The translations under genes and the position numbers were made by a program. DNA of 64,000 nucleotides from Marchantia polymorpha subsp. ruderalis. Its lineage: Eukaryota; Streptophyta; Marchantiopsida; Marchantiales; Marchantiaceae. The notes under the pieces were generated by a model. That model worked only from the letters and a program-made list of their open reading frames with translations, was not told where the DNA came from and ran no database searches. Positions 1-64,000 of this stretch are shown piece after piece; within the stretch, counting starts at the first letter, position 1; each line of letters starts with the position of its first letter. Where the stretch lies: assembly GCA_037833965.1 (NCBI GenBank), contig AP031352.1, forward strand, positions 7,234,501 through 7,298,500, read 5' to 3'.

Positions 1-505
1 TCTCATAAAATTTTCTGTCCACCGGAAAGATGTTACAAGCATAAATATGTTACCCATAAATTAGTCTAATTCATGGGTATAACTATAGACATAAGATGAA
101 GAATGTTTAAAGCTCTACTATACTTCCCAACCTGCGTTACGATCATGAATTATCATAATCGTACTCCGCATCACAGATGTGACGTAGCTGAAACCAATTA
201 CTACTTTGTGTATTTTCCGTGCATGTTATTCTTGCGAAGTAGCCTTCATTTTACAAAAACTCCAAAGTGTGGATGTCATCCACTCATCACCTCCATAGCA
301 AGAAGCTTTAATAAAATTAGGCAGACAAGCGATAATCTGTTCACACAAGAGATAGATATGGAATCCAGTGTTATCCTAAGTGTAGATCCATATTTAAATA
401 ATAGTCGGGTATGTGCAGCGGACAGAGCAGCTATGAACAAGGAGTACACAGATGCCAGCAATCTCCAAGTGACTTGGCTCTTTTGTTTACATGAGAGTAC
501 CTGGA

Positions 506-833
506 ACATGGTGCGACCAACAAATCTCACAGGATAATATATGAAAGAAAAAATTCTATATAAAATAAATAAGTATAGTAAATCTGCATTGAAATAGATG
601 GGACACTGGAATTCTAACATCTAGATTTGTAATGTATATTGAATTACTAGGTTGCATGATAATGTGGTCTGGAACATGTTGCAACCAACAAATCTCACGG
701 GATTATATATGAAAGAAAAATTCCATATAAAATAAATAAGTTTAGTAAATCTGCGTTGAAATAGATGGGACACTGGAATTCTAATATCTAGATTTGTAAT
801 GAGTATTGAGTTACTGGGTTGCATGATGATGTG
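506..833 (+). repeat. Two-copy tandem repeat, about 166 bp unit
   Basis: The blocks 506-665 and 672-833 read alike almost throughout: both run from 'gaacatg' through 'caacaaatctcac', 'gatgggacactggaattcta' and 'tagatttgtaatg' to 'gttgcatgat'. This is a recent local duplication. No coding content is evident. Confidence 0.85.
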
Positions 834-1924
834 ATGTTCATGTGGCCAACGTAAAGCTTTAGTAGAGTGGCCGAATTCAGAACCTTTTGGATAATCATTT
901 ATAAGAAGCATAGGTATCTTCAGTAAGTTCATAATGAACAAATACCAAATTTGAAACATATTCCTGGGAGTTTGTCATGGCTGTAATGGTTAAGTAATTG
1001 CACCTTGAAACCAAAGGCTAAGATGCTGGTGTTTTCAAATTTTTTGCATTTCTTTTTTCGGTTATGTCGGTAAATATCATTCAGGGGTAGTGTTTTTCTT
1101 GGTGAGCAGAAGCTCAAGATTTATGACAAAATTTTCTGACTCAATGGTCCGCAGCAGTTTCAGTAATGATTCGCTGAATTGATGCATTACATACTGTACA
1201 TTCTTTATATTGAGACACTCACACCAAAAAATCACAATTCCGTCTTTACCATATCTAAAAAAGTCAAAATGAAAAAATATACTTTGCTTTCACGAATTTG
1301 GTTGTTCTTGGATTTCAGATGAATATAAAAATTTTATTTAATCTACTCACATTAATTTATTTATTATAGAAATACTTGGTTAATTCAAATGCAAGACATG
1401 GAACAAAGATATGACTTTGATCAAAAAAATTATTTTGAATATTAAAATTGTGAAATTTTTTGGTTTTAAGTTTAAAAAGATACACGTATTTGGAATATAG
1501 TGAAATTTTAATTTTTTTAGATAAAATGTATCATTAGATAAAACTCATTTGTGAGATTTGGTAACTAGAGAAATGAAAATTTTAATTTATACCATACCAA
1601 GAAATTAATATATTTAAAAAATTATAAATTATAGCCTATCTACTAATATGTATTATTTTTGGTATTTGTGACATAATTTCATTTATTTTTAACTATAAAT
1701 AAATAAATAAATAAATATCACAATTCTATTCTATAAGGATTCAAAATGAAATAAATATCAAGTGAATCTAAATAAAGAAGGATTCAATATCCTACTGAAA
1801 GACAAAGGTAGAATGGACATTAGCAGCAGTTCGTCGAACAAATAATCAGCCGTCTACGCAACTCACGTGGATATACAATCCGGCAATGTGCTCCCTGTCT
1901 ATCCATAATAAGAACACAATCGCT

Positions 1925-2290
1925 TTAGCATGCGGGGAGAGCAGCTATAGACAAGGTGTCTAAAGCTGCTCTGGAACTCCAAGTGGCCTTGCTCCAACGT
2001 TGAGAAACGAGCAAGTTCATCATGATGCAATCAGCTCACGTGATTATGTGCAGCCTGCTTCTAGCTAAATCTCACCTTGACAGAACTCATTTACGTACCA
2101 TATATAATAAGTGAAACAGATGGGAGTATTGGAAGCCTCATCTCGGAGTTGTACCCACTGGCAGAAGCTTATGCGTATGTTGCAAGCTTATGAGTCTGAT
2201 AAGTAGAAAGAAGATGTACTCAAGTATTTTTCTACAATCTGATTTTCTCTAGAGAAAGATTTGACAGCATTAACTTAAGATAACTTAAGA
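1925..2290 (+). repeat. Direct repeat copy 1 (upstream of proline-rich exon)
   Basis: This block resembles 4445-4830 in the same orientation. Shared stretches include 'ctccaagtggccttgctc', 'gatgcaatcagc', 'actggcagaagc' and 'tttctacaatctgatt'. Copy 1 ends just before the proline-rich reading frame, so the unit may be a gene 5' flank that was duplicated without its coding part. Confidence 0.7.
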
Positions 2291-2310
2291 TGGAATATAG
2301 AATAACTTAA

Positions 2311-2670
2311 GATGGAAACAACGGAGGCGAAGATGAGCACGACAATGACTACGAGAACTGCATGTCGATGGGGTACAAGGGTCGCAAACCTTGCAAGCCT
2401 AAGTCTTCCCCTACTCAAGTTCCCGATTGTAATCCACCTGCAGCTAAGTCGCCCCCTCCTCCATTCATCGTGAAATCTCCCCCTCCTCCTTCCTACTCAC
2501 CTCAATCGCCACCACCTCCGGCAAAATCGCCACCTCCACCTGCGAAATCACCTCCTCCTCCCATTGTGGCTAAATCACCACCACCTCCTGCAAAATCTCC
2601 TCCTCCTCCAGTGGTGGTCAAGTCCCCTCCACCCCCGATGAAGTCTCCCCCACCACCATACACCTATTAG
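2311..2670 (+). CDS. Proline-rich extensin-like protein, exon or partial gene
   Basis: The frame is open from just after a TAA at 2308-2310 to a TAG at 2668-2670; the first ATG is at 2362, giving 102 residues. The residues before that ATG are acidic and glycine/asparagine-rich and in frame (NNGGEDEHDNDYENC), so the true exon probably starts near 2312 after an upstream intron. After a short Cys- and Lys-containing segment (KPCKPK, then a second Cys), the protein is an array of about nine SPPPP blocks separated by AK, VVVK, IVAK, MK and FIVK, ending PPPPYTY. SPPPP repeats are the hydroxyproline-glycosylation modules of extensins, structural cell-wall proteins. No signal peptide is encoded in this exon, so it is either a 3' exon whose first exon I cannot place or a 5'-truncated copy. 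Codon use is varied, which argues against simple-repeat noise. Confidence 0.6.
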   Translation, partial: DGNNGGEDEHDNDYENCMSMGYKGRKPCKPKSSPTQVPDCNPPAAKSPPPPFIVKSPPPPSYSPQSPPPPAKSPPPPAKSPPPPIVAKSPPPPAKSPPPPVVVKSPPPPMKSPPPPYTY

Positions 2671-2885
2671 ATCGGAATTGCGCTCGGAGCTGTAAGCTCC
2701 TATCAATACAACAGTTATTGATACTACCAATGCCTCTTGAGCTTACAACATCAATGTTGATATCGCACCAGCACTGCCTCTATGACGTGTGAATCAGAGT
2801 TGTAGTCCGCTTTATAAAATTTAAGGATGGATGAATTCACTGTGCTCTTAGAGTGACTAGGTTTCTTGGCAGAGGCCAGTTTACC

Positions 2886-3792
2886 TGTTGTCATTCACAA
2901 TAGTTTAGGTTCTAAGAGGATTATAAATTTGGTTCTGTAAGCGAATGCAGATTTCACAGCCTGAAGAGTGAATGGAAACGCTGTTCATCTCTTCATTTCT
3001 GTGTACAACCTTCAATATCATTGACGAATTCAGATATTAGCATGATGTTTCATACCCTCATCGAAAAAAGGCCGTGTTTTTACTGTGGAATCATATCTGA
3101 TTACGTAGATACGAACAGCTTTTACTTCGTTTGACTCTGCTGTATCTGATTGTCATTATCGCGTAGAGCAATCACATTTTAGCACGATGCCAATACCGAC
3201 TCAGCTTTCACTCATGAAAAAGCAAGAAATCAATCTGCAGCCGAGCTTATTACGGTTTGTGATCATATAATGTGACATGTTAAGCAACATGAATCCAAGA
3301 TACAGTCGATCCAACAAGTTACATTCAAATCCACCGTCATGGAAGCTCTGAGGTCTGGAAGTTTATTACACACTATGATCCATCTTACTGTCATGCACAT
3401 TAGTCTAGCTGCTTGGAGGATTCTAAATTCGGTTCCGTAAGCATATGCAGATATCACGAGACTGAAGAGTGAATGTAAACATCAAGTCTTCATTTCTGAA
3501 CTAACTTCTGTGTACAAACTCCAATATCTATTATGATTCAAATATTAGATTGAAGTTTGATAAATCAATCTAAAAAAGTTGTTTTTTTACACCGGAATGT
3601 GATCTGATTACGTAGAAACGAACAACTCTATGTTTGAGCTGCTCTTTCTGATTCTTTGTTATCATCGCCGGGAGCCAGCGCGTTGTAGCAATAGAAGTTG
3701 CCAACTTAAATTTTACTCGTTAAAAGGAAGAAATCGATCTGCAGATGAGCATGTTACAGTATGTACTTGTTAAGCAACATCAAACCCCAAGT
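2886..3792 (+). repeat. Two-copy tandem repeat, about 490-500 bp unit
   Basis: Blocks 2886-3300 and 3386-3792 align along their length. Anchors include 'tgtcat.cac', 'ggttc.gtaagc', 'ctgattacgtaga.acgaac', 'atc.atctgcag' and 'ttaagcaacat'. A partial third copy lies at about 6825-6880. The unit follows the proline-rich exon and looks like duplicated 3' flank or spacer. No coding content is evident. Confidence 0.75.
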
Positions 3793-3799
3793 TCACCTA

Positions 3800-6500
3800 C
3801 CGACATGGTAGATGTAGGAGGTCTACTAAAGAGTATCACTTTCTGTTACTTCAGACTCTCGAACGTTTTGTATTTTGTTTGAGTTGCGAAATGTAAACTG
3901 TAACACGAAGGATTTACGACTGTAGACGGATATCAGTTAGTCATTCATTTGTCCTCTACGACTCTTCTTGCTGGAAACTCTGTCTTGCATTCTTGCTTTC
4001 TAACAAGATCATCATCAAATCTAAGAAATCAAATCATTCTCTCGGTATCGAACTGGTTATGGAGGACTGTAACTATCTAAGTACGCTCCAGAGGCTGCCT
4101 CACTGCTTCTCATCCGTTGACGCTGAGCTTATTGTAACTGTGCTTAGTCTTCTATTCTAGCCAAAAAGTAACTCCTTCTAGTTCTGTCAACGAAGATACT
4201 TAATATATCGCTATTTTGATTCATTTTGACAAAACTCAATGAGTGGCCGCGTGATGAAAGTCAGCCTAAAATCCCGACCAGTGGAATGATGTACGGTACT
4301 TAAAACATGTACCAGCAGGCTACAAATCCGACATGTATTGACCCGCTCTATGTATGCTCTGTATACGTTCTGTTCCATCTGTTCATGTCCGTAATGATGA
4401 TATGATTGCGCTTACTGTATGTGTGGAAGGAATGCAATCATTTTCCAGATTGGAGATAGAATACAGCTAGAGACAAGGAGTGTATAGTTGCTATCAGACT
4501 CCAAGTGGCCTTGCTCTAGCGTTGACATGCGAGTATGCGCATCACGATGCAATCAGCGAAGCTCAGATGATTAGATGCAGCCTAGTACTACCTGAATCTC
4601 AGATTGACAAGAGACAGTTATGTACCATTAATAAGCTTTGGAACAAATGGAAACACTGGATTTCTTGTTTCCAATTTTTACCTACTGGCAGAAGCCTTTG
4701 CATACGGCTTTGACGAAAGTTTGCAAGCTTGAGTAGCGTTATTTACAAGAAGGTGCACTTGCTCAGATATTTTCTACAATCTGATTCTCTCAAGCTTAAA
4801 ACGAGGTTTCGTAACATTAATTTTAATTTATGGATTTTTACTGAGAAAAATGTGGACGATTTCCTCGAATCTTCTTCTGTAAGGAGAGAGCTCGAGGGTC
4901 GACTGCTAATTCAACGGTACATTCATCTGTGTGGATATAAAGTACATGCATCCGTCCTGGTACGGAAGTGTCCTGCTTATAAGCTATTTCTACTCATGCT
5001 CAAAGTTTTAACCTTCCCATGATGTGTTTTTGTTACGTTCATCTTGAGCTGCTTGTGAGACTCTCTTCATCTGGGTTTACCATCGAACATGGCGTAGAAA
5101 CGGTAAGTTCTCGACTGGTGCTTTCTCTGATTTAGGTCAGATAAGAACTTGTCAAATTTGTGGATGTCCACAACTTTCTTTTAAAAGTTCTGAGCTCCAC
5201 TAAGCTGGGAAAGGAAGGTTCGATTCCAAACTACAATCTTCTGCTCTAGAGGATTTGAAAACCTTCGTGATGTGTACTGTAACCGTGAGAATCGTTGAAG
5301 TTTCTATGGGCTCAAACATGTAATTCACCTTCAATTTTTACATCGGCATCCCTCAGATGCTTTTTCTCTGGTATCAAGTCTTTGCTTCTGCTTGTATGCC
5401 CGAGAACTGTTGCTTACTATATCCAGCCTAACAGGTTTAGACAGTTAGCTAGGCAGGATGTTTTCGAAGGTCACTTAACTTTATTAGCCATCTTGGCCAC
5501 TTTTGTGTCCAATTCGTGCAATTTGTGTCATAGCTTCGCAGGCTTCGAATCCGTGGACTTTCATCTGTTTTTTGGACTTAGAGTAGGAGCACGATTTCAA
5601 AATTGTGGGAAGAAGGGCTGCACCATGTTCATGATAACGTAGAGAGGTAAAATGAAACCATGTGGGGAGGTTCTATCTTCTATGTCACCGCACACATTGA
5701 GGATGTAAGCCAATCAGTCGTAAAACTCTCAGCATTACTCACAAGCACTTTGATCAGCCATTCCCTTTAGTGACAGCTGCATGTTTGCAGAACTAATCCC
5801 GGGGAAAATGATAAACTACTGGAAAACGTTCCCTCCGCTGCATTGACATTTTGTGTTCACGTTGAGCAGAGAGTTGGAATCCCGCTGCAAGCAAGTGCAA
5901 CGTCGATTCTCCACAGCAATCGTAAAAGCTCATGTCTTGTCCCACTTCTAGATTGCTTTGCAATGTCCAGAAGAGAAGGATGCTGACTGCTCTCAAAGCG
6001 AAGGTGGTCGCTTACAATCGCGTCTTTTTCTAGTTTGAAATAAGTGTGTAAGGTCATTACCGTATACAGTGATCATATCTGGAAAAGCCGAAACTTTTTC
6101 ATGAAGCCAGATGCAGCTCAAGCGGGGCCATGTCTAAGTTACTCCAGATCTCAGAGGCCAGCAAGAACCAAGTGAACCGAAACTATACAGATCCATAACT
6201 AAAGTGGGATTAGGAGCGATCCCCTATCTCGTCTTCTGAATCTGTCCACATTTAGGCTTTACTACTCACGATGTATGCACTGCAAGATTTTCACCTCACG
6301 AAGCTCGAGAGAATTCATATTCCCATTGCAGATCGCACCTTGGCAGCACCTTATCTCCGTTGTAAGCATGCAAATCTACAGGTCGTAAGACTTGTAGATC
6401 AAGGCAATACCGGCTAGAACCGTCCCCACTACTATGCATAATTGCAGAGTTTTTACTCACAGATAGGAAGTCTGCTTTGTAGAGGGCTTTATACTTGTGT
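3800..6500. other. No recognisable gene
   Basis: Apart from the direct repeat at about 4445-4830, I see no domain-bearing frame, splice-supported exon or structured RNA. The open frames near 4480-5022 and 5295-5642 lie in or beside the repeat and have no recognisable protein features. Confidence 0.5.
4445..4830 (+). repeat. Direct repeat copy 2
   Basis: This is the partner of 1925-2290, about 2.5 kb downstream in the same orientation, with moderate divergence. Unlike copy 1 it is not followed by a proline-rich frame. Confidence 0.7.
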
Positions 6501-6521
6501 GTCGTGTTGCCAGCGGGGTCC

Positions 6522-6528
6522 TATATAA
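6522..6528 (+). promoter_or_regulatory. TATA box of the short secreted-peptide ORF
   Basis: A TATATAA sequence sits about 100 bp upstream of the ATG at 6627, in a locally GC-richer setting. The spacing would give a 5' leader of roughly 70 nt, a normal plant core-promoter layout. Confidence 0.45.
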
Positions 6529-6626
6529 GAGGCTTGACAACTGACCTTGGATATCATCATCGAGTTGAAATCAACAGACAGGCTTCAGCCATAGCTCACA
6601 CAAAGTGTAACACTTGACTCGTAGAC

Positions 6627-6800
6627 ATGGGGCGCATTGAATGCAAGACTCTTGTGATGATAGCTCCGGTGAGCGTTCTCACTCTGCAGCTGTGGGCTTC
6701 TGTCGAATTTCATGGACATAAACATGACGAGCTCGATTTTAAGGCCTTGAGAGGCTACGGACTTGAGGACTTGTCGGATACAAATTTTTCTCTAGTCTGA
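6627..6800 (+). CDS. Short secreted peptide ORF (57 aa) or signal-peptide exon
   Basis: Reading from ATG 6627 to TGA 6798-6800 gives 57 residues. An N-terminal hydrophobic stretch (TLVMIAPVSVLTLQLWAS) has the form of a signal peptide. It is followed by a His/Asp/Glu-rich tail (HGHKHDELDF, then LRGYGLEDLSD). A TATA box lies about 100 bp upstream and a possible splice donor (GAG/GTACTT) directly overlaps the stop, so this could be the first exon of a longer gene. Its acidic His/Gly-rich tail resembles the composition of the broken acidic frame at 9003-9320 and the start of the proline-rich exon at 2311. I therefore suspect one family of secreted acidic/proline-rich proteins. The function is unknown. 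Confidence 0.4.
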   Translation: MGRIECKTLVMIAPVSVLTLQLWASVEFHGHKHDELDFKALRGYGLEDLSDTNFSLV

Positions 6801-9000
6801 GGTACTTTGACCTCTTCATAAGATATTAAAGCCGGTTCTGTATTCATACGCAGATTTCACGAGACCGGAAAGTGAACAATTGAAAACGAATGAAACATTG
6901 TCATCATGTCAATGATAAACCAACGTCCAGGGTCATGTATTATGAATTGAAGAATAAAGTCTTACGAATTTCAAATTATATCAATCACAGTTGGATCTGA
7001 ATCTATTTAAGATTGAGTAATCTGATATATGTGGTTGTCTTGGTTCACAGAGTACACTATAGTATTCACTCTTTTGTAACTTTGAACCCGACTGCGTTGC
7101 AGCTCTGAGTACTCATGGGCTGAGCTTTGGAGTTCATGTGCGTATTTTTTTGTCTATTATCTTGCTTGCCCTCTGAAGGACTAGGCACGGGCATTTGAAT
7201 CCCAATCACGTAGGAATATTGTTGGAGATCTTCGTATACAGTCTTTCCTCTTGCATTTTCACCGTGATATGTATACTGCTAAACTTCGGAATACTAGCTA
7301 GTGAATTTTCTTAAGTTCTCCTGCAAATATAACTCATATAAGCGAATATTCTATAATATTCTATATATATTATATAAGAGAATATTCAGAAATTTCTTCC
7401 CGGCTGTAGAAGCTCAGATTGCTAAACTGAAACCAGTGAATCTGGAAGGTCTTCTACTGAAAAATTCAGGTCATGATCTGTTTTACCTTCTTGAGTGGAC
7501 CGCAATATTATTATCTTACTGACAGTTCATCATTCCTTACAAGACAGGCAACCTAAAGTTGTCCGCTGCGACGAAGGACGTATGATATTATGCACGAGTG
7601 CTCTTGCGACGAGCTTCAAGATCTTCAGCTTTATAACTTTGTCAAGTGATGAATACAACGAGACATTCTTACAGCCTAAGACACGATTATCTACTACGTT
7701 AAGACTAGAAAACGACAACAGTTCATGACACCGGCTTATGATTGTCCATAATGATATGTCTACTCATTGTTCATGCAGTCATAGTAGCTTTAACAGGTTG
7801 GACTCCACTGCCAAACGGGTATGTAACTCTCCATGTCAAGCCAGGGGAAGCTTCACGGAGCTTACGAACACTGAGGATTCTGCGCACTATATCCACGCAC
7901 TTGCGCCTCTAAATTTAGCGTCTGCTTCATCATTGTGTTTAGGTCGCAGACAGCACGTGAAGTGCGATGCAAATAAACACAATATGCGTTGTCGGTTGGT
8001 GATTCGCGGCGTGCCCTCTGTAGCTTCATGTCATTGCTTCAAGCTGTAAACCAAGGAGTGAAGATGAAGTGGGAATTTGCGGGAATTCGAAAAGTGAACC
8101 AAATCATTCTCATCTCCAGAAGCACATTCTCAAGCTGCTCATGTCATCCTCATCGTGGTGGCTCGCCAGATCAGGATCTCATGCCATGACGACGTCGAGA
8201 CGCTAATCTGCTTTGGAGTGAGCGTTGTTTGTCTTAAGCCGAGGCAGTTTGTGGTGCGGCTAAACTCGATCGACAGGAACCTCTGCCACACAGTCCACCA
8301 GAAGCCTGAGAGATGGACGCATCAGCGAGACTTGCTGCAGAATGTGGACCCCCGAAAGATTCTTCTCATTTGACACGTCTGGAAACTGCACCACTTGACA
8401 GAGATCAATCTAAATGCCATCCAGGTTCCCAATTTTACATGACGAAGGCTTGCTGTCTGCATGAAACCATGATATTCGCACTCAGAATCACATCCTCATA
8501 TAAGCTCTCATGCCGCCAGTAGATTAGCATGGTGGGCTGGCCGGTCGCCGTGACCTACACCACGGCATCAAATATTATCAATATGAAATGTATCACTATT
8601 ACAGTTTCATCGAACTTCGCCAACATGGGTTTATGATCGAACCTTCGAATTTCGTGCTAGTGGAGGCCCAAGAGGGGCTGCCGTCACATCACTTCAGGAA
8701 TCACATGTCCTAGGCACATGGGCTTTAAAAGAATTTTGGCCCGAGTTTTGCCACCATTTGACATTGCTAATCGCATCCGGCCGCCTCATACTCAACTCAA
8801 ACTGAACCTCAACTTGGGAGGCGCATTACATGGAGGAGGTTGATACTCAGAATATTCCAAAGTGCTGGTCGGTCGAGTCCACTTGAGCAGTGCGTTTCTG
8901 TTAAACTGCGCATCGTCTGCTGAATGTACTTGTTCAAGTGCAGTCAATCCAGTACAGATAGTGAAGCATCGGCAATTGAGAGTCCGAGATATATGACAGA
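6801..9000. other. No recognisable gene
   Basis: This is intergenic sequence with a short 3' echo of the 2886-3792 tandem repeat near 6825-6880. No supported gene or structured element is seen; the overlapping small frames at 7.3-8.5 kb lack protein features. Confidence 0.5.
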
Positions 9001-9002
9001 TT

Positions 9003-9320
9003 CAAGAGATCGGAGAGACGAAGAACGGGAGGAAAGATGGCAAACTTCGTGAGCTTTCCTACAACCATGAGCGGGAAGACGAAGGTGGCCATGACTCTGG
9101 CGAGGATGGCATCGGTCGAAAGGTTAGTGATAGCGAGGATGATCGATACCATGACGAGAATGGTCCAGACTATGAGAAAGACGGCCATGACCGTGGCTAA
9201 GGTGACCACCAGGTCCGAGAAGATTTCGAAGGCTACAGAGGCGACCATGACGCTGACTTCCAGGAATGTGAATCCACGAGTTTCAGGGAGAGAAAGCTAC
9301 GCAGGTGCGAATCAACCAAG
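9003..9320 (+). pseudogene. Acidic His/Gly/Asp-rich exon remnant
   Basis: In the frame containing codon 9066, the translation is strongly biased to D, E, H, G, R and Y (for example EREDEGGHDSGEDG, then DRYHDENGPDYEKDGHDRG). It is interrupted by TAA at 9198-9200 and then continues in the same style (EDFEGYRGDHDADFQECES). The bias on both sides of one stop suggests a former low-complexity acidic exon in which TAC became TAA. It resembles the acidic lead-in of the proline-rich exon at 2311. The longer ATG frame at 9037-9486 is in another phase and lacks this pattern. Confidence 0.35.
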
Positions 9321-9329
9321 TAAAAGTGG

Positions 9330-12300
9330 CCGGCAGCAAAACTTCTGCGTCTTCGGATTCCCAATCCGAGAAGCTCCGGAGAAACTGTATTCTTTCAGAC
9401 GCTCCGAACCTTCCATCTTCATGAGACGCATGTTCCTAAGTCTTCCACGACGGCGAAATGGGATCTTACTTCGTGCATCAGTTTGAACTCCCAGTCATAT
9501 CATTTCCTCCTGATGAACTATAGATTGATTAGAATCACGATTTCCTTCGGGACCCGTAATTTCTTATCTAGTTGAACCTTTTGACCCTTTCCATGTCGTT
9601 CCAGTCCAGCGCCTAGAAAACTTGTACTTGGTCTTCTATCAAACCTCCATCCTCCTGCATCCTGTGTACGGGTCCTTGGAGGAGCGGAGTTCATCTAATG
9701 AACAGGTAAGATGAGATTTTTTGTAATTAGCTCTACTGTTAGCTCTAGTGACCCTCTCCCGCATCATGCTAACTACTCCAAGTAGCAGTTCAGTAGTGAA
9801 GATCTAGTATATGATCTCCATACATGGTCTTGTGAGCTGTGATTTTCACACACAGAAATCTGGGAAAGGAACTGTCGAAATATGGAAATCGATCTATTTC
9901 CATGTTACCTCCCCGATGCTTGCGAGGACATTTGTTAGGGACATTTGTTGCGAGGACATTTGCTTCACTGATGTAATGCGCTTCACTGATGTAATGATGA
10001 TGAGATTCACCTGCACTATTGTCACCATGAGCTAGTAGGTTTCGAACCTTCTTGCTGATATGTTTGAAGAAATACATTCATATAATGATGTGTTTAGGCT
10101 CAAAATGATTCCAAACAAACCATTGATGAACAATAGACACCATGTGGTTTTAGTGCTGACGCATTACTCTCACTGTTGTCAATGCTGGGGCTCTTGTTAA
10201 ACTGACTGGAGGCAGATGAGTAAATTGTGCATGCAAATCGGAATGAAATTTTGCTGCGCACGGTTTATTACAGCTCATCAATTCGTATTCAGAGTTAGAA
10301 ACAAGAGAGTTTCAGCAGCATGGGGACCAGATAGAATAGCTTGTACAATTAGAAGACTAGATGGCTCACAATCCAACATTCCATAATTGTGAACAATACA
10401 TCCTACCAGTGACCGATCTGGGTGAGGAGAGACCATGTCAATATGTGAGTACTGCAATCATAGTGATCTATCTTCGCTATCTGCAGCTTCACAGCGACCT
10501 GTCTTCGCTACCCTCTACGTTTCTTCTGCTTTATTCTTCATCTGATATCAGAGAAATCGATTTGGATCATCATCATTCCTCAGAATTTAGTAGGTTGAGG
10601 GTCCAGGACGATCATTCCGGTGTCAAGGGATTTCTGTATGTGATAGGTGAAACCTTTTGAACAGATTAAGAGAAAGTTACATTACCATACTTGCTCTTTT
10701 GAACTGAACTCGATAGACAAGATGCTTTTGCTTCTTGAGTCAACTTCACCATGGTTTGATATGACACTTATGGTAAATCAGACTACCCAAAGTACTATGT
10801 TCCTGTTCATGTCAAAGTGTCACAAACTCACATTTGGAGAAACTACGATCTGCAGAAAGCATAACTGCGTCACGGTATAGGCACAGCATTAAAGGGAGAA
10901 TATTCCAACGATTGATTCTGAGTACTTTCTCCGTTCTTGCTCCACGTAATATCACCCTTTTTTTTTCTTCTTCATTTTTTTAATGTTTTCTCACTTTTAG
11001 CGTAACTTCCTCTCCGGTGCCTCCATTCCAAACTGGAAACTAAGGTTTGAGTCATATAGTTCACAGTTTGACTTATCTAAACTGTTAAAGCTTCTTATCT
11101 GCAATTTTGTAACAATAACCATGTACAAAATACCTCGTATATTTATTACTTTAAAGTTGGAGAGCCAAGCGATTCAGCACTGCTAGAGGTACTTAAGCGC
11201 ATCCACAATTCTTTTTTCACTAATTTTAAACAATCGAGATTTGACGAGGATTGTCAAGTGATAGTTACCAAAACTCAAGTCTACAGGTTGTGACATCTCA
11301 CAATTAGAGATAATAAAAATATAAGAATAGAGAGAGTTATTTAAAGCTTTTCATCTGTATAATGATGTGATTGCGTAATATATCCATTTACAAGACATGG
11401 TTTACGAATGCCACTTCACAACTCAAATTTCTCTTCCACGCATAAATTCCTAGAAACTCATGCGCGCCTGTCTAGATCATTACAAATATAGCCCATTGCA
11501 ATCCAGGTTGAGGCGTTTCCTTGAGATACCTTCTTCAGCTCCCGATCGCTTCTTGATAACACTCATCTCACAAGCAGCTTATCGCAATCCAGGTTGACGT
11601 AATTTGTTGATACACCCTCTTCACCTCCCGGTTCAACAATAAACCACTTCTAAAAGAAAAAACGTTTTTTCTTTTAGAAAAAAGAATAAAGTAGACTTTC
11701 CTTCTCCTATAAACACTACTTCAAAAGGTTACTCCGGTTCTTCCTATCGATACTTACCATTGACTTTGATCGTGATTGTGGTTGTTTGACTTTCCAGACG
11801 GACGCACCGTCTACTCTCTCCAATGGCTTCAACTCACCAAACTATTTGTTCCCCAATTGACAAATTCTCGATCCATAATCCTATACATCTCGCGAGCTCC
11901 ACGATAGTCTCCATGATCTCCCTTTTTACTTCCAACATTTGCAATTCCGCGTCATCACACCAGTTCACTTGAACATAATCACAAAAAGATTGTTAGAACT
12001 ATACTTGGTATAGAGGTTTTATGATAGTGAACAGTTTGATACAAAACAACTTCTTCTCTATCGACATAAAACATACTTTGGCTTCTTTCACTCAACAGCG
12101 CTCTTCGAGGGATGTATTTTTCTTAACTTCTACTTGTCCATTTGTCTTTTTTGTACCTTCAACTTAGCATTCCCTTTCTTCAATTCACGGAGCTCGTTAG
12201 GCATATCCTTCGCACGTGTAATACTTGTTACATGGTCCAAACCATCTTCACAAAATGTACTTCCATAAGTGCTTCTCACCTAAAAATATAAGATTTTCCG

Positions 12301-13590
12301 ACTTATTGTAATCATTAAAAGATTAGGTACAGAACAGCCTAATGTACGTTGTTATTTGCTCCCCTTGTTCCTGAGTTTCATCTTCGGCATTGAATATTAT
12401 AATCTTGGTCTAAGGGCCATAATGATTCTTTTTTATCTTTTATGGTAGATCTTAAAATTGGTATTAATGTTGATTATCACTCCGGTTTTATAAAGCTCAT
12501 TATGAATGTAAATTGACAATATATTTTCAAACTCATCTAAAGTTAAACATTTTTTTACATTTTATCTACGCTCACCAATATATGTCACTTTTCATGAACA
12601 TTAAATGTAGTTTTGAAAATCACATAGCATTATAGATTTGTATCAATGAATACTCTTACTTACTTCCATGAAGTTTAGAATTAGTAAATATCACTCATCC
12701 AATAAGGAAAAACACTTTGTCACATATCATTGGCTTATTTGAACTTGCTAGTAGTTCATGCATCCCTATGCTGAGTTGGTTACGTCCATCAGAGGTTGTA
12801 AACTTGAAAAGAAGTAATTAAATACATTATTTCTTCATGGAAAATAGTCAACTCCGTACAAACAATTATGTTAATTAGAACATTGTGTTAAATAATCCTT
12901 TGTTTTAGAGCTGGAAATTATTATTTTTTCCATGTATTTTAGTTAAGCTGATTATGGCAATTTTGGTTACATATTTTTCATCATCATAAACTTCTGAAGA
13001 AAAAGCAAAAATGTTACAAAAATGTTACAATGAGTCTATTTAGACTATGCATTATAGTTTTGGACAAATGTGTAACAATACCACTCAAAACATTAACCCA
13101 AAAGTCAAAGATTTCAAGGTTCATCTTAAAGTATTAAGCATGTAGAAGAAAACAAAACAAGTTATAACAAAAATTCCAAGTTTTGTTTCTCTAGACATAT
13201 ATGATTCAAAGAAAGTAAAAATTCATCTAGTTGATGTGATGAATTTGTCAAATCAAAAAATTCACACAAAAATTTTAAAACATCTATGATTTTTTTTAAA
13301 AAAAATTATTAAAATGATACGTCAATTTAAGAATAAAAAATAGACAAGGTCACACTCTCTTTCAATCCCTACACTTCTTATTTTGTCTAGATGAAAAAAT
13401 TATTTGATCTTTTTTTGCTAATGAAAATAAAAAATAACTGATTGATAGATGTTTTTTGTGATTAAATTTCTTCTAAACACAAGCAAGATAAATTATTATA
13501 TGTTGGCAATGTAGGATTTTGACTATCTACAATTAGTGATTTTGATTTTGATTTGATTTCCAATTTTTGCTCATTTGAATTCAAAGAACA
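9330..13590. other. Gene-free, AT-rich stretch
   Basis: I see no gene. There are small local duplications near 9935-10000 ('gcgaggacatttg' and 'cttcactgatgtaatg' each twice). Two diverged copies of a motif beginning 'gcaatccaggttga' occur near 11500-11630, and there is one perfect palindrome at 11648-11679. The sequence from 11.0 to 13.6 kb is very AT-rich. Confidence 0.6.
11648..11679. repeat. Perfect 32-bp palindrome
   Basis: The sequence reads ttctaaaagaaaaaac followed directly by its exact reverse complement. There is no loop beyond the central CG, so it would extrude as a perfect hairpin. Confidence 0.9.
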
Positions 13591-13596
13591 AAACTA

Positions 13597-15100
13597 ATGA
13601 AATACAAATCTCTACAGCTCAGACTCTCCAACATTAAGTAAAACAAGTTAATATCAATAATTCATCATCATGATGATATAACAATCTGCGATAGCTATCC
13701 GAGCATGTTAGTTGCACTTACGTGACGTCTCATATTTGCAGTTCTGTCACTTATCAATTCAAGATTTGACCTCATTGCACTATGTGTTCAATGTGTGCCA
13801 CGTGTCGATGCCTTGTGCTTTATTGTGTCAAATTTTTGGATAGTTTTGAATTTGAAAACGCATATTCATCAAGTCATCCGGCTCCAAAACATCAAATTCA
13901 ACGAACAAATCTAATGATATACAAATCTCTACATCTTAGTCTCTCCAACGTAAATTCAGGCAAGTTAATGTCAATGATACATCATCCTCATGATATAATA
14001 GAGTGTGTTGACTATCCGAGGGTGTCATTCATGTCTTTGTGACGTCTTGCACATGCGGCCCTAAAAAGTGTCAACTCAAAATTTAATCAAACTACTCATA
14101 TAAAAATTTTACAACTAAGGCTTCCCAACGTAAAATCATGCAAGTTAATATCATTGAAACATCATCATCATGATATAACAGCTTACGTGATATGCTCGAG
14201 AGTGCTACATGCGCCTACATGGCGTCTCGCATGTGCAGTTATGCCCAAGTGTAAACTTGAAATTTGACCTCACAACACTGTGGGTCCAATGCGTGTCAAG
14301 TGTTAATCACTTGTTGGTGTCTTGAGCATTGTTGTGTCAAACTTCACGATCGTGTTGAATTCAAAGGCATCTATTTAGCAAGTTCTTAGACTCCAAAACG
14401 TTGACTTCAACAAACAAAACTACTCATATACAAATCTTTGCAGCTCATTCTCTCCAACATAAAGTTAGACAAGTTTATACTGATGATACATCATTATCAT
14501 GATATAATTACGTGCATGGCTTGCCCGAGCATGCTAATCTTGTCTAGGTGACGTCTTGCAGATTCAATTCTGTCATGTGTCAATTTGAGATTTGATCAAA
14601 CCAATGATATACAAATCTCTGTAGCTCAAGCTCTGCAACATAAAGTCAAGAAAGTTAATATCAATGATACATCATCATCATGATATAACAGCTTGTGTGA
14701 TCTAGCCAAGTGTGCTAGCCGTGCCAACGTGATGTTTCACACGTGCAGTTTTGCCACGTGTTAACTTGAGATTTGACTAAACTACTAATATACAAAACTC
14801 TGCAGCTCAGTCTCTCTAACATAAAATCATGCAAGTTAATATTGATGATACATCATCATCATGATATAAATGACTGCTTGGACTATCCGAGCGTATTATC
14901 CGCGTCTACGTGATGTCTCGCACATGCGGTTCTGCCACATGTCAACTCAAGATTTGAACTCACTGCACCGTGCATCTAATGAGTGCCACTCATTAGATGC
15001 ACGGTGCAGTGAATCTAATGAGTGCCACATGTTGATGTCTTGAGTGTTTTTGTGTCAAAATTCCAGATAGTGTTGAATTAGAAAGCGTCTATTCTTCAAA
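13597..15100 (+). repeat. Satellite-like tandem array of about 180 and 325 bp units
   Basis: Six diverged units share a core running from 'atacaaatct.t.cagctca' through 'caagttaatat' and 'catcatcatgatataa' to 'acgtgacgtct' and 'tcaa.atttga'. The 'tcatcatgatata' landmark lies near 13663, 13981, 14161, 14490, 14671 and 14850. Spacings are about 320, 180, 330, 181 and 179 bp. Long units carry an extra block of about 145 bp (with 'gtgccacgtgt', 'tgtgtcaaa.tt' and 'gttgaat'). The mixture of long and short units indicates unequal exchange of two unit types. No coding capacity is evident. Confidence 0.85.
14961..15011. repeat. Perfect 24-bp-arm inverted repeat inside satellite
   Basis: Arms 14961-14984 and 14988-15011 are exact reverse complements around a 3-nt centre. 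A further partial copy of the arm ('aatctaatgagtgcca') follows at once, so the array unit was locally copied in inverted and then direct form. Confidence 0.95.
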
Positions 15101-15580
15101 TCATATGGCTCATAACTTTCTCGGGAATTAATTAATTTTCAAGTCCATTTTGCCTTCTGTTTTTTGTAGTTTTCAAGGTGTTATGATCAAATTTTCTTAG
15201 TGAAAACAAATCACTATCTCATTACTCATGAGTTTATATAACAACTTATAATAAAACTTATCTTGTACTTATATACGTATACAAGATTTTGTTAAAAACT
15301 AGACATATGAATAATTTGTCTAGTATCTAACAAATTATTTCCTCAATTTAGAAAGTTTTCTGAACAATAATGTATCAATTTTATTCAATTCCTGTGTACA
15401 GAGTGATCTAAAAACTTGGATGTCCTTTGCAATCAATTACGTCTCATATTGTTGAGCCTTTCTTGCTAGGAACATATTGATCTCAACTCCATGCAAGAAC
15501 CTGAACAACTACTTCTTGCAAATGAAGCAAACGTTTTGCAATCCAAATGAGATTTATAACTTCCTGTACATGCTTATAGC

Positions 15581-15888
15581 TAGGTATGGGCACGTAGCCG
15601 GCTAACTTTCGGCTAGCCGGCTTGGCCTCAAATTTAGCCGGCTAGCCGTCGGCTAATCGCCTCTCGCCCCAAAATGCAATCAATCGAAATATTCATCCGA
15701 AATAAATGTTTATTGGGTAATTTCGGTCGTAGCTGAGGAAATAATTGGTCGAAAGCAGAAAAGGTCCGAGTTTACGGTTCGTTTTCGGCCTCGTGTAGAG
15801 GTGGCAATATTTATCAGCTAGCCGTCGGCTAACCGTCTAACAAAAAATATTAGCCGGGTAGTTGTCAGCCGAGCCGTGCCCATCCCTA
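15581..15888. mobile_element. hAT-type MITE (308 bp) with 8-bp target duplication
   Basis: The element begins TAGGTATGGGCACG and ends with the inverted match CGTGCCCATCCCTA. The flanks carry an exact 8-bp direct repeat, cttatagc, at 15573-15580 and 15889-15896. An 8-bp target duplication with short TIRs of this sort is the hallmark of the hAT superfamily. The interior contains repeated 'agccggctagccgtcggcta' style motifs and has no open frame, so this is a non-autonomous element. The intact target duplication suggests a fairly recent insertion. Confidence 0.85.
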
Positions 15889-15896
15889 CTTATAGC

Positions 15897-17600
15897 TATC
15901 CTCATTTGGTCCAAAATGTACACTTATTGTACTACAATCAAGCGCTTTTGCGTAGATACCAATCTTCTTCATAAGAACTAGGTATTTCATCCAATTCATA
16001 ATTTGGTTATTGGCCGGTTGTTTTCTGAGGTTTTAATAATTTCACATCATGGTAATGATAAATCTCAATATCATAATTGACTTGTAGGAAGCAAAATTCT
16101 TTTTTATCCAAAAAGTGCTCAATCTTCCCTCAACCCTCACTATCCACAATACTTCTTCGATTCAATCCTTCCAAAACACAAGTTCATCCATATTCATATT
16201 CATGTTGCTGAATTATTCTTTTCATTGAAATGATAATCATAAGACTTCATAATAAATTTCTGTCATTTTCTCGAACACATACTTAACATAAGCAACCCTG
16301 AAAGCATGAGGATTCGGGATTTAGGGAATCTATTTCCCCACTTCTATCTCACAAAAACAAGTTCTATGATAAAAAATATTTCTATTGAGGTAGTGACTAT
16401 TATACTAAAACCTTCCATACAATACATAACATTTTCCGTCTTCAGGAAGAGCTTGCCTACTAAAGATTGATAGGACAATCATGCGTAAATAAGCAAGACC
16501 TAAGAGTTGAGGGTGGTATCCAGCACAAATACTGGAAAATCTCTAAGCTAATTCATAGGGTCTCATCATCATCACTTCTGTATGGAACGAATGAACTACT
16601 CTTACTTAAAACTCTAGCTTAACGAGCTACCAACCTTTGACCGAACGATATGTACAAGTGGGATAAAATCCAACAACTGATTGATTCTGAACAATTTCCA
16701 TTACATTTCCCCCGTGATAAGCAGGTTCATAATTCTGATAACTGTATTTAATTTAATCTTGACTTCATCAATCCAAACCCTACCTTTTGCTTACCACTTT
16801 CTCGTTTCTCTTTTTGACATGTTCGTCGGTGTTCGCTAACTTTCAACTGCCACCAGGCAGTGTTCTCTCTTTGAAGCAGGTCACAACTCTGGTATGAATC
16901 AACCTTCACGGTGAATCCATAACACAATAGAGTCACCGTAGGGCCAGCCGACCGGAAGTGGACGCAGCCAGGAGGACGCAACAAATGAAGAAACTGGTGT
17001 ACGAGGAGGAGTAATGATCCTGGTCCCCACATGGTCCGTGATTTGAGCTCCAAGATTTGGAGTTACGTGTCTTGGTCCCACGTTTGTTGTTTGTCCTGAC
17101 CTCATACGTAGGAAGTAAGTCCGATATCCGCTTGAGGTTGGTCCCACGCAGTTCCACACCAATGCAAATTTAGAGGTGGGAAGTCGGTTTGAAATTTCAG
17201 AAAGTCGATAGATTTAGCTCTTCAACGTAAGCAATCTAGTCTCCTGCATCCGTTCCCCAATTTTAATTTCTTTCCACCGTTGCTATTCGCCTCCATTTGA
17301 AACTCCTCATGGAGCACTTCACTCATGTAATGAAATGTAAACTTCACAACATGAAATGCAAGTACAGTTGACACCCAATTTTCTTTCATATTCTTTGGAA
17401 TGGACGTGGGTGAACGGCATATCATTCACATGCCGATGAATAATAGTTTCCTTCGTGGGGGAGGGAGGCCTGTAACTGCGGATTTCGATCGAAGATGAGA
17501 ATCGCGGTGCATTCATGTGTTCCGGTTTGAGCCATAACTAAACCCTCCACCACGGTGATGGGCTCGAACACAGGTCCTACTCAGGGTTCGGGGCGGGTGG
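15897..17600. other. No recognisable gene
   Basis: AT-rich to about 16.7 kb and more GC-balanced afterwards. Overlapping frames at 16.75-17.5 kb on the minus strand show no domain or signal sequence that I can support. Confidence 0.5.
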
Positions 17601-17789
17601 GTCAGGAGGCCGGCTAAGTATGGCGGTCGCTAACTAAGAGTGGCGGAGCAAGGGAAGGGAAGGGAGGCAGTGCCATGTACCGAGCGAGAGGCAGGCGGGC
17701 CTAAAGCAAACACGGCACAACGACAAGAGCGACCGACAGGCATCCATCCATCTGCATCCATCCGTCCATCCATCGGCTGCTGCTGCTCG

Positions 17790-18198
17790 GGGAACGCGAG
17801 CTCTGCCCGCCCGGCCCGATGCCAGGCGGTCCTGGCCCGCAGCCCGACCTCCCGCTTCGACCAGGGAGGGCCGCCGCGCTCCAGCTCGCCCTGAACCCTG
17901 AATACTTAGTTGCGTCGCGAGAGGATTGTCGAAAGTTTCAATCTTCCACAGAGTAAAATTCGCAACAACATGCCGAAGAAGAAGAGGGGAGACCCAAACA
18001 TGCTCACACTTTTGTGAAAGGAGGAGAAAATAAATACAGAGTACAAGTTCCCTGCGGGGAAGAGAGGCCTCGAGGGAGGAGCACGATGGTCGAGCGGGAG
18101 CGGGAGCGGGAGGGCCCTCCCTGGTCGAAGCGGGAGGTCGGGCTGCGGGCCAGGCGGTCCCTGGCATCGGGCCCGGGCGGGCAGAGCTCGCGTCCCCG
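17790..18198. repeat. GC-rich inverted repeat, about 83-86 bp arms
   Basis: The arm 17790-17872 is matched by the reverse complement of 18113-18198. The match has a few indels: 'ccaggcggtcctggcccgca' on one side, and a form with the ggt/cc order altered on the other. The spacer is 240 nt. Both arms are much more GC-rich than the surroundings. A 258-codon minus-strand frame spans the repeat, but its composition simply reflects the GC-rich arms. Confidence 0.85.
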
Positions 18199-18625
18199 CG
18201 AAAGTGGGGAGCCCTGATGAGGGCTGCTGCTGAAGGAGCTGGAAGGCTCATATGTGCGTTAGACACTGCTGTGCGAGTGCATGGGGACTTGTTTGTCACT
18301 CTCAAGCGTGTTAGGAGCTTTTGCATTAAAACCTTACATTTTGAACTGGAGTTGCTTGCATCAATAAATTCTTCAAGAATTGACTCATACAATTTTGTCA
18401 TGATGAACATTGTGTCATTGCAGACGTGTAGACGAAATCTCCTTGATCACAATCTCTTGCAATGAATAGTTGGTCTCAAAAGACCACTTTAGGGATTCGA
18501 CGTAAGTTATTTAACAGGCTCGAAGCATAAGCTTGAATTTACAAAGGCGGATTCTCCTCAAGAAGAACCAAAGAGCTAACTGGACGATCTACTCTTGCAT
18601 TTCCATATCTACAAATTCTCAAAAA

Positions 18626-20107
18626 CTACTTCTGAGAAATAAATTCGTCCTCGTTCGACCCGTGAGGATGCTTGATCACAACCTCGACCGCCCCAGGGCT
18701 CACAAATGAGGGCTGGAATGCCCAGACTCCATTTGAAGCAGAAGGCCCCACACGGAGTCTGGGCATTCCAGCCCTCATTCGTGAACCCTGTGAAGTAGAA
18801 GGCCCCAGGCTCACATTTCTGTCGTGAACAATCTTCCAGTTGCACAATAAGGTCCAAGAGTCATCGACCTCGGCGTAGCGCACCATCGGGGAAGTCAAAG
18901 GGAAGTCGTCTCGAGAACGGGCGGCGGGATTGGGATCCCTTGACAAGTCAAACGATTGCGCTTCCAGAAGAAAAAAAACTTCGTCCCTGGCTCCTACGCA
19001 CCAGCTGAGTTTGAACTCCTGCGTACCTTCGATCTGCAAGGGGAGGATCACGTCGAGCACCCGATTCATAGGCATCGCCTTCTCTTGCAGGTACAACCGC
19101 CGGCCCTCAGTCGAGTCCAAATTCGAAGGTCCCGTATCGAGAATCTCAAAGTAACAAAAAGGCTTGTTCGAAAGTCTGCGTCCTCGTTTTCCAACCACGA
19201 TGATCTCGCCGTTATGCTCCATACATCTCACATAAGTCGTCCTCTCGTCTAACATATTCAGCGCAGTCCTTTGGTTAGACATCCTGCAAAACACATAGCT
19301 CCAAGTGTCGAGACTCGCATCGTATATGTACACCAAGTCCAGAGTTGGCCCTTCCGTTTGACTCACCAACCAGTAGAATTTTCCCTCCTTCGTCAGACAT
19401 TGAGTCGTGTATCCGCTGTAACGCATATAAGGCTCTGCAAATCCATCGAGCCTCCTGATAGATGAGGGTAATTTACAACCTAGCCGCCATGAGAGTAATC
19501 TCGAGTCGTAGAGGTAAGTTTCGCCAGAACGAGGATCTAAAAACACGAACCTATAAAACCCTGTCTCGAGATTCGCATCGATTCCGCACAACAGATTGCC
19601 TGAGTTAGGGATTGTGAGACAGAAACGTGAACCAGACTCAAATGGCGTCAGCAATTTAAGGTGTTGTCGCGTTAAAGGGTTGTAGATAACGAACGACGTC
19701 TTCAGATCCCTGAGGTTCTTGGCGAGAAAGCAAAGCAGACCTCCACCAGACGCCACCAGCTGGACCTGATGATATTTCAACGACAGAACATGATGTAGAT
19801 CGCATTGTAGCCACGAATTAGTGCTGGAATTGTACATGGTGAGAGCTCCATCGTCCAGATACAGCGGAACCAGCTTCCCTGGCTTGTGGCAAAACGAGTG
19901 TGAAAATTCCCACGTCATTAACAGAGCGTTCCAAGCTTTGCATACACAACGAAATCTCATCACTTCCTTCAAAGGCAGCCTGCCCAGCACATTGTGGAGA
20001 AGATCATCCGGCAATGGGCACCCCATGGACCTGACGTCTGTTCTGCTTGTTGCAAGCTTCATACAAAATCGCACTCGACTATGCCTCGAGAATAACGAGA
20101 AATGCAA
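18626..20107 (-). CDS. F-box protein, kelch/propeller-like C-terminus
   Basis: This is an intronless frame of 493 residues. An F-box lies at about residues 31-65 (PLPDDLLHNVLGRLP, then RFRCVCKAWNALL), preceded by a basic leader of about 30 residues; the ATG at about residue 29 is an alternative start. Residues of about 80-430 have the pattern of plant F-box substrate domains: short beta-rich repeats with FVIYNPLTRQ, a YLYDS/W step and YIYDASLDTWSYV. F-box proteins link Skp1/Cullin1 ubiquitin ligases to target proteins through the C-terminal domain; the target here cannot be read. The C-terminal 45 or so residues (RMRAGMPRLRVGPSASNGVWAF and after) are encoded by a fold-back duplication (18695-18789), so this tail may be acquired. 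The frame is otherwise clean, making it one of the two best candidates for a functional gene here. Confidence 0.85.
   Translation of the reverse strand: MHFSLFSRHSRVRFCMKLATSRTDVRSMGCPLPDDLLHNVLGRLPLKEVMRFRCVCKAWNALLMTWEFSHSFCHKPGKLVPLYLDDGALTMYNSSTNSWLQCDLHHVLSLKYHQVQLVASGGGLLCFLAKNLRDLKTSFVIYNPLTRQHLKLLTPFESGSRFCLTIPNSGNLLCGIDANLETGFYRFVFLDPRSGETYLYDSRLLSWRLGCKLPSSIRRLDGFAEPYMRYSGYTTQCLTKEGKFYWLVSQTEGPTLDLVYIYDASLDTWSYVFCRMSNQRTALNMLDERTTYVRCMEHNGEIIVVGKRGRRLSNKPFCYFEILDTGPSNLDSTEGRRLYLQEKAMPMNRVLDVILPLQIEGTQEFKLSWCVGARDEVFFLLEAQSFDLSRDPNPAARSRDDFPLTSPMVRYAEVDDSWTLLCNWKIVHDRNVSLGPSTSQGSRMRAGMPRLRVGPSASNGVWAFQPSFVSPGAVEVVIKHPHGSNEDEFISQK
18695..18789. repeat. Fold-back duplication inside the F-box coding region
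   Basis: Arms 18695-18730 and 18754-18789 are reverse complements at 34 of 36 positions, with a 23-nt loop. Both arms and the loop are in the open frame near the C-terminus of the F-box protein. The insertion preserved the frame. Confidence 0.95.
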
Positions 20108-20123
20108 AGGATCTTCGTAATAC

Positions 20124-20269
20124 GTGAACAGGCACTACTGGGCAGTCACTCAATTCAAATTGGGTGAACAGATCGAGTCCACAAAGCTTGCAACATGTGA
20201 ACAGGCACTACTGGGCAGTCACTCAATTCAAATTGGGTGAACAGATCGAGCCCACAAAGCTTGCAACAT
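20124..20269 (+). repeat. Two-copy tandem repeat, 73 bp unit, upstream of F-box gene
   Basis: Copies 20124-20196 and 20197-20269 differ at one base (gagtcc versus gagccc). They lie about 20-160 bp upstream of the minus-strand F-box start, so the promoter or 5' leader of that gene is duplicated. Confidence 0.95.
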
Positions 20270-21240
20270 GAGAACAGATTCACGAGGATAAAGTCGGTCT
20301 TCTGCTCTGGAAAGTAAGTTTCGGTGAACTTATGCCCCTGCTCCCAGAGTCAATGGCTCCTCTCACATGGACGTGGACACGAGTCACGGTGTCACCGACA
20401 CCTCGGGTTAAGACAGGTGTCTGGCATGGAGATGAACAAGAGGAAGCATGGAGGATCGGGTTACAGTCTGCGCTGGATAAGGGCAAGTCATATGTTTGAC
20501 AGATTTCACTTTCACTTGTAGACGTATATCGGTCATACCAGTTTTCCAAACTTGCACATGAGTTGATGTTTGATGTTTTGGACAATGACATGAAATAGTT
20601 GAGGTACCTCATTAGCAGCATTTCACCATGACACTAATGGTATCCTGTACTGTTTAGAGATCAATCCACTATACATAAAGACAGCGAATGTTCTCACGTT
20701 TGAACTAGGACACAAAATCCATTTAATTTTATTCGATATACATGTATTTATATTTAAGATATTCGTGTGCAGAAAATTGATATATTAATAGCCATATTAT
20801 CCGAATTCTCATTTTTCAAATTTTTGAAACCTAGCATTTGTATTGCTTTACATAAATTATTAACTTGTCTGTCAAAGTAAGTATTAAATCATACTGGATT
20901 AATCGTACAAATCAATAATATTCAAAACACTCATTTTATCTATAATTGGTTTGAGTTATACATGCCGTATAATTCTATAGAAATAAATAAATAACACATA
21001 TTTAAATTCCACACGGCAAGTATATAGTTCAGTTTTACATTATATATCTTTTTTTTCTTTCAATATTTTCTTTTAATTCAATTTAGAAGAAAACAAAGAA
21101 ACTTAATTCAAATTTTAAAATCATGTCATAAAGGTATACTATCGGCTATTTGATATAGTGGAGTTTTATCTAAATAGAGGAAACCAAAATTTAAATCAAC
21201 GATCTATCACGATTTATGGGGAAAAAGCTCCATGGTATCT
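20270..21240. other. No recognisable gene
   Basis: AT-rich intergenic DNA; nothing supported. Confidence 0.55.
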
Positions 21241-21530
21241 TCTCATGATTTTTGCTATATTACGCAATTCTACTATCATATGATAAAATATCATATGTTC
21301 TCAGTTGGCTGAGGATGCACGACTATCATATGATAAAATATCATATGTTCTCAGTTGGTTGAGGATGCACGACTGTCACACACTTGATGTTTTCGAAATA
21401 AAACTAAGTTACACAAGAGTGACAAGATTGGCTTGTTGATAAAGTGAGGTTTGTACAACGATAGAACTTGCCAATGGATGTTATATCGTTGCTGATTCAT
21501 CAACAGCTCGCATCCTTATAGGCTTAAAAA
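21240..21530 (-). repeat. Lipase-gene 5' flank fragment with 50-bp tandem duplication
   Basis: On the minus strand this resembles the flank just upstream of lipase exon 1 copies elsewhere. It shares 'gttctcagttggctgaggatgcacga', compare 30546-30600 and 28855-28900, and the 'gctgattcatcaacagc' hairpin-type motif. It contains an exact-period tandem duplication, 21273-21322 and 21323-21372, with one difference. No exon follows, so this is an orphan promoter fragment. Confidence 0.55.
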
Positions 21531-21965
21531 AAAGTCCTTCCATATCTCAGCCGAAGAATTTATAAATTTTTATAATTGTAAAACATATTTATTCAAATAT
21601 TGTTCAAACTTCTTAGTAAACATTAACATCTCATCTTAGCATCTCGTCGCAGAACCGTTTTTATGGTCGAGTACATCAAACTCCAGATCTCGTACATCGA
21701 AGACAAGTGGAGGCTAGTAGCTGGCATACATATGTAAACGCATTTCTATTTATTTTTGATGGCGAGCTTGAATCAGTCAAAAATACGACTGCACTAGACT
21801 TATTGATCGCGCTTTAACGTAGATTACATTTCAAATGTTATCTTAACACTTCTATTTTATCTTTTACAAAAGTATAGATTCCAATAGATTAGACTTTTGA
21901 CTTTAAGCTTGAATTTGATTGGTTTAACTAAATGTATGAAATATGATTAGCTAGACTAAGTCTAA

Positions 21966-22447
21966 TGTTCACTTAGTAGTTAGGAATCTTCTAGAAGTGT
22001 TAAAGCTTCTGATGGCATGTCGCCATCTCAGCCTCGGATTCCAGAAACTTCTAGAAGGTTTAGGTAGACCAATGGCATGTTGCCATGTATAGTGGATTAA
22101 TCAAACTTACATAGAGAAAAGTGAGTTAAGAGAAATTACCTCATGTTACTGTGATAATTTCTCAAATAGTATATATAGAGAGTTACAGGAGTATCTCTCA
22201 AGCAAGTTATGGAGAGTTCATATGTAGAGACTTGTTTCATATATGAAAGAGTGACGATTTCAGTATCTTGGAGTGTTGATGTGTGGGTGAGTTGGAGTGA
22301 TACATTGAGGGAGTGTGTGAGAGGATGTTTGAGCTATGAGTATGAGCAGGAATCTTGGTCTTCTAGAACCATACTAAGCCACCGCAAAGCCATCTGAAGT
22401 ATACCTGAGTGAGAGTCAACCCAGAGGTTGCAGTCCGGTCCCCAACA
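21966..22447 (+). mobile_element. Possible LTR fragment
   Basis: The segment starts TGTT and ends AACA, with a TATA-like run ('agtatatatagagag') in the middle third and repeated 'ttctagaa' motifs. The size of 482 bp suits a plant LTR. I find no matching target duplication or convincing primer-binding site after it, so this is a weak call. Confidence 0.2.
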
Positions 22448-22449
22448 TC

Positions 22450-24350
22450 TTGCGGCCGGAAACAATATTCACCCTAATCATCGAATGTTACTCGCCGGCC
22501 ATGACCATTACTTTTCTTGTTGTTATTAGTTCAAAAATTTTCTCTCTCTTTGTTGAACGATGTCAGAGTTTGTGAGGACTGCCAATGCTCAGGAGGCCAA
22601 CGATTGAAAATTACTCCCGGCTTGTCCATGTATCTAGACTTTTAATTTCTAGCATCCACTGGACAAATCGAGAAATATGTCATTCTTGCCCACATTGAAA
22701 AAAGCTGCTCCAATCATCTAGTACAACACGCCCTTGATCATATGGTTGTTGACCTAGTCGAGGTCATTCTGGGCCAAAACAAGTGGTGTCATTCCACCCT
22801 CTTTACATATGGTACACGAGCTAATCAATTAACTTCAAAAGCTGCACCTTAATGTAATGTGAGAGGTTTAGATCCTGAAATCAAATAAAAAATTCTATAG
22901 CATGATGATGAAAGATAACTCTCCCTCTCTTCCGGATATTCTTGCACATCCTCACAGCCCTTTAGCACTCCGGGTTTCAAATCCAAATGAAGGAATTGAA
23001 CCAATTGTGCACGGAGACCTTGCAAACTCGAACTTCAACTCATAACCTAGAGCCACAAAGGACCCGAGTGGATTCTCAAGCTTCTACACAAGAACTCTAG
23101 TCATAGCCAACCAGCCAGCGAGCCTGTCCGGCCTGCCACGACAAAAATCGCAACCCGAACATCTCCAAGATACTTCGCTCTCGTGCCTTGACCTTCCCAA
23201 CCGTTGCTTCAATGCATGAATTCGCCAAAATTGCCACAAAAATTCAACGCACAACTTCCAAAGAACTTGAATCACAATTTTTTAACTCTTTTAATATTAA
23301 AAAGTACATATGATCATCATTTTGTGCTCATAGTGATGTTTGGGGTCACTTGTAGTCGATGTTTGGTCTAGCATTAAAGAAGAGGGCGAGATTGCTGAAT
23401 TTCTACTTGAATTCTACCGAACAAAGTTTTCTTCAGAGGGCACAAGGACGCCTTTGCTTGTTCAGAGGTGACTTTTGGGGTTGCTATATAGATTAATGCT
23501 TTGTAGTTTAGAAGGAGTTTGCCTTGGGAAATTGTACACTTGTAGCTTAGACAAAGTGCCTTAGTTTTTTCCTCATCAGCATATGATAGGTTATTTTGTA
23601 GTGTGTTCATCGTGTTTTAGTGATGTTATATTTAGGAAGACCAGCTTCCACTAAGTTTTCGTGATATCAGACTTTCCTTACGTCGTATTCGTAAAAGGTA
23701 GGCCAACAAATTGAGAGGTGTACTTTATGTTTGATTTGGTTAAATGTAGGTGGGAGGTAGCATACCAAGGAGACATTTGATGACAACAAGGTGTTACCCA
23801 ATTGACAGTTGAGTGGAGTGAAGTTAAAAATAACAATGGCATTTTTAAAATAGATTTACCCTTTTGATGACGGAATTAAATATATCGTATGTAAGTTCCA
23901 ATATAACATGTTTCAAGTGTTTTCTTTCCCAAGAGCATATTTTTTAGTGAATACGGTTACATGACAAGGTAATTAACATCAGATATAGTGTATTGTTGTT
24001 GATGTTTCAAAACAAATTTCTGACATACCACAATTGTTATGTAGTCTCAATGATGTGAAATTTTTCAAAGGTTAAGTTTATCTAGAACGAGCCTTGGATG
24101 GCAATGTGCATATGTATGTACATTATAATGTCAAGAGAGAGCTCAATCCAACATTTGAAATTGGCATTTGATAAGATAAAGAAGATTAAGGTAATATTTT
24201 AGTGAAATGTATATAAATAAAATGTTCTTTCAAAAGCTTTCATATCAATGCAAAGTGTAGTTTGAAGCATAGAAGAATTCTAAATTTGTTCAAAGAGATT
24301 ATTATTCCGATCGAGTTATCACATGGACTTATTCTTTGTGAGTGAAGCAT
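22450..24350. other. No recognisable gene
   Basis: Mixed intergenic sequence. A few short frames after 22560 could be debris of a retroelement, but no reverse transcriptase, protease or zinc-knuckle motif can be read. Confidence 0.45.
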
Positions 24351-24356
24351 GTACCA

Positions 24357-24647
24357 ACTTCTCACATCATCGCGTGAACGGATTGCATGCTGGAATCTCG
24401 ATGAATACCCCTCAGCAACTTCGACTACGGGTCAGCAGCCTTGATTGCGCTAGCCTATAATGGCAAAATCAACCGTCCGAATTACGGGCCGAAACATATT
24501 CCCGGCGACTTGCCCATGTTCGGTCTGGAGTTCATGAGCTTGACGCAGAAAATGCCCCAGTCATTGTACCTGCCTCACTACGCACATTTCGACCTATCTC
24601 TGACCCTGCAACGGGTGGAGGATGTGTTTGGGACGATCACTGCGTAA
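24357..24647 (+). pseudogene. Lipase last-exon fragment, catalytic Asp region deleted
   Basis: This is homologous to the last exon of the lipase at 42.47-42.76 kb. The C-terminal part reads AYNGKINRPNYGPKHIPGDLP, then EFMSLTQKMPQSLYLPHYAHFD, and ends with a natural stop after FGTITA. LPHYAHFD carries the conserved catalytic His of this family. Compared with the other copy, 14 codons are missing in frame. These include the GGQD motif that holds the catalytic Asp. One extra base near 24415 shifts the frame upstream ('aatacccctcagcaacttc' versus 'aatacatttcagcacttc'). It is an isolated exon and cannot encode an active lipase. Confidence 0.8.
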
Positions 24648-24649
24648 CT

Positions 24650-25550
24650 TCAAGACCAATTCGGACATGAAGAACCCTACTACTGATGAAACCAATTTAT
24701 AGATCCGATATAGTCGCTGTAGTAATGGTTAGCTGTAATAGATATATGACAAGAAGGTAACTGGTGAATCAACCGCAATACGGAAGCTTTAGGAAATTTG
24801 ATAAACACCGTTTCTGGTAAAATATCCTCTGAGATCTAGTAGAAATCAAGCGATCATTTCCCTATGGCGGACACGCACGTCTCATGCGTTTGGCAAACTC
24901 TCCTGCAGCGATCTTGTAAGATGCTCTAGATTGACCAAGATATTTGTAGTACCGAGTACTGATCCAGACTTGTCTTCGGAGAAATGACCAATTCTAGTCC
25001 TCCAATATCTTGAATTAGCCCACAAGTGGATATCTGGATGTTGTTTATTTCTGTGCTGGATACTTCTGTACTGGACTTGACTTTTGACACGGCTCCTCTT
25101 ACGGTCTTCGAGATCACAGACTATCAAGTTCCTCAAAGGTCGTCCGATGAGCGGTGAGTGAGATGTATAGTAGAGCCCAGATGACAAGCCAAATCACAGT
25201 TAAAGAGAGGATTCCGTTATGAATTAAGAATGCTCGCCAGTGACTTCTTTCATTAAAAAGGCATCGATAAATGCTCATGTGGGTCCCGATCCTACCCATT
25301 AAAGTTTACACTCATCTCTTACGCAAGTTGAGAACTTGCGGTGGTATAAAGTGATCAGGAGCGATCGTTCAAAGCATATCTGCTACCACATCGAGGATGA
25401 TGCTTACTTCCTCCTATCTGGGATCGCCATCCTTATAGCAGGACTATCTCGAAGGCGAAAGAACACTTTAGATATTCAGACCGAGTGGACTCTGCTCTCC
25501 ATTTCTCCTATACAAAAAAAATTCTTCCTCGAAGTTTCTGGATCCTCGGT
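24650..25550. other. No recognisable gene
   Basis: Intergenic sequence between the lipase fragment and the PR-1 gene. A minus-strand frame at 24882-25187 has no recognisable domain. Confidence 0.5.
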
Positions 25551-25663
25551 TTTACGATGGGTTTCGACTTGAGGCCACGATTTCTGATCTTCATTCTTGT
25601 CATCTGTCTTACAGCGTCTAGCATCATCAATGTCGCCCAGGGTCAATCCACAGCAGACCAAGA

Positions 25664-25692
25664 CCTCACTCCTCACAAGCGTAGGAGTGAGG
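25664..25692. repeat. 10-bp-arm hairpin at the PR-1 insertion site
   Basis: CCTCACTCCT (25664-25673) is followed by its exact complement AGGAGTGAGG (25683-25692) around 9 nt, then a second 'aggagtgag'-like copy. It lies at the point where the PR-1 frame breaks. Confidence 0.85.
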
Positions 25693-25702
25693 AGTGAGGT
25701 AC

Positions 25703-26310
25703 TGTCAAAACCCGCGAGGTTCATCACATCGACTGCATGCCCGACCGTGGAAAACTCAGCTAAGCAAGCTAAGCTGAATCAAGGCATACCTAGCCTGACC
25801 TGGGACTCCACGCTAGAATCGTATGCTACTGACTGGGCCGCCACCAGAACAGCTGCTGGTGACGACTGCGCTCTCATACACTCTGGAGGACCTTACGGAG
25901 AGAACATTTTCTGGTCCACTGGACCGAGCCCCCCAGCGGATGCTGTGCAGTCCTGGGTCAGCGAGGAGGCATATTACGACTACGCATCAAATTCGTGCTC
26001 GGCCCCAGAGGGCGAGTCATGTGGTCATTACACGCAGGTCCCATGCAAATTCTTCTCGTCCTTTTCTCTCCTAGTGTGCGCGACGTTGTGTTTCCATGGC
26101 TTTCCGCCGTAGTTCGATTTTCAGAGATTTCTAGATCTTGCGAACTAACCACGAGCCCAGGACCTGTATCAGGATAAAGCTGTTCCCACAGATGTAAAAG
26201 ATGAAGGGCTTCCCGCATACTCTGGAAACTCATGAATGACACAACAAACTCGAAGTCGATTTCTGCGGTCGGGCATGCAGTCGATGTGATGAGCCTCGCG
26301 GGTTTTGACA
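25703..26310. repeat. 45-bp inverted repeat spanning PR-1 exon and intron
   Basis: 25703-25747 and 26266-26310 are reverse complements at 44 of 45 positions. The left arm is in the first part of the exon and the right arm is within the intron. The same short peptide can be read from either arm on opposite strands. Confidence 0.95.
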
Positions 26311-26434
26311 CGGGTCGCACTCTTTGCAACAGGTCGTGTGGAGGGACACAGCGGCGCTGGGATGCGGGTCGGCCACTTGTCCGTCTGGTGCCTTGTTCGT
26401 CGTTTGCAGCTACGACCCCGCGGAAACGTTGACG

Positions 26435-28800
26435 GTGAGTTGCCTTACTAGACCTCCTCTACGAATAGCTGCGGCCGTCGAGCGACTCCGAGTTTCATCT
26501 TTGCTGAAGTGGTGGACATATAGTAATCAGAGTACATACATCACATGTACGTCAGTGGACGAATATCGAAGTCAAATTAGGGAGGGGGCAGGGATGAGAA
26601 TATCATGGGAGGGCACTCCATCGCTCCCTGGCGTGAGGATGACAGAGAGTGCAGTGGGAATCGTGTTTTTGAATAGAGGTTATTGTGAATGCTTCTACCC
26701 TGGCAGAGTACTGACTTATATACTGTAGATGAGATTTTAAGATAGGGAGTGGCTAGTTATCCCTCACTTTGGGCTAATTAGCCCTCACCCTGGTATACGT
26801 GCAGCGAGGATTCGTCTAAAGTGGTAGGTCTCAATGGAATTAAATTGATGGTTCTTCTGAAGCATTGGTGTTCCTCTCCGTGTCAATCGTGAACCACGTC
26901 ACGCTTGTCACGTATACAAGCGAGATTTATTTTTGACAGGTTGGTGGCCAGTTTTGTGTCACCTGACTTGGAACGTATCTGGAATCTCACCGCCTCCGAG
27001 AAGTAGAAAGCGCAGGCACAAGCAAAGTTGTCGAGAAGAGGGCCTTCTTCCACCTCAAAAGCTCAGCACCTCCGAACTCGAGGTTCTTGGAAGGCTAGAG
27101 GGAGCGAGTCCCCTGCATCCTGGCGAAGTAGGAAGGGAGAAAACTCAATCGCGATCGCAGCACAAGCCTCTGCCTTACATCCACAGGACTGCCAGAACCA
27201 GCAGCTGATTCCACCCGCCAGGTGAGCGGATTCATCACAGCCTTGGCCCACACGGCGGTCGCCATATTGCATCCCACGCACCGAATTCACCTGATCACAT
27301 GCCAATCATAAGTCCAAAGCAGAATTTCACTCAAGTCGCCAGCTTGCTTGAGATCATTCGCCTCTAGGGTGGTGAAACTAGCAGCGCCCAGCTGGGCTGC
27401 CTCTGCAGATGACAACACCACTTCTAAGCACTCGCATCGAACCATTCCTCCGACCCAATGCTCTCAAATCCACGCAATGAGTTCTCCAATCGCCTCGCGC
27501 GTATAGCAAATTCGAGTTCAAATCGATAAATCAAATTGCATCGACCACGAGTTGCCATTACAGAATGATGCAGTCGGAGTTGCAATCGAGCTCACTCACG
27601 CGCACAGTAGTCGCACAAGGCCTCGAGAGACCAGCGGCTGCACGGGGCCCACAGCTCCAGCTTTGGCAAACGCAACGAGAGTCCTTCTCGAACCCTCCCA
27701 TCCCAAGAGTCGACAGCATGGCATCCACGTCGGCCGCGTTACAACCCGTGACGCGGCTTGCCACGGAGAGGAACACGAAACACCTATAATTAGCCCCTCC
27801 GTTAATATGCGATAAATTAAGCATAACTCGAATCCCTGGTAGAGAATCGTGGTTGTAACTTGTTATCAGTCGTTGCGAGTAGCTTGAGGCTGGGAAAGAG
27901 CAAACGTAGTCTCTATTGATAGCTGAGTGGATTTCAGAAAGTTCGATCGTCATACAGATATTGGAGAAGGAATTGCGATTTATGTGAATCTTTTGTTTGG
28001 AAATGTGTATTGTTGTTCATTATAGTGGAAGTGCATGGCGTCCTTAAAATCTCTGGCAGGAAAATCATTTTTCAACTAAAACATAGACTTCCAGTTGAAA
28101 ACGGACAAAGACAGGAGACCCAGTCATCTGACAATCACAGCGTTGATGCTCTCAGACATCAGCTGTTTGTAGAAGTCATCACCGTGTGCATGCACGCCGC
28201 ATTATACGATCAACTTTCATGTTTCCTGCTCTGCTATGTCTGTAGTGATGGTAAAAATGTTTTAGATCCACATAAAATTGAGAATCTGATAAGATATTGA
28301 TGCATTCTGTGATTTAATTTTAATATTGAGAAATATTTCTGGTGATAAAGAAAATTTGATTGGGTTCTAAGATTTTTAGTAAAAGAACTATATATATCAA
28401 TCTATCATGATAACTGAAAATAATCCCACATTCAAAGTTTTTGAATGCATTGTAGTTTAAAATAAACATCAAAGATATTTGTTAAGTTGATATACTAAGT
28501 TTTCTTCATCTATGACTTTGAAACTATACTAAAATAGATTAAAATAAAATTTATTGTTAAATTATTAGTATTTAAAGTTATGTATAAATTTCACTCCAAA
28601 AAATTTGATATGATATGTATGAAAAACTTAGGAACATGATAAAAATTTATGGTGGATATTTAGCTCAAATATCTTAATGACAAGAGTTATATATATATAT
28701 AGAGTTTGATTATTTTTTCGATCTCTGATGCAGAACTTTATACCAGATTTTTACTCTTGTGAGTATTTTACTTAACACGTAAAGAAATTTGAAGTAATAT
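26435..28800. other. No supported gene apart from a short ORF
   Basis: 26.9-27.8 kb is GC-richer than its surroundings and may include the 5' part of a minus-strand gene (see 27287-27445). From 28.3 kb the sequence is AT-rich and empty. Confidence 0.45.
27287..27445 (-). CDS. Short ORF / possible first exon, unknown
   Basis: ATG at 27445 begins 52 codons of balanced composition (MVRCECLEVVLSSAEAAQLG to LLWTYDWHVIR), ending in TGA. The last codons overlap a good splice donor (ATCAG/GTGAAT), so this may be a first exon that continues into 27.06-27.28 kb on the minus strand, where another plausible frame (MATAVWAKAVMNPLTWRVES) begins. I do not recognise either protein. Confidence 0.25.
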   Translation of the reverse strand: MVRCECLEVVLSSAEAAQLGAASFTTLEANDLKQAGDLSEILLWTYDWHVIR

Positions 28801-28855
28801 TAGCTCGGGTTAGTGATAGCCGCCATGATGATAAAGGTCGATTGCTTGACGTCAT
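28801..28855 (-). pseudogene. Lipase exon 1 fragment
   Basis: On the minus strand, ATG 28855 begins MTSSNRPLSSWRLSLT, closely matching the lipase exon 1 start at 39716 (MGSSNRPLSSWPSLAT). The preceding 'gagaaca' is shared. The copy runs into AT-rich DNA after about 18 codons. Its upstream flank (28856-29100) also matches the flanks of other copies, so promoter plus start of exon were duplicated together. Confidence 0.7.
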
Positions 28856-29106
28856 TGTTCTCACTTGGCTAAGAATGGACGACCTTCATACACTGTTTGT
28901 ATTACAGTAGTGCTGTTTTTTTTGAAACTGAACTAATTTCACAATGGACTAAAAGTTGGTTTTCTAATAAAAGTGAGCATTCTACATAGATAGAAGTTGT
29001 AAATGAATGATTTATCTTCGGAAAGATACTGATTCATCACCTGCCTTACTCTTCATGGCTGTCGCTCAAAGCTTCATACAGAAATTTATTTCCATTTGAA
29101 GCGTTT

Positions 29107-29815
29107 GTGTGCCCATTTGCATGTATTTGCTTGCTCTTGCTTTTGACTGCTCTGCTGCGCGCAGCAGCCCTGCGCAGACTAGCTAGAAAAAGAAGAAAGA
29201 ACGAGAGCGATGTGCCCAAGCAAAACTTTTGGTTAGGGAGGGAAAAGAGAGGAGGGGAAAGGTACAGAGAGGGAGTTGATGTAGTGGGTGAGTTGCAAGA
29301 AAGAGACGATAGTGGACCTTGCCTAGGGTTGACGAAGAGAAGGGAGCCAGGGAGGGAAGGAAGTCAGAAAGGAAGTAGTTAATAGCACAGTCGCAAAGCG
29401 AGCAGATGAACACGTATACTGTACAGCTGGAGTTGGAGCCTGCAGCAGCCGAGTGAGAGAAAAAGGCAGAAGAAAGGGGAGAAATGGGTAGAGTGGGAGC
29501 GAGAGTGTGGGAAGCATCGACAGGCAGGGGGCAGGAGAAGGAGGCGGGAAGGGGTAAGGGAAAGCAACGCAGGTGGTCAGGTCAGGTCAAGAATCGAAGG
29601 AAGGAACGTTAAATCTGGCAGGCAGGCGGGGCCAGCCCCGTCAGTCCGTCGACCAGCCCCAGCCGGATCCGAGTCCGGGTCTAGCCTCCCTCGTTTGCCT
29701 GATTGCGCTTGTTGTTGTGGCAGCACTCGGAGATAAAATCGTGCTAAGGAGCAGCGGACGAGAGAGAGAAGGCGAGGGGAGCAAAATACGCATTGGTGAA
29801 ATGGAGTCATCATCA
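29107..29815. other. Purine-rich strand segment, probably non-coding
   Basis: The plus strand is heavily biased to G and A ('agggaggg', 'gaaggaggcggg'). Several overlapping frames exist on both strands, all with low-complexity composition. It might be a leader or promoter region but shows no domain. Confidence 0.4.
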
Positions 29816-29980
29816 GACTTTTATCATCATGGCTGTCACTGACACTAGCTCTAATTTTATCATCATGGCTGTCACTTGCACTATCTCTAATTGCTTTTAT
29901 TGCTACTACTGTGATCTCTAATTGCTTTTATTGCTACTACTGTGAGCCAAGGCATCGAGATACCGACGTAGAAGGTTTTC
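29816..29980 (+). pseudogene. Lipase exon 1 fragment with internal duplications
   Basis: The text 'tttatcatcatggctgtcac' (exon 1 codons for LSSW) occurs twice, as does 'tctctaattgcttttattgc'. It then reaches 'gtgagccaaggcatcgagat', matching exon 1 of the main copy ('gtgagccaaggcgtggagat'). The ATG region is missing and the frame is not maintained. Confidence 0.65.
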
Positions 29981-30066
29981 TCGCAGAAGGTTTTTGACTC
30001 CTGCAAATACATGCCATTACATGCATGTATTTGCAGCCCTCGAAAACGTTCTGCGAAAAAACCTTC
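29971..30066. repeat. 44-bp-arm fold-back at the end of the lipase fragment
   Basis: Arms 29971-30014 and 30023-30066 are reverse complements with about six mismatches around an 8-nt loop. The fold-back begins where homology to lipase exon 1 ends. Confidence 0.85.
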
Positions 30067-30424
30067 TCAATCCTATCACAAGAGGATACTATTGCGAAGA
30101 AAATGAGGTTAGTGCTCTCAATCGCTACTTCCTACTCTGTCGGCCCTGCTCATAAGTCTTTGTAATCAGAATAGTGGCAAAAGAAAACATGAAACTTCGC
30201 TTTTGTTTGGCATGGTTTAACCATCCTCCGAATACACCTTCTAGTGTACACAAATTACACATACACCTTCCAAGTTCAGCTTTCTTCTGGTTGCAGAATC
30301 TGAATAACGGCATAGCTTCTTACACGATGCCAAATCCCAAGCGAAAGATGAATATTATTTGTGCCACTCATATGATTTTGAATACTGATGATTAGAGCCG
30401 ACAGTAGTGATTGAGACCACTGAT

Positions 30425-30546
30425 CTCATGCTTCTCGCACTGATATACTCTTGGGATAACATCACAGCAGCCAGAGTAGCAAACGAAACAATTAGAACTA
30501 GTGCTAGTGACAGCCATGATCATAAAGGACGATTGCTCGACCTCAT
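30425..30546 (-). pseudogene. Lipase exon 1 copy, with stop and deletion
   Basis: ATG 30546 starts MRSSNRPL, then a TGA occurs where the main copy has TCA. Beyond it the hydrophobic signal-peptide-like stretch continues (SWLSLALVLIVSFATLAAV). About 20 codons of the main copy are deleted before 'tatatcagtgcgagaagcat', which corresponds to GYICKE. The splice donor position is mutated (ATCAGT instead of GTTAGT). The upstream flank is R repeat, as in the main gene. Confidence 0.7.
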
Positions 30547-30651
30547 GGTTCTCAGTTGCTGAGCATGCACGAATGTCATACGCTGGATGTTGCTGTTTTC
30601 CACTCTGACTAATTTCAGAAGAAATGCTGTATCTTCGAAAAGATACACCAT

Positions 30652-30869
30652 TCATTCAGGCTGGTGATGAATCCGTATCTTCGAAATGATGCTGATTCAT
30701 CACCAGCATGCCTCTTTATAGCTTTCACCCGAGGCTTCACACCAAAATCTCCTTCATGTTTCATTCAGGCTGGTGATGAATCAGTATATTCGAAAAGATG
30801 CTGATTTATCACCAGCATGCCTCTTTAGGGATTTCACCCGAGGCTTCACACCAAAATCTCCTTCATGTC
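30652..30869. repeat. Two-copy tandem repeat, 109 bp, each unit with a hairpin
   Basis: Units 30652-30760 and 30761-30869 both contain 'ggctggtgatgaatc' and its complement 'gatt.atcaccagc', then 'cacccgaggcttcacacc'. Each unit thus carries a 14-bp-stem hairpin at the same place. Confidence 0.9.
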
Positions 30870-31002
30870 TCAAACGCGAAATACATTGAATTTGAAATTC
30901 TTTCTTAGACAGAATTCTAACCGCTCGTCTCAACACTACTTTTAAATGGTCGAGTCCATCGGATTTGAATTCTCGCTCCAGGAATGATACGTTGAGGCAA
31001 CT

Positions 31003-31074
31003 ACCAGTTAAACAGATATCTGGTTAACTGGTGCGTACATATCACGTACGAACAGATATCTGTTCGTACGTGAT
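31003..31074. repeat. Two adjacent palindromes with the same core
   Basis: 31041-31074 is a perfect 34-bp palindrome centred on AACAGATATCTGTT. 31003-31032 is a near-perfect 30-bp palindrome centred on ACAGATATCTG. Their outer arms differ (ACCAGTT versus ATCACGTACG), so the shared core has been re-used. Confidence 0.95.
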
Positions 31075-31739
31075 ACGGTTCACTGGAAGTATTAGTCGTG
31101 GTTATACATGTCAAACGTTTTGAACTGATGCCTTATGGAATTAAATGGTTGTACTTCCTAACAGAAGTCATCTGAAAATGCATTCGGCTGCTGAGTATCT
31201 CATGGGTCCATAATCGGTAGGTGGACAAGGTCCGTGTCCGGATTTAGCCAGAGTATACATTGTCATGCACTCCTTGTTCTGCAGACGAGTCGAAGTCAAC
31301 GGATAAATAACACATATTCGAATTATGCAACTCACATTTTTCACCGTTCTTGCCATGCCGTTGCACAACACATCTGTCGTGACATGCTTAAGTACGGGAT
31401 CGAAATATTTACTCGAGACATTGCCATGACATGCTTCTGCTGGGTCACAAACTCCCAGATCGAGCTACCGGGATCTTGATTGCAACAACGACAAGTTGCA
31501 AGCTATTGAAAGTCCTTTCGAACACTTAATCGTTCCAAATCTGATGTTCTATTTCTCTTTCTGTCGCTATGACTCGAATTGTCACCTCTACAAACGCACA
31601 CACAGACCTGTCAACGCGCATCATAATATCTGAATCTTCTGACTCGATTTGAAACTTGACACCACGGAATTGGAGCTTACAACCTCCTGAAACTCCGTGC
31701 ATAAGCTTTTTCAATGGCACTCAAATTTTAATGTATTGC

Positions 31740-34700
31740 TAACAAATGAGTTTATTCATTCCTTCAGAAGATTGCAACCTAGAAAGAACATTTGGATTTC
31801 GTTGCATTTTACTGGCTGTCATCGTCAACGTTATATATAGAGAATTGAAGTTTCTTCCAAAGATTGGTTCTGAACCAGCCAGTCTGCAGTTGTGAGGAGT
31901 GGAAGCAAACTTTTTCAAGAGTCCTGTTAGCTAATTGGTTCCATTTCAGGTTTTCATAAGTTGTAGATGTAGAAACTAAAGCTTGCAGTGTTCTGATTCC
32001 ATGATATAGAACCACAAGTGATCTTCCGACTTTTTATTTGTATCGTAAACCATTTCTTGATCTTTAGTTTACCTTTAACATCACATTTAACTATCTTCAT
32101 CATAAGATTGATCAAAATTGCCCAAAAACACTAAGCTGAGTATCAGCACCAATTAGTTTGACGTGATTTGAAAAGCTTTCAGTTCATAGTTTCTCTGTAT
32201 AATTTGTTTGTATGTAAATTCATAGAATGAACGTAGACATAAGAAATTATGAAAGTTACCCTGTCCTATTTTATGTGCATGAAATTACGGTCATGCTCGA
32301 GTGATAATGAATTATAGTAGGTAGACAACTTTCAGATTCTTTAAGGTGTGTGGAACCCATGTTTGTACTATGTTCAACATGCGAGCGAGAGGATTTCTTC
32401 ACATTCTGTAAACAATCATGTTAGAACTTGACTAATGAGTGCATTAGCTTTGATCCGAAATTCGAGCAACCTCACTTTCGACCTTTAGGCAATACAGCAT
32501 TTGTACCCCTTATTTACTCTAGTCTGAATACTACGAGGTTAAAAACATTCATTTTCACTTTCCATAATATCTCTACCTTCTCCGGAAATAAGAACATAGT
32601 AGATTTTAACTTATTTCTTCTGTCGGAATTACGTCAAGTTCGGTTTAAATTTCATCAAAGCTCCAACCCTTCGAGGAAGTAAGCTAGAGAAGATTTTATG
32701 CTCTCTTTGACTAAGACTCAATACTAATTGACTAGTGACATCCTGAACACAAGATATATATCATAATTTATGCTTTTCAGTGGAAAAAATAGAATTCGGA
32801 TAGAATTCCCATTATGATATAATAAGGAAAAAAATTTGTGATGAATCCGCTACGCAATCCTAAAGACGGTTCTCAGATGAAGAAATCTCCTTTTTACTGA
32901 TGAGTTCAAATAGAATGCTTACTTACCTATTTATTCTTCAAATTAATGTGGAATGTTTGTATACAAGCAGCATATCAAACGTTTTCTTTCAATCGTTTTT
33001 CCTTCTCCACTTGGACCATACTTCCACTTGGCTGATTTTTTCTTTATATTTCTGTATACAAACTACAAACACATGAAACCTTTGATGTCAATTCACATCG
33101 CTAGAAGAAGAAGTTAAATGAGATCAGGTCTTTAAAATACTGTACGTCTAAATGTTTCTCTTCTAATAAAAAAATAAACGTAGAAACTTTTTAAATAAAA
33201 GAGTTTTTTTTTATTATATTAAAAAGTCCTTTGTCTACATATAAGATCTATAAAGTGAAGGAAAAAACCATACTGTGCACATTTTCACTAATGAAATATG
33301 ATTCATCATGATTCGATCAAATTGTTCCTGACGGTAGTCGTCAATCATGCGAACCTCGGATGTTTTCCTTTGATAAAAGAGATAAAGTTTGATAAGTCCA
33401 CTAGCACTAGGTTCTTGAAAGGAGTATAAATGAGTTTTCACCAGTTCAGATCAAGAAAGTGACTGTGGGCTTTAACATAAATTCCGAGGACATTCCGGAC
33501 CTCTTTACAAGAGTTTGTCAAAATGTAATAAAATTGATAATATACTCGTTAAAAAAAAAAAAAAGAGAAAGCAGGGTTCCAACAGGCTAATTTTGAGTAC
33601 AATCACATCTCTACCTCATCAAGCAACAAACCAAAGTAAGTTTCAAGGTCTCTTTCATGGACAGATTCCAAGAAGATGTGTTTAAGTTATGGCATGCTTT
33701 GACCTCCAAAGTTGGAGTTTCATAAGAACTTTTCCTCTTCACAGAAATAATCCAATACATTTCAGCGATTCTTGATTTATGGTTAAAAATCAATTTCAGT
33801 AGTTGGCCATAACACAATATAAATTACACGTTTTTTAGGTTTATATGTTATAGACATCTAAATCCACGTCTTTGCTACTCTCGAATGAAGTTCGGCCTCA
33901 ACTTGTTTCTGCCCTATCAAATCAAGTCGATAACTATTGAGACAGGTAGCATCCATCGCACGCGCTTCGCCTGACCACACCCTCTCTCAGAAGACTAGTC
34001 ATCCACGCTAATGGTTTATTGGATCAGATTTTGTACTTGCGTGCACATCTGATCTCAGATGAGTCGCAAGAGAGAGAGAGAAATCCTCGATTGCTGAAGA
34101 AACTCTGAATGTACAGTCAATCTGACTATCCAGACATTAGTTTCGAAAATGCCAACGACTTGTTGCAAAGCGAATGATTATGCTTGAAAATGGGAGAAAA
34201 TCAACCAGAAACGAAAACCCTGCCCGCTATAAAAGTATCATCTTCTTTTGATTTGATTGTACCATGCAAGCTACGTGCCTCAGTAGGCAGGCGAGCAAGA
34301 GGCTGGTCTGAATACGGTTTTACAATAACTTCTACTCGGTTTTCGAGATGGGATTAGCACTTTCAGACGACGTTCAGGGTGCTCCGATAATCAAATGATA
34401 CTGACGCATACTCTATTGCAGACGAGACTCTGTGGTCGAACCACATTTACCAAATTATAAAGATAGATACTGGACGTTTATATTAATTTCAAGAATGTTC
34501 GAAAGACGAATGTGATCTCTGGATCCTGCATCGTGGATCTGGACTTGACGCCCAAGGACGAGTCTTCGCGACTGTCCACCGTCGAAGGGTTCCAGGCTAG
34601 ATGATGTATTACCTCCATGTCATGTCATGGCCGTCGATTGCTTCTCGACTGAGACGCAAGACTTGAGCTGTGCAAGTGGTTTATTGATTACATTTTCTAT

Positions 34701-37700
34701 ATCTATCCTAGCTTCCCGATCTTGCCATTAATCTAATAACTTCACAGAAGGATTTGTCATCAAAAATTTTTATACAAACTGTATTTAGTTTAATTCAAAG
34801 GATAAACATCTGATGTCTTGATTTCATTTCAATTCATTGAATCAAACCATGTTCATACACAGTCGATGTTCATACTCGAATTCTTATTTTCCCTTTGAAA
34901 AAAATTTTAAATGCGATTCAATCTTCCATTTTGTGCCTTGTTCATGGTGATAGGCTCTGGTTTTCATGGGACGTGCCAAAAAAGCGGTTACATAAAAGGA
35001 AATGGCTTGGGACCTAGACGTCAAGTTTTGCCTGGTCAAAGAAATAAGTGATGTGGAAATAATCGCATGAAATTTGCGTGCAGAGTCGCAGGATTCACTC
35101 AATGCCGGATAATTGTTTACATGTGTCATCTTATGCAGAAAATATTTTTATCAGTTTATTTGAGATAATGTGTTGTGATACTCGCTGCCTCAGCCAAACA
35201 TGGAGGCCATCGTGTCTTATATCATCCGAGGCAAATCAGCAGAACCTCTGCAAGCTGCTTCTCTGCCTGAGATGAAGATTAACAATTTCCACAGTTTATG
35301 CAATGGATTATGCCTCAATAAGGGGAACAGTTCAGTGCCAACATGAGCAGCAGTTGTATCTACCCACGGCGGGTGTTAATTGGTCCCTCGAGGGTCACGT
35401 ATAATTGATTTTTAATGGAGCTAGCAATCCTGCTCGGCTGGATTCTGCATAGACATGCAGTGCGTGAGAAGTAGCATTAATGTCTTGATGTGCGGCAAAA
35501 GACTGGGAAAACTTGGAACATGATAAAATCTGCAAAGAAGAAGCGTACAGACTGCGTCTTCTTTTTATCCATACGAGGAGTAACTCGAGATCTGACTGCT
35601 CAGAGAGAAATCCACTTAGAGCAACAACGCTTGGCCGAGACCATTGTCATCAGGTTGGCAGGAACCGACCAGATTTTGACGAAAAAAATGTTAGCAGATG
35701 CTAGCCTATGTTTTCGAGAATGATTCAGATATATGAGCTGCTTTGGTCCAAGATATTTGTCATGTACAGCTGCAAATGAGATAAAGTCCGCTACAAAGGA
35801 TGAAGTCCGCTCTTAGAATAAATTGATGATTTTCCATGAGCTTTTCAAATGTTGAATCAACCTGCAGGATCGTCGACGATTTGGTCTGAGGCGACACGGA
35901 AAGAGACAGCAAGCCTGTCTTTTTCCGTTTCGCCTTCGACAAAATTTTCGACCGTTTCAAGCTGATGCGATTTATATCTCGTGTGCATCGCCCTTCTCGA
36001 TACATCTCTCATTCATGCCTCAAATTATAAACCGAGAAGTTCCAGCCAGATCTACATAGAGTTCTACTTCAGAGCTGAGTTGATTTCTAGATTAATGCCT
36101 TGCACGTTGTGTATTCCTACTTTGACACTTAGTCCAAACCCCTGAAGACAGAAATTGGGTAAATAGATAACTGATCATATTAGCCTTAATCGATTGCTGC
36201 AGTGACGGAAGACCTTCGGAAATATATTCACAACTGTTGGCTGGAGGTGGAAAGTTTGATTTGTTACTCTAATCGAAGGTCTTCCCTCACTGCAGGTAGG
36301 AAATGTCTAAAATGGAAAGTGCTTTGACTGTTATGCGGGCATTTATCATATTTAATCTGATCATCACATATCTAGGTTAATTCGATGATTGACATTTTCG
36401 AGAACCTCAACTGAAGAATGCTTTGAAATTTCATTCTACTATCATAATTTTGATAGTGGTGAAATCTTCTCTTGAATGTATGAAACATGGAATGGTCAGT
36501 ATGTTGTTGCTGAATTTCACTTCTTATCATCTGATTCCAATTACACAAAGTGTTAGACAAGAAGAAAAATGAGTTTTTTTTCTGTCTGACCTCTCGCGAC
36601 ACCTGTGACAAAATATGCAAGCTGAATCTGGTACACCGGTCATGTAAAAGGTCACGGGAAGGAGCCTGCTCCTTCGTGGAGATTGAATCTGTCAACTAGA
36701 ACGAAATTCATTCGAGTGCTGCCATTCGAATGTAGCCGATTCTTACTGTCGTCGACGATTGTCTGGCTGAAAGACTTCAACTTATAACAATGTTGACGTA
36801 TCCCTATATAAATCTTGGTAATCACACCAGTCACCCAAATTGAGTACCGTATCCACGTGTTGCCGAGACTCTGTCTCCGCTGGTTACCATGAAGAAGATG
36901 GTTTGTATGTTGCCGACTGCAAGGTATTGTGGCTTGGGAAAGGTCGTCTCCTAAGAACCCGCCTGAGCTCACCTATTTAGGTCGGATACTCATCTTAGGA
37001 ATGAATATCACGATACGGTAGACAATTCAAGAGCTCTAGCGATGAATTGTTCTAGAATCAAAACGTATACATCTAGTTTAGACATTTGTTGGGAGTTTTC
37101 ATCTGATTGTAAGAAAAAATTTCATATGAATAGGACTGTTGTAAGACTGGGAGAGCAGAGCAAGAGTACCTAGTGATAGTAAGAAATAATCATTACCTCA
37201 TAAGCATCGACACTCCTGGAAAACGAGATCACTGAACAAGATGCCCTGAACAGTCTTTAAATTGGAGTAAGATGTCAACTAGGTCGTTTTTCATATAGGC
37301 TTCTCACATAAGCTCTTAGGTATATTACTGACTGCAATCTATGCAGTATATCGAGTTTAGCAGTGTAAGATTAGATTATGGGCAGGGACCCTTAGTCACT
37401 ATTATATTCTGGTAGATTTTGCCAAGTTCAGCAGTTGAAGAATAAGTTGGACATCTGCTCATGTCGTCTTGATTAACTACATATCGAAGCGGAAAAGGAT
37501 TCATGTGTATTAGGCTTCGTAAAAGAAGCACGTCCAAACCATTTTAAATATTCGAAGATCAATAGCATCAACTCACGCAAAGAGCATGAATGACCTACTG
37601 CGGTTTTAAGGAAGGCTCACTTTGGTCGTGGACAAGAATACTGATGAGCAAATTACTTTCTAATCGCTATTCATATTGCAGGATTCTGATGATGAACGAT

Positions 37701-37790
37701 CTTTCACAAGCATGTAGCTGCTTAACAATTGGATTGTATTGCAGAACGCATTAGGGTCAGCACTTGATTATTGGTGATCCTCGTTTAAGA
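31740..37790. other. About 6 kb without recognisable genes
   Basis: Small frames exist on both strands but none shows a domain, signal peptide or splice-supported exon. One 22-bp-arm inverted repeat lies at 36197-36295. Homopolymer A runs at 33.2 and 33.55 kb could be retroposon tails, but no body can be assigned. Confidence 0.55.
36197..36295. repeat. 22-bp-arm hairpin with 55-nt loop
   Basis: 36197-36218 and 36274-36295 are reverse complements at 21 of 22 positions. Pairing does not extend beyond the arms. Arm length resembles a small-RNA duplex, but nothing else here shows a miRNA gene. Confidence 0.85.
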
Positions 37791-37794
37791 CCAT

Positions 37795-38345
37795 CAGTGA
37801 GCATGAATAGCAAGCAACTTGCATTGAATTCCACATGGTCTTCCCGGGTTACAGTCTTCGCGCAGCTTTAACTTGTGACTCCTTTGCAAGGATCAGACGA
37901 ATACAAACTTCAGTTCCAGAGAAATCTCATGCACGGAATTTCAGGAGGTTCTAAACTCCAATTTCATGGTGGCGAGTTTGAACTCGAATCAAATATTCAG
38001 AAATTGTGATGCGCGTTGACGGGTTTTTTTTCGGATTTGCAAGGTGACCATCCGAGTCATAGCGGTAGACAGAGAAATGGTACATCGGTTTTGCAACGAA
38101 TAACTGTCACGAAGGAAACTCATTAACTTGCAACGGGCACATACATGCAACTTGTCGTTATAGCAAGTATATAGCCGCCAGCTCGAGCTGAGAATTTGTA
38201 GCCGAGCAGGAGAATGTCATGCCAATGTCTCTAATCGATATATCAATCCGTTATTTAAGCATTGTCACGGCACATCTGTTGTGCATGGCGAGAACAGTGA
38301 GAAACGTAAGTTGCGTAATTCGAATGTGCGTTATTTAGGTGGTGC
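37795..38345 (+). repeat. Dispersed R repeat, copy at 38 kb
   Basis: Starts with 'caacttgcattgaattccac' and 'ggttacagtcttcgcgcag', also present at 43.8 kb (inverted) and 53.6 kb. It runs through 'acttgcaac', 'gagctgagaatttgtagccg' and 'gagaa.gtaagttgcgta', and fuses directly to a fragment of lipase exon 4. Confidence 0.75.
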
Positions 38346-38402
38346 AGAACTCGGGACGGAGGGAGGAGGAGGAGATTTTGCTGGACGTGGTGGAGCTGGA
38401 CG

Positions 38403-38735
38403 TAGGCAGCCGCAGCCACGAACGCGGGCGTCGCCAGTCTAATAAAAACTTTGACTCTGATAGCTCCCGCCGTATATCGGGGAAAGACTACTTCAGCTTT
38501 CCTGCAAGCCTTGGATCATATTCTCTTTCACTCGGTGAGGCTTCCGAGCGCCTTCTCCACGTCAGACTTGATAGTGCCGCCTACGGTTTGCAATCGAGAA
38601 TGGACGATGCATAATCATGTTGATGAAAGCCGCTGTATTGTGATTATAGGCCTTGGTCACGAGCGACGACGAATGGCACGACCGCAGGCTCGATGCGTTC
38701 AACTTTCCGAGGTGAGTATGGCATCAGCAGCATGC
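38403..38735 (+). pseudogene. Lipase exons 4-5 duplicate
   Basis: Exon 4 copy: [20 protein letters not shown], then GKTTSAFLQ, to a GTGAGG donor. Exon 5 copy: TSDDEWHDRRLDAFNFPR to a GTGAGT donor. Intron text between them is also conserved with 41.73-41.84 kb. The flanking exons are absent; R repeats lie on both sides. This is a DNA-level duplication of the middle of the lipase gene. Confidence 0.8.
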
Positions 38736-38829
38736 CTGACTTGACGTGAAATCGAGTATCTTCAATCTGTCCACATTGTCTCCATCAAATGGAGATATTG
38801 TGGTACGCTTCTTACAATCTTGTAGCAAG

Positions 38830-39640
38830 TCTTATAGTCCTCGTTACTGCAAGTACATACCCGCTAGCTCGAGCGGGGAATTGCAGCCGAGTAGAAGAAT
38901 GTCATGGCAATGTCTCGAGTAGATATATCAATCCGATATTTAAGCATTGTCACGAAACATCTGTTTTTCAACGGCATGGCGAGAACGGTGAGAAACGTAA
39001 GTTGCGTACTTCGAATATGGGGTACTTATCTTTTGACTTGGATTTGTCTGCAGCACAAGGAGTGCCTGCCAATGTATACTCTGGCTGAATTCTCACATGG
39101 ACCTCATCCGCTTACCGATTTTACATCCAGAAGATACCAGCACCTGAATTCACTCTGGAAGAACAAACACCCATTTCAAGTTTTCCTTAGTTCAAAATAT
39201 TTGAAATGTGATTTTTGTTTCAGAACGATGAATAATTCCAATGCAGCCGTACTTTGGACCAATTCATCTCAAACTCGCCATGGAGGATGAAGACATTTGT
39301 TTACGGCTAGTAGCTGTCAAACCGCAACGTATACTTCTTGGGCCAGATCTGGACTCGATGAAAACCGTTCGAAGAGGATATCTGACGATTCTTCTCGAGG
39401 ACAAATTTCAAATTCAGTGATTTTGCGGTTGACAGAAGGAGACGTTGGTCTGAAGCCTCGGGTGATAGCCATAAAGAGGCAAGGTAGTAATCATTCAGTA
39501 TCTTTTCAAAGGTACAGCATACATTTGCAAGTTCCATCGTTGTCTAAAGCTCAGTTTTATCAGCAAACCTTTATTTTCGCCTTTCTGCAAATCAGCTGTG
39601 TGTCGAACTCAGGAGCAAACCTATATCGTCTCCTGCCTTT
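38830..39640 (+). repeat. Dispersed R repeat upstream of the lipase gene
   Basis: 38830-39330 is the inverted counterpart of 43020-43520. Both carry 'gcatggcgagaacggtgag', 'gtatactctggctgaattc', 'gaacaaacacccatttcaag' and 'acatttgtttacggctag'. It ends about 80 bp before lipase exon 1, so it may include or replace the lipase promoter. The two frames within it are short and not conserved between copies. Confidence 0.75.
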
Positions 39641-39715
39641 TTTAAATCAATTGTGTGTCAAAATCAGCAACATCAAGTGTACGACAGTTCGTGCATCGTC
39701 GGCCAACTGAGAACA

Positions 39716-42700
39716 ATGGGGTCGAGCAATCGGCCCTTATCATCATGGCCGTCACTAGCTACTTTAATTGCTACTCTGGCTGTTGTGAGCCAAGGCGTGG
39801 AGATGCCGAAGATGGATGCGCATGCGTCGTTGACCTTCTGTGAGATTCATGTACTTCCTCGAGGATATATTTGCAAAGAGCAGGAGGTTAGTGGTCTCAT
39901 TTACTACAAGAGTCTCTGTCCGCTTTACTCATCAGTATTCTGCACCAGAATAGTGGCAAATTAACTGCAACTTTCGCTTTTGTTTTGGCATGTTTTAAGA
40001 AGCCATGACTTCATTCAGAATGTGCAATCAGAAGATAGCTGAACGTGGTTGGGTTATGTGTCATTTGTGTACACTGGCAGGTATATTCGGAGGATGGTTA
40101 CATGCTTAGTCTGCATCGGGTTATACTTCGGGGAAGCCTGGAAAAGTCTGTGTGGGAATGGCTAGAGCTGGAGCTCCGACATAATCACAAACACCAGGGG
40201 CCCTTCCCTTGGTTCAAGAAAGCACGCCCAGCTCCTGAGGCTGTACCCTCGGACACAAGTCCTAGCAGCAGGTCAGAAATTCCACCATTTCCAAGTCCTC
40301 CTCCTTCCTCCTTCTCGCCTCCAGGTGAAGGCACATATAGAGGATCATCTCCGCCGCCGTCCTCCTACTCTCCACCTGGTGGCTATGGAGGTCCGAGCCT
40401 TCCGTCCTCCTCCTCGCCTCCAAGAGAAGGAGCATATGGAGTACCATCTCCGCCATCGTTTTCCTCCTCTCCACCTGGTGGATATGGAACTCCTACTCCT
40501 TCTGCGTTCTCCCCATCAGGCGCAAGCACATATGGAGGATCGAACTCAGCTCCATCGTCCTACTCTCCCCCGGCAGCCGCTGGTTATGGGGCACCCAGTT
40601 CCACCGGTTCTAGGAACTCACCACCAAGTGCCGGTACAATAGGAGCAAGATCTCCATCTCCCACGTCCATCAACCCTCCTCCTGCCGCTGGCGGATATGG
40701 AGCACCGAGTCCTGCTAGTACGAAGCCATACTGAGGAGGATCCACGACGCCAACTTCCTACTCTTCTCCCAGTCCTCCAGAATCGAACTCGCCACCAGGT
40801 ACGGGGAATTACGGAGAGGGATCGTCAGCACCATCAACATCTGCTCTCTCCCCACCACCTGGTGGATCCGGATACGGAGGCTCACCTCCATCGTCAACGA
40901 GCTCCCCACCGACCGGGTCAGGACGATCTACTTCCAGTTCCAGTGCTGAATGTCCACGTGGCTTGTCCTCGCCGAACATTGCAAGGAGGGGACTTACTAG
41001 CAGCGATGGCCGAGAGCAACCTCGGACTCGAACCAGAACTCGACCAGAACCCGGTTCTGCTCATGCACCACGAGCTTCTCAACGGGGACACCTGGTTCAC
41101 GCACGTGGCCACGGAGAACGACACTCTCCTCCCGCTCAGGCTCGTGGACCAGGGCTTCGATGTTTGGATCGGTCACGAGCGGGCGACGCTCTGGAGCATC
41201 GGAAGCTAACTCCCAACAACTCCCAACGATGCTGTACGTGCAACACGATCCTCTCGGTCTGTTGATTTTCGCTTGGAAATTGACGGTTCGAAGCATTTGT
41301 GTGGCGTTTTTGCAAGTAATTTCTGGCTCTTGCTAATGACTGACTGGAAGGATACGACCATGCAGGCGTACTGGAACTGGACTTGGGATCAGCATGTAGA
41401 GCACGACGTTCCGAAGCTGCTGACATACATCAGCGACGAGACTGGCTCCAGAGTGCATTACGTCGGTGTCTCTCTGGTGCGTAAATGTATTCATTACGTG
41501 ATTTCCTCCCTCCCTACATGTAAGATCAACATTCGGGCTGCGAGCTCAAGCTTATTTGCCGTGACTGGTTGGATGTATGCAGAGCGCTGCAGTCGGAGCA
41601 GCCGCAGCCACGAACGCGGGCGTCGCCACTCTCATGAAAACTCTGACTCTGATAGCTCCCGCCGTCTATCGGGGAAAGACTACTTCAGAGTTACTGCAAG
41701 CCTGGGATCCTATTCTATTTCCCTCGGTGAGGCTTCCGACCGCCTTCTCCATTTCTGTTTCATAACGTCAGACTTGATAGTGCCGACAAGTGGGGATTGC
41801 AATCAAGAATCGACAATGACAGCCGCTGTATTGTGATTTCAGGCTTTTGGCACGAGCGACGACGAATGGCACGACCGCAGGCTCGGTGCGTTCAACTTTC
41901 CGAGGTGAGTATGGCATCAGCAGGCATGCTTGACTTGACGTGAAATCGACTATCTTCAATCTATCCACATCAGCAACCATGAAATGAGTTTGGTGAAGTT
42001 AGGAAAGATCGGAAGCTAATACTGATCCGTCGTGCCCCAGGGAGTTTCATCTAGATGCCATTCCATTGACCAGCCCCGCTATTCATCTGCGGTTCGCCAT
42101 CTCGGGTGACGCAACATCCCTTCTTCATTTGGTTATTCGCAGTGATTTAGATAAATGGGCCTCGTGGGATGATTCGGTTTATCGATACCCTTCTGTCGAT
42201 TGATATGTTTGTAGAATCGGATTTGAATCTGAACCGGTTTCCTTTGCTTTGTCTGCATGTACATAATAAGCCCCGAGTGCTGTCTGGGTCCGAGTGTGCT
42301 CTCGCTCGCCAAAAGGTGGGATGGAGTGACGTCGTACAAGAATCTCCAGCACCTCTATCAGGGTAAACTGGATGATCGATCTTCACTAGATTAGAAGGAA
42401 GGAAGGCAGGCAGGGCTAGATCGAGATTTCATATGGATTTGATACTTTCGGAGCGAAGTCTAGACTGACTTCTCACATCAGCGCGTGAATTGGTTGCTTG
42501 CAGGAATCTCCACGAATACATTTCAGCACTTCGACTACGGGTCCGCAGCCTTCAATGCCCTGGCATACGAGGGCAAAACCGACCCTCCGACTTACGAGCT
42601 GAAAGATATGCCCGGCGACCTGCCGATGTTAGTGGTGTACGGAGGGCAGGATTTATACTCGCCTCCCGAAGGTGTGCTCGAATTTATGAGCTTGACACAG

Positions 42701-42762
42701 TCTATGCCCTAGTCAGTGTACCTGCCTCACTACGCACATTTCGACCTATCACTAGCCTGCAC
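39716..42762 (+). pseudogene. Triacylglycerol lipase (AB-hydrolase lipase) with Pro-rich linker, decayed
   Basis: Exon 1 (39716-39886) encodes a signal-peptide-like start and CEIHVLPRGYICKEQE. It splices in phase 0 to exon 2 at 40081 (VYSEDGYMLSLHRV), together the N-terminal lipase motif. Exon 2 continues into a Ser/Pro/Gly/Tyr repeat linker (SPPGGYG type) of about 270 residues, then in another frame NPVLLMHHELLNGDTWF and FDVWIGHERATLWS. Exon 3 (41366-41476) has YWNWTWD and the nucleophile region HYVGVSL. Exon 4 is 41583-41726, exon 5 is 41843-41904, and a possible exon starts at 42041. The last exon (about 42468-42762) has FDYG, GGQD (catalytic Asp) and LPHYAHFDL (catalytic His). Breaks: TGA at 40732, a frameshift near 40950, TAA at 41207, TAG at 42710 (the paralogue has CAG), and a missing C-terminus at an R-repeat junction. 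The GxSxG second Gly is not preserved. Enzymes of this family hydrolyse acyl esters; this copy should be inactive. Confidence 0.85.
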
Positions 42763-42779
42763 CGAGCGGACATTATCAA

Positions 42780-43850
42780 TAGAACTTGCAAATGTAAGCT
42801 GTATCTTCGAAAACATACTGATTGATCTAAATCAGTATGTTTTCGAAGATACAGCTTGAACCTTTAGAGCTGTCACCCGAGGCTTCAGAGCAACGTCTCC
42901 TTCTGTCAACCGCAAAATCAACTGCTTTTGAAATTTTTCCTTAACCAGAATCGTTAGATATCCTCTCAACCGTTTTCATGAAGTCCAGATCTGGTGCAAG
43001 AAGTATACCTTGCCGTTTGACCGCTACTAGCCGTAAACAAATGTCTCTTCATCCTCCATGGCGAGCTTGAGATGGATCGGTCCAAAATACGCCTGCATTG
43101 GAATTACTAATCGTTCTAAAACATGGATAGCATTTCAAATATTTTGAACCAAGGAAATCTTGAAGTGGGTGTTTGTTCCTTCAGAGTGAATTCAGCTGCT
43201 GGAATCTCCTGGATCTAAACTCGGTTTGCGGACCGAGAACCGTGTGTGAATTCAGCCAGAGTATACATTAGAAGGCACTCCATGTCATGGAGACAAATCC
43301 AAGTCAAAGGATAAATAACGCATATTCGAATTACGCAAGTTATGTTACTCACCGTTCTCGCCATGCCGTTGCACAACAGATGTGTCGTGACAATGCTTAA
43401 ATAATGGATTGACATATTGACTCGAGACATTGCCATGACATTCTTCTGCTCGGCTACAAATTCCCAGTTCGAGCTAACGGATATATACTTGCAATAACGA
43501 CAAGTTGCAAGTAGTGCCCGTCGCAAGAAATGAGTTTTCCTCGTAACAGTTATTTGTTGCAAATCCGATGTCCCATTTCTCTCTCTACCGGTTTGACTCG
43601 GATGGTCACCTTGCAAATGCGAGCACAAACCTGTCAACACGGATCACAATATCTGAATATTTAATTCGATTTGAAACTCGCCAATTTGGAATTGGAGTTT
43701 ACAACCTAATGGAATTCTGTGCATGAGATTTCTCTGGAACTGAAGTTTGTATTTGTCTGGATCCTTGCAAAGGAGTCATAAGTTAAAGCTGCGCGAAGAC
43801 TGTAACCTGGGAAGACCGTGTGGACTTCAATGCAAGTTGCTGGCTATATG
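42780..43850 (-). repeat. Dispersed R repeat, inverted copy at 43 kb
   Basis: It is inverted relative to 37.8-38.3 and 38.8-39.6 kb and spans the content of both. Its exon-proximal end abuts the truncated 3' end of the lipase last exon, forming an inversion-type junction near 42775. Confidence 0.8.
42796..42857. repeat. Perfect 28-bp-arm hairpin at the lipase/R junction
   Basis: Arms 42796-42823 and 42830-42857 are exact reverse complements with a 6-nt loop. The arm contains 'gtatcttcgaaaacatactg'; one-arm versions of this text occur in the other R copies (30.6, 39.5, 49.1 kb). Confidence 0.95.
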
Positions 43851-44000
43851 CTCAACGATATTTAATGAAATGAGCGGATTTGGAAGGGCTCCTCCTCAGT
43901 TGTGAGGAGTGTAAGCCAGACCATTTGACCAACCCTGCATTCTCTTTGGTTTGCATCCAGATGTGGATGTTGCAAGTCAAGAGTAACGGATCGAAGCTTG
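43760..44000 (+). repeat. Repeat shared with 53440-53690 (inverted)
   Basis: Common text includes 'ctgcgcgaagactgtaacc', 'caatgcaagttgctggcta', 'caaccctgcattctctttgg'-like sequence and 'gatgttgcaagtcaagagta'. It overlaps the outer end of the R copy at 43 kb. Confidence 0.7.
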
Positions 44001-44389
44001 AAGTATTTAGATTCTTGCTATGTAACACCAGGTATTCTTTTGATTTTTTATTTCTGCTCTAAATAATATCTATGTTTAAAACTTTTATTACTGATATACA
44101 AATAATATCACAGTGTCACTTTTTGATAACTATCTCGAAGTTCATAAACATCTACTCCTGAACAGAGATGATATAAATTCTTGGTAGGAGCTTAATTTAT
44201 GGGAATTTGAAATGTACATCCATTTTAATGTGAATCTTGAGTTCCCATCATCAAATTTAATAACTTCAATATCTCTATTTTTTCAGTAGATTTAGTATCA
44301 TACTTTCTATCAGCATTACATTTTATCTCAACTCTTATTTAGAACTAAGATTATAACATAATAGTTCTAGGGGATTCATGGTGCTTCTA

Positions 44390-45180
44390 TCTTGGATGTT
44401 CAGTTTGCAGACAGGCAGCTGATTTGCAGCTTTGCGTGGAGAGACGACAAATTCATGTGGTGGGTTCTGTACAAAAATAGTCCTCATCGCTATGATGAGC
44501 CACTTTCCAACTGGCTTGTGAATGAGCAGGGTCTTCACTACAAGACCAAGGCTCTTGGTTTCTGCCTCGTTCGAGAATGGGAGAACTGGTAACCAGCGGA
44601 AAAACTCTTCAATTGGTGTTCTGCATCCAAAATTTTGGACTTCAGATTTCAAGGCTGCTACTTCTGGTGTAGATGCTCGGCGGGAATAATCTTGAGGTTC
44701 GTAGCTAAAGTAGCTTGTGGATCTAACCAGGAAACCTGAATCTTCTCACATTTGTCTTTGAACATATTTACAAGTTTTCAAGGAGGGACTACTGGCTCGA
44801 ATACCGTCTCTTTCGATTCATTTGGACTTCTTTTGTCCTGGCTGGAATTAATTTAAAAATTCCATTTTTGAATGCCAAAAATAAACTTACATCCATTAAC
44901 AAGAAGATATGAATGTGTTTACTGCTGTGAAGAAAAATATTTCTCTTGCTGATTCAATTCTGATCATAAATGAAAATTTCCAACCAGAATTGAGTTTTGC
45001 CGAAAGTTCTCCGAAAAATTGGACGGACCTTCACAATTCGTCTCTTGTGGTACATGTATCAAGCTCCTTAGAATTTCTGGAAGGTGTGCACTCAAAGAGC
45101 GTGGTAAACTCAAAGCATCCGCTCTGCTGGACAAAAGTGCATTGCATTCAAATTCGTCAAATGTACAAATGGGGATGATG
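44390..45180 (+). repeat. Left arm of large inverted duplication (S1 region)
   Basis: This arm pairs with about 49740-50470 in reverse orientation. Shared features are the S1 coding end, its 3' flank and a small conserved frame beginning MNVFTAVKK.ISLADSIL in both arms. Confidence 0.8.
44404..44592 (+). pseudogene. 5'-truncated inverted copy of the S1-like gene
   Basis: From 44404 the frame matches the C-terminal 62 residues of the S1-like gene at 50273-50875 with two substitutions visible (WWALY/WWVLY and GFSLV/GFCLV) and the same stop. The signal peptide and first half of the domain are absent. Upstream sequence is unrelated AT-rich DNA, so the duplication breakpoint is at about 44404. Homology continues past the stop to about 45130 as inverted 3' flank. 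Confidence 0.8.
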
Positions 45181-45203
45181 TGAAGCAGAAAATAGATATA
45201 CTT

Positions 45204-46708
45204 TTACATATCAGCCATTGTAAGTGTTAATTTGATGTTCATGGCTGCCAACTCTGAGGCAGGATATCTGAAAACGTAAGTCGTGGCGACAAGCTCAATA
45301 TCCCGACTTGAATTGCACATCTACAGATGACTTTGCTCTCTTTACTTGACCGTAATCCCATAGCAAAAGCTGCACTGCTCTTCTGCTGAATTACAGGTGT
45401 GGTAGACAACAGACTTCCACATCGAACACAAATGTCCGCAGGATGATATTCTGAGCAAGTATGTAGCCGATCATGCAACAAGTACGCTGCACCATGAGCA
45501 AGTAACGAATCTCGCTCCATCTCTCCGAAACGAGTACCACCACCAAAATTTTGCCTTTAACAGGCTGTCGTGTCACAGGATTCACAGCACCAGTGGATCT
45601 CACCTAAGGACAAAATTACGGGATGAACAGGCATTTAGTTATGCATTTGGTGCGGCAACGGACAAAACCAAGCATGACACACAACATAGATCTATCCATT
45701 GTAAGATCCCATGATGAACTAAACAACATAACTCAGTTTCGCAAGAAGTCCAGATCTAATATTCCAAATTGCACGAACTTCTTGAGATAAAAGCCATATG
45801 ATATAAGCCAAGCTTCGCGCACCTGATACTTGTCTCCAACTATATGACGAACTCTTTGATAGTACACACAGCCGATGTAAATTTCACACGTAAGTTCTGT
45901 GCCCAAGACACCACTATACATGACTTCTGTGCCATGGTAACTGAAACCGTATTCCTTTCACTGCTTTCCATACTTGTCGATAAGAGACTCATCCTTATTT
46001 TTCTGGTTGCTGTTCGACTCGGCAGCGCACTTTGGAAATGGCGTAGCATTTATAAACTTCCCTCTTAAAACGCCAACCTGAGAAAAGTTGAGCCGCTCAG
46101 AAACCTGACGTATCCTGTTTCTTCTAAACAACAAGCACCCGCATTGTTCCTCCCATACAAATAATATTCTATCTCCAAAAACGTCAGATGATTGATCATC
46201 GAATAGCACTATTACTTCGTTTCAGGAGTTACCTTGGCAGCCATTGATTACATGAGCATCCCAATCGTCATACTGAATGGAAAGGCGTGGGGATTGATAA
46301 TAAGATCAGGTCGCATTCCAGTAACAGCTGAAAATGGCATGTCAATATGATGTGAGAGCACACCCTTCTGTCCATGCCGACTACTGAACCTGTCTCCAAT
46401 AACAGGGTTACGACCGTATCGCATCCGAATGCTTACTTGTGAAGGTCCATACCAATTCCAAAGACAAAAAATAAGCACACCAAATTTCTCCAATAATAAA
46501 AGGTGGAGAACACAGCTACAATTTACGCATTGATACAATATTCAGATCCGGGCGTATATTTTACCTTCTGCATCGGCTCCTTGGGTCCTGTTCCGACTGC
46601 TGCCACAAAGTCCACAACAGCTCTATCTCCACCCTTGAGCTTTGACACTTTTGCGCTACCAGTAATGGTGTTCAATACACTACAGTAAGGATTATTCTCC
46701 ACCACGGT
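45204..46708 (-). pseudogene. NRPA2: RNA polymerase I second-largest subunit, 3' part, decayed
   Basis: Four exons, all in phase 0, can be read. 46565-46708: TVVENNPYCSVLNTITGS to KEPMQK. 46233-46436: [37 protein letters not shown]. 45823-46077: VLRGKFINATPF, YHGTEVMYSGVLGTEL, VYYQRVRHIVGDKYQ. 45603-45204: VRSTGAVNPVTRQPVKG, GEMERDSLLAHGAAYLLHDR, then the zinc-binding CVRCGS and a natural stop after MNIKLTLTMADM. DKxQVRSTGxVNPxTRQPVKG and the DSLLAHGxxxLLHDRLHTC wording point to Pol I rather than Pol II or III. Defects: TAA in exon 46233-46436 (Glu position in MLLES), TGA at about 45945, frameshifts near 45555 and 45310, and an acceptor reading CAA instead of CAG before 46436. Introns are retained, so this is a DNA duplication, not a retrocopy. 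5' exons are absent. Confidence 0.88.
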
Positions 46709-46739
46709 CTGCATACAGGAAATAAGATTGTACTTCCAA

Positions 46740-46832
46740 AGTGAAGTCAGCTGCTGGTATCTCCTGCTTCGAATATTGGTAGGCCGACCAGCTCCTTCTC
46801 TGGATTCAGTCAGAGTATAGCGTCTCTGTCCG
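46740..46832 (-). repeat. R repeat fragment
   Basis: Reverse complement of text at about 48665-48775 ('ttactctgactgaatcc', 'gaaggagct', 'ctgacttcactctggaagta'). Confidence 0.65.
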
Positions 46833-46911
46833 TTTACGTTACACAGTCCACCTACGACCTACGTACCAATTGTGTATGAGCTTGCTCACAAAAAAACATT
46901 CGATTGCAAGT

Positions 46912-47200
46912 AAAGCCTGGTGTCCCTGACTTGGTCATAGACTGCAGAAGTTATCTCGTTGTTTAGAAAGAAAAGTGCAGGTGATCCTCAAAACGCAATA
47001 TCAGACACCACACATCAGATTCACATGGTTTCCCAGGAAAGCACATATTTAGTGCTTCAAACCAGGCCTGTTGTGCATTCATTATGTCTTGTCATAATAT
47101 TTACTGTGTTGGAACTTTATTTTTATCTTGAGAGTTTACTGGCGCTATGACGACCCAGCCTAAGTAAACGACTGCGATCCAGGATTTTGAGCACTGCCGG
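46912..47200 (+). repeat. Inner inverted repeat, left arm
   Basis: Reverse complement of about 47770-48056. Anchors are 'cctggtgt.cctgacttggtcat', 'ggaa.tttat.tttttcttgag' and 'atccaggattttgagc'. The spacer of about 570 bp (47200-47770) has no recognisable gene. Confidence 0.8.
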
Positions 47201-47769
47201 TGCGAAGTGAATCGTAAACCGATGCAAGGTATGAGCTCGAATATCAACATACACTGGAAACACAGTACATTCGAACCTAACACAAACTAGCAAAATTCCT
47301 CCTGTTTTCTATCCAAGTACTATAGCCAAGAAGTATTGTGCCGAGCACTGAACTATGAGTTGACGCCTTACGTTAGAGCAAATGGAAAAGAAGCGCAGTA
47401 AACAAAATCAGGCATCAGCAAGAGAGGAAGAGAAAACAAAGATACACGAGCATGACGATAGAGGAGAAAAAACTTCGGTAGATCGTGGTGATTTGACAGC
47501 AACTTGGAATATCAGACCAGGTGAGATTGAGTGTGCTAGAAGACTGCAATGTCTGGAATAGGATCATAGGATGTGCGTGTTCAGGGCCATCTGCGTGTCT
47601 CGACATGAAGGGAGTCTGTCTCAAGAAAGCTCAAATCTTCTGCACTGAATATGGCCGAAATTTATCTGACAAATGAATCACTAGAACAATTGTACGGGAT
47701 CAAAACAGACAAAATGGAATGGTATTGGAGCTCATACCTTGCATCACTTTATGATTTACTTCGTATCCG

Positions 47770-48056
47770 CAAGGCTCAAAATCCTGGATTTCAGTTGTTT
47801 ACTTCGGCTGGGTCGTCAACTCGCCACTAAACTCTCAAGAAAAAGATAAAATTCCAACACAGAAAATATTCAGACAGTACATAAATACATGCATAACAGG
47901 GCCCGATTGAGGCATTCAATATGTGCTTCTTGAGAACCATGCGAATGGGATGTAAGCTGTCTGATCTTACGTTTCTGGTACCACCTGCACTTCTCCTGTT
48001 AAACAAGTAGATATTTTCTGCAGTACATGACCAAGTCAGGAACACCAGGTTTCATT
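47770..48056 (-). repeat. Inner inverted repeat, right arm
   Basis: Partner of 46912-47200. The centre of symmetry is close to 47.48 kb, also the centre of the larger inverted duplication whose arms carry the S1 copies. Confidence 0.8.
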
Positions 48057-48649
48057 TGCCATCGCATGTATTTGTAAGCAAGGTCACCTGCAATGGGGAC
48101 CGAGCTCGTAGATGGACGCGGCAACGTAAACAGACGAGACGGTTGTGACACAAAGACAGCTTTCCCAGTGAGACATGGTCATCGCTGGAAGTGCCAGAAG
48201 GATCTAGAGGAGTTCGTTTCTTTGTTCAACGTCAATGCGATTCGGCTACTTTCTCAGTGTTCTGCTCGTGCTTAACAGTTTCCTGTTTCTGTGATCTTCA
48301 GCAGACACCGCCAGGAATTATTTCAAAAAAAATATTTGTTATTATGATTTAGTGGAAGTTTCATCAGATGGATATATCATTTACTGGAAAAAATAATTTA
48401 TGATATGATACTCGTGTTCAGGATGTCACCAGTCAATTGAATATTTAGTATTAATTAAAGAGATCCTCAAAATCTCCTCTACTTTACCTGCTTGAAGAGT
48501 TAGAGCTTTGATGAGCATTGAGACTACAATTATGCTGGATTCCCAGATTCGGGAAAGGGGAAGTGGGAAGAGGTGATGGATATCAGCTTGATGAGGTAGA
48601 CGTCGATGAGTGTAGCCAATTTTCTCTATCATTCTTCCCGAGAAATTTA

Positions 48650-49200
48650 TTCTCTGGGAAGACGAGGAGTGCATGCCAACGTTTACTCTGACTGAATCCA
48701 TAGAAGGAGCTCGTCGACCTACCAAGATTCGAACCAAGAGATTCAAGCAACTGACTTCACTCTGGAAGTACAATCATCTACTTCATTTTCTTCTCAGTTC
48801 AAAACATTTAAATGCAGTCTTTGTATTAGCACGACAAGTATATTCCAACGCAGCTATATATTTGATCAGTTCATCTAAGGCTCGCCGTCGAGAACAAAAA
48901 GACACATGTTAACATCTGTTTTACAGCTACTAGCCTCAACGTAACTTTCATGGCCAGATGTGGAGTCCAACTGTCTGATGAATCAGTGTCTTTTCAAAAA
49001 GACACATGGTTACATCTGTTTTACAGCTACTAGCCTCAACGTAACTTTCATGGCCAGATGTGGAGTCCAACAGTCTGATGAATCAGTGTCTTTTCAAAGA
49101 TACAACATTAATTTGGAAATTCTATCTTTCTACAAAGCTCACTTTTATCAGCAAACCAATTTTGTAGCTCTTCTGTTAATCAGTTTCGTGTCGAAACAGC
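48650..49200 (+). repeat. Dispersed R repeat, copy at 49 kb, with 100-bp tandem duplication
   Basis: Shares R anchors ('ctctggaagtacaatca', 'gttcaaaacattt', 'cagctactagcc', 'tatcagcaaacc'). Blocks 48901-49000 and 49001-49100 are a 100-bp tandem duplication differing at few positions, each with 'cagtctgatgaatcagtgtc' (or actg in place of cagt). Further on, about 49238-49280 weakly resembles the start of the lipase last exon. Confidence 0.75.
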
Positions 49201-49413
49201 AACATACCGAGTCTTGCATCCATGACAGCGAGGCATGGACCGACATCTCACATCTGCGCCTGAACTGCATGCATGCAGCAATTTCGCCTAGCTTGCAAAG
49301 GCAATTACAGTAGGAAAATTACTGTCTTGAGTCCGAGATTAGTTCTCCCCATACGCCGCACATTTATTCGATATTTTATGAAAAACTTTAACCTCGTAAG
49401 ACACGTCGGCGCC

Positions 49414-49842
49414 TCAGTGATCCATACCCCTTCCAGACGGAACCTCATTTACCAATTTTTTCATATATATGAAGTTAGAAGGTACAAATGTGACTAAATT
49501 CCACATTTTCTCTGTCAGTATAGACGATGTGGAGAGTCGAGGTTTATCGTCCGTGACCGATGGACTGGAGCAGCGGAGAGAGAAATACGAGCTCGCCTTG
49601 CGCGGCCAAATTTCAGAGAAAAAAATGCATTGACCAGTGCTTATTCGCAGTTCATTTGGATCGAAGTTTTCAAATATGCACGAAATCTTCTGGGCCAGCA
49701 ATGTTACGAAGATGTTACACAATTTGCCGAAGTCGAGCCGAGTGGATGTAGTGAATTTACCACGCTCTAGGTGCACACCTTCCAGAAATTCGAGGAGCTT
49801 GATACATGTATCACAAGAGACGAACAGTGAAGGTCCGTCCAA
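49414..49842 (-). CDS. Uncharacterised ORF in the S1 3' flank
   Basis: 142 codons with ordinary composition (FVSCDTCIKLLEFLEGVHLE, then KLCNIFVTLLAQKISCIFEN) and no stop. The first part (GPS.FVSC.TCIKLL.FLEGVH) is partly conserved, with a frame change, in the inverted arm at about 45020-45090, which then diverges. I recognise no domain. It could be a degraded exon of a duplicated neighbour rather than an expressed gene. Confidence 0.25.
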   Translation of the reverse strand: MDGPSLFVSCDTCIKLLEFLEGVHLERGKFTTSTRLDFGKLCNIFVTLLAQKISCIFENFDPNELRISTGQCIFFSEIWPRKASSYFSLRCSSPSVTDDKPRLSTSSILTEKMWNLVTFVPSNFIYMKKLVNEVPSGRGMDH

Positions 49843-50470
49843 TTTTTCGTAGAACTTTCGGCGAAACTCAATTCTGGTGAGGAAATTTTTCCTTTTAAGA
49901 CCAGAATTGAATCAGCAAGAGAAATATCTTTCTTCACAGCAGTAAACACATTCATACCATCATCTTAATGGATGTAATTTAATTTCTGTCATTCGAAGAT
50001 GAAATTTTTTCAATCAATTACTGCTGGGACATAAGAAGTCCAAATGAATCGAAAGAGACGGTACTCGAGCCAGTACTTCTTCCTTGAAATCTTGTAAAAA
50101 TGTTCAAAGACAAATTTGAGAAGATTCAGATTTCATTGTTAGATCCACAAGCTACTTTAGCTAGGAACCTCAAAATTATTCCCGTCGAGCATCTACACCA
50201 GAAGTAGCAGCCTTGAAATCTGAAGTCCAAAATTTTGGATGCAGAACACCAATTGAAGAGTTTTTCCGCTGGTTACCAGTTCTCCCATTCTCGAACGAGG
50301 GAGAAACCAAGAGCCTTGGTCTTGTAGTGAAGACCCTGCTCATTCACAAGCCAGTTGGAAAGTGGCTCATCATAGCGATGAGGACTATTTTTGTACAGAG
50401 CCCACCACATGAATTTGTCGTCTCTCCACGCAAAGCTGCAAATCAGCTGCCTATCTGCAAACTCATCATC
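49740..50470 (-). repeat. Right arm of large inverted duplication (S1 region)
   Basis: Partner of 44390-45180. It includes the coding end and 3' flank of the intact S1-like gene; homology stops within the coding region at the position matching 44404. Confidence 0.8.
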
Positions 50471-50875
50471 CGGCAGATTCATTTGAAAGCTCGTAGATTC
50501 CAAACGCTTCAAGAACACTGCTCTGTACTCGACAGTCGAGCGACCGTACTCATAAACATTGCAATACAGCCTCACTGGGTCACTCTCCATTTTGTTTATC
50601 ACCCTTGCTGTGATGATATTGGTTGCACCCGGGATCGAATGACTCTCATCCTGCTGATCACGAACTGCGGACGAGTTCTTAGTACGTTCCTCGGGATCGA
50701 CCTGCACAAGATTCGAAGCACGACCATCCGCGTCAGGAATTCGGCTCGCGATGCTCTCCGAAATGATTCTGCCAATCTTCTGCACCATTGCTCTATCTGC
50801 AGGAAGCGGCCCGCGGTCCTGTTCTACGACGGCTAGAAGTCCCAGGAGGGGAAGCAATAAAACTGACAAGCTCAT
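50273..50875 (-). CDS. S1-like (plant self-incompatibility S1 homologue) secreted protein
   Basis: I chose ATG 50875 because it starts directly with a signal peptide (MSLSVLLLPLLGLLAVV), giving 200 residues; an upstream in-frame ATG at 50944 would add 23 polar residues in front of it. After a variable region comes an S1-type domain: ITARVINKMESDPVRLYCNV, YRAVFLKRLESTSFQMNLP, RQLICSFAWRDDKFMWWALY, and NWLVNEQGLHY. The layout N-x-L/M-hydrophobic-Cys, the CSFxW core and the final W-V-x-x-x-GL/Y fit the S1/SPH family of small secreted beta-sandwich proteins, known in flowering plants for pollen rejection and more widely of unknown role. The usual Cys just before the W-V motif is not visible. The reading frame is intact. 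A 53-bp tandem repeat lies about 200 bp upstream. Confidence 0.72.
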   Translation of the reverse strand: MSLSVLLLPLLGLLAVVEQDRGPLPADRAMVQKIGRIISESIASRIPDADGRASNLVQVDPEERTKNSSAVRDQQDESHSIPGATNIITARVINKMESDPVRLYCNVYEYGRSTVEYRAVFLKRLESTSFQMNLPDDEFADRQLICSFAWRDDKFMWWALYKNSPHRYDEPLSNWLVNEQGLHYKTKALGFSLVREWENW

Positions 50876-51079
50876 CGTCCTAGCACAAACGTGACTTTGG
50901 TTGTGCTTGGATTCAGGGACCGATGGAGATTTTCCAGGAGACAAATAAGTCCAAGGGAAGTGAGCGTTGCAGCATAAGCCCTTCTCCAGAATTTATATGA
51001 GAGTTCAAGTGTTGGCCCAAATTGATAAATGAAATTATCAACGTGTGTTCGAAATGGCGAGGATGACAGTGATTGTTTT

Positions 51080-51185
51080 GACAAGTGTAACCATTTCCTA
51101 CCGTCTCAAGTAAGTCTGAGTATGCTGTCATTGACAAGATGTAACTATTTCCTACTGTCTCAAGTAAGTCTCAGTGTGATGTCAT
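51080..51185 (+). repeat. Two-copy tandem repeat, 53 bp, upstream of S1-like gene
   Basis: Both units read 'gacaag.tgtaac.atttcct', then 'gtctcaagtaagtct' and 'atg.tgtcatt'. They lie in the likely promoter of the minus-strand S1-like gene. Confidence 0.85.
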
Positions 51186-51199
51186 TGATAAAGACCTCA

Positions 51200-53200
51200 T
51201 CACTCTCAGGCTTCAACTGATTTTATACAAGACGAAGGAGGAGAGAGCTAAGACTCCAAATAAATCTATTCACATATAAGAGTAGTTAATGAGTAAATCG
51301 ATGTCGTTTAACTCAAGCGTTTAAGTTTATATATATATGTGTGATTATTATATAAGGGAAAAATGGATTTGTCCCTTAATTGATGACTACATATGTAAAC
51401 AACGCACAACAAGCCAAAAAAACCTGAACACTTTATTTTATGAAAACTGAAAATATTTCTTTTTGTTTCTTCATACAAATGAAGACTTTATTTTATGGTC
51501 TGTCTGCAACAAGAGTTTGGATCACGATTCCTAAGAAAAAAAATTAGTGGTAATTCATTTAAAGATCATGTTACTCCATTTGAAAATCTTGCATAATTGT
51601 GCAATATCTTCAAAAGCCTTCGGCCACGCTTCACCCCAACCTCCATCAACTTTGAGATCGAATATTATTATAAAATTCTGCTATGACATATGCTTGGCAG
51701 AAATATAATTTCTTTCAATGCACATCTGAATTGAAGTTAGATTAGCCTTCTTTTACTGATCTATATTTTTTCCAGTCATGATCAGTCATAAAAAAAAATA
51801 GCTAACATTGTTAGTCTTATCAAGCTTTAAGTGTAGAAAATAGAATGCGCTCGTTTTTAGAGAACATTTTCTTGTAAGAACTATTATAAGAGCTTTTAGA
51901 ATAGGCAGAAAAAAATCTGTCGGATAAAATATTCTCGTGGTAAATTTGCAAATACATTTAAGATAATATATGTTTTAGGAGAAAAAAAAATAGGACATGT
52001 GGCAAAATGTAAATTAGAAAGGTATATGTCTGTAAAATCGTCATGTTTTGTTACTATTCAGTAGTCCACCAATATACTACCTACACTCAATAAGGATCTG
52101 AACTTCTATACACGAGTGGAATCAAGGAACCTTTTACGTAATTACAGCTGTAGATTCTAAAGTAGTTTCTAGAGTGCAACCTTATTTCAAAAGAAGTGTC
52201 TCAACCTTGACTCGAGCAAAGCTTACATATTGTACTTAACCTAAAGTTTACATCGTGTATCCAAAATCAGCATTGAGGTTAAACAAGCCTAGAAACTTCT
52301 TCCTTCTCACTGAACTCAGACTCAAATTAAAACCCAGACTGACTTACACTTCTAGCCTTTGACTGACAAATTGAATGTTTACGCCCTCGTATAAAATCAC
52401 TACGTTCTCAACAGCTGGTGATCTCGATCGGGTCGAGTGAATGCAGGGTGCTACAAGGAAGAAGAGAGTCTCAAGTTCTCCTGTCACAGCTACAATAAGA
52501 AAATGCATCTTCTAATTGCCGTTCGTGGCTCTGCAGTGCTTATCACTCACCTCCAATCGGTTTGGCTCCGAGCTCTGAGTTCGAGTAATAAGGAGGAGAA
52601 GAAAAGTCGCATGTCACTAATCTGAATGAATAAACTTCTAGGGAGCAATGAGTTTTTCTGTCGTACATGCGAGGGAGGAACGTTGAAGGCATGAGTGAGA
52701 TGATAAAGAGTGAATGATGATGTGAAAATCCGTTTAGATTTTAATTTTTGTGCGAACAATTTGAGTTTCATACTTAGATAATCGTTCCCAGGCAAAGCCC
52801 TTGAGAGCCTCTATATGTCCCTAGAAACTATCATCTTCGCATAGCTAAGGACGCAAACCGAATGATGACTTCGATAATGGTACCTTGTTCCCAAACTCTC
52901 AATTCTTATTCGATAAGAGGGAATTCCTGAACTTCTGTTGGGCTGCGGAATAAACGAATTGCACGGCTGGGCTGGCATAATTAAAACTGTCTGGATTTCA
53001 TGGATTCGACAAGTGTTTTCCAAAAACTTGCATATATTGACACTGCATATACACTTACACTTCCAGCTCCTCATCATTGGACTTGTGAATGCGTGATCGT
53101 GCTCTTGATCGACCCAGGGCTGGCGAGGAAGTGTTGGAATGTCCAGACTGGATGTACAGCAGAAGATGGCAAGATCAAATGCTCGTGTTTCAGAATCATC
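51200..53200. other. No recognisable gene
   Basis: AT-rich to 52.3 kb. A frame at 53000-53584 continues into repeat sequence and has no recognisable domain. Confidence 0.5.
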
Positions 53201-53209
53201 CAGTTGCTC

Positions 53210-53430
53210 AACCACGTCCAGGAGTTTTCGGCACGGGTGGGTAGAGACACCTCAGCAAAGGAGATCTTGCCGAAGGCGTTTGGCGCCGGTACGTCTAACT
53301 CCGTGACCCGCGATCTCCTCAATCCACTCTATTTAACGTACCATTTCCTAACTACAGACTTTGCTTCGATACTTCTTTTCCAAAATTGTTTAAATTCTGC
53401 GAAAAAAACAAAAAGTGTGTTACCACAGTT
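53210..53430 (+). repeat. Repeat inverted relative to 54945-55205
   Basis: Reverse complement similarity to 54945-55205: 'gtagagacacctcagcaaag', 'gccgaaggcg', 'tccactctatttaacgtacc' and 'aaaagtgtgttaccaca'. The shared sequence ends at TGTTACCACA here and begins TGGTAACACA there, giving a likely element boundary. The other side continues into the GC-rich 5' region of the element at 55-59 kb. Confidence 0.75.
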
Positions 53431-53439
53431 ACTCTTGAC

Positions 53440-53690
53440 TTGCAACATCCACAGTTGCATGCAAACCAAAGAGAATGGAGGATCGGTGAAATGGGATGGC
53501 TTACACTTCTCACGACTGAGGAGTGCAAGCCGTACCATTTGTCCAGATCGGCTCATTTCATTGAATATCTTTGAGCTTGAATAGCCAGCAACTTGCATTG
53601 AAGTCCACATGGTCTTCCTCGGTTACAGTCTTCGCGCAGGTTTTACTTGTGACTCGACGAATACAAAAAAAATAAAAATACTGGACAAAT
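53440..53690 (-). repeat. R-associated repeat, inverted copy of 43760-44000
   Basis: See 43760-44000; this one starts immediately after the boundary at about 53430, so one element has inserted into or joined the other. Confidence 0.7.
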
Positions 53691-53849
53691 TTTATTGATT
53701 TCATGAATGTTCGAGATACGAGTGCACAAGTGACTTCTTCCCATGCTCTGAATGGATAGATACCTAAAAGTGAAATGGTACGTAACACTTGATTCTCAGT
53801 CAAGTAATTAGTAAATTGTGGCTATCTCCGCATAAATATCAAATGGGCA

Positions 53850-54229
53850 ACAGCTGACTAGGCATGTGCCACTCAGCTGTCAGAATACATCCACTTGCTC
53901 GAATAGATCAAGCATCCCAGATAGATTAATTAATAAAGAAGAAAGTTGTAATGGAAGTTGTCAATGTGACGTCATCGAGCATATCATGACACTGGCGCAT
54001 TCACCCACGTTTGCTCTCCGCTTGCACAACAAAGTCAAGATCTACTCTGACTTTCTGACACAATTGTCCAATCACAGGGTAGGGAGTAACAAGCTTTTTT
54101 TGAGTTAGAATATTGATCGCTCACACTTTTCAATGACGAGATCTGATTGAAGACGTTGCATGCTTTTTCCCCACATTACCGAAGGGTCTGTCTTGCCGTG
54201 AGTCTTGATACAGCTAGTTCGCGGTCTTC
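53850..54229 (+). repeat. Copy of the LRR-gene upstream region
   Basis: About 380 bp in the same orientation as 61152-61547, beginning 'acagctgacta.gcatgtgcc' and including 'gaagaaagttgtaatggaag', 'gcattcacccacgttt' and 'caacaaagtcaagatctact'. It is about 7.3 kb upstream of the other copy. No LRR coding sequence follows it. Confidence 0.85.
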
Positions 54230-54940
54230 ACATTACAAGCCTACACAAATGTAAAAAACTACTCTGATGATTTGTTCTCAACGTTGGATTATTGTCTTAG
54301 GTTATATTCTTGAGAGTGAAGTCATAGAGACATCATATGATATGAATATAATTTTGAATGCAATTATAGGTGAGATGAAAGATTTGAAAATAAATGACAA
54401 AGATATACACATAGCAGCATAACATGGAAAGAGTTTCAAGATGAACCAACATGAATAACATCCAATACTTAGTAATCGATAAGAAGACGATTTCAGGTCA
54501 TTAAAAATCAATCTAATTTCTTGTTTTGAATTTAAAAAAACATACAATATTCACTCACATGTATTTTCAAATAAAATCATCATTATAATGAAATCACATG
54601 GAATGAACATCAAACAATTTTTGGAATTTATTTCATTGAATGTGAATAAAATTGAATAATCTTTGATGAAAAAAAATTAATGCATCATCACAAGAAGTGG
54701 TTCAAAAGCAGGAAGTCTCTAATTAATTTTGAAGTTTAATGAAAGTTACACAAATAATGTAGTGTTGTGAAATAAATCACTAGTTAATGGAAAACTTGAT
54801 GGAAAAGAGTAAAGATGGAAAATAATAGAGAATATTTAAAATGTTTTCAACCTCAACCATGACAAAATCAAACAGGATAGATATGAATGTGCTTTTAATC
54901 ACATATATACAAATAACCTAACTTTATTTGTTTGACAATC
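54230..54940. other. AT-rich, no gene
   Basis: Nothing supported. Confidence 0.6.
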
Positions 54941-54944
54941 AAAT

Positions 54945-56300
54945 AAATGTGGTAACACACTTTTTGTTTTTTTTGCAGAATTTAAACAATTTTAGAAAAC
55001 TAGTACCGAAGCAGTGTTTGTAGTTAGAAAAGGGTACGTTAAATAGAGTGGATTAAGGAGATCGTCACGAGGTCACGAAGAATCGCGTAGTCGGATGTAC
55101 CAACGCCAATGTCTTCGGCGCCTTCGGCAAAAGCTCCTTTTCTGAGGCGTCTCTACTCACGCGCTTCCAGCGGTTAAGGAAGCCACGCTTCCGGCGCAGA
55201 CACCTCAGGAGGAGATTTTGCTAAAGACGTCAGAAGAAGGGCCCGGACCTCTGAAGGCTTCCGACCATGAGTGCGCCTTCGGCGATGCGCTGCTAGCGCG
55301 GAAAGGGAAACCTTCATAACGAGCGGAATACACGGTAGTTCCAATTGGTTGAAGTTGCATTAGAAAGAGCTCGGGACGCTCGTTCTAACATGCCCAAGAG
55401 CGTCGGAGATGGATCAGGGACAAAGAAGTTATGAGCGTCGGAAAACTCGTAGCCGGACATGCGCCGTTCGCGCTAGGGTTCACAGCCGGAAAGGACTCCC
55501 GTACGCCCTCGGCGATGCGCCTTCGGCGGAATCACGCGCTCATGGGAGGAAATCAACTCGAAGTCGGAAGCGCCTTTGGCGGCTGAGCAACGGAAGAAAC
55601 GCGCCGGTCGGATGTACGCCTCCGATGTGGCGCTGATGGCCGGATGCGCTGGCATGATTTGCGCTGGTATGATTTGCGCCGTCAGCAATGGACGAGGCAT
55701 AAAGGACAAAATAAGCGGTACGAATAAGCGCCGGCGTAATTCGCGCCGACTGGATGTGCGCCTCCAGCAAGGCGCCGATGGATAAGGAACACACCAGCGG
55801 CGACACGCCTCCGGTGATGGACGGGTTAGGGAAAGACAACATAGCCGACGTATACCCTGCGGCGGACTCGAGTCCGGAAGACGGCGGCGGCGGGAGAATT
55901 CAACATTCACGCATGCGAATGCGCGCAGTGCGGAGACGTGAATTCGCACATGCAAAGGGCGAACCGTTAGGCCGTATAGCCGGCTGCGTACGTTGTAACC
56001 AGTAAGAACGTTGGACGTTCTTGAATTCGGAGAAGAAAAGACTGCGCTCCAGTCTCATTCTCTCATTCTTGATTTTGCGAGTTCCACCTTCCAAGATTAC
56101 GCGCAAGGGCGGAGAGACCTGCAGTGAGAGGAGAGAGTGCGAAAACGAGTTGCGCAAGGATCTTGACAGACCTTGGAGAGAATTGCGAGTAGCGAACTTG
56201 AGCGTGAGCGAAGAGAGAGTGAGCAGTCAGTGCTTGAGCGGCCGACGCGCAGTGGCGATTGTGAGAGAGCGAGCGAAAGGGAGAACGTTTGTGTGTGCAG
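54945..56300 (+). mobile_element. GC-rich 5' region of the repetitive element
   Basis: Composition changes sharply at about 55.05 kb from AT-rich to GC-rich. The motif 'gccttcggc' and close variants recur (near 55120, 55270, 55520, 55570), and 'ggcatgatttgcgc'-type text occurs twice near 55650. The same motif recurs in and after the coding part of the element (57660, 59050), tying these parts together. Confidence 0.5.
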
Positions 56301-56308
56301 GTAACGCA

Positions 56309-58864
56309 ATGTCGAAGGTTCCCCAGCTGCGAGTGTCTCCCCTCAGGGTGCTGCAGATCGGTCTACGCGCATTTCAAGATGTGCTGCTCGGGCTGAAGCT
56401 CGATTTCCTCCTGTGGGGGTGGAACTGGACATGTCCGGAGATGATGCGTGAGTATCTGCAGGAGAGACACAAGCCCTCACGCGGATTCCGTCCACATCCA
56501 GAAAGGTGGGACATTTGTGACTGGGCGCAGGTGTTGGGCAGGTGTGCCGGCGAGGAAGGGTATCTCCTCTTCGAGGCCGATAGCGTGAAGGTGTCCCAGG
56601 AGGAAGAAATCTCCTACAATGAGCTCTTCAAAGTTGCCAGGCATCCCAAGAACGGTTTCCGGACACGGGATTACAAAGATCGATTGCGGAGAAATGTCGC
56701 GACTGCATTGCTGCAGATATTGCAGCCGACCAAGACCGCTTACATGCATGGTTGGCAGGTAGGATTTGTGGAGCTAGTGTTGTCAGGAGCTCCAGTGCAT
56801 TGGGCACGGCTCCTGTGGAAGGTGACGCGCCAACATGCGCAAGAAGAGAGAGGAGGAACCCTCAATCATCTTTCGCCTTACCTGATTGTGTTTTATCGGG
56901 CGATGGGATGTTTGACAAATTCAGAGCGGACACGGTTTCCGCTGCTGACACGGAGCTATCCAGGTAGATACTCACGGGAGGCCGAAGTAGACACGGATCC
57001 GGACGAGGAACCTGCCAGTCCGCCTCCGGCTCCGGCCCCAGCAAGAGCAGCAGAAGAACGTCGAAGTGAGCGCATTCCGCGAAAGCGGAAGTGAGATGAG
57101 AGACCTGAGGACAGGCAGCCGGAAGTGCCAGCTGCGCCGACTCGTGGTCGGCCCACCCACGAGCCTCACAGTCGACCAAAACAGAGGGCACGCAAAATGC
57201 CAACTAGTACTGAGGAGACCAGGCGTACTCCGGTCCGGCGGAATCCCACGCAGGATGAGATAATCGCGCAGATTCTAGGGAAGTCGACAAATACCTCTGC
57301 GCAGAAGGCACCAATGCCTTCGGAAGGAGATGGACGGACTGACAGTCGGCCGACTACGAGTCGGGCGACTGAAGGTCGACAAGCGGAAGGAAGGTCAACC
57401 GAGCGGCGCGTTGAACCGGACAGCAGGCCAGAAGCAGAAGAGAGTTTGGCTGACGAGCCAACAACCCTCAGAGGGTCGTCTTCGGCGGAAGGCACTTCTG
57501 GGAAAACGCCACCAGCACGCAGGCCAAGTGGAGTGAAGACGCGCAGGGTGTATCCGACTCCCAGTCGGACAACTGCTAGTCGGCCGACTGCGAGTCGGTC
57601 AACAGAGAGTCGGCCGGTTTCGCCGACTGCGAGACGGACAGGGCCGGCGACCAGTGTGCGGACGCCTTCGGCGGACGCACCTTCAGCGAAGACACCTTCC
57701 GCGCAGATTGCGCAGGAAGGGCAGGCAGCAGAAACGGGCGGTGCAAGGGTGACAGAAGTCACTGCGGCGTCGACCCCTTCAGAAACCGAAGATCGAGCCG
57801 GAACAGGGGCTCAAGCAGTGGGATCCCCCACTGCCCTGGATATTTTAGCAGGCAGTGGAGCGGCAGTCGCAGCGGAAGCTGCTGCGCGCCACAGTTCCAG
57901 GGAGTCGCCAAGGGATTCGGTGGCGACTGAAATCCTCGAAACGGAGGATGAGACGAGCTCGGAAGAGCAGGAAGCGGATTCTGTGCAGAAAACGCCAACA
58001 GGGGTGTTGTGCGAGCAGATAGTCCCACTCCTGCGATATCTGGATCGCAAGACATCCAAGTACTCGGGTACTGGAAAACCGCAGTCTTATGTGGAGACTA
58101 TCAAGCGAAGGACGAGGAGCAAGGTGGCCACTTGGGCCTCTAGGTGCCAAGTATATCTGGATAGAAACACCGCCCTCCGACAACACCTGGCGGTCACATA
58201 GAAGCTATACCAAGCCTTGCAGCAGCAGAGGGAGGATGCGGCGACGAAAAGCCAGGCGGAGGCCGAGCTAATGCGGATAAAGATCGAGTCGGAATTGCAG
58301 GAAGAGCGGAGACAAAACCGCATCCTAGCAGCAGAGCTTGCGCGCCAGACACGCGCCTTAGAAGAAAGTCAAAGAGCCCGCAAGGAGGATGAGGAGTTGT
58401 TGCGCAACTTGCAATCCGAGTGCTCGGATTTGAGGGCGCAGCGTGCGGAAGCGGAAATGCAGCTAGCAGAGGTGGAAGGCAGCTGCCGGGCGCGAGAAGA
58501 GTTGGCGACGCGGGTGACTCACTGTCTAAAAGGATACGCCCATTGGGAGGTGGCAGCTCAAGAGAGGATCACACTCAGGGAGTTCGAGCTTCGGGCGGCG
58601 GCATTGACGGAGGGTGACAGTTGGAGTCGGCGGCGAGTAGCGAGGAAATTAGAAACCTTCTTGTCGGGTGCACGCGACACTATGGCGCACTTAGAGTCGG
58701 AAGTCACTACAGCCCTCCGACGGCTGGGGTTGCGCAGCCGGTCGGAAGACTGGCAAGGTAGAGACAGCGAGCGGAGCAGTCCGGCGCGCAGGAGGCGCAG
58801 CACCGGATCCGCCGAGTGCAGTAGTATAGTTTGGTTTCGCGCAGATGTTGCGAGGAGTAGATAG
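56309..58864 (+). pseudogene. Liverwort-type repetitive element ORF: gag-like plus coiled coil, two stops
   Basis: One frame runs 851 codons from ATG 56309, interrupted only by TGA at 57092-57094 and TAG at 58199-58201. Part 1 (about 260 codons) is a compact, Trp-rich domain (FQDVLLGLKLDFLLWGWNW, then SGAPVHWARLLWKVTR, LSPYLIVFYRAMG) that resembles plant transposon-protein/gag-like domains in general layout. Part 2 is a Ser/Thr/Arg/Pro-rich low-complexity linker (SRPTASRSTESRP). Part 3 from about 58210 is a long coiled coil (ESELQEERRQNRILAAELAR onward). No reverse transcriptase, integrase or zinc knuckle is present. From memory I associate this protein family with Marchantia, but I cannot verify that. 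The stops fit CGA to TGA (RKRK.DERPEDR) and CAG to TAG (AVT.KLYQALQQQ). Confidence 0.6.
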
Positions 58865-59825
58865 CATAGCGTAGTGTTAGTTAGGACCTTTGAGGGTATA
58901 AAGTAGTTCAAGGCGTTTTGCCTTGGGACTCTTCCAGTTTCGGAAGTGCAGATCAGGAACTCACTTTCTTGGCGTGTTTGTGCATTTTGGTCCTGGCACC
59001 ACGTAGAGAAGCTGCAGCATAGCGAAGTTACCGTATGTTGTAGTTGAAGGCCTTCGGCTGAATGTTCAGAGCTAGTACCCGGTTAGAGACTTGAGTAGTG
59101 CGGATCTGCACCTGCGGGTGATTTCTGATGCTCAGAGCCGGCTGCGAGTTAGAGACTTGAACAGTTCCCCCTTACTCCTTCGAGTGACATGTCCTGATTG
59201 TACTCCTACGGGAAGTTTCCCCTTAATGCCAAAGTGAAGTTTTATTACTTCGTGTAAGCCTTGGTTTGCAATTCAGGTTGTGTGTGTGTTACTGGATCGT
59301 GTCTCAGTTAAGTTCTCAGTCGGGTCTGCACTCCCTGCGTTTGGTGTGAGAGTCGAGGGTGACGTCCACGGCGTATGAAGAGGCTTCGTTCCGAAGTGGG
59401 AAGTCCAGTCCGGGTACCCTATGCTAGTTCCTGGCGGAAGGGCAGTAAAAGCCGGAGTGGGAGTCACTACTTGCAGAACCTCTGAGTGAACTTTTGAGAC
59501 ACTTTCCTCCTGAAATCCGAAGCGGAGATCCTGACCGACCTCCGAGTTGTGCTTTTGCCAGTTTCAGGTGTGTGTGTGTGTGTGTGTGTGTGTTGAGTGA
59601 CCACGCTGTACCGTGCATCCTCCGAGTCGAGATCCTCCTCCGAGTCGAGCCTCCGAGTCGAGCACTGCAGTATTTCTGGGAGTGACAATCGCCTAGAATT
59701 CAAACTCTACAAAAGTCTGTTAAACGTGACACTTTTACTCTGTGTGTTGCCTCTGTCCCTGTGGGTTCGATCTTTTTACCACCATACTGCAGTTTTAGCC
59801 TTTGGTGGGTTATTACAATAAACCA
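58865..59825 (+). mobile_element. 3' region of the repetitive element with TG microsatellite
   Basis: Moderate-GC sequence continues from the ORF to about 59825, where it drops abruptly to AT-rich DNA. It includes a TATA-like 'ggtataaag' near 58900, an imperfect 'cctccgagtcgag' repeat (three copies, 59615-59665) and a TG run at 59569-59593. It could be an LTR or untranslated region; no matching second copy is in the window. Confidence 0.4.
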
Positions 59826-61150
59826 TCATCACTAGTAACAATAATGACTTTATATTAAATTTAAATCATCTGAAAAGTTTCTTGAAAGATTGCTCTCAAT
59901 GTTTAGAAACAACAAATAATTAAAAAAAAAATATCAATTTCACTTTTAATGTTTGTATCATTTGAGTTCTAAAACATCATAATTTTTCTTTGGAAATGAA
60001 TTTCGAATAAAATATTAATTACCATTTACTTTACATCCAGAAATATTTTTTTAAAAAAGAATTAATTTTTCATATAAAATTTTGATTGGAAACTAATTTT
60101 TGATGTCCATAGATATTATCCTAATCCAACACTAAATATAGGATTCAAATATAAAATAAAACTTAAAACATGGGTAGATTTCTTTTCAAGCATTGTTCAA
60201 ATTTTTCAATTTTCTTTGAAACATTTTAATCAATTATAGATCAAAATACTTAAGCACAAAACGTTTAGTGAACAAAATGTATATGATGAAATTTAAGCTA
60301 TTATACAAAATTTGAATATATAAATGATATAATAATTGCAAGCATATTTATTGATGTGTTTTTACAAAAAAAAACCTTCACACTAGGCAACTTCAAATTT
60401 CTGAGTCAATAATTTGAATTTGAAAGAATCTTTTGTCTTTTAAAAAACACTATCTGCAATGCAATCAGAAATATACTATTCGGATTTATACTGAAACATG
60501 CTCTCATTCTCACTAACATCCCTAAATCCAAAATCTTCAAGTATAAAACAAGTCAAAAATAGAAATTCTCTTTTATTTATTTGAAAATTTATATTTTACT
60601 TTTTTATTTAAATTAATAAAAAATTATTTTCATAATAATAATATAATTTAAATGCACGAAAATATTGAAATGTATGATTAACTATCTAAAAAAGCAATAT
60701 TTGGCAACATATCATTCATTCACAAAACCATCATATATAGCTTATTCATATTTGCATTGTTTTACAATTACAAAATTGGATCCATTGCAGGAGGGATACG
60801 TTGAGATCGTGAAGGCCATGCTTAAAGTGACCAGGCTGTCATCTTAGCAGCACGAATTCATCATGCGATCTCTGTATTCACGGTCATTCATTTTGGCTTT
60901 GCAAACTCACCAAAAAAAAAAGACTTCCAAACTGTGCATGCATTCACATACTTGACACAGCTGGGGTAGAAGAACAATCGTACCAGCAGTTGATAACCTC
61001 GAGTACTGGTATCCTCTGTACACGGTTCTTCGATACCATAGTTAGTAAAATCCCAAAAAGCTTGTCAGTTTTTCCTGATATTACAAGTTATTTACAATTA
61101 TCTACACAACTGCTCTGGGTCAAAAGTAAGAAAAAACGTAACGTGCTTAT
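59826..61150. other. AT-rich, no gene
   Basis: Very AT-rich with no supported feature. Confidence 0.6.
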
Positions 61151-61151
61151 T

Positions 61152-61547
61152 ACAGCTGACTACGCATGTGCCACTCAGCTGTCAGAATACGTCCACTTGC
61201 TCGAACTGATGAACATTCCAGAACAAATGAATTAATAAAGAAGAAAGTTGTAATGGAAGTTGTCATCGTGACGTCATAGAGTATATCATCACAATGACGC
61301 ATTCACCCACGTTTCCTCTCCGCTTGCACAACAAAGTCAAGATCTACTCTGACCTTCTAACACCATGTTTCAATCACAGAGTATGAAAGAACACGATTTT
61401 TGTGTCCAAATGTTGTCATTGCCTTGATCGCTCACACAATTCAATGAGAAGATCTGATTGAAGAGGATGCATGCTTTTACCCCGCGCTGGCCATTCTAGT
61501 GTCTGTCTTCCCGTTGGTCTTGATGCAGCTAGATTCGCAGTCTCTTA
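61152..61547 (+). repeat. Upstream region of the LRR gene, duplicated at 53850
   Basis: Direct-repeat partner of 53850-54229. It lies about 590 bp ahead of the LRR start codon and may contain its distal promoter. Confidence 0.8.
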
Positions 61548-62135
61548 GTACAACTGTACATTCAGTTTTTCCACAACCCAGAGTTCGTCACATCTGAGAA
61601 ATCTGCAATATCATGCATTCTATGACATTTTGCTTTCACATCGCGCCATCTTTGCTGAGAACTTGATTTCAGGTACTTTTGCAGAGCTATAATCTTGTCC
61701 ACTCACTTCGATCACTAGTGCACATCGAACCCTGATAGACGTGAAGTCTTTTTTGCCACAGGGTCTACAATTTAGCTTGGTACTAGAATCCTGGTCCTCT
61801 GTGTCAATTTTGATTCCCATCGCTTGTCCCGAGCTCCAGCATCCTCCTGCTTCCGCTTTGCACAATCTCCCTGAGTTCGTGTTGATTGCTCATGATCCGC
61901 GTATCGGCAGATCTCGGAGTGATATTTCTGTTGCTACTTGTGCGCAGTGCAAAATAATTCATGCCCAGCGAATTGTGACACTACGAAGGGAAGATCAGTT
62001 TTCTTCGGGAGAGCCGGGCTTTCGGATTGAAGAGAGGGCCTCCTCTCCGCGTTGAAGGAGATAGCAGGAGAGAAAGGAAGGGGCAGGTGCGTCCATCGTC
62101 AGTCACGCTGCTGAACTTGCGACACGACTTGTGGA

Positions 62136-63702
62136 ATGGACTCCGCACACGAGGAACCGGAGCTTCCCTCCGCCATCCAGGACCTTGTCCAGCGTCTGGA
62201 AGGACAAGGCGAGCCTTTAACGCAGCTACCCGATTTAAGCGGGCCAGAATTTCGGGAGTTCTTTCCGAAGCGTGCATCACTTTCGACAATCACAGGGTGG
62301 CGAAGCCAAGTGCGCCTTCGAGTGCTGGAGGCAATCGGCAACTGCAACACCTTTGAGATTCTGGACGTGGAAGATATTATTTGGGGAGATATATCGAGGT
62401 TGACGGCAAGCGAGTGGTAGCAAGTTTTCAGAGGTTTCAGTTCTAGCACCGATCTACAGTCGATAAGAGTTGGAGTAGCCACTACGAAGTTGGAATGGAG
62501 ATCAGATGCGGAAGTGGAGAACTGGTGTTTACAGCTGGGGAGAATTCTGAATTCCTCTAGCGTAACAAAATTAGAACTGTGGAATTGCGGATTGAGTGCT
62601 AGATGCTGGTTGAATCTCGCCTCAGGACTTCGAGGATATTCCGAGTCTAAAATCCAGTCTTTATATTTAAGATACGCGTGGGAGGACGCGAGTGCGGTGA
62701 AGCATGTGGCTGAAATGATCAAGAGTACTCCTCTATTAGAAACGTTGAGTTTAATCTTCTCTGAGAAGGACATGGAGGACGGGACCGTCGGAATCCTGTC
62801 CCAGGCGTTGATCCAGAGCTCGTCGTTGAAGGTATTGAATTTAGCACGCTCGGGGAAGTGGGCAGGGCCCTTGTTGCTGAAAGCATTGGCCGGAGACGAT
62901 CGCAACCGATCCATTGAACGTCTTCGGCTAGAGGTCATTGATGGACTCGGAGACTGTTTAAGGGAAATTCTTATTTCCAACCCATCATTGAAGAAAGTGG
63001 AGTTGGCCCGCTCCCATATGAGTCCTGAGGAATGGCACCAGCTCGGGGAAGTCATACGTGACAATGCTATAGCGACAACTATACTTGCAAGGTTTTGGTT
63101 CGAACATGCGGAATGGAAGCCAATAGAAGCTCTTGCGTGTTCTGCTAGCTCCGATGTCAATGACCCCACACTGGAGCTTGACCTCTTCACTCGCGTGGAA
63201 GATGAAGTGATGTTATCATTACACCTATTAGGTAGTGTACTGCGCGGGGAAATCAAATCTTTAAAATCTCTGATTATATGGAAGGGATCTAAAAAAAGTA
63301 TCATTTTCAGTATCCTCCCCATGAATGGGAAAACTGGAGAAACTTCAGTCCAGAAGAGACTGGAATTATTTGTTCGAAGCCAAGTTCTTTCAAAGGGAGA
63401 ATGGGAGGAGCTGCTTCGGTGCATGCGAGGGAACCACCTCACTCACTTGGATTTGTCTGACTCCGAACTCGACGAGGAGGCGTTCAGGGACGTGATGGGA
63501 GTCCTGCAGGTGAACTTGGCTCTCCAGGAAATCGACGTCTCACGAACATCGTGGGCACGGGACGGAAAGGCGGCGCAGATTCAAGAGGCCCTGCAGCAGA
63601 ACAAGGAGCGGGCAGGCTACATGTCTGTGTTCCGAGAAGCCAACTTAACATTCGGAGATGCAAAAGCTGGCCGACTCTTCTTATGCGGCTCTCCTCGAGC
63701 AG
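62136..63702 (+). pseudogene. LRR / P-loop protein (ROCO-like), first exon, one in-frame stop
   Basis: ATG 62136 starts a frame that is open to 63702 except for TAG at 62418-62420 (codon 95, context SEW.QVFRGF). After an N-terminal region come leucine-rich repeats of the ribonuclease-inhibitor type (VTKLELWNCGLSARCW, LETLSLIF, LKVLNLARSG, LKKVELARS, LTHLDLSDSELDEEAF, LQEIDVSRTSW). The exon ends GRLFLCGSPRAG at a GTAAGA donor in phase 1. GxPxAGK is the start of a P-loop, so the next exon should begin with Lys-Thr/Ser and an NTPase domain. LRR followed by a P-loop GTPase is the order seen in ROCO-family proteins, which are abundant in bryophytes. The domain beyond is outside the window. The single TAG (a plausible CAG change) could be a pseudogene mutation, an allele, or a sequencing error. 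A downstream ATG (62490) could give a shorter protein lacking 118 residues. Confidence 0.65.
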
Positions 63703-64000
63703 GTAAGATGCGCTGTAAATTCTCAGTTTTTTCCTGAATGTACGCCAACAAGCGATCTTTGGTTTAACTTTTCTAAAACTAAGATTGACACTACAAATGC
63801 TATTTTGATTCATATATAATGATGCGTGTATACAAATAGTAACGGAAAGAAAAAAAATCAAATATGTAAATCATTGATTATGTAACTTAGATTATTTTGG
63901 TGATTTTTACTTTTTTCAATCAAATTTATCTTCACATATTGAATCAATATCATGTCATATTGTATTTCAAGAATATCAATTCAAAGCATTTGTGAAGATA
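63703..64000 (+). other. Start of intron of the LRR gene
   Basis: Begins GTAAGA and is strongly AT-rich, as expected for a plant intron; no acceptor with a P-loop continuation is seen before the window ends. Confidence 0.55.

Follow-up and report, generated by a model that had tools for sequence, protein, structure and literature searches.

Most of the inverted repeats crowded into one part of the window (the whole stretch of 64,000 nucleotides of Marchantia DNA that was analysed) are best read as scars of short-range self-templated DNA synthesis, a process already described, either as template switching or as fold-back templated insertion; we put the probability of this reading at about 0.86. 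The observations comprise the inserts, the reverse-complement sources close to them and the relatives in which they are missing, and from these we infer the polymerase steps: a 3′ end would pair with complementary sequence close by, on either strand, roughly 20 to 60 bases would then be copied backwards, and synthesis would return to the original template or join the other end of a break, and the product would be an inverted copy, in many cases accompanied by a short direct repeat or a minor loss of sequence.

Inverted repeats of the window and their density

The preliminary description had listed ten fold-back repeats in 11648..42857, and each of them is present in its place (arm matches follow as fractions; a strand is named only where one applies).

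11648..11679: perfect 32-bp palindrome, A/T-rich; arms 16/16, loop 0
14960..15027: satellite fold-back, perfect 26-bp, where a satellite monomer ends; arms 26/26, loop 1
17787..18224: transposon-like insert, terminal inverted repeats (TIRs) of ~100 bp, GGCTGCTGCTG on both sides; inverted repeat 17788-18198 with 93 matches, 5 mismatches and 5 gap columns
18694..18790: fold-back in an F-box exon, derived 57-bp insert at ~18732-18788; arms 35/37
25663: inverted repeat; arms 14/14
25703/26310: inverted repeat; arms 48/51
29968..30067: fold-back with 45-bp arms, derived insert at ~29968-30019; inverted repeat 29970, arms 39/45
31003..31075: two fold-backs side by side, each centred on AGATATCT; inverted repeats 31003 (14/15) and 31040 (18/18)
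36197..36295: fold-back with 22-bp arms; 21/22
42796..42857: perfect 28-bp fold-back, derived right arm at ~42828-42859; arms 28/28

Density was scanned with our own seed-and-extend procedure (score of at least 18, loop of at most 600), which eight of the ten listed places pass, 11648 and 25664 falling below it. The flagged 31.2 kb, a region chosen post hoc after inspection and whose repeats are not all independent (25664 and 25703 belong to one insert), holds ten matches, and the remaining 32.8 kb of the window holds one. Five dinucleotide shuffles of the window gave no match in any of them, on which a chance origin was rejected, and random own-genome sequence, sampled as 17 stretches of 10 kb from contigs C2, C4, C5 and C8 only, gave five in 170 kb. 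With the transposable element and its two matches left out, the whole window has nine, an excess over the random sample (p = 0.0042) and over that sample joined with three flanking stretches (five in 200 kb; p = 0.0017); at a score of at least 25 the latter comparison becomes seven versus one (p = 0.0003), and short-loop repeats alone show a weaker excess (six versus four, p = 0.017).

The unusual density first claimed for this region is therefore real when set against shuffles and random own-genome sequence, and only suggestive against stretches bearing related gene copies, seven of which gave four matches in 70 kb (p = 0.10). All four lie in L047-L050, where two of the matches interleave, and these cluster stretches exceed random sequence plus flanks (p = 0.048). 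Once the flanks L041-L043, which carry family copies and have no match, are grouped with L047-L050, no such excess over random sequence is left (p = 0.25), which weakens the proposal that gene families as such drive the density. The same scan found no such repeat in the family-bearing stretches L041-L043, L049 and L050, so the process is not evenly active across these families. Per 10 kb, tandem arrays number 1.60 in the flagged part, against 0.86 and 1.42 in the remaining two parts of the window and 0.76 for random sequence, a weak difference as evidence of any general surplus of local tandem duplication.

One listed repeat belongs to another class. Judged by its copies and ends, 17787-18224 is a multi-copy TIR element and not a fold-back scar: there are many copies in the genome (40 of 97 candidates scored), an empty-site relative (L045) lies on C8, and a further relative (L046) has TIRs of ~120 bp and a flanking repeat of 9-10 bp, the window copy itself having a degenerate left end and a flanking repeat of low complexity. 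Mutator-like TIR elements have long TIRs and a target duplication of 8-11 bp. We presume that 17787-18224 and L046, with TIRs of 100-120 bp and flanking repeats of 9-11 bp, resemble them. That the other arms are likewise remnants of TIR transposons (MITEs) in unrelated places is very improbable, because the inserts at 14989, 18732, 25679, 29968 and 42828 each copy, in inverted form, the gene, intron or satellite sequence next to them, and the sequence around 36197 and 11648 matched the window alone, the genome search for relatives of both returning self matches only. One transposon family behind every arm was rejected, only 17787-18224 behaving so, in line with the earlier statement that the repeats are not one such family.

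Ancestral states from paralogues

At six flagged sites (satellite 14960; F-box exon 18694; PR-1 exon 25703 together with 25664; 29970; 31003-31075; 42796), which account for seven listed repeats out of ten, the derived arm is absent from same-genome relatives. The preliminary description had called for a search for copies missing one arm among the alleles of other accessions, and such copies were found at all six sites in paralogues within one genome instead; the recurrent local inverted copying that it proposed is borne out at these sites and falls away at 17790-18198, a TIR element. With insert ends placed by eye on the alignments, the six inserts were tested against 700 bases on either side, and five matched ancestral sequence close by in reverse complement, at scores reached by none of 200 shuffles; the score of the sixth, 31003, whose palindromes sit within the insert, was reached by 4 of 200. 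Arm divergence at the polarised sites runs from 0 to 13%, and the events were therefore probably not simultaneous.

In the satellite, the added stretch (14989-15027 by eye, with a net gain of ~28 bases in the alignment) contains a 24-base exact reverse-complement match, its score equalled by 0 of 200 shuffles, and after the fold-back ATCTAATGAGTGCCA is copied again (forward, inverted, forward). The relatives L039 and L040 continue without the fold-back, as does L038, which is diverged there. The second site lies in a gene.

18626..20134, minus strand: F-box gene, open frame of 502 aa; PF00646, E 2.7e-10

Its insert adds 19 codons with the frame kept and repeats TGAAGYAGAAGGCCCC; the 19 residues are absent from four of four relatives examined (L018, L071, L072, L073), the three distant ones aligning loosely at the insert. 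Direct re-copies accompany the fold-backs at 14960 and 18694, and at both a single return to the original template is clear by eye.

Identical arms, such as those at 14960, 31040, 42796 and 11648, could also come from chimeric or fold-back reads, as artefacts of assembly or sequencing, but we give this explanation hardly any credence: arms differ by 5-16% at 18694, 25703, 29970, 31003, 36197, 30657 and 30766, which is unexpected from read artefacts, the F-box insert keeps its reading frame, and the 42796 fold-back recurs in a separate duplicate of 99% identity (L068). A further site lies in a PR-1 gene.

25557..26112, plus strand: PR-1 (CAP domain) gene copy, first exon and start of intron; PF00188, E 2.1e-9
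25679..25768, plus strand: PR-1 insert, a 90-bp patchwork versus 11 bp in relatives
26260..26310, plus strand: PR-1 intron arm, the ancestral template, which paralogues have

The insert, which breaks the reading frame, consists of two fold-back copies of upstream sequence that create the 25663-25700 repeat and of intron 26260-26310 copied in inverted form; it may also include a direct copy of AGCTAAGC, whose 8 bases are no longer than chance expectation. The anchors are separated by 11 bases in five of five aligned paralogues, and the insert is missing in all 39 other copies among the matches listed (40 of 65 candidates scored), many of which are near-identical array units, so that the 39 are not 39 independent witnesses. 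A junction loss combined with filler from nearby templates was found at PR-1 only, from at least two nearby sources, and more than one template switch is required there and at 31003. The satellite, F-box and 42796 events fit a four-point template switch. The PR-1 insert, with its several templates and the loss of 11 bp, fits double-strand break repair and has more the look of break-repair filler than that of a simple switch at a fork. The replication forks originally suggested are one possible setting for the events described here, and break repair is another.

Short stems and older inverted copies

Three further features lie beside or beyond the listed repeats.

29800..30530: inverted duplication, centre ~30218, arms 29800-30220 (left) and 30218-30530 (right); the 29856/30475 repeat lies inside
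30657..30819: hairpin pair, two copies through a 109-bp tandem duplication
46821..47246: older inverted copy, 78% identity to 47720-48141, outside the flagged range

Paralogue matches start near 30218, the left part matching paralogues in reflection, and on the ends of these matches 29800-30530 is a probable old, diverged inverted duplication. The insert at 29968-30019 is absent from L031, L033, L036 and L037, and the fold-backs at 31003-31075 from L029, L033, L034 and L035; AGATATCT is single in relatives, and 31003-31075 represents added sequence with a loss of ~30 bp. The 425-bp arm near 47 kb behaves like the flagged sites, its relative L044 having the spacer and one arm only. In hairpin 30657/30766 an inverted copy of the right arm stands in place of the left arm, in a structure older than the tandem duplication.

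These ages bear on whether the whole cluster arose in one catastrophic event, as its confinement to 31 kb, with none in 30 kb of flanks, might suggest. This is scarcely credible given arm divergence of 0 to 16%, and ~22% for the 47-kb arm, and a 30657/30766 hairpin that predates its tandem duplication; a single burst was ruled out on the varying divergence.

The derived arm at 42796 is missing in six of six aligned paralogues. When the stem was compared across 36 rows, 30 matched the core, 25 of them with a stem of 5-8 bp and five with arms of 14-28 bp, the five long-armed rows amounting to three different products. In three copies, then, a short stem common to the paralogues was turned into a long fold-back, each time with a different product, from which the independence of the three events is judged. 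Pre-existing short stems probably seed the switch, most clearly at 42796. More tentatively, the multi-copy gene clusters of this chromosome may be a natural fold-back hotspot in which a shared stem was converted independently at least three times (42796, 30657/30766 and L030), so that dozens of paralogues might serve as a ready comparative assay of where and how often switching starts.

The new hairpins, as predicted folds, could feed small-RNA pathways, and six of them tested as single strands fold far more strongly than shuffles (z -6 to -14); inverted duplication has moreover been described as a model of how plant microRNA genes originate (as put forward in PMC3237417). It is nonetheless improbable that they are functional hairpins under selection as small-RNA sources. 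An Rfam scan of the window gave no match at gathering score (a tRNA scan also found none), relatives lack the arms and the hairpins are therefore not conserved among paralogues, and the PR-1 arm being an intron copy, its small RNAs would correspond to introns and not to mature mRNAs.

Comparison with known systems

Template switching is described as a process studied in depth in microbes (PMC8794818), and it has been mapped in great apes (PMC7954356); in the paper library searched, combining plant or Marchantia with template switching gave no match, and the papers listed by a further search mostly concerned T-DNA integration and DNA repair. At this plant locus paralogues give before-and-after states, including three products at one short stem, and seeding and rate of the process could thereby be measured by comparison. 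It also displays single-step consequences for genes, with one PR-1 copy broken and one F-box protein longer by 19 residues in frame.

The gain at 42796 was ~22 bases, and the replacement at 30657 spanned about one whole arm. Quasipalindrome corrections usually involve few bases, and these changes are larger. The likeness to quasipalindrome-associated mutation, as characterised in PMC3820800 and PMC8604942, lies in the extension or perfection of an imperfect existing stem, and some of the yeast events described in PMC8604942 arose more than once.

The repeats resemble short-range template switch mutations under the four-point model of Loytynoja and Goldman, as presented in PMC7954356 and PMC8794818, both in the derived reverse-complement copy adjoining its source, sometimes with direct repeats, and in near-perfect inverted repeats made perfect. 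Unlike the cases presented there, ours come from plant paralogues at one clustered locus and from alignments instead of pair-HMM scores. The fold-back inverted insertions described at yeast double-strand breaks (PMC11724301) share the inverted copy of break-adjacent sequence primed by short homology, PR-1 being the best fit, and stem-loop extension by polymerase theta, in the account of PMC11292364, likewise yields an inverted copy primed by short homology.

Density of inverted repeats in the window

The preliminary description listed ten inverted repeats between 11648 and 42857 of the window, and all are present where it placed them. An independent seed-and-extend scan (loops of up to 600 bases) found 8 of the 10 places again at a score of at least 18, the repeats at 11648 and 25664 being short and scoring below 18; it returned 10 matches in this range, including an extra repeat at 29856/30475 and two matches inside 17790–18198, and it added a repeat of 84 points at 47082–47884. 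The density is 3.2 per 10 kb in the range, against 0.3 in the remaining window, 0.29 in 17 random stretches of the same genome and zero in five dinucleotide shuffles, such that the excess that had been claimed holds against both random and shuffled sequence; three flanking 10-kb stretches likewise yielded no repeat at this score. Two of the matches in the range are part of a transposon. Once the transposon matches are removed, 9 repeats remain in the window. The random stretches, 170 kb in all, have 5 (p 0.0042), and still 5 when the flanks bring the total to 200 kb (p 0.0017); at a score of at least 25, the window has 7 and random plus flanks 1 (p 0.0003). Short-loop repeats by themselves give 6 and 4 (p 0.017). 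All of these tests are post hoc, with the random stretches drawn from four contigs only.

As for gene families as a source of this density, 4 repeats occur across four stretches that surround related gene copies (three in L047, two of which interleave at one place; one in L048; none in L049 or L050), which is higher than random plus flanks (p 0.048) and no different from the window (p 0.40). The three flanks likewise carry family copies, yet hold no such repeat, and the seven family-bearing stretches pooled (4 in 70 kb) have no significant excess over random sequence (p 0.25); the window is higher than this pool only at p 0.10. The two interleaved repeats, with arms of 73 and 64 bp, lie in the related gene cluster at L047:9266–9601, a possible further fold-back site.

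Derived arms in two coding exons

The F-box frame at 18626–20134 (502 residues) contains a fold-back with 57 added bases: GAAGCAGAAGGCCCC a second time, and the 37 bases upstream in inverted form. The closest relative (L018) is without the addition, as are three remoter copies (L071–L073) at the protein level, where the alignment is loose; the polarity therefore rests on more than one relative. The added bases preserve the reading frame, making the protein 19 residues longer. A 10-residue tandem duplication is found in L072 near the place of this gain, and a 73-bp tandem duplication (97% identical) lies at 20124–20277, at the 5′ end of the frame.

The exon starting at 25557 is part of a CAP-domain (PR-1) gene with at least 39 other copies among the best 40 of 65 candidates scored, 35 of the 39 being on contig C7. 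All 39 listed copies align to 25678 (one to 25656) and resume at 25767 without the intervening sequence; between these anchors, the five aligned copies each have 11 bases and the window has 90. Read by eye, the insert first copies the upstream GTACCTCACTCC twice as a fold-back, producing the small repeat at 25664; the next 51 bases or so match intron 26260–26310 in reverse complement. The insert ends with AGCTAAGC, found again directly after the insert, an 8-base match whose length is within chance. The insert keeps paralogue letters that have since been altered in the window's own intron and upstream arms, and therefore the copying came first and the divergence of the arms later. With a net 79 bases gained, the reading frame is shifted, and the insert itself contains a stop. 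The PR-1 stretch at 25500–26600 has copies in an array at C7:7.53–7.93 Mb, in repeated units about 21.85 kb apart, that also holds relatives of 29700–31200.

A recurrent stem and the remaining sites

At 42796, about 22 bases are absent from all six aligned paralogues, and 17 places spanning the site, paralogues included, are about 20 bases shorter (among the best 40 of 74 candidates). The fold-back is repeated in a separate 99% duplicate, L068, which argues against assembly error. The multi-copy family of this segment also includes 30657–30819 and 39139–39537 in the window. Of 36 rows chosen for comparison from the relatives found, 30 match the core; the stem measures 5 to 8 bp in 25 of the 30. 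The five exceptions are:

42796 and its duplicate L068: arms of 28 bp
30657 and 30766: a single event that preceded a tandem duplication, with a copy of the right arm standing in place of the left
L030 (a relative elsewhere in the genome): a 14-bp arm with one mismatch, from an 18-base insert

One homologous stem has given three different products, as would be expected if a short stem seeds the switch. Separately, 42500–43200 and 46950–48050 have 99% identical reverse-orientation copies at C3:9.112 and C3:9.107 Mb, and comparison of these two pieces suggests a recent segmental duplication.

The satellite at 14960 runs forward, inverted and forward again; its relatives L039 and L040 continue without the addition, which is absent from L038 too, although that relative is divergent there. 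About 52–56 bases at 29970 are missing from four relatives. Two adjacent fold-backs at 31003–31075, each centred on AGATATCT, are also missing from four relatives, in which AGATATCT is single copy, and about 30 bases beside them have been lost in the window. For five of six inserts, none of 200 shuffles matched as well; the 31003 insert (4 of 200) is not clear of shuffles because its palindromes sit within the insert. Larger structures occur too: 46821–47246 is an inverted copy of 47720–48141 (78% identity), of which the relative L044 has only the spacer and one arm, and 29800–30530 appears to be an even older palindrome around 30218, where relatives' matches start and to the left of which they match in reflection. 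Searches for relatives of 36197 and 11648 gave self matches only. At 40039–41836, a proline-rich frame is followed by sequence that may resemble an acid lipase.

The local inverted copying put forward in the preliminary description is thus mostly borne out by relatives without the derived arm, the part that failed being 17787–18224. There, a fold-back scar is ruled out by many copies, by terminal inverted repeats (TIRs) and by a relative on C8 (L045) with an empty site joining both flanks; in another relative, L046, the TIRs measure about 120 bp and the flanking repeat 9–10 bp. This is a non-autonomous TIR element, perhaps Mutator-like.

Likeness to known copying processes

What the fold-back sites have in common is a derived segment that is a backward copy of sequence within about 600 bases. 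Such segments would arise by short-range backward copying from a nearby template, with a return at 14960 and 18694 leaving direct repeats. The arms differ by 0 to 13% at polarised sites, those where relatives without the derived arm give the direction of change, and by 16% at 30766, and these varying differences point to repeated events over time. Computed folding of single strands gives z scores between −6 and −14, and the hairpins may have small-RNA effects. Most worth following are the cluster and the stem used three times.

The copying process itself is already known, and a fork and a break as the starting point of each event are not separable by sequence alone. Among published accounts, the return and direct repeats at 14960 and 18694 match the four-point template switch (PMC7954356); the PR-1 insert, which draws on several sources and comes with a loss of bases, is similar to yeast fold-back insertion at breaks (PMC11724301); and the lengthening of a short stem seen at 42796 is similar to quasipalindrome mutation (PMC8604942).
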